Shown: positions 1-64,000 of the stretch, piece after piece
Layout: each line of letters begins with the position of its first letter
How positions within the stretch are numbered: the first letter of the stretch is position 1
The notes under the pieces: generated by a model
The model's input: only the letters and a program-made list of their open reading frames with translations
What the model was told of the DNA's origin: nothing
The model's database searches: none
Source of the DNA: Mycolicibacterium sp. ND9-15
GTDB taxonomy: Bacteria > Actinomycetota > Actinomycetes > Mycobacteriales > Mycobacteriaceae
Length of the DNA: 64,000 nucleotides
Direction: 5' to 3'
Assembly: GCF_035918395.1 (NCBI RefSeq)
Contig: NZ_CP142362.1
Location: 1,525,501 to 1,589,500, forward strand
Made by a program: the position numbers and the translations under genes

Positions 1-146
1 ACGGGCGGGCCGTCGCCGGGACCCTCGTCGACGTAGTGCATGCGCAGCGGTCCGGTGTCGCTTGCGGTGACGTCGACGTAGTGGGGCGCGAACGGGTACC
101 CCGCGAGGTTCTCGAAGCGGTCGTCGGGTGTACGCAGAACGTCCAT
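1..146 (-). CDS. dhmA: haloalkane dehalogenase, N-terminal part (runs off the left edge)
   Basis: Only the first 48 codons are inside the window. The protein starts [20 protein letters not shown] and continues with [12 protein letters not shown], which I recognise as the N-terminus of mycobacterial haloalkane dehalogenases of the DhmA type. These are alpha/beta-hydrolases that cleave carbon-halogen bonds by water. An AGGAG ribosome-binding site sits about nine bases before the ATG. The nucleophile and the rest of the active site lie outside the window, so activity cannot be judged. The nearby sseB-like gene fits the arrangement I recall around Rv2296/Rv2291 in M. tuberculosis. Confidence 0.8.
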
Positions 147-316
147 GGTGTGCTCCTATCCGTCTGCAGCCTATGCCGTCGATTCCCCCGATCGGAGGAC
201 ATGCGGTTCATCCGGTTCATCCTCCGGTCGGCCGACATACAACAACGTTGCGGCGCAGCACTCTTGGGTCATCGCCGGAACTCACCGGCCACAAAGACGA
301 GCCGAGGACATTCAGC

Positions 317-556
317 ATGAACACCAACACCATTGGCCGGGTTGCCCGCTTCGTCGCGCTGTCCGCCGTCTCCGGCGGAATCCTCGCAGGAGCCCTCGGG
401 TTCGCCGGCGCCGCCAGCGCCGGGACCTATACCCCGGACGACACCCCGCGGCCCGGCATCATCGGGACACCGAACACCATTGCGCACCCTCCGCAGGTTC
501 GCTACCGCCACGGCGTCCTTTATTTGGAACAGGTTCAGCCGAGCTACCACCGCTGA
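317..556 (+). CDS. small secreted protein of unknown function
   Basis: A 79-residue protein with a clear Sec signal peptide: a basic/polar start (MNTNTIGRVARF), a hydrophobic core, and an ASA-like cleavage site at about residues 35-37, before GTYTPDDTPRP. The mature part is only about 42 residues, proline-rich, without cysteines or a domain I recognise. I chose the internal ATG because it starts exactly at a signal peptide; longer in-frame extensions are not signal-like. It converges on sseB, with a terminator hairpin between. Short exported proteins of this kind are common in mycobacteria and mostly unstudied. Confidence 0.7.
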   Translation: MNTNTIGRVARFVALSAVSGGILAGALGFAGAASAGTYTPDDTPRPGIIGTPNTIAHPPQVRYRHGVLYLEQVQPSYHR

Positions 557-580
557 CCACCCCAGGCGCTTGCCTCCACA

Positions 581-615
581 GAGGCCCTCCCGGGCGGCGT
601 ACCCGGGGGGGCCTC
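581..615. terminator. bidirectional terminator hairpin between convergent genes
   Basis: GAGGCCCTCCCGGG, a 7-base loop, then CCCGGGGGGGCCTC form a 14-bp stem with one G-T pair. It lies exactly between the stop of the small secreted protein and the stop of the sseB-like gene. It has no T-tract, as is usual for mycobacterial terminators, so the function is inferred from position and stem strength. Confidence 0.6.
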
Positions 616-616
616 C

Positions 617-1471
617 TCATGTCGAGAGGTTTTCGGGCCCGCGCGCCACCGGGCGCGACGGGTCCGAACTCCATTCGGACCAGGAGCCGGGATACAGCGC
701 CGCATCCACCCCCGTCGCGGCCAGGCCGGCGATCGTCACCGCCGCGGTGACACCCGAACCGCAGTAGACCGCCACGGCGCCGGCCCCCACGTCCTCGAAC
801 ACCCGCGCCAGATCGCCGTCGGATAGCAGGGTGCCGTCGTCGGCCAGCAGGCTGGTGCTCGGCACGTTGACCGCGCCGGGAATGTGGCCGGCGACTGGGT
901 CGACCGGTTCGACGTCGCCGCGGAACCGTTCAGGTGCCCGCGCGTCGATGAGTCCGCCCCATCCGAGTACCGCGTCGGCGGTGACCGTGCGCCGGGCTCC
1001 GGCGTACAGATCGTGATGAGACACGGTCACGTCGCCGGGTTCGCATGCGACGGCGCCGGTTTCCAGCGCGCCGCCCGCGGCCGTCCACGCCGCCAGCCCG
1101 CCATCAAGGATGCGGACATCGTCGATTCCGGCCGCGGTCAGCACCCACCACGCGCGCGCGGAACCGGCGCGGTTCCAGTCGTCGTACACCACCACCGGCA
1201 CCCCGGTTCGCACACCCCACCGGCGCGCGGTGTCCTGAAGCGCCGCCCCGGACGGAAGCGGATGCCGACCGCGGCCGTCGACGGTGTGATCACTCAGCTC
1301 GTCCTCCAGCGACACGTATACCGCGCCGGGCAGATGGCCCCGTTCGTAGGAGGCACGGCCGTCCGGTTCGGCGAGCTGCCAGCGCACGTCTAGCAGCGTC
1401 ACCGGCTCGCCCGCATCGAGTCGCCGCGCCAGCTCCGCGGCGGTGATCAGCACCGTGTCACGCGCGCTCAT
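617..1471 (-). CDS. sseB: tandem-rhodanese thiosulfate sulfurtransferase
   Basis: The 284-residue protein has two rhodanese domains. The N-terminal one (about residues 5-130, with LLDVRWQL and GHLPGAVYV) is a structural repeat. The C-terminal one (about 160-275) carries the catalytic cysteine C237 in the loop CGSGVTA. The family moves sulfane sulfur from thiosulfate or mercaptopyruvate to an acceptor such as cyanide or a thiol. Length and position near a haloalkane dehalogenase match mycobacterial SseB as I remember it. It lies 3 bases after the HD-domain gene and is very probably co-transcribed with it. The physiological acceptor is unknown. Confidence 0.85.
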   Translation of the reverse strand: MSARDTVLITAAELARRLDAGEPVTLLDVRWQLAEPDGRASYERGHLPGAVYVSLEDELSDHTVDGRGRHPLPSGAALQDTARRWGVRTGVPVVVYDDWNRAGSARAWWVLTAAGIDDVRILDGGLAAWTAAGGALETGAVACEPGDVTVSHHDLYAGARRTVTADAVLGWGGLIDARAPERFRGDVEPVDPVAGHIPGAVNVPSTSLLADDGTLLSDGDLARVFEDVGAGAVAVYCGSGVTAAVTIAGLAATGVDAALYPGSWSEWSSDPSRPVARGPENLST

Positions 1472-1474
1472 ATC

Positions 1475-2095
1475 TCAGACGGTAGCGGCGACCGGCGGGC
1501 CGATCTCCTCGGCCAGCGTCTCGACGACGCGGTACAGTTCGTCGACCACCCAGCTGTCGCTTCGGCGCCGGTACACCTCCAGCAGCGAGCGGTAGTACCA
1601 CAGATGCTCGTGCGGATCGTCGGTGTTGAAGCGCTGCCACACCGGCGGCCCGAAGCGGCGCAGGTCGCGCAGGATGGCTCGGGCGTTGTCGAGCTTGTCG
1701 GCCAGCGACACGCGAATCGTGCTGTCGGAGGCCGTGTTCAGGTGCGCGATGTAATTCTCCTTGCGCGCGCGCCACGGCGGTTTGGGCGTGATCACGGTGT
1801 CACTGCACTCCTCGACGATGGCCGCGACGTCGGGCCCGAAACGCTCCTCGATCCGGGCCAGCGTCGCGTCGCCGCCCTGGTCTTCGGCCGCGTCGTGCAG
1901 CAGCGCCGCGATGGCCTCGGTCTCGGTACCGCCGGCCTCGATCACCAGCCCGGCCACCGACAGCAGGTGACCGATGTAGGGCACGTCGCTGGCCTTGCGG
2001 GTCTGGGTGCCGTGCAGGTCGGCGGCGTAACCGAGCGCCTCGTGGAACTTCGGGCCCAGGCGGGGCGATGCCGTTGGGGATGCCGTTTCGCTCAC
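1475..2095 (-). CDS. HD-domain phosphohydrolase related to RelA/SpoT hydrolase domains
   Basis: A 206-residue single-domain protein. The metal-binding HD pair is in ALLHDAAED (H67-D68), with an upstream conserved H in YIGHLLSVAG. A downstream SLADKLDNARAI segment (about 130-141) is characteristic of the (p)ppGpp hydrolase half of RelA/SpoT and of stand-alone small alarmone hydrolases. Likely reactions are hydrolysis of (p)ppGpp or another nucleotide phosphate; the substrate cannot be read from sequence. It starts with GTG behind GGGAGC and is followed after 3 bases by the rhodanese gene, suggesting an operon. Confidence 0.8.
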   Translation of the reverse strand: MSETASPTASPRLGPKFHEALGYAADLHGTQTRKASDVPYIGHLLSVAGLVIEAGGTETEAIAALLHDAAEDQGGDATLARIEERFGPDVAAIVEECSDTVITPKPPWRARKENYIAHLNTASDSTIRVSLADKLDNARAILRDLRRFGPPVWQRFNTDDPHEHLWYYRSLLEVYRRRSDSWVVDELYRVVETLAEEIGPPVAATV

Positions 2096-2109
2096 TCGTG
2101 CTCCCTTAC

Positions 2110-2595
2110 TCAGGCCGACGGCGGTGGTGGATCGAGCATCACGGCCCGGTCACCGTTCCATTGATACCGCGCGCTGTGCACCGCCGCGGGCATACAGGCA
2201 TTGCACTCGCCGGGAACCTTGTAGGTGAGCACAACGGTGTCGCCGGTGCTGGCCGCGGCGTCCAGCGACGTGAAGCCGTACGCCTTCGAGGTGCCCGTTC
2301 CGAGGTACTCACCGCGATGGAACAGCAGCGCCTGCACCGGCGAACTGCCGGTGCCGCCTTCGGTCGTCACCAGGATCGTCGACAGCTCGGCGCACGCGTC
2401 GTAGTTGCTGTCGACGGGTGTGCTGTCCCATTTGGCGCCGGTGAGCGGCTCGAACGGCAACTGCGCGAGGGCGAGACGTAACGCGTCGGCCTGGTCCGGC
2501 CCGCACGACGGCTGAGCTGACGCGCTCGGTGGCGCGATCATCGACATACAGACCACAGCCATGCCGGTTACCGTCGCGGCCATCCATCGAATCAC
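2110..2595 (-). CDS. exported LppP/LprE-family protein
   Basis: A protein of about 161 residues with a signal peptide (VIRWMAATVTGMAVVCMSM, then an ASA cleavage site) and a mature domain with paired cysteines (SCGPDQADAL, YDACAEL, GECNAC). It resembles the mycobacterial LppP/LprE lipoprotein family. No canonical lipobox cysteine follows directly after the signal peptide, so this copy may be secreted rather than lipidated. I chose the GTG at 2595, preceded by a purine-rich GGGAGGGAAG stretch; a TTG 33 bases upstream is the alternative. The gene diverges from recC across about 70 bases. Function of the family is unknown. Confidence 0.7.
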   Translation of the reverse strand: MIRWMAATVTGMAVVCMSMIAPPSASAQPSCGPDQADALRLALAQLPFEPLTGAKWDSTPVDSNYDACAELSTILVTTEGGTGSSPVQALLFHRGEYLGTGTSKAYGFTSLDAAASTGDTVVLTYKVPGECNACMPAAVHSARYQWNGDRAVMLDPPPPSA

Positions 2596-2668
2596 TGATC
2601 TTGGCTTCCCTCCCCGGCGGGCCGACAAACGTCGCCCATGTCGGAGCCACCTCCTATGGTTGGCTGCA

Positions 2669-5600
2669 ATGGCGCTTCACTTACATCGGGCTGAACGCAC
2701 CGACCTGCTCGCTGACGGACTCGGTGCCCTGCTTTCCGACCCGCTGCCCGACCCGTTCGCCGAGGAACTGGTCATCGTCCCCGCCAAGGGTGTCGAACGT
2801 TGGCTGAGCCAGCGGCTGAGCCACGTCCTCGGCCGCGGGACCGGTGACGACGGTGTCTGCGCCGGAATCTCCTTCCGCAACCCGCGCTCGCTGATCGCCG
2901 AATTGTTGGAACTGAACACCGACACCTGGTCCCCCGACGCGATGGTGTGGCCGCTGATGGAGGTCATCGACGCCACCTGCGCCGAGGGCTGGTGCCGACC
3001 GTTGGCGGTCCACCTCGGCCATTTCGAAACCGGCGACGAGAAGGAGCTGAGGCAGGGCCGGCGCTACGCCGTCGCCCGCCGGCTCGCCGGGCTGTTCGCC
3101 TCCTACGCCCGCCAACGCCCGCAACTGCTGGTCGACTGGGAGCACGGTATCGCCGGTGACATCCCCTCCGACCTCGCCTGGCAGCCACCGCTGTGGCGTG
3201 CGCTCATCGAGCGCGTCGACGCCGACACTCCGCACGTCCGCCACACCAAAACCCTTGTCAGGCTTCAGGAATCGCCCACGGAGCTGCCAGAGCGACTTTC
3301 GCTGTTCGGCCACACCCGGCTGCAGAGCACCGAGATCGAACTGCTCGACGCGCTTTCCACCCATCATGACCTGCATCTGTGGCTGCCCCACCCCAGCGAC
3401 GACCTGTGGCGGCACCTCAAAGGCACGCACGGCCAGATCCCGCGTCGCGAGGACACCACCCACCGCCGAGTCGGCCATCCCCTGCTCGCCACGCTCGGCC
3501 GCGATCTTCGCGAACTGCAGCGCGGCCTGCCCGGCGACCCGCAGACCGACGAGTACCTGGGCGGTGACGACCGGCCGGACACCCTGCTCGGCTGGCTGCA
3601 ATCCGACATCACGGCCAACGCGATTCGGCGAGAAGGGCGGGTGCACACCGCCGCCGACCGCTCGGTGCAGGTGCACAGCTGTCACGGTCCCGCCCGCCAG
3701 GTCGACGTGCTCCGTGAGGTTCTACTCGGACTACTCGCCGACGACGAGACGCTCGAACCGCGCGACATCCTCGTCATGTGCCCGGACATCGAGACCTACG
3801 CCCCGCTGATCGTGGCCGGGTTCGGGCTCGGCGACATGATCAAAGGCGTCCACCCGGCGCACCAGTTGCGGGTGCGTCTGGCCGACCGCTCGCTCGTGCA
3901 GACCAACCCGCTGCTGGGTGTCGCGGCCCAACTGCTGGCGCTGGCCGGGGGCCGGGCCACCTCGAGCGAGGTGCTCAACCTCGCGCAGGCCGCGCCGGTG
4001 CGGGCCCGCTTCGGCTTCACCGACGACAACCTGGAGGACATCGCCCGCTGGGTGCGCCAGGCCAACATCCGCTGGGGTTTCGACACCGACCACCGCAAAC
4101 CCTACGGCGTCGACTTCGTCCAGAACACCTGGCGCTTCGGGATCGACCGGGTACTGGCCGGGGTGGCCATGTCGGATGACTCCCACGCCTGGATCGACAC
4201 CACGCTCCCACTCGACGACGTGAGCAGTAACCGGGTCGACCTGGCCGGCCAACTCGCCGAGTATGTCGACCGCCTGAGCCGCGCGGTCCAATCCCTCACC
4301 GGGGCAAGACCGCTCGAGCAGTGGCTGCGGTCGCTGACGGAGAGCATCGGCCTATTGACCCGCGTCGGCGACGACGACGTATGGCAGACCGCCCAACTCG
4401 AGCGGGAGTTCGCCGATGTGCTCACCGCCGCGGCCGCCCGCACGAACACCGTGATGCGGCTGCCCGATGTGCGCGCGCTGCTCGACCGCCACCTCGCCGG
4501 CCGCCCGACCCGGGCCAACTTCCGCACCGGCACGCTGACGGTGTGCACGATGGTGCCGATGCGCTCGGTTCCGCACCGCGTCGTGTGCCTGGTCGGTCTC
4601 GACGACGGGGTGTTCCCCCGGCTGGGGGTGGTCGACGGCGACGACGCGCTCGCCCGCGCACCGATGACCGGGGAGCGCGACATCCGTTCCGAGGACCGGC
4701 AATTGCTTCTCGACGCCATCGGTGCGGCCACCGAGACACTGGTGATCACCTACACCGGCGCCGACGAGTACTCCGGTCAGGAGCGGCCACCCGCCGTCCC
4801 CCTCGCCGAGCTCCTCGACACCCTCGACCGCACGACCGAGCACAGGGTCCGCGACACGCTCCTGGTCAAGCATCCGCTGCAGCCGTTCGACACCCGCAAC
4901 GTCGTGCCCGCCGAGCTGGTCCCCGGCGTGCCGTTCAGCTTCGACTCCACGGTCGAGCGCGCGGCGCGCACCCGCGCCGGTGAGCGCGCGACGCGGCCGA
5001 AGTTCGTCTCCGGGCCGTTGCCCTCCCCCCCGGCCGACGACGTCGTGCTCGCCGACCTCGTCACGTTCTTCAAAGACCCCGTGAAGGGCTTCTTCCGCGC
5101 CCTGGACTACACGCTGCCGTGGGAGGTCGACGGGGTCGAGGACGCGATGCCCGTCGACATCAATGCGCTCGAGGAGTGGACGGTCGGCGAACGCATGCTG
5201 CAAGACATGTTGCGCGGCATGGATGCCGACCAGGCTCGCCACACCGAGTGGCGGCGAGGCACCCTGCCGCCCGGGAATCTCGGCTGGCGCAAGGCCAACG
5301 AGATCTGCGAGCAGGCCGCGCTCATCGCCGAGGCCGCCCGGCCGTACCGCAGTGCCGACCCGGCGGCGATCGACATCGACGTCGAGATCGGCGGAGGCCG
5401 ACGGGTCACCGGCACCGTCACGCCGGTCTACGACGATCGGCTCGTCTCGGTCACCTACTCCAAACTCGACGGCCGTCATCTGCTGCAGCCGTGGATTCTG
5501 TTGCTGGCGTTGCTGGCTCATGACCCTGACCGCGCGTGGAAGGCGACCGGCATCGGGCGCCCCAAACGCGGCACCACTCCGCGGGTGGAGGTCATGGGCC

Positions 5601-5908
5601 GGCCGCAGGAATCCGCGACCGAGTTGCTCGCCGACCTGGTCGCGATGTACGACCAGGGCCGGCGCGAACCGCTGCCGCTACCGGTGAAGACCTCGTTCGC
5701 GTGGGCCGACGCGGTACACGGTCACCGCGATCCCGAGTATGCGGCGCGCTACAAATGGCATCCTGACCGCTACCCCGGCGAGGACGTCGAGAAGGCTTAT
5801 GAGCGCGCGTTCGGCGAGGGCGCATGGCTGTCGCATCTCGTCGAACGCGGCCTCGACACGTACGCCTGTCGGTTGTGGCTGCCCATGCTGCGGGCGCTGG
5901 AGACGTGA
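2669..5908 (+). CDS. recC: RecBCD exonuclease V subunit RecC
   Basis: The 1079-residue protein starts MALHLHRAERTDLLADGL, typical of mycobacterial RecC, and has the family's length. RecC is the helicase-dead scaffold that splits the duplex and recognises regulatory sequences as DNA is fed to RecB and RecD. The later part contains the vestigial helicase/nuclease-like region (for example LVTFFKDPVKGFFRALDY). The ATG at 2669 is chosen over an upstream in-frame start because it matches the family N-terminus. Its stop overlaps the recB start by one base. In mycobacteria RecBCD is reported to act in single-strand annealing, while AdnAB handles end resection for recombination. Confidence 0.95.
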   Translation: MALHLHRAERTDLLADGLGALLSDPLPDPFAEELVIVPAKGVERWLSQRLSHVLGRGTGDDGVCAGISFRNPRSLIAELLELNTDTWSPDAMVWPLMEVIDATCAEGWCRPLAVHLGHFETGDEKELRQGRRYAVARRLAGLFASYARQRPQLLVDWEHGIAGDIPSDLAWQPPLWRALIERVDADTPHVRHTKTLVRLQESPTELPERLSLFGHTRLQSTEIELLDALSTHHDLHLWLPHPSDDLWRHLKGTHGQIPRREDTTHRRVGHPLLATLGRDLRELQRGLPGDPQTDEYLGGDDRPDTLLGWLQSDITANAIRREGRVHTAADRSVQVHSCHGPARQVDVLREVLLGLLADDETLEPRDILVMCPDIETYAPLIVAGFGLGDMIKGVHPAHQLRVRLADRSLVQTNPLLGVAAQLLALAGGRATSSEVLNLAQAAPVRARFGFTDDNLEDIARWVRQANIRWGFDTDHRKPYGVDFVQNTWRFGIDRVLAGVAMSDDSHAWIDTTLPLDDVSSNRVDLAGQLAEYVDRLSRAVQSLTGARPLEQWLRSLTESIGLLTRVGDDDVWQTAQLEREFADVLTAAAARTNTVMRLPDVRALLDRHLAGRPTRANFRTGTLTVCTMVPMRSVPHRVVCLVGLDDGVFPRLGVVDGDDALARAPMTGERDIRSEDRQLLLDAIGAATETLVITYTGADEYSGQERPPAVPLAELLDTLDRTTEHRVRDTLLVKHPLQPFDTRNVVPAELVPGVPFSFDSTVERAARTRAGERATRPKFVSGPLPSPPADDVVLADLVTFFKDPVKGFFRALDYTLPWEVDGVEDAMPVDINALEEWTVGERMLQDMLRGMDADQARHTEWRRGTLPPGNLGWRKANEICEQAALIAEAARPYRSADPAAIDIDVEIGGGRRVTGTVTPVYDDRLVSVTYSKLDGRHLLQPWILLLALLAHDPDRAWKATGIGRPKRGTTPRVEVMGRPQESATELLADLVAMYDQGRREPLPLPVKTSFAWADAVHGHRDPEYAARYKWHPDRYPGEDVEKAYERAFGEGAWLSHLVERGLDTYACRLWLPMLRALET

Positions 5909-8900
5909 TGGAACCCTTCGACCTGTTGGGCGACCTGCCCGCCGAGCGCTCGACCACCGTGCTGGAGGCCAGCGCGGGCACCGGCAAGACCTTCGCGTTG
6001 GCCGGCCTTGTCACCCGCTATCTCGCCGAGGGCGTGGCCACGCTCGACCAGATGCTGCTGATCACGTTCAGCCGCGCGGCCACCCAGGAACTGCGCGACC
6101 GGGTGAGGCGCCAGATCGTCGAGGCGGTAGAGGCTTTCGACGAGCCCGCGTGGGCCGGCGACAACCAGATCATCGGGCACCTCCTCGACGGCACCACCGA
6201 TCAACTCGCCGACCGGCGGCGCAACCTCCGCGACGCATTGGCGGCCTTCGACGCCGCGACGATCGCCACCACACACCAGTTCTGCCAACTGGTCCTCAAA
6301 TCGCTGGGGGTGGCTGGCGACACGGACTCCGGCGTCACGCTGGTCGAAAGCCTCGAAGAACTGGTCACCGAGATCGTCGACGACCTCTACCTGCACCACT
6401 TCGGCCGGGAGCGCGACAACCCGCTGTTGAGCTATCCCGACGCGTTGCGACTGGCCAAGGAGGTCGTCGAGCACCCCGCCACCGAGCTGAGGCCTCAGCA
6501 CCCCGAGCCGGGCTCGCGCGCCGATGTCTGCGTCCGGTTCGCGAAAGACGTTCTGGCCGAATTGGATAAACGGAAACGCCACCGGGGCGTTCTTGGCTAC
6601 GACGACCTGCTCGGCCGGCTGGCCGACGCACTGGAGGCCGACGACTCCGCCGCGCAGCTGCGCATGCACCAGCGCTGGCCGATCGTGATGGTCGACGAGT
6701 TCCAGGACACCGACCCCGTGCAATGGCGGGTGATCGACCGCGCGTTCACCAAACGCTCGACGCTGATCCTGATCGGCGATCCCAAACAGGCCATCTACGC
6801 GTTCCGCGGCGGCGACATCGTCACCTACCTCAGCGCCGCCGAGACCGCCGACGTGCAGATGACTCTGGACACGAACTGGCGCAGCGACGAAGCACTGGTG
6901 AACCGTCTACAGGCGGTGCTGCGCGGCGCCCAACTGGGCCATCCGCGCATCGTCGTGCACGACGTCGTCGCCAAGCACCGAGGTTCGCGGCTGCGCGGCG
7001 CTCCGTGCGGCGACCCGTTCCGGCTGCGGGTGGTACGCCGGGAGACATTGGGCCGCAGCGGTAGTCGCGGCATCCCCATCGGCGAGCTGCGGAGTCATAT
7101 CCCGCGCGACCTGGCCGCCGACATCGGTGCCCTGCTCGACTCCGGCGCGACTTTCGACGGTGCGCCGCTCCAAGCCGGTCACATCGCGGTGATCGTGGAG
7201 AAGCACCGCGACGCTCGGGCCTGCTACCGGGCGCTATGCGAGGCGGGCATCCCCGCGGTCTACACCGGCGACTCCGACGTCTTCGCCTCCGACGCCGCCG
7301 CGGACTGGCTGGCCCTGCTCGAGGCGTTCGAACAGCCGCACCGGCCCGGCATCGTGCGCGCGGCGGCCGCGACGATGTTCTTCGGCGAGACCGCCGAATC
7401 CCTCGTCGAGGGCGGCGACAAGTTGACCGACCGCATCGCGGAGACGTTGCGGGAGTGGGCAGCTCACGCCCGGGAACGCGGTGTCGCGGCGATCTTCGAG
7501 GCCGCGCAACTCGCCGGCATGGCCGACCGGGTGCTGTCCTGGCAGAACGGCGAGCGGCAGATGACCGACCTCGCCCACATGACCCAGCTGTTGCAGCAGG
7601 CCGCGCACCGCGAGCACTTCACATTGCCCGCGCTGCGGGACTGGTTACGCGCGCAGCGCGACGAGCGAAGCGGCACCCCGGAACGTTTCCGCCGCCTCGA
7701 CAACGACGCTGCCGCCGTTGCGGTGATGACGGTGTTCGTCGCCAAGGGCCTGCAGTTCCCGGTCGTCTACCTGCCGTTCGCGTTCAACCGCAATGTCTGG
7801 GAACCCGAGCTCGTGCTGTACCACGAGGGCGACACCAGGTGTCTGCACGTCGGCGGCGTCGACAGCCCCGACTTCCATGCGGTGTCGAAGGTGGGGCGCG
7901 AGGAGGACGCCAGCGACGACAGCCGCCTGATGTATGTCGCGATGACCAGAGCGCAGTCGCAGCTGGTCGCGTGGTGGGCGCCGTCTCGTGACGAACCCAA
8001 CGGCGGCCTGTCGCGGCTGCTTCGCGGTCGGCGGCCCGGCGAGGCGATGGTTCCGGATGCCGTTGTGCCCGCGAAGGTTTCCGATGACGACGCGATGACA
8101 CGCCTCAAGGAATGGGAGGCCGTCGGCGGCCCGGCGATCGAGGAGTCGGTGCCGCGTGATGTTCCCGAGCGTCCGGCGCAGCCGGCGCCCACCGGGTTCG
8201 CGGCCCGGCACTTCCACCGTCCGATCGACTCGGCGTGGCGCCGGACCTCATACAGCGGGCTCATCCGCGCGGTCGAGACGGCACCGGTCAGCAGTGAACC
8301 CGAAGTCGTCGAACTGGACGACGAGGTCGCCGAAATCCCGGTGACGACGACGGCAGCCGATGCCGACGTTCCGTCGCCCATGGCGGAGTTGCCGAGCGGC
8401 GCCAAGTTCGGCACGCTGGTGCACGCGGTGCTCGAGACGGCCGATCCGTTCGCCGCCGATCTCGCCGCCGAGTTGGAGACACAGATCCGCGACCACTCGG
8501 CGTGGTGGCCGGTCGACGTATCTGCCGAGGAGTTGGCAGCGGCGATGGTGCCGATGCACGACACCCCGCTCGGACCGCTGGCCGACGGCAGGACGCTTCG
8601 GCAGATCGGGCTGTCGGACCGGATGCGGGAGATGGACTTCGAATTCCCGTTGGCCGGTGGTGATCTGCGTGCGCCGGCGCCCGACATCAGGCTGGCCCAC
8701 GTCGGTGAACTCCTGCGGCAGCACCTGTCGGCCGACGACCCACTGAGCTCGTATGCGGAGCGGTTGACGGGTCCCGGCCTGGGCGCGCAGTCGCTGAAGG
8801 GATACCTGTCCGGATCGGTGGACGCGGTGCTGCGCATCGGGCAGCGGTACGTCGTGGTGGACTACAAGACCAACTGGCTCGGCGATCCCAATCGGCCGTT

Positions 8901-9195
8901 GACGGCGGCCGATTACTCGCAACCGCGCCTGGCCGAGGCGATGCTGCATTCGGACTATCCGCTGCAGGCCCTGCTGTACAGCGTTGTGCTGCACCGGTTC
9001 CTCCGGTGGCGGTTGCCGGGATACGCACCCGGGCAGCAACTCGGTGGCGTGCTGTATCTGTTCTTGCGCGGGATGTGCGGGCCGGACACCCCGGTGCAGG
9101 ACGGCCACCCGGCCGGGGTGTTCAGTTGGGCGCCCCCGGCGGCGCTGATCACCGCGCTGTCGGACCTGCTCGATACGGGCAGCGTGGCGGCGTGA
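5908..9195 (+). CDS. recB: RecBCD helicase-nuclease subunit RecB
   Basis: A 1095-residue UvrD-type (SF1A) helicase fused to a RecB nuclease domain. Walker A is ASAGTGKT at about residues 21-28, motif II is DEFQDTD at about 263, and the C-terminal nuclease core has the GSVDAVLRI aspartate and DYKTNW at about 985. It translocates 3' to 5' and provides the only nuclease site of the complex. The ATG overlaps the recC stop (TGATG) and the TGA overlaps the GTG of recD, so the three genes are translationally coupled. All expected motifs are intact. Confidence 0.95.
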   Translation: MEPFDLLGDLPAERSTTVLEASAGTGKTFALAGLVTRYLAEGVATLDQMLLITFSRAATQELRDRVRRQIVEAVEAFDEPAWAGDNQIIGHLLDGTTDQLADRRRNLRDALAAFDAATIATTHQFCQLVLKSLGVAGDTDSGVTLVESLEELVTEIVDDLYLHHFGRERDNPLLSYPDALRLAKEVVEHPATELRPQHPEPGSRADVCVRFAKDVLAELDKRKRHRGVLGYDDLLGRLADALEADDSAAQLRMHQRWPIVMVDEFQDTDPVQWRVIDRAFTKRSTLILIGDPKQAIYAFRGGDIVTYLSAAETADVQMTLDTNWRSDEALVNRLQAVLRGAQLGHPRIVVHDVVAKHRGSRLRGAPCGDPFRLRVVRRETLGRSGSRGIPIGELRSHIPRDLAADIGALLDSGATFDGAPLQAGHIAVIVEKHRDARACYRALCEAGIPAVYTGDSDVFASDAAADWLALLEAFEQPHRPGIVRAAAATMFFGETAESLVEGGDKLTDRIAETLREWAAHARERGVAAIFEAAQLAGMADRVLSWQNGERQMTDLAHMTQLLQQAAHREHFTLPALRDWLRAQRDERSGTPERFRRLDNDAAAVAVMTVFVAKGLQFPVVYLPFAFNRNVWEPELVLYHEGDTRCLHVGGVDSPDFHAVSKVGREEDASDDSRLMYVAMTRAQSQLVAWWAPSRDEPNGGLSRLLRGRRPGEAMVPDAVVPAKVSDDDAMTRLKEWEAVGGPAIEESVPRDVPERPAQPAPTGFAARHFHRPIDSAWRRTSYSGLIRAVETAPVSSEPEVVELDDEVAEIPVTTTAADADVPSPMAELPSGAKFGTLVHAVLETADPFAADLAAELETQIRDHSAWWPVDVSAEELAAAMVPMHDTPLGPLADGRTLRQIGLSDRMREMDFEFPLAGGDLRAPAPDIRLAHVGELLRQHLSADDPLSSYAERLTGPGLGAQSLKGYLSGSVDAVLRIGQRYVVVDYKTNWLGDPNRPLTAADYSQPRLAEAMLHSDYPLQALLYSVVLHRFLRWRLPGYAPGQQLGGVLYLFLRGMCGPDTPVQDGHPAGVFSWAPPAALITALSDLLDTGSVAA

Positions 9196-10883
9196 CCAGC
9201 CTGGAGTGGCGGCGGGCCCTCAGCGCCACCGGCCTGTTGCGCACCTTCTCCGACGCCGAAGTTCTCGACGCATCGGACGTGCATGTCGCACAACGGCTCT
9301 GCGCACTCACCAAGGCGCCCGACGAGGAAGTATCGCTCGCGGTGGCGCTGGTGGTGCGGGCCCTTCGCAACGGGTCGGTGTGCTTGGACCTGCGGACGGT
9401 CGAGCAACAGGTCGGCGTCGACGGGCTGCCGTGGCCCGCCGTCGACCCCTGGCTCACCGCCATCGCCGCCCACCCGCTGGCCGGTGAGCCGCCGGTGCTG
9501 CGGGTCGACGGGGATCTGCTGTACCTCGACCGGTACTGGCTCGAAGAGCAGCAGGTGTGCGACGACATCCTGTCGATGATCGCCACCACCCCGTCTGCGT
9601 CCGCACCGGATCTCGGCAGGCTGTTCCCGCCGGGCTTCGAGGAGCAGCGTGCCGCGGCGGAACTGGCTTCGTCACAGGGTTTGACGGTGCTCACCGGTGG
9701 TCCGGGTACGGGTAAGACGACCACGGTGGCGCGGCTGCTCGCGCTGCTGGCGAGCGGGACCCGGCTGCGGATCGCGTTGGCGGCGCCGACCGGGAAGGCG
9801 GCAGCGCGACTGCAGGAGGCGGTGCAACTGGAGGTGGACAAGCTCGACGCGACCGACCGGGAAGCGCTGTCCGGCCTGCACGCCACGACCATGCACCGAC
9901 TGCTCGGCAGCCGCCCCGACAGCTCGGCGCGGTTCCGGCATCACCGCGGTAATCGGTTGCCGCACGACGTGATCGTCGTCGACGAGACGTCGATGGTCTC
10001 GTTGACGATGATGGCGCGTCTGCTGGAGGCGGTGCGGCCGGAGGCCCGGCTCATCCTGGTCGGCGATCCCGACCAGTTGGCGTCGGTGGAAGCCGGTGCG
10101 GTGCTTGCGGATCTGGTCGACGGCCTCGGCGACGGGCGGATCGCGGAGTTGAAGACGTCGCACCGGTTCGGCGAGTCGATCGGGGCGTTGGCCGGCGCGA
10201 TCCGTGCCGGCGACGCCGACACCGTGATGGAGGTGCTGCGCGCCGGCGGCGAGCACATCGAGTGGGTCGACACCGAGGAGCCGTCGGAGCATTTGCGGAA
10301 GGTGTTGGTGCCGTTCGCCGTTGAGCTCCGCAAGGCGGCGATTCTCGGTGCCGACGACGCGGCCCTGGCCATCCTGAACGAACACCGGCTGTTGTGCGCG
10401 CACCGCCGCGGCCCGTTCGGGGTGCGGTACTGGAACCGCCAGGTGGAGCGGTGGCTGGCGGAGATGACCGGCGAGCCGATCTGGTCGGCGTGGTACGCGG
10501 GACGGCCGGTGTTGGTGACCGCGAACGACTACGGGCTGGGCCTGTACAACGGCGACACCGGTGTCACGGTGCTGCGCGACGGCGCGCTTCGCGCGGCGAT
10601 CGCCGGCGCCGAACGGCTCGAGTTCGCGACGAGCCGACTGGCCGATGTGGACACGATGCACGCGATGACGATTCACAAGTCGCAGGGCAGCCAGGCCGAC
10701 GAGGTCACCGTGCTGCTTCCGCCCGAGGACTCTCGGCTGCTCAGCCGCGAGTTGTTCTACACCGCGGTGACCCGGGCGAAAAAGAGGATCCGGGTGGTCG
10801 GCCCCGAGGCCTCGATCCGAGCGGCCGTCGAACGCCGGGCGGTGCGCGCGTCGGGTCTGGCGCGCCGCCTGCGGGGCAGCTGA
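9192..10883 (+). CDS. recD: RecBCD helicase subunit RecD (5' to 3' motor)
   Basis: A 563-residue SF1B helicase. The N-terminal ~150 residues are the RecB-interacting domain. Walker A is GGPGTGKTT at about 169-177, motif II is VDETSMVSL, and the C-terminal motif MTIHKSQGSQADEV is present. Near the end FYTAVTRAKKRI is motif VI. The GTG start overlaps the recB stop (GTGA). It is the last gene of the recCBD unit, and a large inverted repeat follows the stop within 10 bases. Confidence 0.95.
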   Translation: MTSLEWRRALSATGLLRTFSDAEVLDASDVHVAQRLCALTKAPDEEVSLAVALVVRALRNGSVCLDLRTVEQQVGVDGLPWPAVDPWLTAIAAHPLAGEPPVLRVDGDLLYLDRYWLEEQQVCDDILSMIATTPSASAPDLGRLFPPGFEEQRAAAELASSQGLTVLTGGPGTGKTTTVARLLALLASGTRLRIALAAPTGKAAARLQEAVQLEVDKLDATDREALSGLHATTMHRLLGSRPDSSARFRHHRGNRLPHDVIVVDETSMVSLTMMARLLEAVRPEARLILVGDPDQLASVEAGAVLADLVDGLGDGRIAELKTSHRFGESIGALAGAIRAGDADTVMEVLRAGGEHIEWVDTEEPSEHLRKVLVPFAVELRKAAILGADDAALAILNEHRLLCAHRRGPFGVRYWNRQVERWLAEMTGEPIWSAWYAGRPVLVTANDYGLGLYNGDTGVTVLRDGALRAAIAGAERLEFATSRLADVDTMHAMTIHKSQGSQADEVTVLLPPEDSRLLSRELFYTAVTRAKKRIRVVGPEASIRAAVERRAVRASGLARRLRGS

Positions 10884-10892
10884 TTCCCTTAC

Positions 10893-10953
10893 CGCGAGCG
10901 CTCAATCTGGTACGGATTTCGGCACCCAAACCGTACATAGGTGAGCGCTCGCG
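10893..10953. repeat. nested palindrome after recD
   Basis: Outer arms CGCGAGCGCTCA and TGAGCGCTCGCG are a perfect 12-bp inverted repeat 37 bases apart. Inside it GTACGG and CCGTAC form a second 6-bp inverted repeat. The structure could end recD transcription. The outer arm shares CGCGAGCG with the palindrome at 20485-20546, so it may belong to a dispersed intergenic repeat family. Confidence 0.65.
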
Positions 10954-11042
10954 CTGGTTTCGGTTTAGGCTCGGCTGATTTCCGGGCACTCCTTCCCGGC
11001 GGTTGTGGCGTAGCACTCAGTACCGGGTGGACGGAGCCTGCG

Positions 11043-12647
11043 ATGAGCACGGAGAACGAGGTCACGCCGACCGAGGTCGACAAGGCACTGCTCGGGAGCG
11101 CGACCTACCGAAGCCTCGGTGAGCAGAGGCTCTCCCCGCGCGAAGAGAAGTTCGAAAAGGTCCGGCGGACCGTCGGCCTGTTCCTCGCCCCGCTGCTGGC
11201 CGTCGTCTTCCTGGTCCTGCCGATCGACATCCCACGCGATCAGCAGGTGCTGGGCGCCGTGCTGCTCGGCGTGATCACGCTGTGGATCAGCGAGGCGGTG
11301 CCGATTCCGATCGGCGGTCTGCTCGGTGTCGCGGTCACGGTCTTTCTCGGTGTGGCACCGGTCGACGATGTGCTCGCCCCGTTCGGGTCGTCGACGATAT
11401 TCACGTTCATCGGCGCGTTCATCCTCGCCCAGGCGATGCTCAGACATGGCGTGGCACGACGTTTCGCGTTCCGCATCCTGGCCTTGCCGCGGGCGGGACG
11501 CTCCACCACCGGAGTGATCCTCGCGTTCGGCGCGATCACCTGCCTGCTGTCGGCGTTCGTCTCCAACACCGCCACGGTGGCGATGCTGTTGCCGACGGCG
11601 CTCGGGATCCTTTCCGTCATCGCCAAACTGCTGCAGCAGCGCGGCGATGTCGAACCGGACTTCGACCCGCAGCGGCTGCGGGTGGGCGCGGCACTCATGT
11701 TGATGCTCGCCTACGGCGCCGGCGTCGGCGGACTGCTCACCCCGGTGGGCAGCCCACCGAACCTGATCGGGCGAGGGCTGATCGAGGAGGCCACCGGTGA
11801 ACGGATCAGCTTCGGCCAGTGGACGGTGATGGCGATCCCGATCTGCCTGGTGATGTTCCTGCTGCTGGCACTGATCCTGTTGCGGCTGAACAAACCAGAG
11901 ATCAAGCGGATCGACGGGGTCGCCGACTATGTGGCCGGCGAGCGCGAGAAGCTGGGTTCGCTGTCGCGGGCCGAGAAGAACACGCTGACCGCGTTCGGTA
12001 TCACGGTCACGCTGTGGATCCTGCCCGGTGTGGTCGCGTTGATCACCGGCACCGAGTCCGAGGTGTACGAGTTCGTCAGCGATCGCCTCGACGAGGGCGT
12101 GGTCGCGGTGTTCGGCGCGTCGCTGCTGTTTCTGCTGCCGACCGACTGGCAGAACCGCGAGTTCACGCTGCGCTGGAAGGACGCCGCCGAAATCGACTGG
12201 GGCACAATAATCCTGTTCGGCACCGGTATCATCTTCGGCTCGCTGATCTCGTCGACGGGCCTGGCCGAGACCATCGGCACCTCCGTCGACGACGCGCTGG
12301 GCCTGACGAGTGCCGTCGCGATCACCGTCTTCGCGGTGCTGCTGGCGATCATCGTGTCCGAGACGACCAGCAACACCGCATCGGCGGCGGTGGTGGTGCC
12401 GATCATCATCCCCGTCGCGGTGGCCGCCGGGGTCAACCCGTTCGTGCCCGCCCTGGCGGCGACGTTCGCGGCGTCCTTCGGGTTCATGCTGCCGGTGTCT
12501 ACGCCGCAGAACGCGATCGCCTATGGATCGGGCGTCGTACCGATCACCAAGATGATCCGCTCGGGCATCTCCTTCGACATCGCGGGTGCGATTCTCATCA
12601 TCGTCATGCTGCCGCTGATGGTCAGCCTGCTCGGGCTGGGCACATGA
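11043..12647 (+). CDS. DASS/SLC13-family sodium:anion (dicarboxylate/citrate/sulfate) transporter
   Basis: A 534-residue integral membrane protein with about 11-12 hydrophobic segments. It has the two repeated SNT-type signatures of the divalent anion:Na+ symporter family: FVSNTATVAMLLPTA in the first half and SETTSNTASAAVVVPI in the second. It also has GSPPNLIGRG and the late LPVSTPQNAIAYGSG. These loops bind sodium and the carboxylates of the substrate. The first ~55 residues are a charged cytoplasmic extension. Substrate (succinate-like, citrate or sulfate) cannot be assigned from the motifs. The gene stands alone between recD and an ESX cassette. Confidence 0.85.
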   Translation: MSTENEVTPTEVDKALLGSATYRSLGEQRLSPREEKFEKVRRTVGLFLAPLLAVVFLVLPIDIPRDQQVLGAVLLGVITLWISEAVPIPIGGLLGVAVTVFLGVAPVDDVLAPFGSSTIFTFIGAFILAQAMLRHGVARRFAFRILALPRAGRSTTGVILAFGAITCLLSAFVSNTATVAMLLPTALGILSVIAKLLQQRGDVEPDFDPQRLRVGAALMLMLAYGAGVGGLLTPVGSPPNLIGRGLIEEATGERISFGQWTVMAIPICLVMFLLLALILLRLNKPEIKRIDGVADYVAGEREKLGSLSRAEKNTLTAFGITVTLWILPGVVALITGTESEVYEFVSDRLDEGVVAVFGASLLFLLPTDWQNREFTLRWKDAAEIDWGTIILFGTGIIFGSLISSTGLAETIGTSVDDALGLTSAVAITVFAVLLAIIVSETTSNTASAAVVVPIIIPVAVAAGVNPFVPALAATFAASFGFMLPVSTPQNAIAYGSGVVPITKMIRSGISFDIAGAILIIVMLPLMVSLLGLGT

Positions 12648-12890
12648 CCGGGATCGCGGCCCGACACGGCGTCGCGTTGTCCTACACCGAGTTCGACTGG
12701 TCAACTCAGCGCTACGAGTGAGATGGGCACTTCGGGCACCCAACGACCTGCACACCAGCAAACCATTTCATCGCGCCCCGGCCGCATTGCCACCGTAAAA
12801 ATTGGTGCATCGGGGGGTATTGCGGCGATGGTACCGTTGACCAGCAAACGCTGAAAATCCCCTGGTCCATGGCGAGTGTTGGGTGAGTCG

Positions 12891-13214
12891 ATGAGTGAGG
12901 AACTGCAGGTCGACCCGCTGGAGGTGCGGATGGCGGCCGATCACGTCGGTGCGGCCGCCGACGCTCTGCGGTCGGCTCACGGCACGGCGCATGATCGCAT
13001 TGGCGCCGCACAGGCCGGTTGGATCGGATCGAGCGCGGCGGCGCTGGCAGCAACCACCGCGAAATGGGAGGAAGAGTCCCTCTCGCACTACACCGAGCTC
13101 ATCGGACATGTCGACGATCTCCGATCGGCGGCAGCGAACTACGTGGGTACCGACCACCAGGAGGCTTCCGGGATCGACTCTGCGGCATCGCGTTTGGGCT
13201 CCATGGGACTCTGA
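12891..13214 (+). CDS. EspC-like/WXG100-like ESX secretion-associated protein
   Basis: A 107-residue, alanine-rich, all-helical protein: MSEELQVDPLEVRMAADHVG, then a W-x-G turn in GWIGSSAAAL at about 43-45, then a second helix. This helix-WXG-helix hairpin is the hallmark of type VII (ESX) substrates and the EspC/DUF2580 family; such proteins usually heterodimerise with a partner encoded next door. The next gene starts 3 bases after its stop. The 240 bases upstream hold no other gene I can support and probably carry the promoter. I see no clear C-terminal YxxxD/E secretion signal, so it may rely on its partner. Confidence 0.75.
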   Translation: MSEELQVDPLEVRMAADHVGAAADALRSAHGTAHDRIGAAQAGWIGSSAAALAATTAKWEEESLSHYTELIGHVDDLRSAAANYVGTDHQEASGIDSAASRLGSMGL

Positions 13215-13217
13215 CCC

Positions 13218-15509
13218 GTGGGGTTGACGTTGGCCGACGTTCAGCGTTGGGAACCCGAACAGATCGACGAGGTCTCCAAAGCGGCGGCCCACCGCGCCCG
13301 CACGAGCGGTGAGACGGCCGAGGCCTTGCGCAATCTCTCGGTGTTCGGGACATGGAAAGGCCAGGCAGGTGAGGCCGCGAAGCAGGCGATCGAGCAGTCG
13401 GCCACCAAGCTCGACGTCACCCAGAAGGACGCCGTGCTGGTGTCGCTGTTCGCCGGGCGCGCCGCACAGGATGCCCGCACGGTGAAGAACGACCTGGACA
13501 GCCTTGTGCAGTACGCCGCCGCCGCGCCTCCGGTGCAGATCGATATGGCGACCAACACGGTGATCCCGCCCGACACGACGGGCTGGGCAGAGGAGGACAT
13601 CGCGCAGCTGGCGGCCAAGACGGCGGAGGTCGAGAACCGCATGGTGGCCGTTCTGGCCGCCGCGGAAGAGGTCGACGGCGACCTGGCGCGAGTGCTGTCC
13701 GCGGCCACCGGCGGCGATCCCGCTTCGCCTGGCGAGCAGGGCATCGCCGACGGGGAATCCCTCCAGGACGGCGAAATCAGCCCGGAAGAACTGGCCCGGC
13801 TCGAGGAGAACACCACGCTGACCCCCGAGCAGCAGGAAGCGTTGGCGCGTGGCGAGCTGGTGCTGCCAGCGAGTCAGATGGCTTACCTCAACCAGCTGTC
13901 ACGATCCCTGGATGGCAAGGGTCCGGCCGAGATTCGCGCGATGATGGAACAACTCGGGCCTGACGGCGGGCGAGTCGCCGACGCGTTACAGCTGGTGTCC
14001 AACGAGAACATCACCGTGGCCGGCGCCGACCCCGCCGCGAAGCCCGGCGACGTCGGGTACGTGCCCATCCGCGGTGGCATGCAGAACCTGCCGTCAGGGA
14101 TCCGGGAGACCCTTGAGGCGCCGCTGCGCGGGCCGACCGCTCCGACCCAAGGGACCGACGCGAACGGTAAGCCCAGGATCGAGTTACCGGACCCGTACAA
14201 GCCGTTCCCGCACCTCGACGAGTACCGCGACGTCGCCGCGATCGTCGCCGCCGGGGACGCCGAACTGCAGCAGGGCACGGCGCTGGACGCCGCGCTGCTG
14301 GACAAGTCGGAACAGGTCCTGCGCGACATGCACGACGCCCCCGATATCGCCTGGAAGCAGGACGTCGGGCTCGGGCAGCGGCTGGTGGACCCGGCGGTGC
14401 AGGACATGCTCAACGCGGCCGGACGCGACCCGATGGCCGTGCACGACGCGCTGGCAGGAGCCGACGGTGCAGCACCGAATGCCGGCTTCATCGAGGACCT
14501 CTTCACCCACCAGTGGGCCGACGACGGAGCGGCGGCCGGCAGCCTGCTCGAGGGCACCGGCGCCGTCCCGGCCGATCTGACCGATCCCACTCAACTGTTC
14601 CGGGCCGAGCAGGCCGGCCAAACGATGCACGCGGTCGACGAGTGGGTCGGAAACAACGCCCCCGAGTTGCTCGACGTCCGGGGCACCGACGGGCAGGCGC
14701 TCGGACAGGTGAACCCCGAACTCACCCAGGCCCTCGCCGAGGCCAACAAGCCCTACATCGACGACATGCTGGGCAATCCGCTCGACAACACCAGAGGCTT
14801 CGCGCCCCTGGACGATCTGAAGAACCCCGAGATGCCGCACACCCGGGACCTGTTCGCGGTCATCGACACCGATCCCGATGCCGCCGCCACCCTGAACAGT
14901 CAGGCGTACGTCAACGGCATGCAGTACCAGGCCAATTTCGAGCAGTCCATCATCGACGGCGGCGCGGTCAACACCGCGGACCTGCAGTCCGCGGGCAGCT
15001 TACGCGGGATCATCGACTCCGGCGCGAACATCGCCGACAACGATGCCATCGAGTACGGCAACCTTGCTGACATCCGAGCCTACGAAAGCCGTGGCGAGTG
15101 GTTCGACGCCGCAAAGAAGATCGGTGGCGAGATCCCCGGCGTCAGGACCTTCCTCGACTTCGCCGACAAGATACCCGGCGACCCGCTGCAGCAGATCTTC
15201 GTCGGAGACGCACCGGTACCCGACAACCCGACCTACGTCGTCCAGGAGAGTTCAGAGGCGTTGCAGTACGCCGTCGCCCAGCGGCTGCTCGACAGCGACA
15301 TCGGCGATCCGCGGTTCTTCGCCGAGGCGAACCTGATCGACCCCACCACCGGCCGGCTCAAGCCGTTGGAGGGCGACTTCGCCGACTTCCGGACGGCACT
15401 CACCAACTACTTCAACGGAATCGACCCGTCGGTGAAGTCGGGTATCGAGGACTACGAAGACGCCTACCGGGATGCGCTGCCCAGACCGCCGGCGCACACG
15501 GGACGATGA
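13218..15509 (+). CDS. large ESX-associated protein with N-terminal helical substrate domain
   Basis: A 763-residue, acidic, alanine-rich protein. The first ~150 residues (LADVQRWEPEQIDEVSKAA, then FGTWKGQAGEAAKQAIE with a W-x-G-like turn at about 51-53) look like the helical ESX substrate domain. A long helical region with no enzyme motif I recognise follows. It resembles the mycobacterial proteins annotated as TPR repeat region-containing that sit beside EspC-like genes. The GTG start lies 3 bases after the EspC-like stop and its own stop overlaps the next ATG, so the three genes form one unit. Role unknown; secretion is inferred from context. Confidence 0.65.
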   Translation: MGLTLADVQRWEPEQIDEVSKAAAHRARTSGETAEALRNLSVFGTWKGQAGEAAKQAIEQSATKLDVTQKDAVLVSLFAGRAAQDARTVKNDLDSLVQYAAAAPPVQIDMATNTVIPPDTTGWAEEDIAQLAAKTAEVENRMVAVLAAAEEVDGDLARVLSAATGGDPASPGEQGIADGESLQDGEISPEELARLEENTTLTPEQQEALARGELVLPASQMAYLNQLSRSLDGKGPAEIRAMMEQLGPDGGRVADALQLVSNENITVAGADPAAKPGDVGYVPIRGGMQNLPSGIRETLEAPLRGPTAPTQGTDANGKPRIELPDPYKPFPHLDEYRDVAAIVAAGDAELQQGTALDAALLDKSEQVLRDMHDAPDIAWKQDVGLGQRLVDPAVQDMLNAAGRDPMAVHDALAGADGAAPNAGFIEDLFTHQWADDGAAAGSLLEGTGAVPADLTDPTQLFRAEQAGQTMHAVDEWVGNNAPELLDVRGTDGQALGQVNPELTQALAEANKPYIDDMLGNPLDNTRGFAPLDDLKNPEMPHTRDLFAVIDTDPDAAATLNSQAYVNGMQYQANFEQSIIDGGAVNTADLQSAGSLRGIIDSGANIADNDAIEYGNLADIRAYESRGEWFDAAKKIGGEIPGVRTFLDFADKIPGDPLQQIFVGDAPVPDNPTYVVQESSEALQYAVAQRLLDSDIGDPRFFAEANLIDPTTGRLKPLEGDFADFRTALTNYFNGIDPSVKSGIEDYEDAYRDALPRPPAHTGR

Positions 15510-16372
15510 ACGCGAGGACGATCATGCGGTCGTGGATGGTTCTCCTCCTCATGGTGGGGTTGGCGGGCTGCCGAAGCGACGAACAGCCCGAGCAGGCATT
15601 CGCCAACTGGCCGGAGGCGCTGGCTGACTTCCGGTTCCGATGGGCGGCCGAACCCGGCATCGATCTCGTCACAGGGCCGGCGGTGCCCCTGCGGGCGTAC
15701 GTGGAGTCGTACCGGGTCGCCCAGTTCACCGCCGACTTCGGCGCCGCCTACCCGGGTTTCGACCGCGCCGTCCCACCGGCGTCGACGCCCCCCTTCTCCT
15801 CGAGCACCCCCGCCCAATTGGTAAGCATCCGACCGGTACTCGACGCCGAGCCGTTCGGACCCGCGGGCGCGTTCTACGGCAACGAGTATTTCCATGTCCT
15901 CGAGCTCACCCAGATCGAGAATGGGTACCGCGCCTACGTGTGCGACGGCCTGTACAAGATCTTCCGCGAAGGTCAGCAGCACGAAACGTTCGAGTCCGTC
16001 GTCCGCTACGAGGGCCGCACCGGCCTCAACGACGTCGACGGCCTTAAGGTCTGGCGGGTCGAATTCACCGACACACCAGCCGATCCCAATGACCCCGCGA
16101 TGGTCAGCACAGCCCAGAATGGGCCGAATCCCGCACCGGTCGACGACGTGTTCGGTCCCTGGCGCATCACCGGCGCCGGCGACTACCAGTGGGGGACGCC
16201 GATCACCCGCGAATTCACTGCCGACCAGACCGTGGACGGCGAGCGACGCCTCTCCAAGTGCGCCGACCGCATGCCCGCCAACCGGGAGAGGCGCCAAGCC
16301 TACTTCAGCAGTGCCCTCGACACCCCGCCGACGACGGACCCCGCGGAACCCGGCTGGCCCGACCGCCGCTGA
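15506..16372 (+). CDS. lipoprotein linked to the ESX cassette
   Basis: A 288-residue protein with an N-terminal signal ending in the lipobox LAGC (cysteine at about residue 23), so it should be a membrane-anchored exported lipoprotein. No catalytic motif is recognised in the remainder. Two cysteines late in the mature part (YVCDGL and LSKCADRM) could form a disulfide. The ATG overlaps the stop of the 763-residue gene (ATGA), which points to translational coupling and a joint role, perhaps as an immunity or anchoring factor; that role is speculation. Confidence 0.65.
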   Translation: MNARTIMRSWMVLLLMVGLAGCRSDEQPEQAFANWPEALADFRFRWAAEPGIDLVTGPAVPLRAYVESYRVAQFTADFGAAYPGFDRAVPPASTPPFSSSTPAQLVSIRPVLDAEPFGPAGAFYGNEYFHVLELTQIENGYRAYVCDGLYKIFREGQQHETFESVVRYEGRTGLNDVDGLKVWRVEFTDTPADPNDPAMVSTAQNGPNPAPVDDVFGPWRITGAGDYQWGTPITREFTADQTVDGERRLSKCADRMPANRERRQAYFSSALDTPPTTDPAEPGWPDRR

Positions 16373-16418
16373 TCTCGAAATGGGTGACGACGTCGTCGGT
16401 TTCGCGTAGCGTGGGGCG

Positions 16419-16868
16419 GTGGCCGATATCGACCGCAGCCGCGTCATCGCGGCAACCCCCACACAGATCTGGGACGTGCTGGCGGATTTCGGCGCCCTCG
16501 CCTCATGGCTCGAAGTCGACCACTCCAGCATCCTGAGCCGGGGGCCGGACGGCGGCATGGTCGGCACGACACGCCGGGTGCAGGTCGGACGAAACACCTT
16601 GGTCGAACGCATCACGGAATGCGACCCGCAGTACGTCCTCGGCTATGACATCGCGGGCCTGCCGAAGGTCATCGGCAAGGTCAGCAACCGCTGGACCCTG
16701 GAACCGACGAGCGGCGGCGAGACCGTCGTGACGATCACCAGCACCGTCCGAAAAGGACGTGGCAGAACGCAGCAACTCGTCGAGCGCTTGGCCTGCAGGG
16801 CATTGGCCCGTGGGTCCGACACCATGCTCGCCGCGCTGGCGACGCGATTGGAGGAACCTCGTGACTGA
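16419..16868 (+). CDS. SRPBCC (START-like) family protein
   Basis: A 149-residue protein with the polyketide cyclase/dehydrase-like START fold pattern: ADIDRSRVIAATPTQIWDVL at the start, FGALASWL, and a C-terminal long helix (VERLACRALARGSDTMLAAL). Family members bind lipids or aromatic ligands in a hydrophobic cavity; no specific ligand can be predicted. The GTG start follows a 46-base gap after the lipoprotein gene. The end overlaps the sulfatase start by 8 bases, suggesting the two are co-expressed. Confidence 0.75.
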   Translation: MADIDRSRVIAATPTQIWDVLADFGALASWLEVDHSSILSRGPDGGMVGTTRRVQVGRNTLVERITECDPQYVLGYDIAGLPKVIGKVSNRWTLEPTSGGETVVTITSTVRKGRGRTQQLVERLACRALARGSDTMLAALATRLEEPRD

Positions 16869-18654
16869 ACGCCCCGACATCATCATCGTGATGACCGACG
16901 AGGAGCGTGCGGTGCCGCCCTACGAGGCGCCCGAAGTCCTGGCCTGGCGGCGCGACACGCTCACCGGGCGCAGGTGGTTCGACGAGCACGGCGTCAGCTT
17001 CGAAAAGCACTACACCGGTTCGCTGGCCTGCGTGCCCAGCCGCCCGACGATCTTCACCGGCCACTACCCCGACCTGCACGGCGTCACGCAGACCGACGGC
17101 ATCGGCAAGGTCTACGACGACTCCCGCATGCGATGGCTGCGCCCGAACGAGGTGCCCACACTGGGCAACTGGTTCCGCGCGGCCGGCTACGACACGCACT
17201 ACGACGGCAAATGGCACATCTCGCACGCGGACCTCACCGATCCCGCCACCGGTCAGCCGTTGGCGACCAACGACGACAACGGCGTCGTCGACCCGAAAGC
17301 AGTGCAGCGCTACCTCGACGCCGATCCACTTGCGCCGTACGGGTTTTCGGGATGGGTCGGCCCGGAGCCGCACGGCGCGCCGCTGGCCAACGCGGGGGTG
17401 CGGCGCGACCCGCTCATCGCCGACCGGATCGTGGCGTGGTTGAAAAACCGCTACGCCCGGCGTCACGCGGGTGACGTCGACGCGCAGCGCCCGTTCCTGT
17501 TGGTGGCGAGCTTCGTCAACCCGCACGACATCGTGCTGTTCCCGGCGTGGCAGCGGCGCAGCCCGGTGAAGCCGACGCCGCTGGATCCGCCACCGGTACC
17601 GCCGGCGCCGACGGCCGAGGAGGACCTGTCGACCAAGCCCGCCGCGCAGATCGCGTACCGGGAGGCCTACTACTCGGGGTACGGCCCGGCGCCGGCGATC
17701 GACCGCACCTACACCCGTCAGGCCCAGCACTACCGCGACCTGTACTACCGGCTGCACGCCGAGGTCGACGCGCCGATCGACCGCGTGCGGCGTGCGGTGA
17801 CCGAGGGAGGCTCGGAGAACGCGGTGCTGGTACGCACGTCCGATCACGGCGATCTGCTCGGCGCGCACGGCGGCCTGCACCAGAAGTGGTTCAACCTGTA
17901 CGACGAGGCGACGCGGGTCCCGTTCGTGGTGGCCCGAATCGGTGCTCGGGCGACGTCGGCGCGGGCGGTGTCGGCGCCGACGTCGCACGTGGACATCGTG
18001 CCGACACTGCTGGGCGCGGCGGGTATCGACGTCGAGACGGTGGCGGCGTCGCTGGCCGAGACCTTCTCCGAGGTGCACGCACTGCCGGGCCGCAACCTGA
18101 TGCCGGTGGTGGACGGCGCCGCGGCCGACGAGTCGCGAGCCGTGTACCTGATGACGCGCGACAACGTGCTCGAGGGCGACACCGGCGCGTCGGGTCTGGC
18201 GCGCAAACTGAAGCGGTCAACGAATCCCCCTGCGCCGCTGCGTATCCGGATACCAGCGCATGTGGCGTCGAACTTCGAGGGTCTGGTGCTGCGTGTCGAT
18301 GAGCACCGCGGCGAGGGGCATCTGTGGAAACTGGTGCGCACCTTCGACGATCCGGCGACCTGGACCGAGCCCGGGGTCCGACATCTTGCGGCGAACGGCA
18401 TCGGCGGTGAGGCCTACCGGACATCGCCGCTCGACGACCAGTGGGAGCTGTACGACCTGACCGACGACCCGGCCGAGGCCCGCAACCGGTGGGCCGATCC
18501 GGACCTGCACGAACTGCGCCAGCATCTGCGGGTAGAGCTCAAGCAGGCCCGTGCAGCGTCCGTCCCGGAACGAAACAACCCGTGGCCGTACTCGCCGCGT
18601 CGCACGCCCCCCGCGCATCCCGGCCTGCTCCGGCGGGTGCTCAGACGCGTCTGA
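16861..18654 (+). CDS. sulfatase-family hydrolase
   Basis: A 597-residue alkaline-phosphatase-superfamily enzyme. The sulfatase signature CVPSRPT is at about residue 57, where the cysteine would be converted to formylglycine by a separate maturase. Metal-ligand motifs include IIVMTDEER at the start, GKWHISH, and RTSDHGDLLGAHGG in the C-terminal half. No signal peptide is visible, so it should be cytoplasmic. It probably cleaves sulfate (or choline-sulfate or phosphonate) esters, but the substrate is not deducible. It starts with GTG inside the end of the SRPBCC gene. The late regions are more variable and probably form the substrate cap. Confidence 0.85.
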   Translation: MTERPDIIIVMTDEERAVPPYEAPEVLAWRRDTLTGRRWFDEHGVSFEKHYTGSLACVPSRPTIFTGHYPDLHGVTQTDGIGKVYDDSRMRWLRPNEVPTLGNWFRAAGYDTHYDGKWHISHADLTDPATGQPLATNDDNGVVDPKAVQRYLDADPLAPYGFSGWVGPEPHGAPLANAGVRRDPLIADRIVAWLKNRYARRHAGDVDAQRPFLLVASFVNPHDIVLFPAWQRRSPVKPTPLDPPPVPPAPTAEEDLSTKPAAQIAYREAYYSGYGPAPAIDRTYTRQAQHYRDLYYRLHAEVDAPIDRVRRAVTEGGSENAVLVRTSDHGDLLGAHGGLHQKWFNLYDEATRVPFVVARIGARATSARAVSAPTSHVDIVPTLLGAAGIDVETVAASLAETFSEVHALPGRNLMPVVDGAAADESRAVYLMTRDNVLEGDTGASGLARKLKRSTNPPAPLRIRIPAHVASNFEGLVLRVDEHRGEGHLWKLVRTFDDPATWTEPGVRHLAANGIGGEAYRTSPLDDQWELYDLTDDPAEARNRWADPDLHELRQHLRVELKQARAASVPERNNPWPYSPRRTPPAHPGLLRRVLRRV

Positions 18655-18791
18655 ACCGACGTCGGCGCGCTGACCGTGCCCGACGGCCTCTGGTGTGTAC
18701 AGTCGGACTGCCTGACGAGCTCCGCCTGTCGCATCGACCGTGGCGACGGATCACCTAGTACGGCGCTGTCACGCCGGGGCTGGAGATTCCA

Positions 18792-20426
18792 GTGAGCCAA
18801 TTCACCGACACGATGTACCGGAATGCCCGGTGGAGCACCAAGGGGATGGTCACCGGCGAACCGGTCGCCCCCGTCCGACACACGTGGGCCGAAGTGAACG
18901 AGCGGGCCGGCCGCATCTCGGGTGGGCTGGCGGCGGCGGGCATTGGACACGGCGACGCGATCGCCGTACTGGCCGGCGCCCCCGTCGAAATCGCACCGAC
19001 CGCCCAGGGCATCTGGATGCGCGGCGCCAGCCTGACCATGCTGCACCAACCGACGCCGCGCACCGACCTGGTCCGCTGGGCTGAGGAAACGACCGCGGTG
19101 ATCGACATGATCGCCGCCAGGGCCGTCGTTGTCAGTGAACCCTTCATGGCGGCCGCGCCCGTGCTGGACGGACTCGGCATGACGGTACTGACCATCGAGT
19201 CGCTACTGGCGGGCCAGTCCGCCGACCCGATCCAGACCACCGACGACGACGTCGCGCTGATGCAGCTGACGTCGGGGTCCACCGGTTCCCCCAAGGCCGT
19301 TCAGGTCACGCACGCCAACATCGTCGCCAACGCCGAGGCCATGACGGTCGGCTGCGATTTCGACATCGACACCGACGTGATCGTCAGCTGGCTGCCCTGC
19401 TTCCACGACATGGGGATGACGGGCTACCTGACGGTGCCGATGTACTTCGGCGCCGAACTGGTGAAGATCACCCCGATCGATTTCCTGAACGATACGTTGT
19501 TGTGGGCCAAGCTGATCGACAAGTACAAGGGCACCATGACGGCCGCCCCGAACTTCGCCTACACCCTGTTGGCCAAGCGGCTTCGACGGCTGGCCAGCCC
19601 GGGCGAGTTCGATCTATCGTCGTTGCGCTGGGCACTGTCGGGCGCCGAGCAGGTGGAGCCGCTCGACGTCGAGGACCTCTGCGAGGCCGGGGCGCCGTTC
19701 GGGCTGCGGGCCGAGGCGATCGTACCGGCCTACGGGATGGCCGAGACGACGGTGGCCGTGTCATTCTCCGAATGCGGCCGGGGGATGGCCGTCGACGAGG
19801 TCGACGCCGACCTGCTGGCCGTACTGCACCGCGCGGTGCCCGCCACCAAGGGCCATACTCGTCGGCTGGTCAAGTTGGGCCGGCCCTTACACGGTCTGGA
19901 GGTGCGGGTGATCGACGAAGACGGCGCGGAACTGCCGCCGCGCGGCGTCGGCGTCATCGAAGTACGTGGCGATCCGGTGAGCAGGGGCTACACCACCGTG
20001 GGCGGGTTCATCCCGGCGCAGGACGAGCGCGGCTGGTATGACACCGGCGACCTGGGATATCTCACCGAGGACGGCGAAGTGGTGGTGTGCGGACGCCTCA
20101 AGGACGTCATCATCATGGCCGGGCGGAACATCTACCCGACAGACATCGAGCGGGCCGCCGGGCGCGTCGGCGGGGTGCGGCCCGGCTGCGCCGTGGCGGT
20201 GCGCCTGGACGCGGGGTTGTCGCGCGAGACGTTCGCGGTAGCCGTCGAGAGTACGAACTTCGCCGACGCCGCCGACGCGCGCCGCATCGAGCGGCAGGTT
20301 GCGCACGAGGTGTTCGCCGAAGTCGACGTGCGACCTCGCAACGTGGTCGTGCTGGAGCCGGGCATGATCCCGAAGACACCGTCGGGCAAGTTGCGGCGCG
20401 CGCACGCGTTGTCGCTCGTCAGCTAG
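18792..20426 (+). CDS. FadD-type acyl-AMP ligase / acyl-CoA synthetase
   Basis: A 544-residue ANL-superfamily adenylating enzyme. The ATP-binding P-loop is [12 protein letters not shown], with [10 protein letters not shown], the YDTGDLGY hinge motif and the C-terminal catalytic lysine region TPSGKLRR. It activates a carboxylic acid with ATP to an acyl-adenylate, then passes it to CoA or a carrier protein. Motifs such as [11 protein letters not shown] and [10 protein letters not shown] are like those of mycobacterial fatty acyl-AMP ligases, but I cannot decide between AMP ligase and CoA ligase. A GTG start follows GGAG. The gene is monocistronic as far as visible. Confidence 0.8.
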
Positions 20427-20488
20427 CCCCCTTCACCGCGAGCCCCCTTCACCGCGAGCCCCCTTCACCGCGAGCCCCCTTCGCCGCG
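20425..20488. repeat. four tandem copies of a 16-bp unit
   Basis: AGCCCCCTTCACCGCG is repeated three times without change and once with a single A-to-G change (TTCGCCGCG). The array starts in the stop codon of the fadD-like gene and runs directly into the left arm of the palindrome at 20485-20546. It looks like slippage amplification at the edge of that palindrome. Confidence 0.9.
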
Positions 20489-20546
20489 AGCGTGCGGGTC
20501 TGTACACGACACGCCGCGGGTTTGCGACATTCTGCGCACGCTCGCG
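20485..20546. repeat. intergenic palindrome with 12-bp arms
   Basis: CGCGAGCGTGCG and CGCACGCTCGCG are perfect inverted repeats separated by 38 bases. The spacer contains the smaller palindrome TGTACA. It shares the CGCGAGCG arm with the structure after recD. It may terminate the fadD-like transcript. Repeats of this type are, from memory, dispersed in fast-growing mycobacteria; I could not check this. Confidence 0.65.
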
Positions 20547-20659
20547 GGCGATGAGTGTGCTCAATCGCCCGCTGTCCCCCTGCGCCACCAACCTGTCGCC
20601 CATTTCTAGGCCAGGGTCGTGCGTACGCGAAAAGCACAACCCTTTCAGAAACCGTGGAA

Positions 20660-21193
20660 GTCAAAGATCCGGCGGTACAGCAGTTTTGGCGAGCGACCCG
20701 ACCATCGACGGCATCCTCCGGCAGGGCCATCTGCGAGTCAGCCGGGCGTTCTCGCAGGCGACCGCTGTTTCGAGCGAGTCGAACACCTCGAAATGGATGC
20801 GCGGCCAACGCCCGGGATAGCAGGCCGGGAAGATGGATGTGAACGACACTCGCCCGTTCCCGTCGGCGACCTGCACACCGCGCAGGTAGTTCTGGTCGGC
20901 GGTGTCGGGACTGTAGAGGGAGTGGCTTCCCGCGCGATCGCAGTGCCAGATATGTACCGCAAGGCCCGCACCCGGGGGGCACGCCCTGGTCAGGTCGAAA
21001 AGCGTCAGGCCATTCGCGTCGCGATCCCCTCGGCCACACCGGTATAGGACGCGAAGCTCGGCCGGATGTCGCTGCGGAGGACGCCGGACTCGGCGAGCAC
21101 ATTCGGCCCGTTCGTGCCGTCACCGGGATACGGCCCAGCGGTCTCGGGCGACGCGGCGTCAAGGCACGCCGTCGGGCTGTGCGACGGCTATGA
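20660..21193 (-). pseudogene. remnant of an intradiol ring-cleavage dioxygenase gene
   Basis: Read on the minus strand in three frames the region spells family segments in the right order: GPYPGDGTNGPN and SGVLRSDIRPSF, then LAVHIWHCDR and SLYSPDTADQNYLRGVQ, then FTSIFPACYPGRWPRIHFEV, then SQMALPEDAV. At least two frameshifts separate them and the N-terminus runs into a stop. One of the iron-ligand histidines of the usual WPHIH motif is arginine here (WPRIH), so even a repaired protein would be doubtful. Intact members oxidatively open catechol-type rings. The gap between the fadD-like gene and the Nudix regulator holds nothing else I recognise. Confidence 0.75.
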
Positions 21194-21197
21194 GCGG

Positions 21198-21851
21198 TTA
21201 AGCGTCGCGCCGGAACACTTCCGCGGGACGTCCGCGGCCTCGCGTCGTCGTCGCGCCCGTCGCGATCAGGTGCGGTTCCATCGCGCGACGGAATGTGTCG
21301 CGCTGCAGCGGGTGCCCGGCGACGGCCTCGTGGGCGAGCCGCAACTCGCGGAGAGTGAACTCGTCGCCGAGCAGCCCGTCGGGGTCCGGCTTGTCGGCAT
21401 AGCGCGAACGGATGTGGTCGACGGCGAGCTTGATGATCCCGGCGTGGTCGAACGGCAGCCGCCCGTGCCTGTCGATCGGCATGAGCCGGGTCCGGCCAGG
21501 GAACCGCGACTCCAGCCGCCCGGGTTGCACCACCTCGACGTGCGCCACGGAGAGCACCCAACCGCGGTCGTCGCGCCTGGGGTCGTCGAACACGCGCAGC
21601 TGCCGCGGGTGCAACCCTCGTACGTTGGCCTTCTCCTGCAACGAGCGATCGACGGCGGCGGCCAGCACCTCACCCTGATGCAGGAAGGTGCCCGGCAGCG
21701 CCCAACCCTTGTCATGTGGCCGACGCACCTCCAGCACGACCAGGCCCGCTGCGGGGTCGAGCGTGAGCACCGCGGTGTCCACCGCTACCGACGGCCGCGG
21801 ATACTCGGCGAGGGTCCGCCCACTGGCGTCCCGGTACGGATGACGGCTCAT
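21198..21851 (-). CDS. Nudix-like/winged-helix regulator, NrtR type
   Basis: A 217-residue protein. Residues about 20-140 form a Nudix fold, but the Nudix box around GTFLHQGEVLAAAVDRSLQE is degenerate (EK instead of EE, no final G), so it is probably a ligand sensor rather than a hydrolase. Residues about 150-217 (GDEFTLRELRLAHEAVAG, then RRAMEPHLIATG) match the winged-helix tail of NrtR regulators, which respond to ADP-ribose and repress NAD-metabolism genes. It is divergent from an ADP-ribosylglycohydrolase gene 75 bases away, which fits that role. The regulator-target link is inference. Confidence 0.75.
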   Translation of the reverse strand: MSRHPYRDASGRTLAEYPRPSVAVDTAVLTLDPAAGLVVLEVRRPHDKGWALPGTFLHQGEVLAAAVDRSLQEKANVRGLHPRQLRVFDDPRRDDRGWVLSVAHVEVVQPGRLESRFPGRTRLMPIDRHGRLPFDHAGIIKLAVDHIRSRYADKPDPDGLLGDEFTLRELRLAHEAVAGHPLQRDTFRRAMEPHLIATGATTTRGRGRPAEVFRRDA

Positions 21852-21926
21852 GTCGGTGCCTCAGCGTACAGTGTTGACGATTAGCGCGGATATGCGCAAA
21901 AAGGCTCCCGGGAGGAGGCGGAGGAT

Positions 21927-23372
21927 ATGGCGTCTTACAACGATCGTGTCGAGGGTGTGCTGTTGGGGACCGCGGCGGGGGACGCCCTCGGCGCACCGTA
22001 CGAATTTCAGCCGCCGCGCAAGCCGGACCAGCAGGTGGCCATGACCGGCGGTGGCGTCTGGGAACGCGGCGAGTGGACCGACGACACCGCGATGGCGGTC
22101 GCGATTGCGGAGGTCGCTGCAACGGGCGTCGACCTGCGGGATTCGGCAGCACACGATGCCATCGTGGACCGATGGCTGGAGTGGTCGCACCACACCAAAG
22201 ACATTGGCATCCAGACAGGTTCAGTGCTGCGTTCGGCGGCGCGCAGCGGCACCATCACCGCCGCGGCCGCCAGGGCCGCGTCGAAGGAGTACCACGGGCG
22301 CACCGGCCACGCGGCCGGCAATGGCTCGCTGATGCGGACCGCACCCGTCGCGTTGGCGTATCTCGACGATGAGGACGCCATGGTCGAAGCGGCCCGCGCG
22401 ATCAGCGAGCTCACCCATTTCGACCCGGATACAGGTGATGCGTGCGTGTTGTGGTGCAGTGCGATCCGGCATGCGGTGCTCACCGGCGCGCTCGACGCGC
22501 GTATCGGACTGCGGTACCTCCCTTCCGATCGGCAGCGGCTATGGGCCAAGCGGCTCGACGATGCCGAGAACGGTGTGCCCGCGTCGTTCCCGAACAACGG
22601 TTGGGTGGTGACAGCGCTACAGGCGGCGTGGTCGGCGATCGCGACGACCCCGGTGCCAGAAGATGATCCGGCCGCCGGCGTGTTTCGCGCCGACCACCTG
22701 CCGCGGGCGTTGGACGCCGCAGTGCGGGCGGGCTACGACACCGACACCGTCGCAGCGATCGCGGGTGGTCTGCTCGGCGCAGCCCACGGCGCGTCGGCTG
22801 TCCCGGGTGAATGGCGACGGGTGCTGCACGGCTGGCCCGGCGCCACGGCGCACCGCCTGGTCTCATTGGCGTCGGCGATCGAGCGCGGCGGCAAGCCGGA
22901 GCTGTTCGACCACTCGTATTCGGGTTCGCCGATCGACACGTGTGCGCGCCATCCCTACGACGACGGCGTGGTGCTCGGCGGGATCGGGGTGTTGCGCGAC
23001 CTGCCCGCCGACGTCGACGCGGTGGTGTCGCTGTGCCGGCTCGCCGACGAGGACATGCGCGACGACATGCCCCACGTCCAGGTGCGGCTGATCGACCAAA
23101 CAGACCGCGACGAGAACCCTCATTTGGATTACGTCCTTTTGAACACGGTCCAGCTGGTCGAGGAGCTACGTCGCGAAGGCCGCACCGTCCTCGTGCACTG
23201 CGTCGCCGCGTACAGCCGCACACCGACCTTGGGCGCGCTGTACGGCGCACGGCTTCGCGGGGTGAGCGTCGACGAAGCGGTGCGCGAGGTGACTGCTGTG
23301 CTGCCGGATGCATACCCGAACCGGGCCTTTCGAGAGGCGTTGCGGCGCATCGGGAGTGGGGGGCCGCGGTGA
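21927..23372 (+). CDS. ADP-ribosylglycohydrolase fused to a dual-specificity-type phosphatase
   Basis: A 481-residue two-domain protein. Residues 1-320 are an ADP-ribosylglycohydrolase (ARH/DraG) domain: GDALGAPYE, the metal motif WTDDT at about 50-54, and the late DTDT at 271-274. Residues about 340-475 form a cysteine-phosphatase domain with the HCxxxxxR loop VHCVAAYSRTPTLG (C425, R431). The first domain would remove ADP-ribose from a protein, nucleic acid or metabolite; the second would hydrolyse a phosphoester, perhaps ADP-ribose phosphate. A strong GGAGGAGGCGGAGG site precedes the ATG. The divergent Nudix-type regulator suggests control by ADP-ribose or NAD status. Confidence 0.85.
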   Translation: MASYNDRVEGVLLGTAAGDALGAPYEFQPPRKPDQQVAMTGGGVWERGEWTDDTAMAVAIAEVAATGVDLRDSAAHDAIVDRWLEWSHHTKDIGIQTGSVLRSAARSGTITAAAARAASKEYHGRTGHAAGNGSLMRTAPVALAYLDDEDAMVEAARAISELTHFDPDTGDACVLWCSAIRHAVLTGALDARIGLRYLPSDRQRLWAKRLDDAENGVPASFPNNGWVVTALQAAWSAIATTPVPEDDPAAGVFRADHLPRALDAAVRAGYDTDTVAAIAGGLLGAAHGASAVPGEWRRVLHGWPGATAHRLVSLASAIERGGKPELFDHSYSGSPIDTCARHPYDDGVVLGGIGVLRDLPADVDAVVSLCRLADEDMRDDMPHVQVRLIDQTDRDENPHLDYVLLNTVQLVEELRREGRTVLVHCVAAYSRTPTLGALYGARLRGVSVDEAVREVTAVLPDAYPNRAFREALRRIGSGGPR

Positions 23373-23513
23373 CGATCCGTTTGCCGACGCAACGTTGTGT
23401 TGACAGGCGGCACGATTCGGCGTTGGCTCTAGATGCCTTCGCGTCCTGGAGGGCGTGCCGAGGCTTGCACCCGGCCGCCCGGCCCCGCGCAAACCCATTC
23501 GAAGGGGCCACTC

Positions 23514-24878
23514 ATGGCGGACGTGGACTATTGCGTAGTGGGCGCCGGGTTCGCCGGCTTGACCGCCGCGTTGCGCCTGAAGCAGGCAGGTCATTCGGTG
23601 GCGTTGCTGGAAGCCCGCGACCGCGTCGGTGGCCGGACCTTCACCGAGGTACGGGACGACGGTGCCTGGATCGACCGCGGCGGTGCCTGGATCGGCCCCG
23701 GCCAGGACGCCATCTACGCGCTCATGAAGGAATTCGGAGTGCCGAGCTACAAGCAGTACACCGACGGCGACGCGATGATGTACGTCGACGGCAGAAAGTA
23801 CCGGTACACGGGAACGATCCCCCTGTCGATGAGCCCGTGGGCCGTCGCCAACATCGGCACCGTCTTTCTCGAACTGACACAGATGTGCAAATCCATTCCG
23901 GTGGAGGCCCCGTGGGCCGCGCGCAAGGCGCACAAGTGGGACCAGATCAGCTGGGCGGCGTGGCTGGACAGGAACACGTTGTCCAAGCCCGCCCGGCAAC
24001 TGCTGGAAAGCTCGGTCGCCGGACTGTATACGTCGGCGGCGTCGGAAATCTCGCTGTTGTTCGTGCTCTACCAGATGGCGGCGGCCGGCGGGCCCAGCTT
24101 CGTGCTGGGGGTCAAGGATGCGGCCGAGGACGAGCGACCGGTCGGCGGCATGGGCGCCGTCCACCGGGCGGTGGCGACCGAACTAGGCGACGCCATCCAC
24201 CTGTCCCAGCCCGTGCGAAGCATCGAGCAGAGCGCCGACGCGGTGGTCGTGCGATCCGATGACATGGTGGTCAACGCGCGCCGAGCCATCGTCGCCGTAC
24301 CGATTTCGATAGCCAGCCAGATCCGTTATGAGCCAATGCTTCCCGTCGATCGGTTTTTCCTGCACCAGCGGATGCCCAGCGGGGCGGTCTACAAGATCGC
24401 GCTGGTGTACGACGAGCCGTTCTGGCGGGCGGACGGCTTGTCGGGCCAGTCGTTCACGCCGGGCTCACCGGCCAACCTCACGATCGATTCATGCACCGAC
24501 ACCGGCAGTCCCGGGATGTTGACCGTCATCACCGAGGGCCCCGAAGCACGCCGGCTCGGCGGCCTCGGCGACGACGAGCGTAGGAACGCGGTACTGAACG
24601 CTGTCGCGGAAAGATTTGGCCGCAAGGCGCTTTCGCCCACCGACTACGTCGAGCAGAACTGGTCCGTCGAACGCTACTCGGGCGGCGGGATGATCGCCCA
24701 CACCCCGCCGGGCGTGCTCACCGAGTTCGGTCCGGCACTGCGTGAGCCGTGCGGGCGCATCCACTGGGCCGGCACCGAAACCTCGGCCGTGATGTACGGG
24801 TTCATCGACGGCGCCGTGCGCTCGGGCGAACGGGCCGCCGCGGAGGTCATGGAGCGTGAAGCGATGGCGGTGGCGTGA
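23514..24878 (+). CDS. flavin-containing amine oxidase (monoamine oxidase family)
   Basis: A 454-residue FAD enzyme. The N-terminal dinucleotide-binding motif is VVGAGFAGLTAALRL, followed by LEARDRVGGRT, GGAWIGPGQDA, and the C-terminal FAD motif IHWAGTETSAVMYGFIDGAV. It oxidises a primary or secondary amine with oxygen to an aldehyde, hydrogen peroxide and ammonia. The C-terminal motif has alanine or threonine where some members have the cysteine that binds FAD covalently, so FAD is probably non-covalent. It resembles mycobacterial AofH but is not clearly its orthologue. Its end overlaps the convergent ERCC4 gene by 32 bases. Confidence 0.85.
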   Translation: MADVDYCVVGAGFAGLTAALRLKQAGHSVALLEARDRVGGRTFTEVRDDGAWIDRGGAWIGPGQDAIYALMKEFGVPSYKQYTDGDAMMYVDGRKYRYTGTIPLSMSPWAVANIGTVFLELTQMCKSIPVEAPWAARKAHKWDQISWAAWLDRNTLSKPARQLLESSVAGLYTSAASEISLLFVLYQMAAAGGPSFVLGVKDAAEDERPVGGMGAVHRAVATELGDAIHLSQPVRSIEQSADAVVVRSDDMVVNARRAIVAVPISIASQIRYEPMLPVDRFFLHQRMPSGAVYKIALVYDEPFWRADGLSGQSFTPGSPANLTIDSCTDTGSPGMLTVITEGPEARRLGGLGDDERRNAVLNAVAERFGRKALSPTDYVEQNWSVERYSGGGMIAHTPPGVLTEFGPALREPCGRIHWAGTETSAVMYGFIDGAVRSGERAAAEVMEREAMAVA

Positions 24879-25857
24879 CCGGAGGCTGATCGTTTGCCTC
24901 GCGCCAGGCCTGCCAGATCTCCGGGCGCAGTCGACCGCGATCGGACACCGGCAGCCCGGCGTCACGCGCCCAGGCGCGGACCGAGGCCGTGCTGGACCCC
25001 GACGTCGACGGCGAAGTGACCGCGACCGGCACCGTCGCAATGCGCTGCAGCACAGCCTCTTCGGTGACCGCCCACGTATGTGCGGCGGCGAGGAACCGGT
25101 ACGTCCACTCCTCGGCGAGCCGCCGAGTCTCGCAGAACACGATCGGCACTGTAGGCCAACGAATCTGCAGTTCGGCGAGGTGGTCGGCCAGGACCGCCGG
25201 ACGCACGAAGTCGACCCGGAACAGCTGTGAGTACCGGTCCTCGACGACGACCGCCGCGCGCGGAAGAGATGCCAGATGCCCCATCTGGTAGCGGAGCTTG
25301 CCACTGGTCAGGCTGGAAGCCAGATCCGACAACGACTTTCGCTCCACGCTGGCCACCAGCGTGCCGTCCACGGCGATCCCGTAGTCACCGCACGGCAGTG
25401 CCCGCCGCTCGAGCCTGACCTGCTGGGTGCCGAACGTGTACGCATACCGTTCGTGCGCGTCCACCAGTATCGGCAACTGCTCGATGCCCTGAGCACGCGC
25501 TGTCGGGGTGCGGACATTGGGTCGCGCCTGTTTCCGCGTGCGCGGCGACTGCCAGAACACCGTCTCGCGCCCCCGCGCGGTGGTAAACACGATCTGCGAT
25601 CGGTTCTCCCGGCCGCGTTTCAGGATCACGTCGATCGCGGCACCTCGCCGTTGGCACGATTGCAGCGGTAGCCGTTCGACGATCTCGGCGTCAGCGGGCC
25701 ATTCGTCGACGCTCATCGGGTGGCAGTACAGCGCCTTGACGCGCGGCCAGGTGCCCGACGTCCGAAACAGCAGGTCCCCGCCCGGCTGCGGCACACGCAG
25801 CAGGTAGGGCAGCCGGGAATCCCGCTGCGGATTCACCGCGATCAGCAACTCCGCCAC
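24847..25857 (-). CDS. ERCC4-type nuclease with C-terminal Lsr2-like DNA-binding tail
   Basis: A 336-residue protein. Residues about 125-245 form an ERCC4/XPF-type nuclease domain with the catalytic pattern GDYGIAVDG and VERKSLSDL (ERK at 172-174). The last ~40 residues (SVRAWARDAGLPVSDRGRLR, then EIWQAW) resemble the AT-hook-like DNA-binding domain of Lsr2, the mycobacterial xenogeneic silencer. The first ~110 residues are unassigned. It probably cuts branched or flap DNA, with the tail supplying DNA affinity. The start is GTG. Its 3' end overlaps the amine oxidase gene. Confidence 0.75.
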   Translation of the reverse strand: MAELLIAVNPQRDSRLPYLLRVPQPGGDLLFRTSGTWPRVKALYCHPMSVDEWPADAEIVERLPLQSCQRRGAAIDVILKRGRENRSQIVFTTARGRETVFWQSPRTRKQARPNVRTPTARAQGIEQLPILVDAHERYAYTFGTQQVRLERRALPCGDYGIAVDGTLVASVERKSLSDLASSLTSGKLRYQMGHLASLPRAAVVVEDRYSQLFRVDFVRPAVLADHLAELQIRWPTVPIVFCETRRLAEEWTYRFLAAAHTWAVTEEAVLQRIATVPVAVTSPSTSGSSTASVRAWARDAGLPVSDRGRLRPEIWQAWREANDQPPVTPPPSLHAP

Positions 25858-26008
25858 GAGTCCCAGTGTGCCGTGCCGTCGGCCTGACCTCAGCCCGGCG
25901 TGCTATAGCGGGTGCGGCCACCCCTCGTCGCAGGTCGGCAACTGGACATACCTGCTCTTCGCACGCTCGTACCGAGGCATGGCCCGCAACACGGCGCCGG
26001 AGCGATGT

Positions 26009-26383
26009 TCAGCCGCACCATGGCCGCAGTTGCGCGGCGATCTCGTGTACTTCGTCGATTGCACCAGAAGCAATGGCGATCATGAAGTCGAAGCGGTCGT
26101 CCTCGCTGGCCGTCACCCACTGGCCGTTGAGACCCAGGAGAACCTGGCATGCAGTCCATGCCAGGCGTTTGTTGCCGTCGACGAGAGCGTGGTTGCGACA
26201 GAGGGAATGCAACAAGGCGGCGGCTTTGGTGTGGATGTCAGGATAGGCCTCGGAGCCGAAAACCGTGGCCTGGGGGCGGGCCACTGCGGATTCCAACAAT
26301 CCGTAGTCCCGGGCGGCAGCTTCCCCCTCGATCGCGTGCGCGGCGACGAGACGCAAGTCATCGAGGTCCAGGTAGACGCTCAC
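26009..26383 (-). CDS. doc: Doc/Fic-type toxin, separated from its antitoxin by an IS
   Basis: A 124-residue death-on-curing protein. The Fic/Doc core HALVDGNKRLAW carries the catalytic histidine and the GNKR phosphate-binding loop. In Doc proteins this domain phosphorylates elongation factor Tu. The GTG start (VSVYLDLDDLRL) lies 8 bases from the left target site of the insertion element. Removing the element and one CTAG joins it to the upstream antitoxin with a 4-base GTGA overlap. The toxin frame is intact, but it has lost its normal upstream promoter and translational coupling, so expression is uncertain. Confidence 0.8.
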   Translation of the reverse strand: MSVYLDLDDLRLVAAHAIEGEAAARDYGLLESAVARPQATVFGSEAYPDIHTKAAALLHSLCRNHALVDGNKRLAWTACQVLLGLNGQWVTASEDDRFDFMIAIASGAIDEVHEIAAQLRPWCG

Positions 26384-26394
26384 GTGTCGGCTAG

Positions 26395-27334
26395 GGCGTG
26401 TCTGACAAAGGTTTTGGGTGCTGTGCCTGAAGCTTGAGGGATGTCGCGATTCGAGTTGTTGTCCGATGCCCAGTGGGCGTTGATCGAGGATCTGTTGCCA
26501 GTGCGGACGGGCAAGCGGGGCAGGCCTTTCCAGAATGCCCGCTCGATGGTGGAGGGGATCATCTATCGGTATCGGTGTGGAATCGCCTGGCGTGATGTTC
26601 CCGAGGCGTTTGGGCCGTGGCAGTCGATCTGGACCTGGCATCGACGGATGAGTGCCGATGGCACCTGGGACAGCGTGTTGGCGCGGTTGCTAGCCGCCGC
26701 CGAGGAGGCCGGGATCATCGATTGGGCGGTGGCCGTGGATTCCACGATTGCGCGCGCCCATCAGCACGCCACGAACGTCACCCGCCACACAGGGGGCTGG
26801 GTCGAATTACACGAATCCGGGCGTCGAGCCGCCTGACCACGGTATCGGTCGCTCACGCGGCGGGCTGACCAGCAAGATCCATCACCTCGTCGACGGCCGA
26901 GGACGACCCATGGTGGTGCTTGTGGGCCCTGGCCAAGCCCACGACGGGCCGGTGTTCGAGCATTTGCTCGCGCACTTGAAAGTGGACCGCCGCCGCGGTG
27001 GCCGAGCGCGTACTCGTCCTGATCGCGTCCGCGGGGATCGGGCCTATTCCAGCCGCGTGACCCGCACTCGACTCCGCCGGCGCGGCATCGGCGCAGTGAT
27101 TCCCGAACCGTCCGATCAGATCGCCCACCGCAAGCGGCGAGGATCGCGCGGCGGACGACCACCGGCTTTCGACGCCGAGGATTACAAGGGCCGCAACGTC
27201 GTTGAACGCAACTTCAACGTCGTTAAGCAATGGCGCGGATTGGCCACCCGCTACGACAAACTCGCCATCGTCTACCGCGGCGCAGCAGTCCTACGCGCCA
27301 TCACCCTCTGGCTACCCCATTTATCAGACACGCC
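26395..27334 (+). mobile_element. IS5-family (IS427-like) insertion sequence
   Basis: A 940-bp element with terminal inverted repeats GGCGTGTCTGACAAA (left) and TTTATCAGACACGCC (right), one mismatch apart. It is flanked by CTAG at 26391-26394 and 27335-27338 as a target duplication; TA with one more base on each end is an equivalent reading. It carries a transposase in two overlapping frames. Ends, size and two-frame layout fit the IS427 group of IS5. It interrupts the last codons of the antitoxin gene of a Doc-type pair. Confidence 0.9.
26441..26836 (+). CDS. IS transposase, first frame (OrfA)
   Basis: A 131-residue product with the N-terminal IS5 transposase helix-turn-helix region (LLSDAQWALIEDLLPV, then GIIYRYRCGIAWRDVPEAFG) and the first catalytic aspartate in AVDSTIARAHQHA at about residue 101. 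It ends at a TGA shortly after HTGGWVELHES. The second frame continues the same protein family, so a full transposase requires a ribosomal frameshift between about 26748 and 26836. The ATG is preceded by TTGAGGG. Confidence 0.85.
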   Translation: MSRFELLSDAQWALIEDLLPVRTGKRGRPFQNARSMVEGIIYRYRCGIAWRDVPEAFGPWQSIWTWHRRMSADGTWDSVLARLLAAAEEAGIIDWAVAVDSTIARAHQHATNVTRHTGGWVELHESGRRAA

Positions 27335-27338
27335 CTAG
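26748..27338 (+). CDS. IS transposase, second frame (OrfB)
   Basis: This frame carries the rest of the DDE catalytic core: RSRGGLTSKIHHLVDG, the second aspartate in RGDRAYSS, and the glutamate in NVVERNFNVVKQWRGLATRY. It lies in the +1 frame relative to OrfA and overlaps it by 89 bases, so its own ATG is probably not the real start. Its stop codon TAG is completed by the target-site CTAG outside the element, a compact arrangement. All three catalytic residues are present, so a frameshifted product could be active. Confidence 0.85.
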   Translation: MRAPISTPRTSPATQGAGSNYTNPGVEPPDHGIGRSRGGLTSKIHHLVDGRGRPMVVLVGPGQAHDGPVFEHLLAHLKVDRRRGGRARTRPDRVRGDRAYSSRVTRTRLRRRGIGAVIPEPSDQIAHRKRRGSRGGRPPAFDAEDYKGRNVVERNFNVVKQWRGLATRYDKLAIVYRGAAVLRAITLWLPHLSDTP

Positions 27339-27530
27339 TCGCCGTAGCACACCCTGCTCGCGTTCAATGACCTTGTCCAACACCGCTTTCACGTCGGTTT
27401 GATGAGCACGACGCTCGATGTACTCATCGATCGCCGATAGGGCCACGGCCTGCATGGACCGTCCCTCGGCAGCAGCCTGCCTGCGCAACGCCTCGGTCTG
27501 CTTCTCGTTCGTGCGCAGAGTCATACCCAT
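27324..27530 (-). CDS. ribbon-helix-helix antitoxin of the Doc pair, 3' end altered by IS
   Basis: A 68-residue protein with a CopG/Arc-like N-terminus (MGMTLRTNEKQTEALRRQAA, then GRSMQAVALSAIDEYIERRA). Its last residues LRRLGRV are encoded by the right end of the insertion element. Without the element the frame would read LRRLADT-stop, with the stop overlapping the GTG of doc. The antitoxin therefore loses only three native residues and may still fold and bind DNA. The ATG at 27530 is chosen because two TGATACCA boxes sit just upstream. Confidence 0.75.
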   Translation of the reverse strand: MGMTLRTNEKQTEALRRQAAAEGRSMQAVALSAIDEYIERRAHQTDVKAVLDKVIEREQGVLRRLGRV

Positions 27531-27539
27531 GACTCGGCA

Positions 27540-27558
27540 TGATACCACTCTGATACCA
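27540..27558. promoter_or_regulatory. putative antitoxin operator, two direct TGATACCA boxes
   Basis: TGATACCA occurs twice with an 11-bp period (27540-27547 and 27551-27558), immediately upstream of the antitoxin ATG on the minus strand. One helical turn between boxes fits side-by-side binding of ribbon-helix-helix dimers, so autoregulation by the antitoxin is likely. Confidence 0.55.
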
Positions 27559-27605
27559 AAGGATGGTTCGCGTTATTTGTCGCACCGCGGAAGTAGCGTT
27601 GGTTC

Positions 27606-28640
27606 ATGGCGAAGGTCAAGGTCGAAACGCGAGTGGCGCGAGTCGCCGAGGAGGTGCTGACCGAACGAGGAGCGGTCCGCCTCGTCGACATCCTGGTCGG
27701 CCTCGGCTGGCTCGCGGCGCCCAATGTAGCGCGGTGGGAGCGGGGCCGTGTACCCAAGCTTGATATGACGGTCCAGGTCGACGGCGCAAAGGTCATCGAA
27801 GCAGCGGAAGCGTTGCAGGACTGGGCTCAAGGGCGTGATCTGGAGCGACGGGACGGAAACTACGGCGACCTGGTCTTCACCACCGATCCCAATCCCGACG
27901 TCGAACGCGCGTACCGCACACACTGGGCGACACCGGGTCATGTCGACCCGGTGACCGAGCGGCCGGCCCGTCCCCGCGAGATCGTCGTGTTGTTGCCACA
28001 CAACGCGTGGGAGTGCTCATCCTGCGGCGACACCGGCGACTTCCTCCTCAAGGGCAAGATCGGCACGCTATGTCTGCACTGCGCCGACCTCGGCCACCTC
28101 GAGTTCCTGCCGTCGGGCGACGCAGCACTGACTCGTCGCGCCAGGAAAGCCAGCCGACTGTCTGCCGTCGTGGTCCGCTGGAGCAGACGACGCCATCGCT
28201 ACGAGCGACAAGGCATCCTGGCGGAGCCCGCAGCGCTCGAGCAAGCGGCACAAGAATGCCTGTCGGACGCCGATCTACGTGGGCGCCGCAGGGATCGGGA
28301 CAAGCTTCGTCGGGAAGATGAGGATGTGCGCTTCCAAGGCGAGTTCGCCGCCGCGATCCGCGAGCAGTTCCCCGGATGTCCACCCGAGCGCGCCGGGGCG
28401 ATCGCACTGCATGCCGCGGTCCGCGGCAGTGGTCGCGTGGGGCGCAGCGCGGCTGCGCGGAGGTTGGATCCCGACGCGGTCCGCCTGGCGGTCGCCGCGT
28501 CCGTCCGCCACCTCGACACCGACTACGACGACCTGCTCATGTCGGGCGTCGATCGTGATACCGCGCGAGCGCAGGTATACAACCGCGTCGAGGACGTCCT
28601 CAACGCATGGCGCGACGGTGTCGCGATGCTCGACAAATAG
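27606..28640 (+). CDS. DUF2293 domain-containing protein
   Basis: A 344-residue protein. The middle has a zinc-ribbon-like four-cysteine pattern (CSSCGDTGDFLL, then TLCLHCADLGH, about residues 138-160). The C-terminal ~95 residues (FQGEFAAAIREQFPGCPPER, then VRHLDTDYDDLLMSG) match DUF2293 as I remember it. No catalytic residues can be named. It diverges from the antitoxin gene with 75 bases between starts. The function of the family is not known to me. Confidence 0.6.
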   Translation: MAKVKVETRVARVAEEVLTERGAVRLVDILVGLGWLAAPNVARWERGRVPKLDMTVQVDGAKVIEAAEALQDWAQGRDLERRDGNYGDLVFTTDPNPDVERAYRTHWATPGHVDPVTERPARPREIVVLLPHNAWECSSCGDTGDFLLKGKIGTLCLHCADLGHLEFLPSGDAALTRRARKASRLSAVVVRWSRRRHRYERQGILAEPAALEQAAQECLSDADLRGRRRDRDKLRREDEDVRFQGEFAAAIREQFPGCPPERAGAIALHAAVRGSGRVGRSAAARRLDPDAVRLAVAASVRHLDTDYDDLLMSGVDRDTARAQVYNRVEDVLNAWRDGVAMLDK

Positions 28641-28770
28641 CGAGACTCCCTACTGATTGCGTGCGGAACCAGTATCCGTATGTCCGAAGTCGTACGCGAG
28701 CAGTTCGTCCATACTTCAGCTGTCTGCCTCCTGTGGATAACCGGCGAGCAAACCCCGACGCGCGCGTAGG

Positions 28771-31314
28771 GTGGTCGACGTGACGGCGACGCCTGACCTC
28801 ATTGCGGTCCTCGCGGAGATTCTCACAGACCAAGGCCCCCTGCATCAGGATGAGTTCGGCCAGCACCTGCGCGACCACGGCGTCGACGATCCGGCATCCG
28901 CCTTACAGTGGAACCTGCTCGAGATGGATTGCCCGGCAAGGCAGCTGGTCGACGGTCGCTGGGTATGGCTGCCAGCCCTGCTGACCGGGCGGGTGTTCAC
29001 CCACCGGGTCAGCACAGATGAAGCGGCCCACGACGTACTCACCCTGGGGCCGGACCTGAGCCCGATCGCCGAGCTGTGCGAGCATGAGGAATATCAGCAC
29101 CTCGGCGACGGGTCAACCGCTTCTATCGTGGTGGCCGACTACGACGACGAACTGCTCGACGAGCGGGCCATTCCGGCCGGGGTGGTCGATTCGGACGGGG
29201 CGCTACTCCTCCTCGAACCCGGGGCGTTGGCGCGACTCGGCCTCGCTGAAGGCGACATGGTCGGCCTGCGGCTGACCACCGACGGACTCGTCCTCGAGGG
29301 GGTCGACGTCACCACCCAGCACACCGCCGGCGAACGGCTGGCCGCGGCTCTTGACGCGGACGAACCGACCTTCGCCGACGCGGCAGTATGGACAGCGTGC
29401 GTCGCGGACTCCGCACTGTTCACCGACCCGCTGCCGCCACTGAGCGAGATTTTCGACAAGCACGGCCTGGCGTACCGTGGCGACTGGCTTGCCCCCAGCG
29501 GGTTCGACTGGGACCGTTGGCAATTCGAAGGTCGATGCGAACTACTGGCCCAGCGGCACGACCTCGACCTCCAAGACGCGTCAGCCCTTGCCGCCCTAAT
29601 CGAGATCCACGACCACTTGTGGCGGATTCTGGCCCAGTCGGATGGCGCAGATGTAGCAGAAATTCCGGCCCCCGAAGCCGCCGGTTCTGGCGTTCTCGGC
29701 GAAATGGGGGCACACCTTGCCGACCCGCTGCTGGCTGAGCTGCTGATGGCCGAAACCGTCGGCGCCGACCCAGGCCGTGCTCCCGCGCTGGAGCTCTTCG
29801 CCGAGATGCTGGAGCCCAAGGTGCCGCGCGCCGCGCGGGTGGCGTGTCGGTGGCTGCGCGCGGTGGCGCTGGAGCGGGTCGGCGACGTCGCCGAGGCGGA
29901 GCGGGAACTGCTCGCGGCCGAGTCGATGGATCCTGATTGGCCGCCGCCCTTGATCGATCTGGCCCGCATCGCCTCTGATCGTGGCGATGCCGAGCGCGGG
30001 TTGAGGTTGTTGCGTCGTGCAGGCGCCGACGCAGACCACCCGCTGGTGGAACTGTTGCAGACATATCGAGCCGAGCCGCGCAGTGATCTCGGCCGCAACG
30101 ATCCGTGCTGGTGCGGGTCGGGACGTAAGTACAAGAAGTGCCACCTGGGGCATGAGCAGTTGGCACTGGCCGATCGCGTGCAATGGTTGTACACGAAGGC
30201 GATTCAGCACGTGCTAGACGCGGAATGGCGGGAACTGCTTGCCGAATTGGCCTACGAGCGATATCGGCACACGCACGATCTCCCGGAGGCGATCGAAGCC
30301 GGGATGGCGGATCCGCTGGTGATGGACATCGCGCTGGTCGAGGGCGGCGCGTTCGCGGACTTTCTCGAGGCGCGGGGTTCGCTGTTACCTGACGACGAGC
30401 GCTGGTTGGCCGAGCAGTGGCTGCTGGTCGACCGTTCGGTGTTCGAGGTGGAGAGCGTGAATCCCGGTGTGAGCGTTGCCGTGCGCGACGTGCGCACCGG
30501 TGACACCCACGAGGTGCGCGAGCGGACGGCCAGCCGGCAGCTCAAGCCCGGTCAGTTGATTTGCACGCGCGTGCTTCCCGACGGCGAGGGCATGCAGTTC
30601 TTCGGCGGAGTCGAGCCGGTCGCACTCCACGAACGCGATCCGTTGATCGACCTTCTCGACGTGGGCCCCGATCCGGTGGAGCTGATGGCCGCCCTCAGCC
30701 GACGGTTCGCGCCGGCGACGCTGACCAACACCGAGGGTGACCCATTGGCGATCTGTGAGGCCACGTTGCGGGTCGGTGATCCCGAGCGGCTCGAGGCTGT
30801 GTTGGACGAGGCCTACGACCGGTTGGACGACGAGGACCCGCCACGCTGGCATGAACACGTCAAAACTCATGGAATGTCGCGTATCCGGGCAATGCTGGTG
30901 CGTGAGGGAGAAACGCTTCGGGTCGAAACCAACAGCGCCGAGCGGATGGATCGCGTGCTGGCCACGTTGCTGCGGCGCGACCCCACGACACGAATCATCG
31001 ACGAATCGCGCCGCCCGATTCGCGACACCCGCGACGCCGCCGAGTTGGCCAACGAGGTGCCACGTTCCGAAACGGCGCTCGACCCCGCTGATCCCGAGGT
31101 GGCCGCGATGCTCGATGAGTTCGTTCGCGAGTACGAAGCCAACTGGCTCGTCGCGCCCATCCCCGCTCTCGACGGTCACACACCGCGCGACGCGGCCGCC
31201 GATCCCACTCGGCGCGGTGATTTGATCAGACTCCTGGCCAGCTTCCCCGCCGATGACGGCACTCCCGGACACATGAGCGCCGACCGGTTGCGCAAGGCCC
31301 TGGGCCTCGAGTAG
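28771..31314 (+). CDS. large SEC-C-motif protein
   Basis: An 847-residue, acidic, mostly helical protein. At about residues 447-466 it carries the SEC-C zinc motif NDPCWCGSGRKYKKCHLGH, found at the tail of SecA and in many stand-alone proteins, usually for protein or nucleic acid contacts. Helical repeats (CRWLRAVALERVGDVAEAER, TPR-like) precede it. The remainder is not recognised. GTG at 28771 or 28780 can be the start. The 130-bp region before it holds no other gene. Confidence 0.65.
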   Translation: MVDVTATPDLIAVLAEILTDQGPLHQDEFGQHLRDHGVDDPASALQWNLLEMDCPARQLVDGRWVWLPALLTGRVFTHRVSTDEAAHDVLTLGPDLSPIAELCEHEEYQHLGDGSTASIVVADYDDELLDERAIPAGVVDSDGALLLLEPGALARLGLAEGDMVGLRLTTDGLVLEGVDVTTQHTAGERLAAALDADEPTFADAAVWTACVADSALFTDPLPPLSEIFDKHGLAYRGDWLAPSGFDWDRWQFEGRCELLAQRHDLDLQDASALAALIEIHDHLWRILAQSDGADVAEIPAPEAAGSGVLGEMGAHLADPLLAELLMAETVGADPGRAPALELFAEMLEPKVPRAARVACRWLRAVALERVGDVAEAERELLAAESMDPDWPPPLIDLARIASDRGDAERGLRLLRRAGADADHPLVELLQTYRAEPRSDLGRNDPCWCGSGRKYKKCHLGHEQLALADRVQWLYTKAIQHVLDAEWRELLAELAYERYRHTHDLPEAIEAGMADPLVMDIALVEGGAFADFLEARGSLLPDDERWLAEQWLLVDRSVFEVESVNPGVSVAVRDVRTGDTHEVRERTASRQLKPGQLICTRVLPDGEGMQFFGGVEPVALHERDPLIDLLDVGPDPVELMAALSRRFAPATLTNTEGDPLAICEATLRVGDPERLEAVLDEAYDRLDDEDPPRWHEHVKTHGMSRIRAMLVREGETLRVETNSAERMDRVLATLLRRDPTTRIIDESRRPIRDTRDAAELANEVPRSETALDPADPEVAAMLDEFVREYEANWLVAPIPALDGHTPRDAAADPTRRGDLIRLLASFPADDGTPGHMSADRLRKALGLE

Positions 31315-31317
31315 GCG

Positions 31318-31812
31318 TCAGTCGCCATCACGGCGGCTGGCGAGTATCTCGCGAAGCGTGGGCAGTACACGTTGGTCCTTCGGGCGATTTGCGGCCTGCT
31401 TCGAGCGAATCACGTCAGCCAGTGACGCGATTTGCACTGTCACTTCATAGATGTCGGCGCACACCGCGTCGCGGCGCAGGTCGGAGTATCCGCGGGTCCC
31501 CGACGGCCGAAACGATATGTCGAGATCGCCGGCGTCGGTGACGAGGTTCCACGTCTCGGCTGCTGCCAGACCTTGCGCGTCGCATGCGAAGTGCACACCC
31601 GCGGAAAGGGCTTCGGTACGGGTCCTGGCATTGAGGGCCCGTAGTGCGAGCGCGAGGCGGTCGAGGTTGGCGTCGTCCAGATCTGGGGTGATGTCGGCAT
31701 CTTCGGTCGGGAACGGTGAACCGTGGTAGACGGCGGCGAGTCCGCCGATGAGCACGTAGATTACGTTGTACCGATCGAGCGTCGCGAGGAGGCGCGGCAG
31801 GTCGAGCTCCAT
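31318..31812 (-). CDS. nucleotidyltransferase toxin candidate (AbiEii/MenT-like)
   Basis: A 164-residue protein with the minimal nucleotidyltransferase pattern: IGGLAAVYHGSPFPTEDADI (GG helix and acidic triad, about residues 19-38) and a third acidic site in GDLDISFRPSG. It lies one base downstream of an XRE regulator, as in type II/IV pairs whose toxin transfers nucleotides to tRNA or other targets. I chose the internal ATG at 31812 because it directly follows the regulator's stop. Whether it is toxic, and its target, are unknown. Confidence 0.65.
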   Translation of the reverse strand: MELDLPRLLATLDRYNVIYVLIGGLAAVYHGSPFPTEDADITPDLDDANLDRLALALRALNARTRTEALSAGVHFACDAQGLAAAETWNLVTDAGDLDISFRPSGTRGYSDLRRDAVCADIYEVTVQIASLADVIRSKQAANRPKDQRVLPTLREILASRRDGD

Positions 31813-31813
31813 G

Positions 31814-32143
31814 TCAGCCTCGGCTGCCGGCCGTCCGCAGTCCCTCGAGCTGACGTGCCAATCGGGCGTGACGGTCAAGCCGCTGCTGACCACTCAGTGG
31901 AGCGAGCCGGGCGGCTTGGGCGAGGTCGCTGTCATCGCGTTCGACGATCTGCAATTCAATGCCGAACCCGCAGAGGCGGACAAGCCGAATGACGTCGTCG
32001 AGGCTCACCGCGGTGCGACCCGATTCCCAGCGTGCTATGGCGGGCTGGGCAGTGCCGGCACGGTCGGCGAGTTCGGCCTGGGTGAGGCCGGCACGTCGAC
32101 GTGCCTCTCGGATCAGATCACCACCGTAAGATGCCACAGGCAC
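31814..32143 (-). CDS. XRE-family antitoxin/regulator
   Basis: A 109-residue protein with a standard Cro/CI helix-turn-helix: REARRRAGLTQAELADRAGT, then PAIARWESGR, at about residues 12-43. The C-terminal half would contact the partner. It starts with GTG right next to a perfect 16-bp palindrome and ends one base before the nucleotidyltransferase ATG, the usual antitoxin-first order. Confidence 0.75.
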   Translation of the reverse strand: MPVASYGGDLIREARRRAGLTQAELADRAGTAQPAIARWESGRTAVSLDDVIRLVRLCGFGIELQIVERDDSDLAQAARLAPLSGQQRLDRHARLARQLEGLRTAGSRG

Positions 32144-32146
32144 ACT

Positions 32147-32162
32147 ATAACAGATCTGTTAT
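32147..32162. promoter_or_regulatory. perfect palindromic operator ATAACAGATCTGTTAT
   Basis: A 16-bp perfect palindrome centred on AGATCT, four bases upstream of the GTG of the XRE gene on the minus strand. It overlaps the likely -10 region (TTATAG). It is the obvious binding site for the XRE dimer, giving autoregulation of the pair. Confidence 0.7.
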
Positions 32163-32249
32163 GCACGTTCGATGAGTGGGCCGAGAGCGCCCAGAGGGCA
32201 AGCACAGTTGGCCTTTTCACCGGCTGAGGTGTGGTGTCGCGGCCGGCGT

Positions 32250-34793
32250 CTACCGAACACGACCCCCGACAATTGCCTCGGCTCGTTGAAGTTCCGGGCA
32301 GAAGGCGTCGGCAGTCAACCGGCCTACGGCCTCCACAAGTGGGGCGCGCGCGGGCTCGCTACGACGGTCGAAATCATCTAGGGCACAGCGTAATTCGAAT
32401 AGCGTTGCCCCCTGGCGGCGGGCCAGTTCCAGAGCGGCGCGTAGGTCTGCTTGCCCGGCGTCGGGGTCGGTGCGGGTGGCAGCACGCAACCGCAGCAGTT
32501 CGGCGTCATAGAAATGCATTCCGGACTCGTCGGCGCGCGCGAGGGCGATGTCGAATCGAGCGCGGGCCTGGTCGGGTTGGCCCGCTACGGTCAGCAGTCG
32601 GCCCAGGACACCGTCGAAGAACGTGAGGTAGGCGTTGAGCCCGGCCCTACCCAGGACGTCGACCAGTACGGTCATGGTGGCGATGTGATCGGACAACTCG
32701 GCTGAGTCGTCGCCCATCGCCGTGACGGCTCGCACGGCCGCCAGTTGGGCATGGCCCCACAGGCTCCACGCGTCGAAGCCGTGCTGCTCGGCCTGGTCGA
32801 CGAGGTTGGCGGCCAGCACCCCGGCCCGGTCGAGTTGGCCGGTTTCGATCCGCATCCATATCTCGACGAAGTCCGCGAAGGCCGCGCTGAATCGGCCCTG
32901 AGGGAATCCGAGTTCGCCGAGCCGGCGTGCCTCCTGCGCCAGTTCATCCTCCGCGCCTTTGGCGTCGCAGTGCACGAATTTCGCCAATGCCAGGTGAAGT
33001 CGCGCCGTGGTGATCGGGTCGTTCGGCTGGTACCACATCACCTCGAGCTGCTTTGTCTCCAGCAGCTCGGGCATGGCGTGCTCAAGGTGGGCAGCGGAGG
33101 TGTCGAACTCGCCTCGAAACCACTCCAGCACACCGAAAGACGCCTCGATGACCGGACTCAACCACCGCCGTCCTTGCTCCAAGCCTGTGCGCAGCGATTC
33201 CAGCACTCGAACCACGCGGTTCAGGTCGGCACGGGTGAAGTAGTAGACCATGAGGGCCACCATCGTCGCGACGAGTTCATCGTCGCGCAGATCCGTCCCG
33301 CCAAGCTGCAGGCATCGTTCGAAATCGTCTACGGCGATGGGGTTTTGGTTGCCTTCGATGGCTGCCGCGAGGAAGCCCCGCTCCAGCCGCAGCCCGACTT
33401 CCCGCCGGTCGCGGTCGGGTCCGGGCGCAGTGCGCTCGAGTTGGGCAAGGGCAAGGTTCAAATACGTGCGCGCCTCGGCCAATGCGCCGCGGCGACGCGC
33501 AGCGGCTGACGCCTGCCGATAGGCTGACGTCGCGTCGTCGAAATGCTCGGCCTGCTCGTAGTGGCCGGCGACCAGCCGCCAGTCCGGGTCACCGCCTACC
33601 GCGCCGCGCACCAGCGCGTCGGCGGCCTTGGCATGCAGCGTTTTTCGCACGCTGGCCGGGGCCAGTTCGCAGGCCACCTCGTGCATGAGGTTGCCGCGAA
33701 ACCGCCAGCTGTCGGTTCCGGTCGGTTCGATCACGAGCGCGTCCTCGAGTTCATCGAGGGCATCGTCGATTTCGTCTTCGCTCTGCGTGCAGATCGAGCA
33801 CAGAAGGTCGCGATCGAATCGGCGACCGATGACCGCCGCCGACTCCACGACCGGTACCACGTTGGCACTCGCATGCAGCCGGGCTAGCAGCGGCTCGTAC
33901 AGCGCATCGGGGACCTGGGTCTGACCGCGCTGATCGCTCACCGCACCGATGATCTGCTCGATGTAGAAGGGGATGCCGTCGCCGCGGTCACGCACGGCCG
34001 CACGGTCTTCGGCGGACAAGCGTGGGTTCAGCGCGGTGATCAGCATGTCGGCCTGCTTCTCGGTCAACGGTTCGAGATCGAACACCTTGACCGGCCAACA
34101 CGGCGGTAGCCAGGCTCCCTCCTGTCCGGTGATGGCCACCATGAGCTTGCCCTGACCCGCCTCGAGCAGCCGCGCCAACACCTCCACCGTGGATTGGTCG
34201 AACCAATGAACGTCCTCGGCAACCAGAAGTCCGGCGCCGCCGCCCAAACAGGCCAGCAGATACTCCTCCACCGCCGCAGCGATCAACTCGTAAAGCCTGC
34301 GCCCCTCGGCCCTCGCCGTGGCATACCCGGCTTCGGAGGGAATGCCCAAAACGGGTCCCAGCAACGGGACCGTCCGCGCCGGATCGAGACCTTGCGCCGC
34401 CACCTCCGCCCGAAGCAGCCGCAGTCGCTCCGCCGGACCGGTGGTCCGGCCGATCCCACACCGCCGTTCCAGCAGCGTGCGCACCGGATACAGCCCCGCG
34501 TCGGTGTGCAGGGGCGATCCGATCAGCTCGAGCACCACCGCGCCCGAGGCCTCGACCATCTCCACGGCGGCGGCGGCGAGTCGGGACTTGCCGATGCCGG
34601 GTGCACCGCGAAAGACCAACCCTGGCAGGCGCAGTGTGCCTTCTTGTGCACGGCGCCACGACTTTTGGAGTCGTGCGAGTTCGCGTTCTCGCCCGAGCAG
34701 CGGGCCCCGGCCCACGCCCACCCGCGCGGCATCGGCTCGCTCACCGATGACCTTAAGTCCTTCGCGCGCACGCAAATGGTCGCTGCGCGGCAC
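32250..34793 (-). CDS. AAA/STAND-type ATPase with TPR region
   Basis: An 847-residue protein. After GLKVIGERADAARVG it has GPLLGRERELARLQ, Walker A GAPGIGKS at about 63-70, and a Walker B region LLVAEDVHWFDQS. A long TPR-like helical region fills the C-terminal two thirds. The layout is that of mycobacterial proteins whose AAA-TPR part is fused to an N-terminal adenylate cyclase or C-terminal LuxR domain; here neither is present. The GTG start follows the upstream small membrane gene by 6 bases, so it is the last gene of the NO-reductase unit. Likely a signal-transducing ATPase; input unknown. Confidence 0.7.
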   Translation of the reverse strand: MPRSDHLRAREGLKVIGERADAARVGVGRGPLLGRERELARLQKSWRRAQEGTLRLPGLVFRGAPGIGKSRLAAAAVEMVEASGAVVLELIGSPLHTDAGLYPVRTLLERRCGIGRTTGPAERLRLLRAEVAAQGLDPARTVPLLGPVLGIPSEAGYATARAEGRRLYELIAAAVEEYLLACLGGGAGLLVAEDVHWFDQSTVEVLARLLEAGQGKLMVAITGQEGAWLPPCWPVKVFDLEPLTEKQADMLITALNPRLSAEDRAAVRDRGDGIPFYIEQIIGAVSDQRGQTQVPDALYEPLLARLHASANVVPVVESAAVIGRRFDRDLLCSICTQSEDEIDDALDELEDALVIEPTGTDSWRFRGNLMHEVACELAPASVRKTLHAKAADALVRGAVGGDPDWRLVAGHYEQAEHFDDATSAYRQASAAARRRGALAEARTYLNLALAQLERTAPGPDRDRREVGLRLERGFLAAAIEGNQNPIAVDDFERCLQLGGTDLRDDELVATMVALMVYYFTRADLNRVVRVLESLRTGLEQGRRWLSPVIEASFGVLEWFRGEFDTSAAHLEHAMPELLETKQLEVMWYQPNDPITTARLHLALAKFVHCDAKGAEDELAQEARRLGELGFPQGRFSAAFADFVEIWMRIETGQLDRAGVLAANLVDQAEQHGFDAWSLWGHAQLAAVRAVTAMGDDSAELSDHIATMTVLVDVLGRAGLNAYLTFFDGVLGRLLTVAGQPDQARARFDIALARADESGMHFYDAELLRLRAATRTDPDAGQADLRAALELARRQGATLFELRCALDDFDRRSEPARAPLVEAVGRLTADAFCPELQRAEAIVGGRVR

Positions 34794-34799
34794 GACTAC

Positions 34800-35138
34800 T
34801 CAGGACTCGACAGCATCCTCTCGCTCGACATCGTCCTCTGGGTGCAGGTGCCTCCACATCCGGGCGCCGCCGGAGATCGCCACCAGCACCCCGATGCCGC
34901 CGATCAAGATGCCGGTGAACAACGACAGGAACATCGGATCGATCGAGGTGCCTATCGTCCCGGCTCCGAAGGCGCCGCCGATGAGGAATCCGAACAGCGG
35001 TGCCAGCACCGCCACTGCCACTCCCAACAGCGTCCGCCACAAACCTGGCGGGGTGGCCTCGAGGACGACGGGACGCCCGGGCTCCGGAAGGTCGCCCGCC
35101 TCGTCGACGGTTGCTCGGTCAGGTGTCGTGCTACTCAT
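34800..35138 (-). CDS. small two-helix membrane protein
   Basis: A 112-residue protein with two hydrophobic segments (LLGVAVAVLAPLFGFLIGGA and FLSLFTGILIGGIGVLVAI) and charged ends. It overlaps the slipin gene by 8 bases and is followed after 6 bases by the AAA/TPR gene. No domain is recognised; the position suggests it works with the slipin in the membrane. Confidence 0.6.
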   Translation of the reverse strand: MSSTTPDRATVDEAGDLPEPGRPVVLEATPPGLWRTLLGVAVAVLAPLFGFLIGGAFGAGTIGTSIDPMFLSLFTGILIGGIGVLVAISGGARMWRHLHPEDDVEREDAVES

Positions 35139-35958
35139 CGGATTTCACCCTCCTGATATGGGGGACGGAGTCACCGGGGCCGCTCGCGCCGCCTCCCGGA
35201 TTCCGCTGCTCGCCCTCGAGGAACGGGCGCACGATATCCATCGGAATCGGGAAGACGACCGTGGAGTTCTGGTCGGCACCGAGCTCGAGCAGTGTCTGCA
35301 GGTAGCGCAGCTGCAGCGACGCCGGGCTCTCGCTGAGCGTGATCGCGGCGTCGCGCAGTTCCGTCGACGCCTGCAACTCGCCGCGTGCGCTGATCACCTT
35401 CGCGCGCCGCTCCCGCTCCGCCTCGGCTTCGCGGGCCATCGCGCGCTGCATCATCTCCGGAATCTCGACGTCCTTGATCTCGACGACCTCGACGACGATT
35501 CCCCACGGTTCGGTCTGTTTCGCGATCGAGGCGGCCAGATCCTCGTTGAGGTCTGCGCGATGGGCGAGCAGCGTGTCGAGGTCTGCACGTCCGACGACCG
35601 AACGCAGCGTGGTCTGTGAGATCTGCGACGTGGCGATCGCGAAGTTCTCCACGGCCATCACCGATTTCGTTGGATCGGTCACGCGGAACAGCACGACGGC
35701 GTTGACGCGCGCGGTCACGTTGTCGCGGGTGATGACCTCCTGCGGCGGAATGGTCAGGGTCACCGTCCGCAGGTCGACTCGCACGAGCTTGTCGATGCCC
35801 GGCAACACGACGACGATGCCGGGGCCGAGCGGTCCGCGCAGCCGACCGAGGCGGAACGCCACACCGCGCTCGTACTCCTTGACGACGCGGACCGAAGCGA
35901 TCGCCAGCGCCACCAGCACGACGAGGAGGAAAACGACGACCACCGTCCATGTGCCCAT
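35131..35958 (-). CDS. slipin (SPFH/stomatin-family membrane protein)
   Basis: A 275-residue protein with one N-terminal membrane anchor (residues about 4-22) followed by the SPFH domain: VKEYERGVAFRLGRLRGP, GPGIVVVLPGIDKLVRVDLR, and a coiled stretch rich in AREAEAERERRAKV. Slipins assemble in membrane microdomains and often associate with NfeD-type proteases; none is found here. An excellent GGGAGGTGAGCTG site precedes the ATG, which overlaps the stop of the zinc-ribbon membrane gene. Confidence 0.85.
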   Translation of the reverse strand: MGTWTVVVVFLLVVLVALAIASVRVVKEYERGVAFRLGRLRGPLGPGIVVVLPGIDKLVRVDLRTVTLTIPPQEVITRDNVTARVNAVVLFRVTDPTKSVMAVENFAIATSQISQTTLRSVVGRADLDTLLAHRADLNEDLAASIAKQTEPWGIVVEVVEIKDVEIPEMMQRAMAREAEAERERRAKVISARGELQASTELRDAAITLSESPASLQLRYLQTLLELGADQNSTVVFPIPMDIVRPFLEGEQRNPGGGASGPGDSVPHIRRVKSDE

Positions 35959-36590
35959 CAGCTCACCTCCCGACGATCCGATGCATACGAGCTGCGGCGA
36001 CGAAACTCGGCTTCGGCCAGACGCTTTCGTTCCTCGAGGTTGTCGTCGAGGGACTGGAACACCACCCCGTTCGGCACAGCAGGGGTGCGGCGCAGGTGCG
36101 ACCAGAGCGGCAACGTCAACACAGCGACAGCGGCGGCAGACCCCAGCAGCAGCAGCGCCTCCGGTGCCGTCTTGGCCGCGAGGGCCGTCGCCAGCGGCAG
36201 GATGACCGCGATGACGCCGACGGCGCAGGCGATTCCGCGGTGAAAACGCGCCGCCTCCGAGGCCGGCCAACTGTCGATCGCCCGGCTCACCTCGCGGCCG
36301 TCGTGCGAAGACGTACACGTGTGCTTGACCGGGCAGGCGTTGCAGATCGACGGCGTGCCCCGATAGCGCATGACCCGGTTGTCGGGGTCAAACGACGTGG
36401 GCCACAACCACTGATCCTCCGGACACTGCCAGGCGTCGTGGTCCTCGTGGTAGACGAACGCACCCGTGCGGTGCCCCTCCACCTTGGCCGCCGCGCGCCG
36501 GGCAAAGGTGTCGATCCCATACGCGACAGCGACCAGCACCACGGCGTAGCCGATCGTCAGCCACGCGTCGATCCCGATGCCGGCGATCAC
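35958..36590 (-). CDS. membrane protein with a transposase-like zinc ribbon
   Basis: A 210-residue protein with an N-terminal membrane helix, a soluble loop of about 70 residues, and two further helices. The loop has AWQCPEDQWLWP, VMRYRGTPSICNACPVKHTC, and ends DGREVSR. This CP...RY...CxxCPxxxxC pattern resembles the zinc-ribbon insert of IS1182-type DDE transposases, but no transposase catalytic domain is present. It overlaps both neighbours (ATGA with norB, TGATG with the slipin). The C-terminus SSYASDRREVS shares YASDRR with the end of the NO reductase. A metal or redox role is possible. Confidence 0.65.
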   Translation of the reverse strand: MIAGIGIDAWLTIGYAVVLVAVAYGIDTFARRAAAKVEGHRTGAFVYHEDHDAWQCPEDQWLWPTSFDPDNRVMRYRGTPSICNACPVKHTCTSSHDGREVSRAIDSWPASEAARFHRGIACAVGVIAVILPLATALAAKTAPEALLLLGSAAAVAVLTLPLWSHLRRTPAVPNGVVFQSLDDNLEERKRLAEAEFRRRSSYASDRREVS

Positions 36591-38986
36591 GGGCCGTCTC
36601 CGCTCTCGTCGGGTGCCACCCGGCGGTCAGAGGCGTAGCGGCTGCGCCCCGGCACCGCAAGCCCCGTACGGTCCTCCTCCGCTTCGGGGTGCTCCTCGAC
36701 GAACAGGGTTTCGGCCGGGAGCGTGTGCGTGGTGGCCTTGATCCCGTAGCGAACACCCAGCCAGGCGATCCAGAGGAACGGCAGCACGCCGCCGAGAATG
36801 AACAAGAAGTCACCGGGCATGCGCAGCCACTCCAGCACGGTATTGCCCGATTGCGTGATATAGCCCAGTGTTCGGGCGTCGTAGTAGCCGTCGTTGACCG
36901 AGTGCCACAGTTGCAGGACGCCGAGCGGCAGCAGCGTGGCGAACACCATCCACGCCAGACCGATGTTGAGCGACCAGAACGACAGCTTGGCCAGCTTGTC
37001 CGGCCATCGCTTCGCCGGAATGATGTAGCGCAGCGCGAACAACGCCAGCCCGACGGCGAGCATCCCGTAGACGCCCATCATCGCGCCGTGCGCATGGTTC
37101 GCTGTCAGCGCAGTCCCGATCTGGTAGTACGACACGATCGGCAGGTTGATCAAGAACCCGAAAATGCCTGCGCCGACGAAGTTCCAGAACCCGACCGCGA
37201 CGAGGAACATCACCGCCCACCGGTGCGGGAACGGGGCACTGCTGCGCGACTGCTGTCGCGAGCCCAGTTGCAGGAACGTCCACGCCTCGACGGTGAGGAA
37301 CGTCAGCGGAATTACCTCCATCGCGGAGAAGAACGCGCCCAATGCCATGTGCTCCACCGGGGTTCCGGAGAAGTACAGGTGGTGCATCGTGCCGATCACG
37401 CCGCCCATCGAGTACAGAATGATGTCGAGGAAGATCAGCTGGATCGCGATCCGGCGTCGCACCACGCCAAGCATGACGAAGATGTAGGCGACCATGACCG
37501 TGGTGAACAGCTCGAGGAAGTCCTCGACCCACAGGTGCACGACCCAGAACCGCCAGAACTCTGCGACGGTCAGATGGGTTTCGGTGCCGGCGAGCATGCC
37601 GACCGCGTAAAACGCGGGGATGGCCAGCCCGGCATAGAAGAACAGCCACGGCATGTTCAGCTTGCTCTCTGTCTTCAACCGGGATCGGATCGCGCGGAAG
37701 ATGATCGCCATCCACAGGAACAGCCCGATCACGAGCAGTGCCTGCCAGAACCGCGGCAGGTCAAGGTATTCCCACTGCTGGTCGAAGAAGATCGAGCCCT
37801 TCGCCCAGTCGACGCCGAAGGTGCTCAGCCCGGTGCCGATGAGCGTGCCGGCGACGACGACGAACAGCGCGCCGAGCAGCCCGTAGGTCAGCCATGACTG
37901 TCGCCGTGGTTCGCGGCCGGAGATGATCGGCGCCAGGAAGATTCCGGCGGCGAGGAAGGCAGCCGCGGTCCACAGCAGCGACAGCTGCACGTGCCAGGTC
38001 CGCGCCAGGTTGAACGGCAGGAGCTGGGCCAGGTCCAATCCGAAGAAGTTGCTCAGCTCTGCGCGGTAGTGCTCGATCGCGCCGCCCAGTACCGCTTGGC
38101 CGAGGAAGAGTACGGCGACGACGAGGAAGAACCAGGACGTCGCCTTCTGCGAGGGCGTGATCGCCACCTCGCCCGGCTGGCGGAACGCGAGCGACGGCGT
38201 TTCCGTTGCGTGCCAACCGATCCTGCGGCTCCAGCGGCCGTAGAGGGCGAAGAGCGCGCCGAGGCCGGCCAGCAGGGCGATGAGCGACATCGCCGACCAG
38301 ACCAGTATGTCGGCCGTCGGGGTGTTGTTGACCCGCTGTTCGGGTGGCCAGTTGTTGGTATAGGAGTAGGAGTGGCCCTCGCGTTCGGCCGCACTGGCCC
38401 AGGCCGTCCAGCTGAAAAACGCTGTCAGGTCCTGGATTTCCTGCGGGTCGGTGATGACCGACGGGATCAGGCCGTGCTCGGTGGTGTCGGTGCCGAAGAA
38501 GTCGGCGTAGTAGGCACGGATCTCGTTGAACGCGCTCACTTGCTCAGCGGTGAACTGCAGCGTCCCGGTGGCCTCGTCGTAGCGGTTGGTCCGCATCATC
38601 TCGACGACGGCGGCGGTCGGGTCCTGCGCCCCGGAGTCGCGCAGTTCCTGGCCGACGTGGTCGGCGGACAGCCGCAGGTACTCCGCGGTGTAGTCCGGGC
38701 CGAGGTAGCCGCCGTGGCCCATCACCGAGCCGTACTGCTGCAGTCCGCGGCGCAGGAAGATCTGCTGTCCCGCGGTGATCTGCTGCTCGGTGTAGAGGGT
38801 CTGACCGTCCGGACCGACCACGCGCTGCGGCAGCGGCATCGAGTCCGAGTAGGTTCTGGCGGCCAGTATTCCCATGACCAGGAAGCCGAACACCATGACC
38901 AAGGCGACGCCCTGGACCCAACCTTTCGAGATGGCAAGCTCGGCCTTGGTCGGCGCGGGCTCCAAAAACTGATCTGTCATGGCCAT
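36587..38986 (-). CDS. norB: quinol-dependent nitric oxide reductase (qNOR)
   Basis: A 799-residue single-chain enzyme of the heme-copper oxidase superfamily that reduces two NO to N2O with electrons from quinol. The N-terminal extension (PQRVVGPDGQTLYTEQQI, then FLRRGLQQYGSVMGHGGYLG) replaces the cytochrome c subunit. The catalytic core holds FNLARTWHVQLS, HLWVEDFLELFTT and GTMHHLYFSG, the histidines and glutamate expected for hemes and FeB, within about 14 helices. A 40-residue charged tail follows. It protects against host or denitrification NO. It heads a five-gene overlapping unit. The ATG two codons later (38980) is an alternative start. Confidence 0.9.
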   Translation of the reverse strand: MAMTDQFLEPAPTKAELAISKGWVQGVALVMVFGFLVMGILAARTYSDSMPLPQRVVGPDGQTLYTEQQITAGQQIFLRRGLQQYGSVMGHGGYLGPDYTAEYLRLSADHVGQELRDSGAQDPTAAVVEMMRTNRYDEATGTLQFTAEQVSAFNEIRAYYADFFGTDTTEHGLIPSVITDPQEIQDLTAFFSWTAWASAAEREGHSYSYTNNWPPEQRVNNTPTADILVWSAMSLIALLAGLGALFALYGRWSRRIGWHATETPSLAFRQPGEVAITPSQKATSWFFLVVAVLFLGQAVLGGAIEHYRAELSNFFGLDLAQLLPFNLARTWHVQLSLLWTAAAFLAAGIFLAPIISGREPRRQSWLTYGLLGALFVVVAGTLIGTGLSTFGVDWAKGSIFFDQQWEYLDLPRFWQALLVIGLFLWMAIIFRAIRSRLKTESKLNMPWLFFYAGLAIPAFYAVGMLAGTETHLTVAEFWRFWVVHLWVEDFLELFTTVMVAYIFVMLGVVRRRIAIQLIFLDIILYSMGGVIGTMHHLYFSGTPVEHMALGAFFSAMEVIPLTFLTVEAWTFLQLGSRQQSRSSAPFPHRWAVMFLVAVGFWNFVGAGIFGFLINLPIVSYYQIGTALTANHAHGAMMGVYGMLAVGLALFALRYIIPAKRWPDKLAKLSFWSLNIGLAWMVFATLLPLGVLQLWHSVNDGYYDARTLGYITQSGNTVLEWLRMPGDFLFILGGVLPFLWIAWLGVRYGIKATTHTLPAETLFVEEHPEAEEDRTGLAVPGRSRYASDRRVAPDESGDGP

Positions 38987-39160
38987 ACCCCCGGAGAGTT
39001 GGATTCACAACGCAGCGTCCTTGGTCAACCTAACGAACGCGTTGCGAAAGTGGTGGATGTTCCGAAACTTCGCGTCGCGGTGCCAACCAAGTGGAGGCTG
39101 TCCAAAGTCGCGTGTTCGCTTACCCCAGCCCATCAGCCGCTACGACGCCGGGGCGCCGGG

Positions 39161-39616
39161 TCAGGCTTCGGCAGCGGTCCAGTCGTAGGGCAAAAACTTC
39201 CCGTCGAAGGTCACCACCACGCGATCACCGGCTGGATGCGGCTTCTTCTCGACGTCGACGCTGAAGTTGATCGCGCTCATGATGCCGTCGCCGAACTGTT
39301 CGTGAACGAGTTCCTTGATGGCGCCGCCGTAGACCTGAAGAGCCTCGTAAAACCGGTAGATGGTCGGATCGGCGGGCACCGCGGTGGGCAGCCCGCCGCG
39401 CATCGGCACGGCACCAAGGACCGGCACGACCGACTCGTCGAGTCCCAGCAGCTCGACGAGCGTGCGGGCCGACTCGGGCGGGATGGGGTGCTGGCCGAGC
39501 AGAGCGGCGGTGGTCCACACGACCGGCTTGTCGATGGCGTCGGCGAGGTGCTGCCATGTCAGGCCTCTGGTCAGGCGGGCGGTGACGATCTGCTGGGTGA
39601 TCTGGTCTCGGGTCAT
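39161..39616 (-). CDS. cynS: cyanate hydratase (cyanase)
   Basis: A 151-residue enzyme with the cyanase layout: an N-terminal helix-turn-helix-like half (MTRDQITQQIVTARLTRGLT) and the catalytic C-terminal half. The active-site Arg and Glu are in YRFYEALQVYG and the Ser in GIMSAINFSV. It converts cyanate and bicarbonate to ammonia and carbon dioxide as a decamer. I start at MTRDQ, the family N-terminus, not at the longer upstream start. No cyanate transporter or carbonic anhydrase is adjacent; the rhodanese gene is 38 kb away. Confidence 0.92.
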   Translation of the reverse strand: MTRDQITQQIVTARLTRGLTWQHLADAIDKPVVWTTAALLGQHPIPPESARTLVELLGLDESVVPVLGAVPMRGGLPTAVPADPTIYRFYEALQVYGGAIKELVHEQFGDGIMSAINFSVDVEKKPHPAGDRVVVTFDGKFLPYDWTAAEA

Positions 39617-39718
39617 GCCTTCATCATGGCCAGCTCCGGGGTGCGCCGGACCATGGGGGCGCGTTCTCATTTCGGAGCGAAGTCGTCGCGCGGTGGACGT
39701 CGGACCCGTGTCAGCGCG

Positions 39719-40072
39719 TCACCACAGCACGGCGATCGCGGCGGCGAGGAAGGACAGCACGCCGACGGAGATGAACAGGAGGCGCGGGACGGGCTCGCCG
39801 GTGCGCCGTTGCCTGGCGCTGCCCACACCGAGCAGACCGCCCAGGATCACCAGGATCGCGAGCTTGGTGCCGATCTTGGGGTAATTCAGCTCGATGCCGG
39901 CGGGCCACGGCGCCGACAGGGCCAAGCCGGTGAGCAGCGACAGCACCAGCCCGTAGTCCATGGTGCGGGTGGTGCGGAACCGCCTCGCCGCGGCTTCGGC
40001 GACCCAGGCGCCGAAGGTGACCGCGAAGCCGACGATGTGCAGCAACACAACTACGTTGCGTAGTAGCTCCAT
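39719..40072 (-). CDS. four-helix membrane protein
   Basis: A 117-residue protein with about four hydrophobic segments (LLRNVVVLLHIVGFAVTFGA first). It starts at MELLRNVV; upstream in-frame sequence is not membrane-like. The HIVGFAVTFGAW pattern is common in small actinobacterial membrane proteins of unknown role. It diverges from the LLM oxidoreductase across 53 bases. Confidence 0.7.
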   Translation of the reverse strand: MELLRNVVVLLHIVGFAVTFGAWVAEAAARRFRTTRTMDYGLVLSLLTGLALSAPWPAGIELNYPKIGTKLAILVILGGLLGVGSARQRRTGEPVPRLLFISVGVLSFLAAAIAVLW

Positions 40073-40125
40073 GGGCCCGAGCTTACGTGAGTTGGCGACA
40101 AGGGTCCGCGGCGTACTGTTCGAGC

Positions 40126-41142
40126 GTGTACGTCGATGCGATGACGACGCCGCAGCCGTTGGACCAGATCGGCGGGCTGGCCCGGCGCACACAGGCGGCC
40201 GGCTTCTCCGGTCTGCTGTTCACCGAGACGGGCCGGACGGCGTATCTCAACGCGGCGGTGGCGTCGCAGGCGGCGCGGGGGCTGGAACTGTCGACCGGGG
40301 TGGCCGTGGCGTTTCCCCGCAGCCCGTTCGTGACGGCGGCGACGGCGTGGGAGTTGCAGGAGGCGACGGGCGGTCGGTTTCGGCTTGGCTTGGGCACGCA
40401 GGTCCGCACGCATGTGGTGCGGCGCTACGGAATGGAATTCGAGCGTCCCGGTCCCCGACTGCGAGATTACGTGCTGGCGGTGAAAGCCTGCTTCAGGGCG
40501 TTTCGGACCGGCAAGCTCGATCACCGCGGCGATTTCTACAGCCTTGACTTCATCACGCCGCAGTGGAGCGCGGGGCCTATCGACGCGCCGGACCCCAAAG
40601 TTGATGTGGCGGCGGTGAATCCGTGGATGCTGCGGATGGCGGGTGAGGTGGCCGACGGTGTCCATGTTCATCCGCTCGGCGAGCCCGGATACATCGGGCG
40701 GCATGTGGTACCGAATGTTACTGAGGGCGCGATGAAGTCGGGGCGCTCAGCATCGGAAATCGCGGTGATCGTGCCGGTGATGACGATCGTCGGCGACAAC
40801 GACGAGGAGCGGCATCGGGAGCGCGAGTTGGTGCGCGCGAGCATGAGCTTTTACGGCAGCACGCCGAACTACGCGTTCATTTGGGATGAGGCTGGGTTCG
40901 AGGGCACGACGGCGCGGATACGGGAGAAGCAGAAGGCCGGCGACTTCAAGGGCATGGCGGCGCAGATCACCGACGAGCACATCGCGACGTTCGCGATGGA
41001 GTCGACGTGGGATCGGCTGACGGATGCGTTGATCGAGAAGTACGGCGGGGTGGCGACGCGCATCGTGCTGTACAACGCGTTGTCAGATCCCGAACGTTTC
41101 GAGCGCTACGGTGAGGTAGCGCAACGGATATCGAGCCGCTGA
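40126..41142 (+). CDS. LLM-class F420-dependent oxidoreductase
   Basis: A 338-residue luciferase-like TIM-barrel protein: FSGLLFTETGRTAYLNAAV, LSTGVAVAFPRSPFVTAATA, and FRLGLGTQVRTHVVRRYG are the family's cofactor-side motifs. Mycobacterial members mostly use the deazaflavin F420 rather than FMN. It matches the subgroup I know as TIGR03617. The substrate is unknown. The GTG start (VYVDAMTTPQPL) is chosen because upstream codons are not family-like. Confidence 0.85.
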   Translation: MYVDAMTTPQPLDQIGGLARRTQAAGFSGLLFTETGRTAYLNAAVASQAARGLELSTGVAVAFPRSPFVTAATAWELQEATGGRFRLGLGTQVRTHVVRRYGMEFERPGPRLRDYVLAVKACFRAFRTGKLDHRGDFYSLDFITPQWSAGPIDAPDPKVDVAAVNPWMLRMAGEVADGVHVHPLGEPGYIGRHVVPNVTEGAMKSGRSASEIAVIVPVMTIVGDNDEERHRERELVRASMSFYGSTPNYAFIWDEAGFEGTTARIREKQKAGDFKGMAAQITDEHIATFAMESTWDRLTDALIEKYGGVATRIVLYNALSDPERFERYGEVAQRISSR

Positions 41143-41164
41143 GCATTGTGCGAATGAGTCGCGG

Positions 41165-41422
41165 GTGACCGATACGCCGTCGCAAGTACATTTTCGGCGC
41201 GATGCCGCCGGGAGCCCCTGGCGGTGGCACACCACCGCAGGGCGGGCGAGTTCACGTCAGACCGAGGTCCGCCGCCTGGATAAGGCGCTGCGCGAGTTCT
41301 TCAGACAGCATGGCTATGCCGACTGGGTGCCTGACGAGGGCATGTTCGGAATGCCTCCGGGATATGCGCTGCACAAGGTCAGTGGTGAGCACTACGTCGT
41401 TTCATCGGACAAAGCGCAGTAA
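41165..41422 (+). CDS. small hypothetical protein
   Basis: An 85-residue reading frame starting with GTG 22 bases after the oxidoreductase gene. The sequence (RLDKALREFFRQHGYADWVP, then FGMPPGYALHKVSGEHYVV) looks protein-like rather than shadow-like, but I recognise no family. It could be co-transcribed with the oxidoreductase or be the first piece of the debris that follows. Confidence 0.4.
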   Translation: MTDTPSQVHFRRDAAGSPWRWHTTAGRASSRQTEVRRLDKALREFFRQHGYADWVPDEGMFGMPPGYALHKVSGEHYVVSSDKAQ

Positions 41423-41550
41423 CTGATTTTCCGTCGGTTACCACCGGACGGCGATGGCGGCGGCAGCGAAGGAGCCGGGCGATGCGGCCTGTCCGGCCGC
41501 AATAAGCCGACGATGCAGCGTGTCGGATTCGGACCGAGGCCGTCAGGTCA

Positions 41551-41663
41551 TCACGTGGAGATCAGCTGCTGGGCGCGTTGAAACGACACCCCGAGCACTC
41601 GCCGACATCACGCACCGCAATGCCGGCTGCAGCGAGATCCCGTGCGAGTTCCTTCGCTTCGGC
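41551..41663 (-). pseudogene. tail fragment of a HicB-like antitoxin
   Basis: Two frames together spell ARDLAAAGIAVRDVGE and then GVSFQRAQQLIST-stop. This is the C-terminal helix-turn-helix pattern of HicB-family antitoxins common in mycobacteria. A one-base frameshift separates the halves and a stop precedes them. No HicA toxin gene is next to it. The surrounding 41423-41740 region contains no intact gene that I can support. Confidence 0.4.
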
Positions 41664-41740
41664 TCATGATGAGCCACTTCCGCTCCTCCCCCGGGACGTG
41701 GTGACGTGGCGGAGGTGGTGGCTCCGCGATCCATCAAACT

Positions 41741-41863
41741 TCAGCGCCCATCGCTCTCAACCGCCACACGCAGACGCTCCGCATTGTGGTGCCGGAGCTT
41801 GACGTTCAAGTCTCGACCTTTGATGTGTACGCATCCATCGTCCTGGACCGCAACGACTTTCAC
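41741..41863 (-). pseudogene. truncated paralogue of the 59351-59938 gene
   Basis: A 40-codon frame starting GTG: VKVVAVQDDGCVHIKGRDLN, then RHHNAERLRVAVESDG. It aligns with PVTAEVDDDGLVHIEGDDLS and RRHHRPAVLREAL in the 195-residue protein at 59351-59938, and the rest of that protein is missing. It follows copy A of the repeated leader element, the same order as at 60 kb, which supports common descent. Confidence 0.5.
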
Positions 41864-41882
41864 CTCGATGAACGGCTGTCCT

Positions 41883-41990
41883 GGCGCTCTTACCCTCACC
41901 GGTTGGTGCGGGTCGCGTCGTCATCCGAGCCACCCACGAGCGTGGGGTCGGCGTGCCGTCCAGTCGGAGCTTGGCGACGACATCTCATGA
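41883..41990 (-). ncRNA. candidate structured leader, copy A
   Basis: On the minus strand: P1 pairs GTCGTC (41976-41981) with GACGGC (41955-41960, one U-G). P2 is CCCACG-CT-CGTGGG (41933-41946), extendable through GCC/GGC. P3 is ACCCGCACC-AACC-GGTGAGGGT (41892-41913) with one mismatch. A promoter-like TTAGCAT lies about 10-20 bases upstream (42000-42006). The final AAGAGCGCC is shared by all four copies. Not a family I know; coding is an alternative. Confidence 0.5.
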
Positions 41991-42011
41991 CGCACTGCCA
42001 TGCTAACCCGG

Positions 42012-42030
42012 CGCTCCGACATGCGGAGCG
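42012..42030 (-). terminator. terminator hairpin after the NERD-helicase gene
   Basis: CGCTCCG-ACATG-CGGAGCG is a perfect 7-bp stem five bases beyond the helicase stop. It separates that gene from the promoter-like sequence of leader copy A. Confidence 0.55.
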
Positions 42031-42034
42031 GAAA

Positions 42035-43702
42035 TCAGCGGCCCTGGTCCGCGGGCACGTTGAGCCGTCGAGCCAAATCCGGTCCGCCCACCTCGCGAAT
42101 GAAGCCGGGATCGCCGCACACGACGAGTTGGTCGCGCGCGCGGGACAACCCGACGTAGAGACGTTCGCGGGAACGCTCGAACACATCGGTCTCATTGACC
42201 ACGAGAACCACAGCGCGCCGTTCGAGTCCCTTGAAGCCGAGTACGTGACCGTAGAACACCTGGTCGGCATCCCAGAACGTGTCCCAGTACGCCTTGTGGC
42301 CGTCCTTCTGCCGCTCGGCCTGTTCGGGATGGCGACTGCCGGTGGTCAGCAGTGCGACATCCTCTGGGCGCCAACCTTCTTCGAGCAGCGCCTCGATTTG
42401 GTCGTCACCGACGTCGAGTGCGTCCTCGCTACGGCAGGCGACGAACTCGACGGCGGGGCCCTCTCCGCCGAGGAATCTCATCGGGTGGTCGACGAGCGGT
42501 TGGAAGGCGTTGGCGATCTGGCGGGTGTTGCGCAGGTTGTGGTCGAGTATCAGCGGTACCAGCGGCACCGGGGGCGAGCCGTACCGGTTGAAGACCCGTT
42601 GCCCCTCGTCGGTGAACACGTACAGGCCACCCTCGTCGGGATCCTTCAGCGCGATCAGCAGCGGTTCCCACCACGAGTCGGCGAAGTCCTGCGCTTCGTC
42701 GACCACGATGGAGTCGAACCGCCGCCCGGATTCGAGTTGCGTTGCCAGCTCGGCCATTTGGAGCGGGAGATCGTGTTCCCAGAACTGGACGGTCTCCTCG
42801 GTGCGCAGTGCTTCATCGGGCCCCTCGGGTGCGCCCCACTGCACACCGAGCGCGTGGAACTCCCCGACGTAGCCGGGTTGCTGCCGTCGCGGCCAACTGG
42901 CGGTGATGCGCTCGAGGTAGGACGCCAGTCCGTGGGAGTAGCAGACCAGGGCGACACGCTGCCCCCGTTGAGCCAGGCGGCGGGCCTGCTCCATCGCGAG
43001 GAACGTCTTGCCGCTGCCGGCGCCGCCGCGGACCTCGATGCGGTTGAGCAGCCGGGTGGCGTCGAGGATGACGGCCTGGTGTTCGGTGAGCGCGTCGGCG
43101 GCGTCCTCGTTGGCCAAAGCTCGGGCGACGACGTCGCGTTGCGGCAGCCCCCGCCCGCTGAGCGCGGTGATGATCTGGTCGATGCCGTCCTTCGTGAGCA
43201 ACGGACGGTCGAGTTCCTGGCTGATTAGCACGTGGCGCAGCCTGCCGTCGATGTCTTTGAGATCGTTGCGGTCGATGACCTTCCAGCGCGGGCAGTCCGA
43301 GAGTGCGAAGTCGTCGGGCAGTTCGACGTTGGGCAGCACGACGACGTGGTCCCAGCGCAGCCGCCCCTGCGTCCAGCGGGGGTCGTTCTCGATGTAGTCG
43401 CGCAGGGCATAGCAGGCCTCGCGGGCCTGGCGGACGGGTTCGATGATGTGCTCGCGCCCGCCGCGCTTCTGGCGCCAGTTCTCGCCGTCGTGCCAGACCT
43501 CGCCGCCCTTGACCTCCAGGCACGCGATGCCGGCGCCTTCGATGGCGACGACGAAGTCAACCTCGTGGTCCTTGAGGTGGTCGGTGACGCGTTGGCCGGC
43601 GATGACGAGGTCGTTGGGCTGGAGCTGCTCGACGAGGTCTTGGTAGACGCGGCGCTCGGCGCGGTTGGCCAGTCGTGGGGTGTCGGTGGGTGTGACGGTC
43701 AT
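42035..43702 (-). CDS. NERD-domain nuclease fused to a UvrD-like helicase
   Basis: A 555-residue protein. The N-terminal ~130 residues form a NERD (nuclease-related) domain: HEVDFVVAIEGAGIACLEVK gives the PD-(D/E)xK-like core. The rest is an SF1 helicase: Walker A GGAGSGKTF, motif II VVDEAQDFADSWW, and a late motif LYVGLSRARDQLVV. Likely a DNA or RNA processing enzyme; related proteins occur in repair and in defence islands. I start at MTVTPTDTPRL, since upstream codons are not family-like. Its 3' end meets a hairpin and then leader copy A. Confidence 0.8.
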   Translation of the reverse strand: MTVTPTDTPRLANRAERRVYQDLVEQLQPNDLVIAGQRVTDHLKDHEVDFVVAIEGAGIACLEVKGGEVWHDGENWRQKRGGREHIIEPVRQAREACYALRDYIENDPRWTQGRLRWDHVVVLPNVELPDDFALSDCPRWKVIDRNDLKDIDGRLRHVLISQELDRPLLTKDGIDQIITALSGRGLPQRDVVARALANEDAADALTEHQAVILDATRLLNRIEVRGGAGSGKTFLAMEQARRLAQRGQRVALVCYSHGLASYLERITASWPRRQQPGYVGEFHALGVQWGAPEGPDEALRTEETVQFWEHDLPLQMAELATQLESGRRFDSIVVDEAQDFADSWWEPLLIALKDPDEGGLYVFTDEGQRVFNRYGSPPVPLVPLILDHNLRNTRQIANAFQPLVDHPMRFLGGEGPAVEFVACRSEDALDVGDDQIEALLEEGWRPEDVALLTTGSRHPEQAERQKDGHKAYWDTFWDADQVFYGHVLGFKGLERRAVVLVVNETDVFERSRERLYVGLSRARDQLVVCGDPGFIREVGGPDLARRLNVPADQGR

Positions 43703-44050
43703 CGGCGCGCCCGCATGTTGCTTCGACGCAACCACCGCATGTCGAACTCCTCCCCCTATGAGCGTTCTGTCGATGTTACGACGATCATTGATCGAGGCCG
43801 CCTGCGCGCAGCAGCGGTTCCGTCGATGCCATTGGCGGGCTGCCGTTACGTGTCCTGGGTCATTGATTCGTGGCCACTCTGCGCAGCCAATGTGGGCCGC
43901 TGGCTCCTAGAGCCGAGATTGCACACAGGGCTGTGGTCGCCGCGTCAACTGCAACAGCCCTGGCTGCAATCTCGTCACTAGGGATCAAGTCTGACTACCG
44001 ACAACCAGACACCGCATGCTTGTGGAGCCGTCGGCATCACTGTCGTGGAA
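43703..44050. other. 348-bp stretch without a supported gene
   Basis: No frame here looks like a protein family I know. A perfect 9-bp inverted repeat, CAGGGCTGT (43926-43934) and ACAGCCCTG (43954-43962), could form a hairpin with a 19-base loop. It may be the eroded 3' flank of the SWIM-type pseudogene. Confidence 0.5.
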
Positions 44051-44700
44051 TCAGAGCCCCTTCGCGTCCAGCGCCTTCATCAGCGAGGGTCGCCTGCCGA
44101 ACTCTTGGCGGATCTGCGCGATGAACGACGCGAAATCCCCGCTGCGACCGCCCCGCTCGTAGAGTTCGGCCATTGTCGCCAGCGTCGCGGCGATACCGGG
44201 ATAAAGCTTGGTGTTGGGCTGCCGTAATTCGTTCTCGAGCTGTGGCCGATACAGGTCAGCAGCCTCGACAGGCCGAGCTTCGGCACCGCGGACAGCCAAT
44301 TCGCGCCACGCCCAGCCTGGGCCGTACCGGTCGGCGGCTTGCCACGCGGCGTCGATATCACCGTCGTTCATATGGAGTTGCGCCAGGACCGCGCCGGCGG
44401 CGAAGCGGTCAGAGACCGCCAGCTGTCGCGCGTGGTCGAAGGCCCAGGTGCGCTCGCTACCGACACGGTGACGACCGCCGCGAAATCGCTTGGCACACAG
44501 TAGTTCTGGACCGACGGCTGCCGGACAAAGTTCGCACGCAGGACGGTGATCGCATCATCGATACGGCCCACTCCCCTATACATGTCGCGGCTACGTCGTC
44601 GGGGCTCAACCAATATGGGTTGCCACCACCGTGACTGGTAACCCGCCCGTCGGCCACCGCGCGATCTATGGTCACCGGCCACCTTGAGCAGGGTCGTTTC
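44051..44700 (-). pseudogene. degraded SWIM zinc-finger family gene
   Basis: The last 106 codons are open (WAWRELAVRGAEARPVEAAD, NTKLYPGIAATLATM, then FGRRPSLMKALDAKGL), a C-terminus I associate with actinobacterial SWIM zinc-finger proteins. Upstream the family sequence continues in other frames (ERTWAFDHARQLAVSDRFAA; then IDDAITVLRANFVRQPSVQN), so at least two frameshifts are needed. The SWIM motif itself and the N-terminal half are gone. The family assignment is from memory. Confidence 0.5.
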
Positions 44701-44752
44701 GGAGAGCGGTACAGCACTATGCTGCCCGACTCGGGGGCGAGACTCAGCGCAT

Positions 44753-45133
44753 TCAGGCCGCGACAACCTCCACGAGGCCCTCCAGGCCGACGAAGTCTGC
44801 GACGTTGCGAGTGTAGAGCCGCGCCGAATGAGCATGTGCGGTGGCCGCAATCAATAGGTCCATGGATCGCGCTCGGCGTCGGCGGCCGGCCTCGACGACT
44901 GCCGCGGCCAAACGTCCGTAGCTGGCGGCCACGGCGCCGTCGACCGGTACGGCATCGAACATCCGTTGAAGCAGCAGCAGGCGGCGCAGTCGTTCAGCGC
45001 GGATATTTTGTGCTTTCGCGACGAGGACGCCGAAATGTAGTTCAGCCAACGTGATAGCGCTGACGGCCAGGTCCCCCTCCAGCGGAGGAACGTCGGCGGC
45101 GATGACGACGCTGGTGTCCAGAAGCGCTCTCAC
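44753..45133 (-). CDS. vapC: PIN-domain toxin (VapC type)
   Basis: A 126-residue PIN ribonuclease. Acidic active-site residues are in ALLDTSVVIA (D6), LAELHFGVL, and SMDLLIAATAHAH, with TRNVADF near the end. VapC toxins cut tRNA or rRNA at specific sites with Mg2+. The GTG start overlaps the antitoxin stop (GTGA), so translation is coupled. The gene looks intact. Confidence 0.85.
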   Translation of the reverse strand: MRALLDTSVVIAADVPPLEGDLAVSAITLAELHFGVLVAKAQNIRAERLRRLLLLQRMFDAVPVDGAVAASYGRLAAAVVEAGRRRRARSMDLLIAATAHAHSARLYTRNVADFVGLEGLVEVVAA

Positions 45134-45378
45134 GCGTTCGCCCACGGGTCCCGGATATCGGCGGCCAGTTCCTCACGGTCGGCGCGCCACGCCGGGTCGC
45201 CGGGCCCGGCGAAGAGCTCGGCTACGTCATCCCATCGGCGCCAGGTCCGGGGAGCGGCGGGCACCAGCCGGGCGCCAGGCCTGCCGGCGACGGTGATGAC
45301 AATCTCCTCGCCCTCTTCTACACGACGGACGAGTTCAGATGCGTTCTGGCGCAGCTCGCGCAGACCGACGGCTTCCAC
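45130..45378 (-). CDS. vapB: Phd/VapB-type antitoxin
   Basis: An 82-residue antitoxin with the Phd/YefM-type N-terminus VEAVGLRELRQNASELVRRV and IVITVAGRPGARLVP, and a C-terminal toxin-binding tail (WDDVAELFAGPGD). I chose the GTG at 45378: upstream codons overlap a perfect operator palindrome, and a TACAGT -10 lies between. It forms an antitoxin-first operon with the PIN toxin. Confidence 0.8.
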   Translation of the reverse strand: MEAVGLRELRQNASELVRRVEEGEEIVITVAGRPGARLVPAAPRTWRRWDDVAELFAGPGDPAWRADREELAADIRDPWANA

Positions 45379-45388
45379 GTTCCAACTG

Positions 45389-45402
45389 TAGCACATGTGC
45401 TA
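45389..45402. promoter_or_regulatory. operator palindrome TAGCACATGTGCTA
   Basis: A perfect 14-bp palindrome 10 bases upstream of the antitoxin GTG. It abuts the likely -10 box on the minus strand, which fits autorepression by the VapBC complex. The TGCTA half-site also occurs in the operator of the module at 62.5 kb. Confidence 0.65.
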
Positions 45403-45421
45403 TCAGCCACACCTGGGCACT

Positions 45422-45472
45422 CGGATGTGATTGCCGTTGCGGGTAGTCTGCGGTTATTCGAGTTCGATGCGA
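45422..45472 (+). repeat. 50-bp dispersed box, copy 1
   Basis: CGATGTGAT..GCCGTTGCG..GTA.TCTGC..TTATTCGAGTTCGATGCGA is shared with 54040-54090 at about 85% by eye. Here it is followed only by a short open stretch ending DDRLFKRIEKQLRAAAKN-stop at 45575, which looks like the end of a lost gene. This region otherwise holds no gene. Confidence 0.5.
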
Positions 45473-45571
45473 CCGAAGACCGGCGTTGTCGAGCCCGGCG
45501 GGCGCCGACGACTTCAGCGATGATCGGCTGTTCAAGCGAATCGAGAAGCAACTGCGAGCAGCGGCGAAGAA

Positions 45572-47359
45572 TTAGCGTCCGGGCGGGAGTTCCCGCGGAC
45601 CGCGATGCCCGCTCAGCTCACGCGATCCACGCTTGGTGAGTTCGGCGCGGCCCTCGCCCCGTGTCATTGACTGCGATGCGTGTTCGGCCCCGGCGTCGAG
45701 CCGGCCGTGGCCGTACTCGCGATCGTCGGTCCTGACGGCCGACGCCTTCCGCGGGCCCGACCCACCGGTCGCATCCACAACCGGTTCTCCCGCAACGCCT
45801 TCCACGTCAGTACTCACCTTGCGGGTGCGGCGCATCGAGAAGTGAATCTCCTCGGTCTCCTCGACGACTTGCCGCGCACCGCGCAGCGGCCTGGTGGTGG
45901 TGTCGATCGCGTTGACGATGATCGGCGGCACCAGAGGGCGCAGCCAGCGCGCGGCGGCCCGGGTGACATCGGGAATGGCCGTGATCAACGGACGTCCGGC
46001 CTCACCGGCCTGCTCCACCGAACGGTCGTCAGCCCGCGCGGGCAGGTTCTCTGATGCGGTCACGTGGACATCCTCCTCACCGACGGATGCGTCGGTCGTT
46101 TCGGCCACCGGCAACTCGGCCGTCGAGAAGCTCGCCGCTTCGGCCTCGGCGGCGATCGGCAGGTACACGTGGTCCACGCCGGGTTCGGATATGCGCTCCG
46201 CGCGTGTGTGCACCGCCGGCTCGATCGCCTCGATCACGCGACGGCGCTGCTTCTCGCGATCGATCTGGAGTTGCGCCTCGACGGCCATGCGAGCACTGGC
46301 CAGCTGCTGCTCGGCCCACATGTTGTCGATGGCTGCGCGCACCTCGGCCCGCTTCACCGCGATCGCCGTGTCGGCCCGCAAGTCCGCTCGATCCCGCTCG
46401 ACGTCGGCGGCGATCCCGCGGTCCTGGGACGTCTCGCCCCGCCACAGCCGAAGGATCAGCGGCAGCAAGCTCAGCAGGACGAAGAACCCGTCGACGAGCA
46501 GCCGCAGGACCAGCGCACCCGGATTGGCCAGCGTGTGGTCGTTCATGGCGACCCACCGAGCGCCCAGCCCGCGGTCCGGGTCGGCCGTCGCCGCCTGCCG
46601 GGCCTGAGCCAGCGCCTGCTCGCGGTCGGCGATCTGAGCACCAAGCTCGGGCGCGCGGCCGTCCCGTTCTGCCAACGCGGCGTCGAGCGCGCCCTGGGCA
46701 TCGGCAAGGAACTCGTTCGCCGTCCGGTTTTCCGGCCCGGCGCCGGGCACACCGGTGATCAAGGTCTGCGGGCAGTCCGGGCTGGGGTTGAACTCGCAGC
46801 GGGCCACCACCAGGGCTTCCTGGCGGCGTTGCACGGCCTGCTCCACCGCCTCGTCGAGCCCCCGGCGCGCCGTGCGGCTGCGGTCGAGGTCGGCGGTGGC
46901 CTGCGCTACCGCCGGGGTCGCCTCGGCGGTGCGTGCCGCCCGCTCGTCGAGCAGCGGGTCGATCGATCCGGAGAACACGACGACGGCGGCCAGTTCGCCG
47001 ATCATGAGCCCGACGGCGAGCGCGACGGCCGCACGTCCCGCGATGGCGAGGCCGCCACGAATCGCGCCGGAGGCGATCGCACGGCTCAGCGCGCCGACCA
47101 GCAGCCCGACGCCGGAGGTCACCGCGACGACGGCCGCCAACGGCCAGGACGTCGACCCGGCCAGGGCCGGTGCCAGTGCCAGGGCCGCCACCAGCCACGC
47201 CAGCGCCGCCGCGACCAGCACCACCACTCCGGCGCTGACCAGGGTGGACCGCTCATGGCGGGCACCACGGTCACGCCGCTCGCCACCACCGAGCCAGATG
47301 AGCGCGGCCGCAACCGGCGAGGCGGCAGGATCGTGCTCAGAAACTTTGTGGGCGGACAT
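45572..47359 (-). CDS. DUF4407-like membrane protein
   Basis: A 595-residue protein. Two pairs of membrane helices lie in the first ~150 residues (VSAGVVVLVAAALAWLVAAL first). A helical extracytoplasmic stretch follows, with a cysteine pair near CEFNPSPDCPQ. A further helix (LVDGFFVLLSLLPLILRLW) leads to a long charged, coiled cytoplasmic tail. This arrangement matches DUF4407. The ATG at 47359 has GGAG five bases upstream and is preferred over one five codons earlier. The tail is low-complexity. Function unknown. Confidence 0.7.
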   Translation of the reverse strand: MSAHKVSEHDPAASPVAAALIWLGGGERRDRGARHERSTLVSAGVVVLVAAALAWLVAALALAPALAGSTSWPLAAVVAVTSGVGLLVGALSRAIASGAIRGGLAIAGRAAVALAVGLMIGELAAVVVFSGSIDPLLDERAARTAEATPAVAQATADLDRSRTARRGLDEAVEQAVQRRQEALVVARCEFNPSPDCPQTLITGVPGAGPENRTANEFLADAQGALDAALAERDGRAPELGAQIADREQALAQARQAATADPDRGLGARWVAMNDHTLANPGALVLRLLVDGFFVLLSLLPLILRLWRGETSQDRGIAADVERDRADLRADTAIAVKRAEVRAAIDNMWAEQQLASARMAVEAQLQIDREKQRRRVIEAIEPAVHTRAERISEPGVDHVYLPIAAEAEAASFSTAELPVAETTDASVGEEDVHVTASENLPARADDRSVEQAGEAGRPLITAIPDVTRAAARWLRPLVPPIIVNAIDTTTRPLRGARQVVEETEEIHFSMRRTRKVSTDVEGVAGEPVVDATGGSGPRKASAVRTDDREYGHGRLDAGAEHASQSMTRGEGRAELTKRGSRELSGHRGPRELPPGR

Positions 47360-47525
47360 GGAGACTCCAAACATCTTCCGGCTGTTCCAGGCGTGACAGG
47401 CGCCGACCGACGACCCTGTCGGTGGTGTGGGCCAGGCGGAACCCCCGCGGATCGCACCATCACGCCGATGCGAATGCCTTGAATCTTCTCACAGGCTACC
47501 GGCGCCTACGCTTTCCAGGCGACTC

Positions 47526-49241
47526 CTAGCCCGCCGGCTTGGCCGGTCCCGAGTACACCTCGAAGAAGCGCGCCGTCATCTCGGTGGGAATGGCCAAGTT
47601 GGCGTCATGGTCGCTGCGCACGCAGACCAGGCTTGGGCCGGGGTGTTCGCGGGCGCGGCTCAGGGCACCGTCCATGTCCTCGATGCGCTCGACGTACTCA
47701 CCGTGGCAGCCAAGGCCCTGCGCGACGATATCCCACCGGACATCGCCCTGTGCGGTCCCGAAAGTCGTTCCGTACAAGGCAAGCTCGTTGAGTTCCTCCA
47801 TCGTCCACGAGCCCTCGGCGAACACGATGACGGTGATGTCGAGGCCTTCACGGGCCGCGGTCTGCAATTCCATCACGTTGAAGCCCGCCGCCCCGTCACC
47901 GGTGACGCAGACGACGTCGCGGCCGGGTGCGCCGAGCTTCGCACCGATCGCCGAGGGGATCCCGGTGCCGAGCATCCCGAGCTCGAGGATCGAGTGGTAG
48001 GAGTGCGGGCGGGTGGGCGGAAGCAAGCTGTAGCCCCACAGCGCCGTGTTGCCGCCGTCCACGGTGTACACCGCATCCGAGCCGAACACCGCGCCGATGG
48101 CGCCGAGCGCGTGCGCCGGGTGGATGCCCGGACCCTGCCACTGAAGGATGGGCGCCGCGATCTGCGTCTGCACCTGCTCGTCGAGCTTGCGGTAGCGCGC
48201 CAGGTCTGCGCCGTCGCGGGCGCCGAGGTCGGCGGCACGCAACCGCGCGGCGATACCCTCGAGCGCGGGCTTCGCGTCGGCGAGAATGCCCAGGTGCAGC
48301 GGGCGGGTGACGCCGAAATGGCGTTGGTCGATGTCGATTTGGATGAGCCGCTTGCCTTTTGGGTCGCCCCAATAGGTGTCGTAGGGAACGTCGAGGTTGC
48401 CGATGCGTGAGCCGGCGACGAGCAGCACGTCGGCCTCGCTGCGCGCCAGATCGCCGGCCGGGCCGAACCCGAAGACGTGGTTGGGGTGATCGGATGGCAC
48501 GCTCGCCCGCCCGGCCATCGAGCCGATCGCCGGGCAGGCCAGCAGCTCGGCGATCTGCAGCGCGGCATCACGCGCGCCGGCGCGGTCGACCCCGGTGCCC
48601 GCGATCACCACCGGGCGTTGTGCGGCGGCCAGCAGCGCCGCGGCCTCGTCGAGCTGGCGGTCAGACGGCTGCGGCGTGCCGGCGCGGGACGCTTCGGGCG
48701 GCCACACCGGCGCCGTCAGCGGGTCGCCCGTCTCGTAGAGGACGGGGGCCGGCAGCTCCACATGGACCGGCCCGGGACGGCCGTTGTGCATCTCGCGGAA
48801 CGCCAGCCGCAGCACCTCGGGGATACGGGCCCACTCGAAGATCGGGCCGCCCCACTTGACGATCGGCCGGAACAGGTCGAGCTGGTCCTGGCCCTGGAAC
48901 GTCGAGGGCGGCGACGGGTAGACGATGCCCAGTCGGTGCTGGGAGGTGATCACCAGCACCGGAACGCCCTCGTGCAGTGCCGTCACCACCCCGGGCACCA
49001 GGTTGGCCGAACCGGGGCCGGGATTGCCCAATACCGCGGCGACCTTGCCCGTGGTCTTGTAGAGGCCCTCGGCCATGTGCACACCGGCCGCCTCGTGACG
49101 CACCGGCACCAGTCGGATGCCGTGTGCGCCCAGTTGCGCCAGCAGCGGATCGCTCTCCGGGGACGGCAGTCCGAACAGGAACTCGATGCCCTCGGCTTGC
49201 AGGGCGCGGGCGAACAACTCGCCGCCGGTGATCTCGGACAC
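47526..49241 (-). CDS. thiamine-diphosphate enzyme (acetolactate synthase-like)
   Basis: A 571-residue three-domain ThDP enzyme. The catalytic glutamate region is VRHEAAGVHMAEG, the middle domain has VVIAGTGVDRAGA, and the ThDP/Mg motif GDGAAGFNVMELQTA is in the C-terminal domain. The motif ends in AEGSW rather than the usual NN, so the metal-binding residue differs from the canonical one. Candidates are acetolactate synthase-like, oxalyl-CoA decarboxylase-like or benzoylformate decarboxylase-like enzymes. I start at the GTG behind GGAGG; a longer ATG start at 49292 is possible. No ilvN-type regulatory subunit is adjacent. Confidence 0.75.
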   Translation of the reverse strand: MSEITGGELFARALQAEGIEFLFGLPSPESDPLLAQLGAHGIRLVPVRHEAAGVHMAEGLYKTTGKVAAVLGNPGPGSANLVPGVVTALHEGVPVLVITSQHRLGIVYPSPPSTFQGQDQLDLFRPIVKWGGPIFEWARIPEVLRLAFREMHNGRPGPVHVELPAPVLYETGDPLTAPVWPPEASRAGTPQPSDRQLDEAAALLAAAQRPVVIAGTGVDRAGARDAALQIAELLACPAIGSMAGRASVPSDHPNHVFGFGPAGDLARSEADVLLVAGSRIGNLDVPYDTYWGDPKGKRLIQIDIDQRHFGVTRPLHLGILADAKPALEGIAARLRAADLGARDGADLARYRKLDEQVQTQIAAPILQWQGPGIHPAHALGAIGAVFGSDAVYTVDGGNTALWGYSLLPPTRPHSYHSILELGMLGTGIPSAIGAKLGAPGRDVVCVTGDGAAGFNVMELQTAAREGLDITVIVFAEGSWTMEELNELALYGTTFGTAQGDVRWDIVAQGLGCHGEYVERIEDMDGALSRAREHPGPSLVCVRSDHDANLAIPTEMTARFFEVYSGPAKPAG

Positions 49242-49356
49242 GCCAACCTCCACGCTCTGGGTGATTCTCGTTGGTTCAACGATGGACCTCACCGCTGCGG
49301 AAGTCTCGATAACCGGGTATGAAAGCTGGCGAGTTCGGGATGCGCCGTCGTCGCGC

Positions 49357-49767
49357 TCAACAAGACAATTCGCTGCCGGGGCTCTGCGCTGGAAGGCTCG
49401 CGGCCACAGCAGCGCTGAGCAGACGCTGGTCGTAGCATACGAACGCAGTGAGTCTAGGACCGAAAACGGCAGTGGCAGTGGCTAAATGAACTGCGTCGAG
49501 AGTTCGCAGATCGGGATCGGGGAACGCTGCGGTGGCCGCACGGACCACATCGTCGATGTCGTAGCGTGCGATGCGAGCGACCACCGCAGGCACATTGGCC
49601 AGCAATGCGCTGTCGGTGCGGCGAAGTGCGCGCGGGAGTTCGATCTCCAAGAGCGTCGAGGATACCCACGGTGTCGCCTGTCGTTCGTCGAGCCAGTCGG
49701 CAAGGGAGTCGGTTTCGGGTTCGCGCCGAATCAGCTTCACCACAGCCGACGTGTCCAGATAGAGCAT
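49357..49767 (-). CDS. vapC: PIN-domain toxin (VapC type)
   Basis: A 136-residue PIN-domain ribonuclease with LYLDTSAVVKLI (D5), LEIELPRALRR, TLDAVHLATA and the final VCYDQRL, the four acidic sites of VapC. It directly abuts the antitoxin stop, with no spacer between TAG and ATG. Intact. Confidence 0.85.
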   Translation of the reverse strand: MLYLDTSAVVKLIRREPETDSLADWLDERQATPWVSSTLLEIELPRALRRTDSALLANVPAVVARIARYDIDDVVRAATAAFPDPDLRTLDAVHLATATAVFGPRLTAFVCYDQRLLSAAVAASLPAQSPGSELSC

Positions 49768-50040
49768 CTAGTACCGTTCGGCGTCGCGGAGCTCCTGAAG
49801 GAGTCGTCCCCCTTCGTGATCGGTGTGAACGGGACCGCCCGGACGTGGCACCGAACCCCTGAGCGTGGCCGGATGGAGCTTGCCTGAGCCGATCAAATCC
49901 GACAGCGGATGACCGCGTGCAGGCAACAACCGCGCGACCACGGCGCCCCGTTCGGTGATGTCGATTTCTTCACCCCGTTTGACCCGCGCCAGCACACCGG
50001 CGGTGTTCTGATTCAGTTCTCGGACCCCGACCTCAGCCAT
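49768..50040 (-). CDS. vapB: Phd/VapB-type antitoxin
   Basis: A 90-residue antitoxin: MAEVGVRELNQNTAGVLARV and IDITERGAVVARLLPARG form the DNA-binding Phd-like fold, and the C-terminal half (PGGPVHTDHEGGRLLQELRD) is toxin-binding. The ATG is preceded within 30 bases by two GTACTAC boxes. It is the first gene of a two-gene operon. Confidence 0.8.
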   Translation of the reverse strand: MAEVGVRELNQNTAGVLARVKRGEEIDITERGAVVARLLPARGHPLSDLIGSGKLHPATLRGSVPRPGGPVHTDHEGGRLLQELRDAERY

Positions 50041-50049
50041 AGTCAGAGG

Positions 50050-50069
50050 GTACTACTTATATGTACTAC
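50050..50069. promoter_or_regulatory. two GTACTAC operator boxes
   Basis: GTACTAC at 50050-50056 and 50063-50069, 13 bases apart, with a TATAAG-like -10 between them on the minus strand. They lie just upstream of the antitoxin ATG, so antitoxin binding would cover the promoter. Confidence 0.55.
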
Positions 50070-50192
50070 CGTCGCGACGATGCGACCGGCCGTCCGGCCC
50101 CTCGTTGATCGCGTCTTCCGGCCGACACCCGTCGGCGAAACCGTCACTACGGCGGTGTTGGTTGAGATCCAATAGCGCTGAGGAGGTGCAGC

Positions 50193-51668
50193 ATGGGTGA
50201 ACGGGTCGAACCGTCCGCCCTTGTCGGCGACACCGGCCACGTCGTGCAGCGCAGGCTCGAGCGGTGTGTCGCCGCGTTGCGACGCATGGTGGACGACGGC
50301 TGGTTCGACGGGCATGAGGACACCATCGGGATGGAGGTGGAGTTCGATCTCGTCGACCCGTTGGGCCGGCCGCGGCTGATCAACGACGCCGTCCTGACGC
50401 GCCTGGGGCGGGCGGACATGCAGCACGAGCTCGGCCAGTTCAACGTGGAGCTGAACCTGGCTCCTCGCCGGTTAGAGGGCCAGGTACTGCGCGAGTGCGA
50501 AGCCGACCTCGCCGACGTGTTCGACCGGAGCAGGGCCGCGATCGAAGGGCTTGGAGTTCGGCTGGTCGCCGTCGGGATGCTGCCCACCGTGAGCGCCGAG
50601 CAGCTGACCGTCGAGCGCATCTCGCACAACCCGCGCTACGAGCTGCTGGCGCGGCGCATGCGCGCAGCGCGCCACCGCCCGTTCGCGGTACGCATCGCCG
50701 ACGGGTGCGAGCCGGTGGAGTTCAGCACCGACTCCGTGGCCCCCGATGCCGCCACCACCAGCCTGCAGCTGCACCTGCGGGTGCCACCAGACCGGTTCGC
50801 CGCCTACTACAACGCCGCGCAGATGATCGCGGGCGCTCAGGTGGCAGTCGCCGCGAACGCGCCCTATCTGCTCGGCTACCAGGCCTGGCAGGAGACCCGA
50901 ATCCCGTTGTTGGAGCAGCTTCTTGACAGCCGCCGTCTCAAGGACGTCCGCGCGGGCGCTCCGCCGCGGGTTCGCCTCGGTGACCGCTGGGTCGACGATC
51001 CGGTGGAGCTGTTCGACGACATCGTTCGAGACTTTCCTCCGCTGCTTCCAACGATGGAGGCCCAGGATCCCGATGCAGCCTTGGACGAGGGGCGTGCTCC
51101 TAACCTGCGTGAGCTGAGGCTGCACAACGGCACGGTGTGGCGCTGGAACCGTCCGGTGTACGACGTGCAGGCCGGGCGGCCGCAGCTGCGCATCGAAAAC
51201 CGGGTACTGCCCAGCGGACCGACCGCGGTCGACATGCTCGCCAACGCCGCGTACTACTACGGGCTGCTGCGCGCGGTCAGCGATAGCGACCCCGCCCCGT
51301 GGGACCAGGTGCCGTTCGCGGTGGCCGAGCGGAATCTGCACCGCGCAGCGCGCGACGGACTGGCCGCGCAATTGTCTTGGCGGGGCGTCGATTACCCGGT
51401 AGATAGACTCACGCGTGAGGTCCTGCTACCAGCCGCCGCAGCCGGTCTCGACGCCTGGGGTGTAGATCCCGACGACCGTGACCGCTATCTCGGTGTCATC
51501 GAAGCGCGGGTTCGAGGTGGCCGTACCGGTGCGGCCTGGCAGGTCGACGTGGTGCGCCGTCTGCAGGAGCGCGGGCTCGAGCGCATCGCGGCGCTGCACG
51601 AGATGACCCGGCGGTATGTCGAGCACGCGCACACCGGCGCGCCGGTGCACGACTGGCCGGTGGCATGA
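50193..51668 (+). CDS. glutamate-cysteine ligase family (GCS2-like) protein
   Basis: A 491-residue ATP-dependent carboxylate-amine ligase. The family's opening glutamate loop is DTIGMEVEFDLVD, with LGQFNVELNLAPR, and the late RIENRVLPSGPTAVDMLANA. Such enzymes join glutamate or another acid to an amine. Mycobacteria make mycothiol instead of glutathione, so the product is probably not gamma-glutamylcysteine. A perfect GGAGGT site lies five bases before the ATG. The gene is monocistronic. Confidence 0.75.
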   Translation: MGERVEPSALVGDTGHVVQRRLERCVAALRRMVDDGWFDGHEDTIGMEVEFDLVDPLGRPRLINDAVLTRLGRADMQHELGQFNVELNLAPRRLEGQVLRECEADLADVFDRSRAAIEGLGVRLVAVGMLPTVSAEQLTVERISHNPRYELLARRMRAARHRPFAVRIADGCEPVEFSTDSVAPDAATTSLQLHLRVPPDRFAAYYNAAQMIAGAQVAVAANAPYLLGYQAWQETRIPLLEQLLDSRRLKDVRAGAPPRVRLGDRWVDDPVELFDDIVRDFPPLLPTMEAQDPDAALDEGRAPNLRELRLHNGTVWRWNRPVYDVQAGRPQLRIENRVLPSGPTAVDMLANAAYYYGLLRAVSDSDPAPWDQVPFAVAERNLHRAARDGLAAQLSWRGVDYPVDRLTREVLLPAAAAGLDAWGVDPDDRDRYLGVIEARVRGGRTGAAWQVDVVRRLQERGLERIAALHEMTRRYVEHAHTGAPVHDWPVA

Positions 51669-51764
51669 CCGCACGGGCGTCGGCTCAGATGGTTCGGCTA
51701 CCGTCGGGCGAACGCCACAATTCATGCATCGAACCGGATTCGCCCCGGCGGTAGGCTCCCGATC

Positions 51765-52181
51765 ATGGAGCCTGAAGGTCTCGAGGTCCGCGTGGAGGCA
51801 CTAGAAGCACAGGTGCGCGGGCTTTCGAAGCGAGTACAGGCAAGTGAACAGGACGCCGCAGCTGCTCGGGTGCTCGCTGGGGCGGCCGACCGCGACGTCA
51901 CTGAGTTCCGAGGCGAGCTCCGCGACTTTCGTCGCGCCACCGTCGCCGGCTTCAACGCCTTGCGCGAAGACATGACCGATCTAGGCAGCGAGATGAGCGC
52001 CCGTTTCACACGCGTCGACGAGCGCTTTCGCGGTGTCGATGAGCGCTTTCGCGGTGTCGACGTGCGCTTCGACCAGGTGGATAACGGGTTCATCGAAATC
52101 CGCGGGAAACTCGATGCCGCGGCCGCGGGCCAACAGCACATCGTCGACCTCTTGGAAAGGCTCATCGCCGATCAGGGCTAA
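51765..52181 (+). CDS. coiled-coil protein with tandem repeats
   Basis: A 138-residue, highly charged protein predicted as almost one continuous coiled coil (LEVRVEALEAQVRGLSKRVQ onward). A heptad-like motif RVDERFRGVDERFRGVDVRF comes from a 21-bp DNA repeat around 52014-52075. No enzyme motif. Proteins of this shape usually form trimers or dimers; some resemble small phage-tail or toxin-linked coiled coils. Function unknown. Confidence 0.65.
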   Translation: MEPEGLEVRVEALEAQVRGLSKRVQASEQDAAAARVLAGAADRDVTEFRGELRDFRRATVAGFNALREDMTDLGSEMSARFTRVDERFRGVDERFRGVDVRFDQVDNGFIEIRGKLDAAAAGQQHIVDLLERLIADQG

Positions 52182-52328
52182 GACCCACGACCCAGACCAG
52201 ATATACGCCTTGGCCTGCGTGTGACCGGCAGCCTGGGTGTCAACAGTTTGTCACTTGCCTTACATCGGCGCCCCGGCGCACGAGTTGCCCGCACCATGAA
52301 GTCGAGCATCGCCTCGTATGGTGGCCGA

Positions 52329-53624
52329 ATGCGCAAGGATCGAGCCATCCACATCGCCCGGCAGGTCGGAGCGATAATCGTCACCGCGGTGACCGCCGCC
52401 TCCACCCTCAACGGCTACCGGCCGCTGGCGCGTAAGGGCTACCCGTCGATTTTCTCGTTCGGGTTCGGTCTCGTGGTCAGCGAGTTCCCGCTGCAGACGC
52501 TCGCGAGCCAGCTCGGCGGGCTGGCGCTGACGGCTCGTCGGCTGACGCGCCCGGTGCGCGTCCTCTCATGGGTGGTCGCCGCGATCTCGGCGGTCGGTCT
52601 GCTGAACTTCAACCGCGCGGGCCACAAGGCCGCCATTCCATTGCGCGAGGCGTTGGACAGCGGGCTGGGTCCTGATCGCCGCACCGACTCGACGGGGCTG
52701 TGGCGCCGGCCCGCCGGTGCCGGCACCGCCAAGAGCCCGGGTGCTTTGCGAATGCTGCGGATCTACCGCGACTACACGCACGACGGGAACATCAGCTACG
52801 GCGAATACAGCAGCGCCAACCAGCTCGACATCTGGCGGCGCCCCGATCTCGACCCGAGCGGGAAGGCGCCGGTGCTCTTCCAGATCCCCGGTGGGGCCTG
52901 GGTCACCGGAAACAAACGCGGACAGGCACATCCGTTGATGAGCCACCTCGCCGAGCTGGGCTGGATCTGCGTGGCGGCCAACTACCGGCACAGCCCGCGC
53001 AACACGTGGCCCGACCACATCGTCGACGTCAAGCGTGCACTGGCATGGGTCAAGACGCACATCGCCGACTACGGCGGTGACCCCGACTTCATCGCGATCA
53101 CCGGCGGCTCGGCCGGCGGGCATCTGTCGTCGCTGGCGGCGCTGACACCGAACGACCCGCGGTACCAGCCGGGTTTCGAAGACGTCGACACCCGGGTTCA
53201 AGCCGCCGTACCGTTCTACGGCGTCTACGACTTCACCCGGTTCGAGGACGCCATGCATCCGTCGATGCCGGAGCTGCTCGAGCAGATGGTGATCAAGCAA
53301 CGGCATTCGACGAGCTTCGAGACGTATGCTGACGCGTCGCCGGTGAATCACGTGACCGCGGATGATCCGCCGTTCTTCGTCCTGCACGGAACCAACGACT
53401 CGCTGGTTCCCGTCGAGCAGGCGCGGGCATTCGTCGCCAAGCTGCGGGACGTCAGCACCCAGCCGGTGGTGTACGCCGAATTGCCGTTCGCCCAACACGC
53501 TTTCGACATGCTGGGCTCGGCGCGCGCCGCGCACGCGGCGGTCGCCGTCGAGCAGTTCCTGGCCGAGATCTACGCGAACCGGCAGGAGGCGACGCAAGCG
53601 GAGAGAGCGGCCTCGACGTCGTGA
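52329..53624 (+). CDS. alpha/beta-hydrolase, LipO-like esterase
   Basis: A 431-residue protein. The first ~90 residues contain three hydrophobic segments and are membrane-associated. The hydrolase domain follows, with an HSL-like pattern: IPGGAWVTGNKRGQ (oxyanion region), nucleophile ITGGSAGGHLSS, and LPFAQHAFDML with the catalytic histidine. It closely recalls mycobacterial LipO as I remember it. It probably hydrolyses an ester in or near the membrane. The start MRKDRAIHIARQ is chosen for family similarity; a longer GTG start exists. Confidence 0.8.
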   Translation: MRKDRAIHIARQVGAIIVTAVTAASTLNGYRPLARKGYPSIFSFGFGLVVSEFPLQTLASQLGGLALTARRLTRPVRVLSWVVAAISAVGLLNFNRAGHKAAIPLREALDSGLGPDRRTDSTGLWRRPAGAGTAKSPGALRMLRIYRDYTHDGNISYGEYSSANQLDIWRRPDLDPSGKAPVLFQIPGGAWVTGNKRGQAHPLMSHLAELGWICVAANYRHSPRNTWPDHIVDVKRALAWVKTHIADYGGDPDFIAITGGSAGGHLSSLAALTPNDPRYQPGFEDVDTRVQAAVPFYGVYDFTRFEDAMHPSMPELLEQMVIKQRHSTSFETYADASPVNHVTADDPPFFVLHGTNDSLVPVEQARAFVAKLRDVSTQPVVYAELPFAQHAFDMLGSARAAHAAVAVEQFLAEIYANRQEATQAERAASTS

Positions 53625-53678
53625 GCTCCGAAAGACGTTGCGGTTCAGCCCGCGACGACGCGCTCGTCAGTGCGTGGA

Positions 53679-53927
53679 CTATTGCGCGGCGCGGATGATG
53701 AATGCGTCGATGTTCTCGTCGTAGTGGACCGTATCGTTCACGAATAGCTCGCCGACCGTGCGGCCGTCCTCGCCGACCGCGAGGAAGCGGGATTCCTCCT
53801 GGTCGTAGTTCACCTTCCCTCGCACGAACATCGCCGCGACCTCGCGCCCATCCGCTCCGAAGACGACGAGCTTTATCCCGCCGGCATCCTTGAGGTACTG
53901 CGCGGCTTCGGCGCGTGTCGTGATCAT
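53679..53927 (-). CDS. small conserved-looking protein of unknown function
   Basis: An 82-residue protein (MITTRAEAAQYLKDAGGIKL, then VVFGADGREVAAMFVRGKVN) with an alternating pattern suggesting a small beta-sheet domain with two similar halves (GREVAAMFVRGKVNYDQ and GRTVGELFVNDTVHYDE). The internal similarity points to a duplicated beta unit. No known family. It converges on the LipO-like gene. Confidence 0.6.
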   Translation of the reverse strand: MITTRAEAAQYLKDAGGIKLVVFGADGREVAAMFVRGKVNYDQEESRFLAVGEDGRTVGELFVNDTVHYDENIDAFIIRAAQ

Positions 53928-54039
53928 CGCTGGGGTTCCTCTCCGCCGACGGCATTACCGGACTCAACGTAGTGCCGAAACCAACACCCATGGGGTAGGA
54001 CAGTCGTCATTCCCGCTTGTCGGTGGCGTCCGCCAGAGT

Positions 54040-54090
54040 CCGATGTGATCGCCGTTGCGCGTAATCTGCACTTATTCGAGTTCGATGCGA
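54040..54090 (+). repeat. 50-bp dispersed box, copy 2
   Basis: About 85% identical by eye to 45422-45472, ending in the same TTATTCGAGTTCGATGCGA. Here it forms the region directly upstream of the Uma2-like gene, with GAGGAGG following, so it may hold that gene's promoter. A TTGTCGGTGG promoter-like sequence lies 20 bases further upstream. Confidence 0.5.
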
Positions 54091-54103
54091 GAGGAGGTGC
54101 GCG

Positions 54104-54676
54104 GTGCCTGACCTTGCACACTTGCCACCCGGTTTGCTCACCCTCGAGCAGTGGGATGCCCTTGAACTCGACCCGACGCGACGGTGGGAACTCAGTGAGG
54201 GGAACCTCATCATGTCGCCGCGCCCGCAGCTGTGGCACCAACGCATCTCCAGAAGGCTCACCCGCCTCCTCGAGGATCACCTGCCCGATGGACTCGAGGC
54301 GGTTCCTGAGATCGAGGTGATAACGAGAACCTCGTTTCCGCCGAGTGTGCGTGACCCCGACATCGTCGTGGTCCCGGATCGCGTGTTCGAGCAGCGCCCT
54401 GCGCGCGTCGCGGCGACAGATGTCGTGCTCGTCGTCGAGATCGTATCGCCGGGCTCGCGTGGAACAGATCACGTCATGAAGGTGCACGAGTATGCAAACG
54501 CGGGGATCACCAACTATTGGATCGTCGATCCCGACGCACTGACCGAGGACCGATTTCTTGCCTACCGCCTCGACGGCGAAATTTATCGACGAGTTTCAGC
54601 GCTCGATGGAGACAGGATCCGGGTGAACGAGCCGGCAATCATGGAATTCGTGCTCGACCAGTTGACTGGCCGCTAA
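54104..54676 (+). CDS. Uma2-family (PD-(D/E)xK) putative endonuclease
   Basis: A 190-residue protein with the Uma2/DUF820 pattern: LLTLEQWDALELDPTRRWEL, SVRDPDIVVVPDR, VVLVVEIVSPGSRGTDHVMK and the closing IVDPDALTED. The conserved acidic and lysine residues of a restriction-endonuclease-like fold are present (DPD, VEI, K in DHVMKVHEY). The role of the family is not established. The GTG start follows GAGGAGG. A second Uma2-like gene begins at the right edge of the window. Confidence 0.8.
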   Translation: MPDLAHLPPGLLTLEQWDALELDPTRRWELSEGNLIMSPRPQLWHQRISRRLTRLLEDHLPDGLEAVPEIEVITRTSFPPSVRDPDIVVVPDRVFEQRPARVAATDVVLVVEIVSPGSRGTDHVMKVHEYANAGITNYWIVDPDALTEDRFLAYRLDGEIYRRVSALDGDRIRVNEPAIMEFVLDQLTGR

Positions 54677-54719
54677 GGTCCGCTGACGGGGGGCCGCGCG
54701 GTTATGGACGGGGTTGGCG

Positions 54720-55799
54720 ATGCCGGATGATCCGCTACTGCTCGGCCAGCGGGTCGTCGCGATCCTCGAGCAGGGTCAGCGGGACGCCACTTACAAATTG
54801 GCCACACTGATGTCGTTGATCGAGCACTCCATCGAGAACCTGCCACCGCATCCGGACGACCCGCTGACCGTCCCGATCCCCGAACTCGCCCACCGCGTTC
54901 TGTCGCTCTACTGGCATCAGGTCCGCCCATTCCAGGGCCACGACCTTGCCCAACGCCGAACCGGAAGCAAGACACGGATCATCGACGCGGCCAAGGCCTT
55001 GCGGGAGGCGTCAAAGGCGAACAACAGTCGGATGTCACTCGAGACGGCGATGCTACGCGCACCGGCTGCCTATGAAGTAGCCGTCGACCGAATCGCTCTC
55101 GCGCTGATCAAGCAACCACTTCCGCGACTGCAGAAGCTGCCTGGCGCGCCGATGAGCGACCCATTGCTCTACGACGATTCATTTCTCGGCGAGAACGTGT
55201 CGCGGTCCAGCGTGCGTGCTCACGGGGACGCCATCGAGCTCAAAGCCGGTGTGGCCAACGGACTGGCACGCCTTGCCGGCTTACTGAAACCGGCGCTGGA
55301 GATCATGTGGGTTGAGGATGTGCGTCGGATGAACAAGTTCCTCGACGAGGACGTGCCGGACGTTGCGGGGCACCTTTTCGGCCGGGAACGTACCGCATTG
55401 GCAGCGATCAGAGCGCCGTACAAAGAGGTGTTCGGTCCGCACTGCTTCTACTGCGGGACGCACCTGCCGGCGAACAATCCGATAGACCACGTGCTGCCAT
55501 GGTCGCTCGTCGGCATCGACGGCCTGTCAAACCTAGTACTTGCCTGCGCCCGGTGTAACGGCGACAAGAGCGGTGCGCTGCCAGCAGTGCAGATCGTTGA
55601 TCGGGTGCTGCGGCGTGAACGCAACAAGCTTGAACAGCTCGCGGCGGAGCTGCAGTGGCCTACCCAACACGACCGTGTGGTGGCGGCTGCGCGAGGCATC
55701 TATCGCGGTCAGCCCGAAGGTGTCCCAACATGGGCTGGCTACAAACAGAGCGAGCGGCTCGATATCAGCTTCCCGCCATGGTGGATAGCGACGGATTGA
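54720..55799 (+). CDS. HNH endonuclease
   Basis: A 359-residue protein. Residues about 243-285 form an HNH nuclease: CFYCGTHLPANNPIDHVLPW and CARCNGDKSG give two zinc-binding CxxC pairs around the catalytic D-H. The N-terminal two thirds are helical and may bind DNA. It is not of the 13E12/DUF222 type common in mycobacteria. A solitary HNH nuclease here may be defensive or a mobile-element relic. Confidence 0.8.
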   Translation: MPDDPLLLGQRVVAILEQGQRDATYKLATLMSLIEHSIENLPPHPDDPLTVPIPELAHRVLSLYWHQVRPFQGHDLAQRRTGSKTRIIDAAKALREASKANNSRMSLETAMLRAPAAYEVAVDRIALALIKQPLPRLQKLPGAPMSDPLLYDDSFLGENVSRSSVRAHGDAIELKAGVANGLARLAGLLKPALEIMWVEDVRRMNKFLDEDVPDVAGHLFGRERTALAAIRAPYKEVFGPHCFYCGTHLPANNPIDHVLPWSLVGIDGLSNLVLACARCNGDKSGALPAVQIVDRVLRRERNKLEQLAAELQWPTQHDRVVAAARGIYRGQPEGVPTWAGYKQSERLDISFPPWWIATD

Positions 55800-55946
55800 C
55801 GTCCTTATTGGGTTACTTGTATCAGCAGTTCGCCGCCGCGGTCGCTTGACAGGAACCATGATAGAGACCTCGGGCGCAACGAAGGCATGGCTCGCAGAGC
55901 GGCCGATTACCGGTTTGCACCGTGGGCCAATACCATCGCTGACGCT

Positions 55947-57566
55947 ATGACCGACATTGCATTGACGGCTTCGCCGAGCGCCGACCCGTCGCCACCTGGC
56001 CGTATCTCCGCAGAGGCGGGCCGCCGCAGGACCTTTGCCGTCATCAGCCATCCCGACGCCGGTAAATCGACGTTGACCGAGGCGCTGGCGTTGCACGCCC
56101 GGGCCATCACCGAGGCCGGCGCGGTTCACGGCAAAGCGGGCCGGCGGGCGACGGTGTCGGACTGGATGGAGATGGAGAAGGCGAGAGGCATCTCGATCAC
56201 CTCGACGGTGCTGCAGTTCCCGTACCGCACGTGCGTCATCAACCTGCTCGACACCCCCGGTCACGCCGACTTCTCCGAAGACACCTACCGGGTGCTGACG
56301 GCCGTCGATTCCGCGGTAATGCTCATCGACGCCGCCAAAGGCCTTGAGCCCCAGACGCTGAAACTTTTTCAGGTGTGCAAGCACCGTCGGATCCCGATCA
56401 TCACGGTGGTCAACAAGTGGGACCGCCCGGGCCGCCACGCGCTGGAACTGATGGACGAGATCAAGGCGCGAATCGGCTTGCGCCCCACGCCGTTGACGTG
56501 GCCCGTCGGCATCGCCGGCGATTTCAAGGGGGTGCTCGACCGGCGGACGGGGAACTTCATCCGGTTCACCCGCACCGCTGGCGGCGCCACCGCAGCCCCC
56601 GAGGAGTACATCGCGGCGTCCGACGCGCACGACGCTGCCGGCGCCGACTGGGATACCGCCGTCGAAGAATCTGAGTTGCTGTCCGCGGACGGCGCTGATT
56701 ACGACCGCGAGCAGTTCCTCAGCGGCGACGCCTCGCCGGTGCTGTTCACCTCGGCGGCATTGAACTTCGGCGTGAACCAGCTCCTCGATGTGCTCGTCGA
56801 CCTCGCGCCGGCGCCAAGCGGAGCCCTCGACGTCGACGGGACTCGCCGTGCCGTCGAATCACCCTTCAGCGCTATGGTTTTCAAGGTGCAGGCCGGGATG
56901 GACTCCGCGCATCGTGATCGGATCGCCTACGCGCGGGTGGTCTCGGGCACGTTCGAGCGCGGCGAGGTTCTCACCCACGCCTCGACCGGCAAGCCGTTCG
57001 TCACCAAGTACGCGCAGTCGGTGTTCGGCCAGCAGCGCGCCACGTTGGATACCGCTTGGCCGGGTGATGTCATCGGGCTGGCCAACGCCGCGGCGCTGCG
57101 CCCGGGTGACACGTTGTATCGCGTTTTGCCTGTGCAGTTTCCGCCGATACCGAGCTTCTCTCCCGAGCATTTCGCGGTGGCGCGCGGCACTGATCCCAGC
57201 AAGCACAAGCAGTTTCGGCGCGGGATCGAGCAGCTCGAACAGGAAGGCGTGGTGCAGGTGCTGCGTTCAGACCGGCGCGGCGACCAGGCGCCGGTTCTCG
57301 CCGCGGTCGGGCCGATGCAGTTCGAGGTGGCGGTGCACCGGATGGCCGCCGAGTTCAGCACGCCGATTGCGTTGGAGTCGCTGCCATATCAGGTGGCGCG
57401 CGTCGTCGACCCGGCCGACGCGGAGTTCATGGACAAGCAGGTGTCAGCGGAGGTGTTGACGCGCAGCGACGGAGTCATGCTCGTGCTGTTCTCCACCCCG
57501 TGGCGGCTGGAGGGCTTCCAACGGGACAATCCCGACGTCAAGCTCGGCTCGCTGGTGGCGGCGTAG
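55947..57566 (+). CDS. prfC: peptide chain release factor 3
   Basis: A 539-residue GTPase. G1 is ISHPDAGKSTLTEA, switch region ARGISITSTVLQF, G3 LLDTPGHADFSEDTY, G4 VVNKWDRPGR; beta-barrel and C-terminal domains follow. RF3 releases RF1/RF2 from ribosomes after termination. The start is the ATG at MTDIALTASPS; an upstream in-frame ATG is less likely. A second, diverged copy of its last ~60 codons lies at 60223-60404. In other bacteria prfC is a known target for integrative elements (SXT/R391, at its 5' end). Confidence 0.93.
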   Translation: MTDIALTASPSADPSPPGRISAEAGRRRTFAVISHPDAGKSTLTEALALHARAITEAGAVHGKAGRRATVSDWMEMEKARGISITSTVLQFPYRTCVINLLDTPGHADFSEDTYRVLTAVDSAVMLIDAAKGLEPQTLKLFQVCKHRRIPIITVVNKWDRPGRHALELMDEIKARIGLRPTPLTWPVGIAGDFKGVLDRRTGNFIRFTRTAGGATAAPEEYIAASDAHDAAGADWDTAVEESELLSADGADYDREQFLSGDASPVLFTSAALNFGVNQLLDVLVDLAPAPSGALDVDGTRRAVESPFSAMVFKVQAGMDSAHRDRIAYARVVSGTFERGEVLTHASTGKPFVTKYAQSVFGQQRATLDTAWPGDVIGLANAAALRPGDTLYRVLPVQFPPIPSFSPEHFAVARGTDPSKHKQFRRGIEQLEQEGVVQVLRSDRRGDQAPVLAAVGPMQFEVAVHRMAAEFSTPIALESLPYQVARVVDPADAEFMDKQVSAEVLTRSDGVMLVLFSTPWRLEGFQRDNPDVKLGSLVAA

Positions 57567-57729
57567 GGGTAGGTCGGGAAGGCCTCGACACCGCCCGTTC
57601 TGGATAGCTTTCAGCGGGCCCCGGAAGCGTCGAGATCGTCGCGAGCGCGCTGCGCGACGGAAGTTGTGCGCTCGGCGAGTAGCCGTCGCCAAGAGGCTCA
57701 CACGCAGGCGGCCTGGTTGGCGGTTCGGT

Positions 57730-57746
57730 TGATATCGTCGATATCA
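57730..57746. promoter_or_regulatory. operator palindrome TGATATCGTCGATATCA
   Basis: A perfect inverted repeat, TGATATC-GTC-GATATCA, ten bases before the antitoxin ATG. It overlaps the likely -10 and the approach to the ribosome-binding site (AGGAGG). It fits binding of a ribbon-helix-helix VapB. Confidence 0.65.
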
Positions 57747-57756
57747 GGAGGTCAGA

Positions 57757-57978
57757 ATGCCCGATGTGCTGATTCGAGGGTTATCAGAGGCCGCGGTCAC
57801 CCGCATCGACGAGGAGGCTGCATCGCTTGGGTTGTCGCGCAACGAGTACTTGCGGCGCAGGTTCGAATCCGAACGATCGAGGACCGAGGGGAAGCTTACT
57901 GTCGCGGATTTGCGTAGGGCGGCTGACGTGGCGCAGGACCTTGACGATGCACAGGTCATGGCGTCCGCGTGGCGGTGA
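57757..57978 (+). CDS. vapB: ribbon-helix-helix antitoxin (VapB/FitA type)
   Basis: A 73-residue antitoxin with the FitA-like start [20 protein letters not shown] and [14 protein letters not shown], and a tail ([20 protein letters not shown]) that should block the toxin. It has AGGAGG before the ATG and a palindromic operator. Its stop overlaps the toxin start (GTGA). The toxin gene next door is frameshifted, so this antitoxin is now effectively orphan. Confidence 0.8.
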
Positions 57979-58369
57979 CGTCATGGCTGATCGACAGGTC
58001 GGCATACACCCGACTCGGGGCCACCGTCGACGCGGCACAGTGGGTGATCGAATCGAACGCGGCCTGGTTTGGATCAGCACCATCACCCGATTAGAAATCG
58101 GCTTTTCGTTTCGGAGCGCCGAGGATGCACGCGAAGAGTCCGCGTCTCCACCAATCTCCCTGATGCCGTTGGAATACCTAACCCCCGCGGCCGAGGATCG
58201 CGCGGTTGAGGTCCAACTTCTTCTCGCTGACCGCGGCAAGCACCGCGCGCCGTCCATTCCCGACCTGTTGGTGGCAGAAATCGCCAACCTCACAGTGTTG
58301 GCCCCAGACAAGGACTTCGAGCTGATCGCCGAGATCACAGGGCAGCCTATCGAACGACCGCGTCTCTGA
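57975..58369 (+). pseudogene. vapC: frameshifted PIN-domain toxin (VapC)
   Basis: The GTG frame gives [16 protein letters not shown], the normal VapC opening with the first aspartate. Around 58045 the frame is lost. The rest ([54 protein letters not shown]) continues in another frame to its natural end. One frameshift of about one base explains it. Apart from this the gene is well preserved, so the loss looks recent. Confidence 0.8.
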
Positions 58370-58510
58370 TATCGGGTGTGACGCACTTCGCGGCGCTGCG
58401 GTCAGCTTGGTGAGACTGCCTGTCGGGCAATGACGTCGGCGCAGTGGTGTCGTTCCTGGGTCGAGCTCGAAGCCGAAATCGGGTCTCGCGACAGGTACTC
58501 TACCCACGAC

Positions 58511-59053
58511 CTAGTTCGGTTTATGACGTGGGAAGAGCCGTCTGCCACTCGAATACCGATCGGCGATGCGCAACGGCACGATCGGGATGCGACGTGGGAT
58601 GGGCGGGGTTACCACCGGATCCGGGCTGGGTGTCCAACGTGCGGTTGGCTTCAATCGGTCCTCCCCGCCGCGAAATTGCCCATTGGACTCCTCATGACGA
58701 CGTGCGATATCGACCGCATATTGGAATACGTGGTCCAGGTTGTAATAGGTTCCGGCGTATAGCCAATGGCACCCAAGGCACGCCGAGAGTGCATCGTTCA
58801 GAACAACACCGGGATGTCGGCACGGCCAGGTGGCCGGATCGCTGCCGTGGATCGCCTCGTATTCACGGCGACGTAATTGACGGCATTCCCATCGCATCTC
58901 GGCACTCTTCATCCACTTCGGCACCACCTTCCAGGCGGTCATGATGTGGACTGTGCCAGGCGGATGCAAAGTATCGTAGTACGGGCCCCAGGTGGTCGCC
59001 GCAGAAGACGGCGGGCGCGCCAACGGGACCGAACCGTGACCTCTTTCGTTCAT
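58511..59053 (-). CDS. hypothetical protein of the leader-linked gene group
   Basis: A 180-residue frame (from ATG; an internal ATG at MTAWKVVPKWMKSAEMRWEC is possible). It has cysteines in WPCRHPG and ACLGCHW and ends PLRIADRYSSGRRLF, like the end of the 195-residue gene upstream (PLRIADRYADGRR). No family is recognised. It is third in a minus-strand row downstream of leader copy B and may be co-transcribed. The shared C-terminal motif supports a real coding region. Confidence 0.5.
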   Translation of the reverse strand: MNERGHGSVPLARPPSSAATTWGPYYDTLHPPGTVHIMTAWKVVPKWMKSAEMRWECRQLRRREYEAIHGSDPATWPCRHPGVVLNDALSACLGCHWLYAGTYYNLDHVFQYAVDIARRHEESNGQFRGGEDRLKPTARWTPSPDPVVTPPIPRRIPIVPLRIADRYSSGRRLFPRHKPN

Positions 59054-59105
59054 GAGTCATCCCGTGACGTAGCTGGTTCCGACACCGGTATCCATCGACG
59101 CCTCT

Positions 59106-59354
59106 TTAGGCCCGCACTCGAGAATGTTGCGATTGGACTCGACGCCTCAAAGACAACCCACGGTATCCTTTGGCTTTTCCGATGCGCGGCGACACATCTT
59201 CTGGCGCTCGAGGCCCTGGAGGGTCATGGGCGTTCATAAGGTCGAAGCCCGCGCTGTCGGCCCGCAACTTGTCAAGATGCTCGTCATCGGTTGTCGCAGG
59301 CCGACACCCAGGCTCGGCGCCCGCAGCCCGCAACTTCTCCATGTCCAACCTCAT
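59106..59354 (-). CDS. small protein coupled to the 195-residue gene
   Basis: An 82-residue frame whose ATG overlaps the stop of the upstream gene (ATGA), a classic coupling arrangement. The sequence is polar (RLDMEKLRAAGAEP, then DDEHLDKLRADSAGFDLM) and not known to me. The coupling is the main evidence that it is translated. Confidence 0.45.
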   Translation of the reverse strand: MRLDMEKLRAAGAEPGCRPATTDDEHLDKLRADSAGFDLMNAHDPPGPRAPEDVSPRIGKAKGYRGLSLRRRVQSQHSRVRA

Positions 59355-59938
59355 GGCTTGCCATCTCCTGTCTGCCGCTCATCGCCACTTCCGGTAAGGC
59401 CCTTCCGTCGTCTCCCGTCCGCATATCGATCGGCGATTCGCAACGGCGGGATGTGGCTGTAGTCGATATTGCGTAGCTCTGCGTTGCGGATCTCCTGCTC
59501 GGCCCAAACCTTCTGGTTGGCGGCCTCATAGCCCAATTTGACTCCACGTGCAGCGACGTCATCGGGATGACTTGACCCCCAGACGCGGCACTCCAGCCAC
59601 TTGTCCGGCGTCGCCAAACTGAAAACGCTGCGGGCACCGCCGAAGAAGGCTTCCTCGGGGACCATCAAGAGGGACCACCGTGGTTTCCACGCTGCCCTGC
59701 CGCCGAACCCGCGCAGCGCCTCCCGCAACACGGCTGGGCGATGATGCCGCCGGACCAGGCTCAGGTCGTCACCCTCGATGTGGACCAACCCATCATCGTC
59801 GACCTCTGCGGTGACGGGGATGACGGCGCACGGATTCCGCATGGAGACGTTGAACTGAACCCAATGGATGAGATGGCCAGGCGCATAGGCGCCGCACGCG
59901 TCATCGATAGGGGAAAGATCCCAGGCATACCCGGACAT
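59351..59938 (-). CDS. leader-linked hypothetical protein (MSGYAWDLSPIDD family)
   Basis: A 195-residue protein: MSGYAWDLSPIDDACGAYAP, VIPVTAEVDDDGLVHIEGDD, PDKWLECRVWGSSHPDDV, and IPPLRIADRYADGRR. I recognise no family. GGAG lies five bases before the ATG. Leader copy B sits about 34 bases upstream of the start. A deleted copy lies at 63403-63534 and a short remnant at 41741-41863, each behind its own copy of the leader. It heads a probable three-gene unit. Confidence 0.65.
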   Translation of the reverse strand: MSGYAWDLSPIDDACGAYAPGHLIHWVQFNVSMRNPCAVIPVTAEVDDDGLVHIEGDDLSLVRRHHRPAVLREALRGFGGRAAWKPRWSLLMVPEEAFFGGARSVFSLATPDKWLECRVWGSSHPDDVAARGVKLGYEAANQKVWAEQEIRNAELRNIDYSHIPPLRIADRYADGRRRKGLTGSGDERQTGDGKP

Positions 59939-59971
59939 GGAGACTCCCGAACGTCGGGCCTCCGGATGGGA

Positions 59972-60075
59972 GGCGCTCTTGCCGGCACCGGTCGGTGTCA
60001 GCCGCTTCGTCATCCGAGCCACCCACGAGCGTGGGGTTGGCGTGTCGTCCAGTCGGAGCTTGGCGACGACATCTC
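59972..60075 (-). ncRNA. candidate structured leader, copy B
   Basis: On the minus strand: P1 is GTCGTC (60065-60070) with GACGAC (60044-60049), perfect. P2 is CCCACG-CT-CGTGGG (60022-60035). P3 is GCTGACACC-GACC-GGTGCCGGC (59981-60002), with one mismatch. The promoter-like region TATATTGG lies about 20 bases upstream. It ends 34 bases before the ATG of the 195-residue gene. Confidence 0.5.
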
Positions 60076-60222
60076 GTGAAGCTGTGTCCAATATACCGCG
60101 GCCTACCGACACATCCCAGCATCGGTTCGGCCGAAAATGTGCCGGCCCTTTTGGCGACTGTCAGCGATCAGGCAGCACTCCCGGCAACGGCGTCACACAA
60201 GCTTTCGACTTCCGCGGTCGCC

Positions 60223-60404
60223 GCCGTATCAGGTCGCCCGGATCGTCGACCCGCCGACGTCGAGTTCATGGACAAGCAGGTGTCGGCCGAGGTGCTGCCC
60301 CGCAGCGACGGAGTCATACTGGTGCTGTTCTACACCCCGTGGCCGCTGGGGGGCTTCCAACGCGACAATCCGACATCGAGCTCGGGTCGTTCGTGGCCGC
60401 CTAA
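60223..60404 (+). pseudogene. second, diverged copy of the prfC 3' end
   Basis: From YQVARIVDP through VEFMDKQVSAEVLPRSDGVI and GGFQRDNP to a final GCCTAA, the sequence follows the last ~60 codons of prfC. It has many substitutions and two one-base deletions. It is in the same orientation as prfC, 2.7 kb downstream of its end. The divergence shows it is not a fresh duplication. Confidence 0.8.
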
Positions 60405-60424
60405 GCCGGTATCGCATTCCTTCT

Positions 60425-61051
60425 TCACTCCTCGCGCTGCTTTGGCGAAGCGCCGCCGACCAAGTATCCCGTCGTCGGCGTCGGGCTGAATGGGTCTATC
60501 CAACTCCGAAGACTCGCTAACTCGCGCGCAGACACGATCGCAGCAATCGAGCCACTTCTTGTTCCGGCGAAGGCACGGTCACCGGCCTCTCGCGCTGCCA
60601 CCTCGATGGCGTCACCCTCGACATCGATGTCAGCCGACCTCCTCGCGTGTAGGACCGCTTCCCTGACGGGGTCGCCACCATCACCGCTCATGAACCCGCC
60701 TTTAGCCAAGACTGCCACGGCGCTGGCGGGGCCGCTGCCACTGAGACGCAGTTCGCTCGGGTCGTCGAGTTTCGCATAGTCGCGAAGCATGCGCAGCGTA
60801 TGCGCGGCAACCTCATTCGGTTCCTTCCGCGGGACTTCGACGGCGGCGCCTTCCTCGTCACTCCACGAATGCGCACCGATACTGAGCCATAGCCGACCTG
60901 CCGCATCGCACCGAAACTCGACGAGCGGAGGGGCCACGGCAGATTTCCGCGAGATAGTGAAGACGTCGCGAGGATGCAGCATCCCCGCGACATACGCGGC
61001 GACGAAGGTCTTGAAAGACCGCCACTGGGCGTCTGATTCGAACTCAGTCAC
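60425..61051 (-). CDS. leader-linked hypothetical protein, possibly chaperone-like
   Basis: A 208-residue protein: VTEFESDAQWRSFKTFVAAY, VEFRCDAAGRLWLSIGAHSW, EVAAHTLRMLRDYAKLDDPS. The N-terminal part faintly recalls the YbjN/TY-Chap peptide-binding fold, but I am not sure. GGAGAG lies five bases before the GTG. Leader copy C ends about 36 bases upstream. It is unrelated in sequence to the MSGYAWDLSPIDD family, so the leader is not tied to one protein only. Confidence 0.6.
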   Translation of the reverse strand: MTEFESDAQWRSFKTFVAAYVAGMLHPRDVFTISRKSAVAPPLVEFRCDAAGRLWLSIGAHSWSDEEGAAVEVPRKEPNEVAAHTLRMLRDYAKLDDPSELRLSGSGPASAVAVLAKGGFMSGDGGDPVREAVLHARRSADIDVEGDAIEVAAREAGDRAFAGTRSGSIAAIVSARELASLRSWIDPFSPTPTTGYLVGGASPKQREE

Positions 61052-61086
61052 GGGACTCTCCGATGAATCGGGCCCCTGCTTACAGA

Positions 61087-61196
61087 GGCGCTCTTGCCAG
61101 CACCGTTCGGCACTCGGCCGCGTCGTCATCCGAGCCACCCACGAGCATGGGGTTGGCGTGCCGTCAAGTCGGAGCTTGGCGACGGCATCTCATGAC
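61087..61196 (-). ncRNA. candidate structured leader, copy C
   Basis: On the minus strand: P1 is GCCGTC (61181-61186) with GACGGC (61160-61165), perfect although both arms differ from copy B. P2 is CCCATG-CT-CGTGGG (61138-61151) with a U-G pair. P3 is GCC-G-AGTGCC-GAAC-GGTGCT-GGC (61096-61118) with one bulge and two G-U pairs. A promoter-like TTAGCGT lies upstream. This is the most diverged copy and gives the best test of pairing. Confidence 0.5.
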
Positions 61197-61271
61197 GCTT
61201 TTCGCACGCTAACACGTACTACCGACACTCGGCGGTGATTACGGGTAAGGGGCATACGCCCTCGGTCGCGC

Positions 61272-61988
61272 GTGAGTTACCGTGGCCACGTGTTCGGTGC
61301 AGGCCCGCGACCCGACTTGCGTCGGCGACCGCGAGCCGAGTTGGCGATCTTCTGCGTCCGGGTCGACCTCGATGATGCCCGGCCGTCCATCTGGCGTCGG
61401 CTCGACCTGCGTTCCGAAGTGACGTTGGACGTCCTGCATCAAGTTCTGCAGGCGGCCTTCAGCTGGGACGACTACCACCTTCACCGATTCTCGTTGGGCG
61501 GCAGACCGTTCGATCGCGACAGCCAAGTGTTCCTGTGTCCATACGACGCAGACAATCCCGAATTCGAAGACGGCGACGGTCCGGAGGCCTCGCAGGTGCG
61601 CCTGGACCAGACATTGCACGACCTCGGGGACAAACTGCACTACCTCTACGACTACGGCGACAACTGGGAGCTGACACTACATCTCGAGCAGGTGATGACG
61701 GCACTCGACGGCTACCCCACGGCGGTCCTGGTGGATGGCCGCCGTGCGGATCAGCCCGGCGGCATGCGCGCTGGCGCGGGCCGCGTTGCGACGCCACACC
61801 TGAGCGGGCCGTGGCCTCAGACATGGACTATCGCGAGACCCGCAACACCTTCCAGGACATCGAAGTCCCCATCCTGCGTCACTACCGGCAGCTGCTTGGC
61901 GGCTGCGATTGCAGCGATCCACAGGTCGTTGATGCGCACCCGCCGCCCCGCCTCGGCCAAGTGGACGCGTAGCAACGCCGAGAGTTGA
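61272..61988 (+). CDS. pRiA4b ORF-3-like protein with damaged C-terminus
   Basis: Residues about 25-160 match the plasmid pRiA4b ORF-3 family: FCVRVDLDDARPSIWRRLDL, LHQVLQAAFSWDDYHLHRF, and LGDKLHYLYDYGDNWELTLH. After VDGRRADQPGG the family similarity stops, and the frame runs on antisense to the vapC gene. The end is therefore probably a frameshift or deletion product. Two GTG codons (61272, 61290) could be the start. The role of the family is unknown. Confidence 0.65.
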   Translation: MSYRGHVFGAGPRPDLRRRPRAELAIFCVRVDLDDARPSIWRRLDLRSEVTLDVLHQVLQAAFSWDDYHLHRFSLGGRPFDRDSQVFLCPYDADNPEFEDGDGPEASQVRLDQTLHDLGDKLHYLYDYGDNWELTLHLEQVMTALDGYPTAVLVDGRRADQPGGMRAGAGRVATPHLSGPWPQTWTIARPATPSRTSKSPSCVTTGSCLAAAIAAIHRSLMRTRRPASAKWTRSNAES

Positions 61989-62227
61989 GCCGCATCTTCG
62001 TCGACCGGTAACGCGGTCATATCTGCGACTGCATCCAACGTACGAAGGCGACGCGCCCGGACCTCGGAGTTCCGCGCCGCGAGCACACCTGCATTCAGTT
62101 CGGCGAGGGTCACCACCGTCGTGGCTAGCTCCTCCGGAATCAGCGACATCTCCAGTTGGCGCCCGTTCTCGTTGGCGATGAAGACCGAGGTGTCGAGGAT
62201 GCCGGCCGCGGGCCGATCGGTGGTCAC
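61817..62227 (-). CDS. vapC: PIN-domain toxin (VapC type)
   Basis: A 136-residue PIN ribonuclease with GILDTSVFIANE, LAELNAGVLAA, RINDLWIAAIAAAK and TQDGDFDVLEG, all four acidic sites intact. The GTG start overlaps the antitoxin stop. Its 3' half is antisense to the tail of the pRiA4b-like frame. Confidence 0.88.
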   Translation of the reverse strand: MTTDRPAAGILDTSVFIANENGRQLEMSLIPEELATTVVTLAELNAGVLAARNSEVRARRLRTLDAVADMTALPVDEDAAQLSALLRVHLAEAGRRVRINDLWIAAIAAAKQLPVVTQDGDFDVLEGVAGLAIVHV

Positions 62228-62481
62228 AACTCGTCGAGGTCGTCGGTGGTTTCACCGACGAGCTCCGCGAGGTCATCACGCAGACCGGGGTCCGCCTGGC
62301 TGGTCTGGAGCCGCTTGACCAATTCCGCGCTCGACACCCACCGCCGACGTTTCGGCTCGACAGCGGAGATCACCGCGACGGCTCGTCCATTTACCGTGAT
62401 CGTCACCTCTTCGCCTGCTTGGACCCGACGGAGTACGCCGGCCGTGTCGTTTCGCAGTTCGCGGGACGCCACCCTAGACAT
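62224..62481 (-). CDS. vapB: Phd/VapB-type antitoxin
   Basis: An 85-residue antitoxin: MSRVASRELRNDTAGVLRRV and VTITVNGRAVAVISAVEPKR, then a toxin-binding tail (DPGLRDDLAELVGETTDD). I chose the ATG at 62481, since the palindrome TGCTACGAGCGTAGCA overlaps it and longer starts would run through the operator. Same antitoxin-first layout as the two modules at 45 and 50 kb. Confidence 0.82.
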   Translation of the reverse strand: MSRVASRELRNDTAGVLRRVQAGEEVTITVNGRAVAVISAVEPKRRRWVSSAELVKRLQTSQADPGLRDDLAELVGETTDDLDEL

Positions 62482-62496
62482 GCTACGAGCGTAGCA
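62481..62496. promoter_or_regulatory. operator palindrome TGCTACGAGCGTAGCA
   Basis: A perfect inverted repeat (TGCTACG-AG-CGTAGCA) covering the antitoxin start, with a further TGCTACA half-site upstream on the minus strand. Occupancy by VapBC would block both promoter and ribosome access. The TGCTA core is shared with the operator at 45389-45402. Confidence 0.65.
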
Positions 62497-62556
62497 TTTA
62501 TGTAGCACATCAAGATCCAGACTGTGGCGGAGGCGCCGACAGGTAATCCATAGTGG

Positions 62557-63282
62557 TCATGCGGCTGTTTCCCAGTCGTAACGGCCGTCGAGCAGCGCCG
62601 TCACGCTTCTCGACTGCCACGCCCGGCCGTCAGAAGTGCGTTGACCCGACGAATTCAGCACACGCGCGGTCGCTGCGCGAGTCACGCCGCACCCATCGAC
62701 CAGCCAAGACACATAGCCGATGACGGCCTTGCGGCGCTCGGCCCACGGCAGCCCCGCCTGGGGAAGCGTTGGTGGCCAATCATTTTCATGCGGGGCCACC
62801 GGCACAGTAGTTGCGGCCTGCTCGACCACCCGCTCGAGACTTTCCACCCCGGCAGAGGCCAGCGCCGCGCGATCGAGAGCATCGACGACCTGCACCTCGC
62901 GCCGCAACGCGTGGTCGATTTCGCTTATGCCGCCCGTGTCTGGGACGGCCCAGAAATCCCGACCCACCAGCAGGTGGAGTCCGTGCCGTTGCAGTACCAG
63001 GCTCAGCCGACGGTAGTGCTGCTCGCGTCCGAGATCCGCCAGGGGATCGGGCATCCATATTGGCAAGCGGGTCGAGACCGCCCGCGCCACCGCTGCGACG
63101 ACCGCTTCAACCTCGGCTAAGTCATCGTGCGAGGCGGGCTCGCCGGCCGGGAACGCGAACATCGCGGCGATGGTGGCCGAACGCGGTTCGCCGTGGGCGG
63201 TCGATCGTTCACAGCGGCGGACGGTTTCGTCGTCGCCGAGCACGAGAACCGCTGTGGCGGTCGTGTTGTCGGGTCGAATCAT
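62557..63282 (-). CDS. hypothetical protein with recombinase-like C-terminal helix-turn-helix
   Basis: A 241-residue protein. The C-terminal ~50 residues (GVTRAATARVLNSSGQRTSD, then WQSRSVTALLDGRYDW) resemble the recombinase-domain helix-turn-helix of serine recombinases, but no resolvase catalytic domain is present. The first ~100 residues (VLVLGDDETVRRCERSTAHG) are unassigned. AGGAGC lies six bases before the ATG. It is the only intact gene behind leader copy D, 120 bases after the pseudogene there. Confidence 0.55.
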   Translation of the reverse strand: MIRPDNTTATAVLVLGDDETVRRCERSTAHGEPRSATIAAMFAFPAGEPASHDDLAEVEAVVAAVARAVSTRLPIWMPDPLADLGREQHYRRLSLVLQRHGLHLLVGRDFWAVPDTGGISEIDHALRREVQVVDALDRAALASAGVESLERVVEQAATTVPVAPHENDWPPTLPQAGLPWAERRKAVIGYVSWLVDGCGVTRAATARVLNSSGQRTSDGRAWQSRSVTALLDGRYDWETAA

Positions 63283-63402
63283 GGTCAGCTCCTCTCGGCA
63301 GGCGAGACGCCGGGCCTCGCTGATACGCCGGCATGTTTGCAGTTGATTCGACGGTATCGGGAGCTGCCGACAATTCTGCTCGTCGGCTGCGCAGTCGCGG
63401 CG

Positions 63403-63534
63403 ACGTCATCGGGATGACTAGACCCCCAGATGCGGCACTCCAGCCACTTGTCCGGCGTCGCAGATGAGATGACCAGGTGCGTACGCCGCGCACTCGTCGT
63501 CGATCGGGGAAAGATCCCAGGCATAGCCGGACAT
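63403..63534 (-). pseudogene. internally deleted copy of the 195-residue leader-linked gene
   Basis: It opens MSGYAWDLSPIDDECAAYAP, as in the gene at 59351-59938. After GHL about 260 bases of the parent are missing, and it resumes out of frame at TPDKWLECRIWGSSHPDDV. Start region and ribosome-binding site are intact, so a short 37-residue product is possible but unlikely to work. Confidence 0.75.
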
Positions 63535-63567
63535 GGAGACTCCCGAACGTCGGGCCTCCGGACGGGA

Positions 63568-63675
63568 GGCGCTCTTGCCGACACCGGTTGGTGTCAGCCG
63601 CTTCGTCATCCGAGCCACCCACGACCGTGGGGTTGGCGTGTCGTCCAGTCGAAGTTTGGCGACGACATCTCGTGA
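63568..63675 (-). ncRNA. candidate structured leader, copy D
   Basis: On the minus strand: P1 is GTCGTC (63661-63666) with GACGAC (63640-63645). P2 is CCCACG-GT-CGTGGG (63618-63631), with a changed loop. P3 is GCTGACACC-AACC-GGTGTCGGC (63577-63598), nine pairs including one U-G, and lacks the mismatch of copy B. It belongs to the same duplication as copy B, so the two are not independent. Confidence 0.5.
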
Positions 63676-63948
63676 AGCTGTGTTGAATACCGCGGCCTAC
63701 CGACACATCCCAGCATCGGTTCGGCCGAGGATGTGCCGGCCCTTTTGGCGACTGTCAGCGATCAGGCAGCGGCGCGGCGGACGACGGCTCGCTCGGTCAC
63801 GTGAGCATTTCGTCGTGTCCTCCTTCGGCCGCACCGTCGCCCGCAGACCGGTCATGACCGACGGCATGTCGGTCACTACCGGGATGCTTCGACCCGAGCG
63901 CAGCCGCGAGCAGGCGTAGCCTGCTGCAAGAGGTACTGGAGGTGCACG

Positions 63949-64000
63949 ATGGCGGGATTGGCCGAACTTCCGCGTGACCTGGTGACGCTCGAAGAGTGGG
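63949..64000 (+). CDS. Uma2-family protein, N-terminal part (runs off the right edge)
   Basis: The first 17 codons, MAGLAELPRDLVTLEEW, match the start of the Uma2-like gene at 54104 (LPPGLLTLEQWDAL). GGAGGT lies six bases before the ATG. The catalytic part is outside the window. Confidence 0.65.
   Translation, partial: MAGLAELPRDLVTLEEW

Follow-up and report, generated by a model that had tools for sequence, protein, structure and literature searches.

SAM-IV aptamers behind PafBC-type promoter motifs in Mycolicibacterium: probable gating by SAM of accessory genes

We identified, in the window (i.e., the whole 64,000-nucleotide stretch of Mycolicibacterium sp. ND9-15 DNA analysed here, from contig NZ_CP142362.1), four elements that are members of the SAM-IV riboswitch family, far beyond chance. 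Such aptamers probably head transcripts from PafBC-type DNA-damage promoters, with SAM gating the translation of the accessory gene that follows. With confidence a little short of even, we also suggest that part of the mycobacterial DNA-damage response is gated by SAM, with two SAM-IV types joined to PafBC promoters ahead of about ten accessory families. The RNA class is known; the aptamer variant and the promoter wiring are new. The RNA family membership, the covariation, the fixed position of the motif, the narrow start-codon distance and the rarity of T-runs were all computed here.

The known role of SAM riboswitches is to switch methionine and sulphur genes. They are described in the same way in the SAM-IV structural study (PMC6890682). 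The window copies are not ahead of methionine or sulphur genes: A, B and D are followed by the gene F1 or its remnants, and C by a TY-Chap-like gene. Placement before methionine or sulphur genes is the usual context of SAM-IV, not a defining one.

Four SAM-IV aptamers and the genes that follow them

The four copies, A to D, lie on the minus strand, as do all the features described below, at the positions given by the sequence-only reading that preceded this work, with coordinates agreeing within 6 nt. They are full-length matches to Rfam SAM-IV (RF00634), at 69.4, 79.2, 76.2 and 69.9 bits, respectively, for a gathering score of 38, and with E-values from 3.1e-10 to 1.9e-12 in a whole-window search. 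A new RNA family is ruled out, since the elements score as SAM-IV. The three hairpins of the earlier reading, called P1, P2 and P3, are real and correspond to P2a, P3 and P5 of the family; the true P1 and both pseudoknots, PK-1 (UCCGA with UCGGA) and PK-2 (GCUC of the P3 loop with GAGC of the 3' tail), had been overlooked. In the alignment, the true P1 is CUUC/GAAG in B and D and CGUC/GACG in A and C, i.e., it has changed on both sides. The agreement of B with D is not independent evidence, because the two form a segmental duplication (59867-60176 versus 63463-63770, with 92.9% identity across 310 columns and a further 65 bp at 95.4%).

Units B and C look functional, judging from their sequences. 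In unit B, a PafBC-type promoter match found by pattern search (TGTCGGTA-N8-TATATT, 60090-60111) precedes the intact aptamer (59970-60081), whose PK-2 strand adjoins a platform hairpin, GCCUCC/GGAGGC (59958-59974). The gene F1 (59351-59938, 195 aa) begins with the ATG at 59938, 31 nt past the aptamer. Its protein has no match in Pfam, PADLOC, PHROGs or NCBIfam, and its predicted fold (mean pLDDT 78.8, pTM 0.57) none in the PDB with E < 0.001. At E <= 0.001, 122 database proteins are related to it, its own copy counted, and among named genomes scanned with it, 200 stretches fit the pattern and 0 were confirmed. In unit C, the promoter match (TGTCGGTA-N8-TAGCGT, 61206-61227, pattern search) and the intact aptamer (61085-61197) are followed by F2 (60425-61051, 208 aa), which has a GTG start 33 nt past the aptamer. 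F2 is TY-Chap3-like: it matches Pfam PF22552 at 24.6 bits, below the cut-off of 27, and precomputed PF22552 assignments are found on most of the best 120 of the 185 database proteins retrieved with it. Its predicted fold (mean pLDDT 81.7, pTM 0.82) likewise has no PDB match with E < 0.001.

In units A and D, the same promoter-aptamer-gene arrangement seems to survive only as a relic. The promoter match of A (TGTCGGAG-N8-TAGCAT, 42000-42021, pattern search) stands ahead of an aptamer (41881-41992) in which one core adenosine, shared by the remaining 46 of 47 aligned copies, is replaced by G. An F1-family remnant devoid of start codon and platform (41741-41881) is fused to the aptamer end; in blastp, with X at its stops, its best matches are to F1 proteins (50-58% identity over 45-54 residues), with 44% to the gene of unit B. 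Unit D has a decayed promoter (TGTCGGTA-N8-TATTCA, 63684-63705) that has lost the final -10 base, an aptamer (63566-63677) with GGUC in the P3 loop, which breaks one PK-2 pair in the alignment, and an F1 pseudogene (63397-63534), a copy of B minus 252 bp whose frame stops after 38 aa.

Another PafBC-type match from the pattern search (63351-63372) precedes the gene F4 (62557-63282, 241 aa) with no riboswitch in between. F4 has a weak recombinase-type C terminus (Pfam HTH_62, E 0.061) and is 50% identical, over 256 columns, to one member (G060) of a family with 10 copies borne by riboswitches; this member itself matches Recombinase below cut-off (E 0.0073). Relatives of F4 lie directly under riboswitches of the window's type (IIa, see below) in other mycobacteria.

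The promoter motif ahead of accessory copies

We searched 65 multi-copy genomes for SAM-IV copies. The source genome carries one SAM-IV ahead of a Cys/Met-metabolism gene (L001) and five accessory copies, and mycobacteria repeatedly carry accessory SAM-IVs, of two types: IIa, which is that of the window, and IIb. The genes under them belong to unknown families, ADP-ribosylglycohydrolases and a TY-Chap-like protein, with no evident methionine tie (Pfam searches covered 10 of the 11 IIa gene groups with several members, one representative each).

A promoter-like sequence had been noted upstream of the copies, its kind unrecognised; it proves to be a PafBC-type match in A, B and C, decayed in D. 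The PafBC consensus is given as tTGTCRgtg-8 nt-TannnT in PMC5656591; taken alone, TANNNT is what -10 elements in general look like. A, B and C match TGTCRG-N10-TANNNT, with 7/9 of the upstream consensus positions and 3/3 of those at -10, and D has 7/9 and 2/3. Over the window, the pattern search returned 6 promoter matches for 0.10 expected. Across genomes, the motif GTCRGNN-N8-TANNNT, looked for within 60 nt upstream of the aptamer, is found in 57/93 IIa copies (0.09 in shuffles) and 21/27 IIb copies (0.01), and where present it is always at -27 to -30. Homologous copies are mutually dependent, hence we also counted genomes and loci: for IIa, 21 of 37 genomes in one set and 23 of 38 loci in another; for IIb, 20 of 26 genomes. 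By gene family, the motif is present in 10/23 copies of the commonest one and in 0/3 of another (G020/G021/G181). It occurs in 3/31 met-type SAM-IVs, a non-random control sample made of the best-scoring places plus L001, and in 0/31 Micrococcaceae relatives; the enrichment over the met type is significant for IIa (Fisher, 2.9e-7) and IIb (1.2e-7). Two of the three met-type matches are likewise at -28. Moreover, outside the motif the upstream DNA of different copies is no more alike than shuffled DNA (pairwise identity 0.27 versus 0.26, from -60 to -33, 93 copies), so that the motif has been retained rather than carried along; this also rules out a mobile cassette with shared flanks. Within the window, only B and D have longer flanks in common.

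The source genome offers five strict sites, which precede uvrA, an SbcD-like gene, a YneA-like gene and two DUF222 genes. The uvrA assignment comes from NCBIfam on a gene cut off by the locus end, and the SbcD-like and YneA-like ones are below curated cut-offs. uvrA is called PafBC-dependent in PMC10693628. From the genes that it marks, we take the motif to be valid in this genome. The genome also has two WYL-domain genes side by side, of 338-341 aa, whose size and adjacency make them likely pafB and pafC. It is unlikely that we are dealing with ordinary SAM-IVs on ordinary SigA promoters, the GTCRG being coincidental or the site of another regulator and DNA damage being uninvolved. Such an explanation would fit the general character of the -10, the absence of the strict motif from 36/93 IIa and 6/27 IIb copies and its presence at a few met-type ones; against it stand the excess over shuffles, confined to a narrow position and seen with two aptamer types, the rarity of the motif at the met-type SAM-IVs of this genus, and its occurrence ahead of uvrA and other repair-type genes.

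Ligand pocket and conservation of the RNA

The residues around SAM are 2-4, 7-8, 63-65 and 77, according to PMC6890682. Among 47 IIa sequences, U3, G7, A8, U63, G64 and A77 are invariant and C4 nearly so. Changes at residue 2 go along with changes at its partner 78, and residue 65 has changed together with its partner 40. The P1 pair 2-78 is U-A in most IIa, and its sides match in 87/88 parsed copies (88 of 94 could be read by the parser). The pocket pair, G40-C65 in the family consensus, is C40-G65 in 88/88 parsed IIa copies, and IIb keeps G40-C65 in 27/27. Micrococcaceae relatives also have C40-G65, in 22/22 parsed of 31 loci, the nine loci beyond the parser being judged by eye only. One of these aptamers (L248, C40-G65) precedes a Cys/Met-metabolism PLP enzyme and another (L190, pair read by eye) an NlpA-type lipoprotein, both assigned by Pfam. 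MetQ, which binds methionine, is itself a member of the NlpA family. Because most pocket residues are kept and C40-G65 aptamers precede Cys/Met and NlpA-type genes, the comparison points to SAM as the ligand of the variant. A variant class that no longer binds SAM, and instead recognises, e.g., S-adenosylhomocysteine or another adenosine compound, would account for the odd target genes, which have no evident methionine tie, and could be suspected from a pocket pair flipped in all parsed copies next to a 2-78 pair that is mostly U-A. We consider it distinctly unlikely in view of the remaining pocket residues, of the Micrococcaceae genes just mentioned and of IIb, which has the same kind of promoter with the consensus pair.

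It is very unlikely, too, that the accessory units stem from a mobile or duplicated cassette and are now decaying, with no present function. A and D are broken and B-D is duplicated, among the 17 singletons from other genomes, many offer nothing longer than a very short frame, and SAM-IV RNAs are reported in 16 Mycolicibacterium prophages (PMC8190616). However, promoter motif and aptamer are kept although the upstream flanks are unrelated, and compensatory changes are found in both IIa and IIb. Moreover, none of three exact core patterns was found in IMG/VR, and aptamer B had no blastn match in phage records. A plasmid search gave one partial match, to an Arthrobacter megaplasmid without annotation. 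None of the 7 proteins submitted to PADLOC matched; of 8 submitted to PHROGs, that of L138 matched phrog_3091, of unknown function (E 1.8e-8), and two others matched weakly.

Covariation had been proposed earlier as the check on a selected RNA structure, and it is present. The IIa alignment holds 47 aptamers in 46 distinct rows (decayed or duplicate sequences, 4 of 51, had been set aside); 97.0% of its cells are paired, versus 94.2% in shuffles, and 14 pairs have changed on both sides, versus 7.1 +- 1.5. Sliding the partners by 1-3 columns leaves 33-44% paired. Over the 46 distinct rows, P1, P2a, P2b, P3, P5, PK-1 and PK-2 are each paired in 91-100% of cells. Type IIb (27 sequences) is 98.4% paired, with 6 both-sides-changed pairs versus 1.2. 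The selected structure of the sequence-only reading is thus supported, under a family name, SAM-IV, that it had not recognised. Its caveat of a coding signature fails: aptamer lengths modulo 3 are spread over all classes (61, 17 and 15; n=93), at least one frame is open in 68/93 aptamers versus 79.9/93 shuffled ones, and reading in frame from aptamer into gene is open in 25/93 copies. A protein-coding repeat alike at the codon level can be ruled out by these counts, by the Rfam match and by the pseudoknot pairing, even though a single frame spans much of A, B and D and a database protein (P0001, 253 aa, 99% identical) exceeds F1 and fits the frame through riboswitch B. The identity of the riboswitch also accounts for gene predictions that extend across the RNA.

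Proposed gate and comparison with known systems

In SAM riboswitches described before, binding turns translation down. Here, the start codon lies 29-36 nt past the aptamer in 74/94 copies, a distance that was not rewarded. A stem of at least 6 pairs directly follows the PK-2 strand in 63/76 copies, versus 16.7 in shuffles, and compensated variants exist; stems of at least 4 pairs are found in 73/76, yet also in 61.6/76 shuffles, so we relied on the stricter count. An intrinsic terminator with a T-run is ruled out as the platform, TTTT being found ahead of the start codon in 3/91 copies. Folding from the PK-2 strand onward reproduced no switch, the mean accessibility of the Shine-Dalgarno being 0.40 free versus 0.40 blocked (76 copies).

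We infer that SAM is the ligand, that PafBC acts at these promoters and that binding lowers translation. Single-stranded DNA would activate PafBC, and RNA polymerase would start within one or two bases of P1. When SAM is plentiful, the aptamer would fold around it, and the P1/PK-2 fold, together with the hairpin next to it, would decide the access of the ribosome to the Shine-Dalgarno, some 10 nt ahead of the start codon. If so, this would be a two-input gate: DNA damage would switch on transcription of the gene, and translation would be confined to a particular SAM state, in the simplest case one of scarcity. Damage together with SAM shortage could signal an emergency, e.g., phage attack or self-restriction when methylation fails. 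Such a gate would link the supply of methyl donor with genome stress in individual mRNAs, and would make F1, F2, F4, the Cys-rich family under IIb and the ADP-ribosylglycohydrolases likely members of the PafBC response.

Compared with SAM-IV as represented by RF00634 and the cryo-EM study (PMC6890682), the window elements share P1, P2a, P2b, P3, P5, PK-1, PK-2 and most of the pocket. They differ by C40-G65 in place of the consensus G40-C65 in accessory IIa, often by PafBC-type promoters, and by genes of unknown role in place of methionine genes. The canonical mycobacterial SAM-IV of the same genome, L001, belongs to the same family and precedes a Cys/Met-metabolism PLP enzyme. Unlike the window copies, it scores 106 bits, has another P1 and platform, and shows no PafBC-type promoter match. 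In M. avium, the canonical SAM-IV is ahead of MAV_4315, an O-acetylhomoserine sulfhydrylase (PMC3774663). The PafBC, or LexA-RecA-independent, promoters described in PMC5656591 and PMC11804915 have the same tTGTCRgtg-8 nt-TannnT core as those found here, which, unlike them, are directly followed by a riboswitch; this combination was not found in the literature searched. Finally, the Micrococcaceae C40-G65 aptamers share with IIa the flipped pair, a P1 starting with CUUC and a CAAGAGC tail. They lack the PafBC-type promoter match of IIa (0/31), and some of them precede a Cys/Met enzyme, an NlpA-type lipoprotein, a family 5 solute-binding protein or a luciferase-like monooxygenase.

SAM-IV aptamers of the genome and selection on their structure

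The Rfam search identified four full-length SAM-IV riboswitch aptamers on the minus strand of the window, i.e., units A (69.4 bits), B (79.2), C (76.2) and D (69.9), for a gathering score of 38 bits, at the same four places where the sequence-only reading had noted its repeated elements. The three hairpins which that reading described are real and correspond, on alignment to the family model, to its helices P2a, P3 and P5, but it overlooked the true P1 (CUUC/GAAG or CGUC/GACG) and the two pseudoknots, PK-1 and PK-2. Six SAM-IV matches are found in the genome, which is a single contig of 5.1 Mb. One of them (L001, 106 bits) lies upstream of a Cys/Met-metabolism PLP enzyme gene (Pfam) whose sequence reads as probably of the MetZ/MetY type. 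The five others are accessory copies of 69.4 to 79.2 bits: A to D and copy E, located upstream of an ADP-ribosylglycohydrolase gene (PF03747, E 2.6e-44). A seventh, weak match to the model of type IIa, the aptamer type of the window copies, is found at G000:C1:2472372-2472464 (37.7 bits) and is possibly a degraded copy. At 17029-17073, the window also matches the Rfam model of Ms_AS-5, a small RNA of mycobacteria, with 71 bits.

At least one SAM-IV match was found in 195 of the 198 genomes of the genus, Mycobacterium in its broad sense, and 65 genomes that showed more than one were searched anew. We fetched 79 of the places listed, weaker ones in nearly all cases, which with the six of this genome gave 85 loci; on the basis of the first P1 bases and of alignments, these were assigned to type IIa (51), to a second accessory type, IIb (27), or to others (7). 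Leaving out four decayed or duplicate rows, 47 IIa aptamers (46 distinct) formed standard pairs in 97.0% of cells, versus 33-44% when the structure was slid, and in the 27 IIb aptamers 98.4% of cells were paired. Both-sided changes occurred at 14 pairs in IIa (7.1 ± 1.5 in shuffles) and at 6 pairs in IIb (1.2 in shuffles), counts which take kin sequences as separate and thus give support for the structure rather than probabilities. This covariation check bears out the earlier proposal of a selected RNA structure. Read by eye, PK-1 differs between types in several pairs at once: IIa has UCCGA/UCGGA and IIb CCUGG/CCAGG, while the Rfam consensus has CCCGG/CCGGG.

The window units are in different states. 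Promoter match, aptamer, platform (the region between aptamer and start codon) and gene are all present in B and C. Unit D, a 92.9% copy of B, has lost a -10 base and 252 bp of its gene, and one of its PK-2 pairs is broken. Unit A keeps the promoter motif, but the end of its aptamer is joined to the interior of a gene of the F1 type (the family of gene B) without start codon, and it has a G at a core position where all 46 other aligned copies have an adenosine. At 59351-60112, the longest frame runs through riboswitch B, with an ATG at 59938 as likely start; the length of a 253-aa database protein (P0001) fits this frame. Upstream of unit B and outside the riboswitch, 60217-60297 is 85% similar to 57377-57458 over 82 columns. 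Genes for a Phd/YefM antitoxin and a PIN toxin (61817-62481) separate unit C from gene F4 (62557-63282, minus strand).

The SAM pocket, its flipped pair and the spread of the variant

In SAM-IV, the residues described around the ligand are 2-4, 7-8, 63-65 and 77 (PMC6890682, in its available text). The aligned IIa set shows no variation at U3, G7, A8, U63, G64 and A77 and next to none at C4, while pair 2-78 is U-A in 41 of 46 aptamers, G-C in four and U-G in one. IIa differs from the family consensus at residue 65, which is G with C40 as partner, whereas the consensus has C65 and G40. Adding 43 copies from named loci to the 51 gave 94 IIa copies, and C40-G65 is present in all 88 that could be parsed. 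The IIa model also matches 98 of 120 Micrococcaceae genomes, many of these matches being weak and perhaps of other types; among 31 loci inspected there, the flipped pair is found in 22 of the 22 parsed. According to Pfam, a Cys/Met-metabolism enzyme lies downstream of one of these copies (L248) and an NlpA-type lipoprotein, which we take to be of the family of MetQ, downstream of another (L190, 40-65 pair judged by eye). This occurrence of the flipped pair upstream of such genes favours SAM as the probable ligand of the C40-G65 variant. Other Micrococcaceae copies precede a family 5 solute-binding protein (L177), a luciferase-like monooxygenase (L231) or small proteins without assigned function. 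At 12 Micrococcaceae loci (L235, L237, L242, L243, L245-L247, L249 and L254-L257), SAM-IV RNAs stand before proteins of about 90-120 aa which share a VLP..D...G.V.F stretch and start about 10-30 nt past the aptamer.

Among 394 genomes of the class, the IIa model exceeds 100 bits in seven genomes of the genus, including this one, and in a single genome beyond it, G477 of the Micrococcaceae (101.4); IIb exceeds 127 bits in five genomes, all in the genus, the next best match being 70.6. A search of named genomes for exact copies of a 23-mer from the IIa core gave 63 stretches, 62 of them under mycobacterial names (including M. kyorinense, M. celatum, M. asiaticum, Mycolicibacter and Mycolicibacillus) and one in a Pseudonocardiales metagenome assembly. 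Two loci (L048 and L040) carry divergent IIa and IIb copies, 116 and 67 bp apart, reading outward from a common spacer. Some mycobacteria have a second SAM-IV type of 95-111 bits, starting GGTCATGAGAACCA (L104, L105 and L106), followed by a gene that, by reading, resembles aminotransferase class V / cysteine desulfurase.

Genes downstream and putative damage promoters upstream

For DNA-damage promoters independent of LexA and RecA, the consensus tTGTCRgtg-8 nt-TannnT is given in PMC5656591, and PafBC acts on such promoters via a -26 element (PMC11804915, in its available text). When the IIa copies are aligned on TANNNT, a common tGTCgGt stands out, separated from the hexamer by about eight bases. 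This hexamer begins 13 or 14 nt upstream of the aptamer in 84 of 93 readable IIa regions, and within -25 to -11 in 86 (10.3 in shuffles, at most 20). The strict motif GTCRGNN-N8-TANNNT was sought within 60 nt upstream of the aptamer and found at 57/93 IIa copies (shuffles 0.09) and 21/27 IIb copies (0.01). Met-type SAM-IV copies of the genus (a non-random sample of 31, i.e., the best-scoring copies and L001) have it in three cases (shuffles 0.03), two of them at -28. It was found at none of 31 Micrococcaceae copies (shuffles 0.03), and at none of the five loci above 90 bits in our own set (the three second-type copies L104-L106, G163 and, once more, L001). Outside the motif, upstream flanks are unrelated between copies (identity 0.27, versus 0.26 shuffled); thus, motif and aptamer were retained while the remainder drifted.

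Six matches to TGTCRG-N10-TANNNT, for 0.10 expected, occur in the window: those of units A, B and C, one at the start of F4, one at recC and one at a second ADP-ribosylglycohydrolase gene, which lacks a riboswitch. In the whole genome, the strict consensus gives five sites (none when reversed), which precede uvrA, an SbcD-like gene, a YneA-like gene and two DUF222 genes, and the relaxed consensus 53 (14 reversed). The genome has two adjacent WYL-domain genes. The stretch 2639-10883 holds recC, recB and recD (NCBIfam) in a row with this PafBC-type match, and the -10 of the recC match ends 9 nt upstream of the likely start codon at 2669. The ADP-ribosylglycohydrolase gene at 21851-23372, directly past a PafBC-type match and without riboswitch, has a DSPc-type C terminus and belongs to the same Pfam family as the gene of copy E.

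The first reading frames after the 94 IIa copies, grouped by similarity, comprise 23 F1, 12 ADP-ribosylglycohydrolases, 10 F4, seven F2 (the family of gene C), five with ankyrin repeats, six groups of two to four, and 17 singletons, many with very short frames. Among ten group representatives, those of the ADP-ribosylglycohydrolase, ankyrin and metallophosphatase groups exceed the Pfam cut-off; below it, F4 matches Recombinase and F2 TY-Chap3. The window F4 gene is 50% identical to a member of its family in another genome (G060). A single Cys-rich family (about 200 aa) lies within 700 nt downstream of 20 of the 27 IIb copies. We found no evident methionine link among the genes after IIa or IIb copies.

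Mode of control and comparison with known SAM-IV RNAs

With distance given no reward in the choice of start codon, 74 of 94 copies have it 29-36 nt past the aptamer. In 63 of 76 copies (16.7 in shuffles), a stem of at least six pairs begins no more than 5 nt past the PK-2 strand; a stem of at least five pairs starting at the first base past it is present in 65 of 76 (12.3). The stem occurs in compensated variants, among them GCCUCC/GGAGGC, GCCCCG/CGGGGC and GCCUUC/GAAGGC. No TTTT precedes the start codon in 88 of 91 copies. Together, spacing, stem and missing TTTT speak for a platform that would control translation. Since a simple folding model of the platform reproduced no switch, the direction of switching would be that of other SAM riboswitches, from which we presume it can be borrowed.

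SAM-IV is an already known RNA class. In the available text of the sources, it is described before the O-acetylhomoserine sulfhydrylase gene of M. avium (PMC3774663), and 16 Mycolicibacterium prophages with SAM-IV RNAs are counted without further detail (PMC8190616). The accessible literature that was searched contained no report of SAM-IV RNAs under damage promoters. As the class is known and no such pairing was found reported, the window RNA is best filed, judging from sequence, as a variant of SAM-IV in what would be a new, testable regulatory setting.
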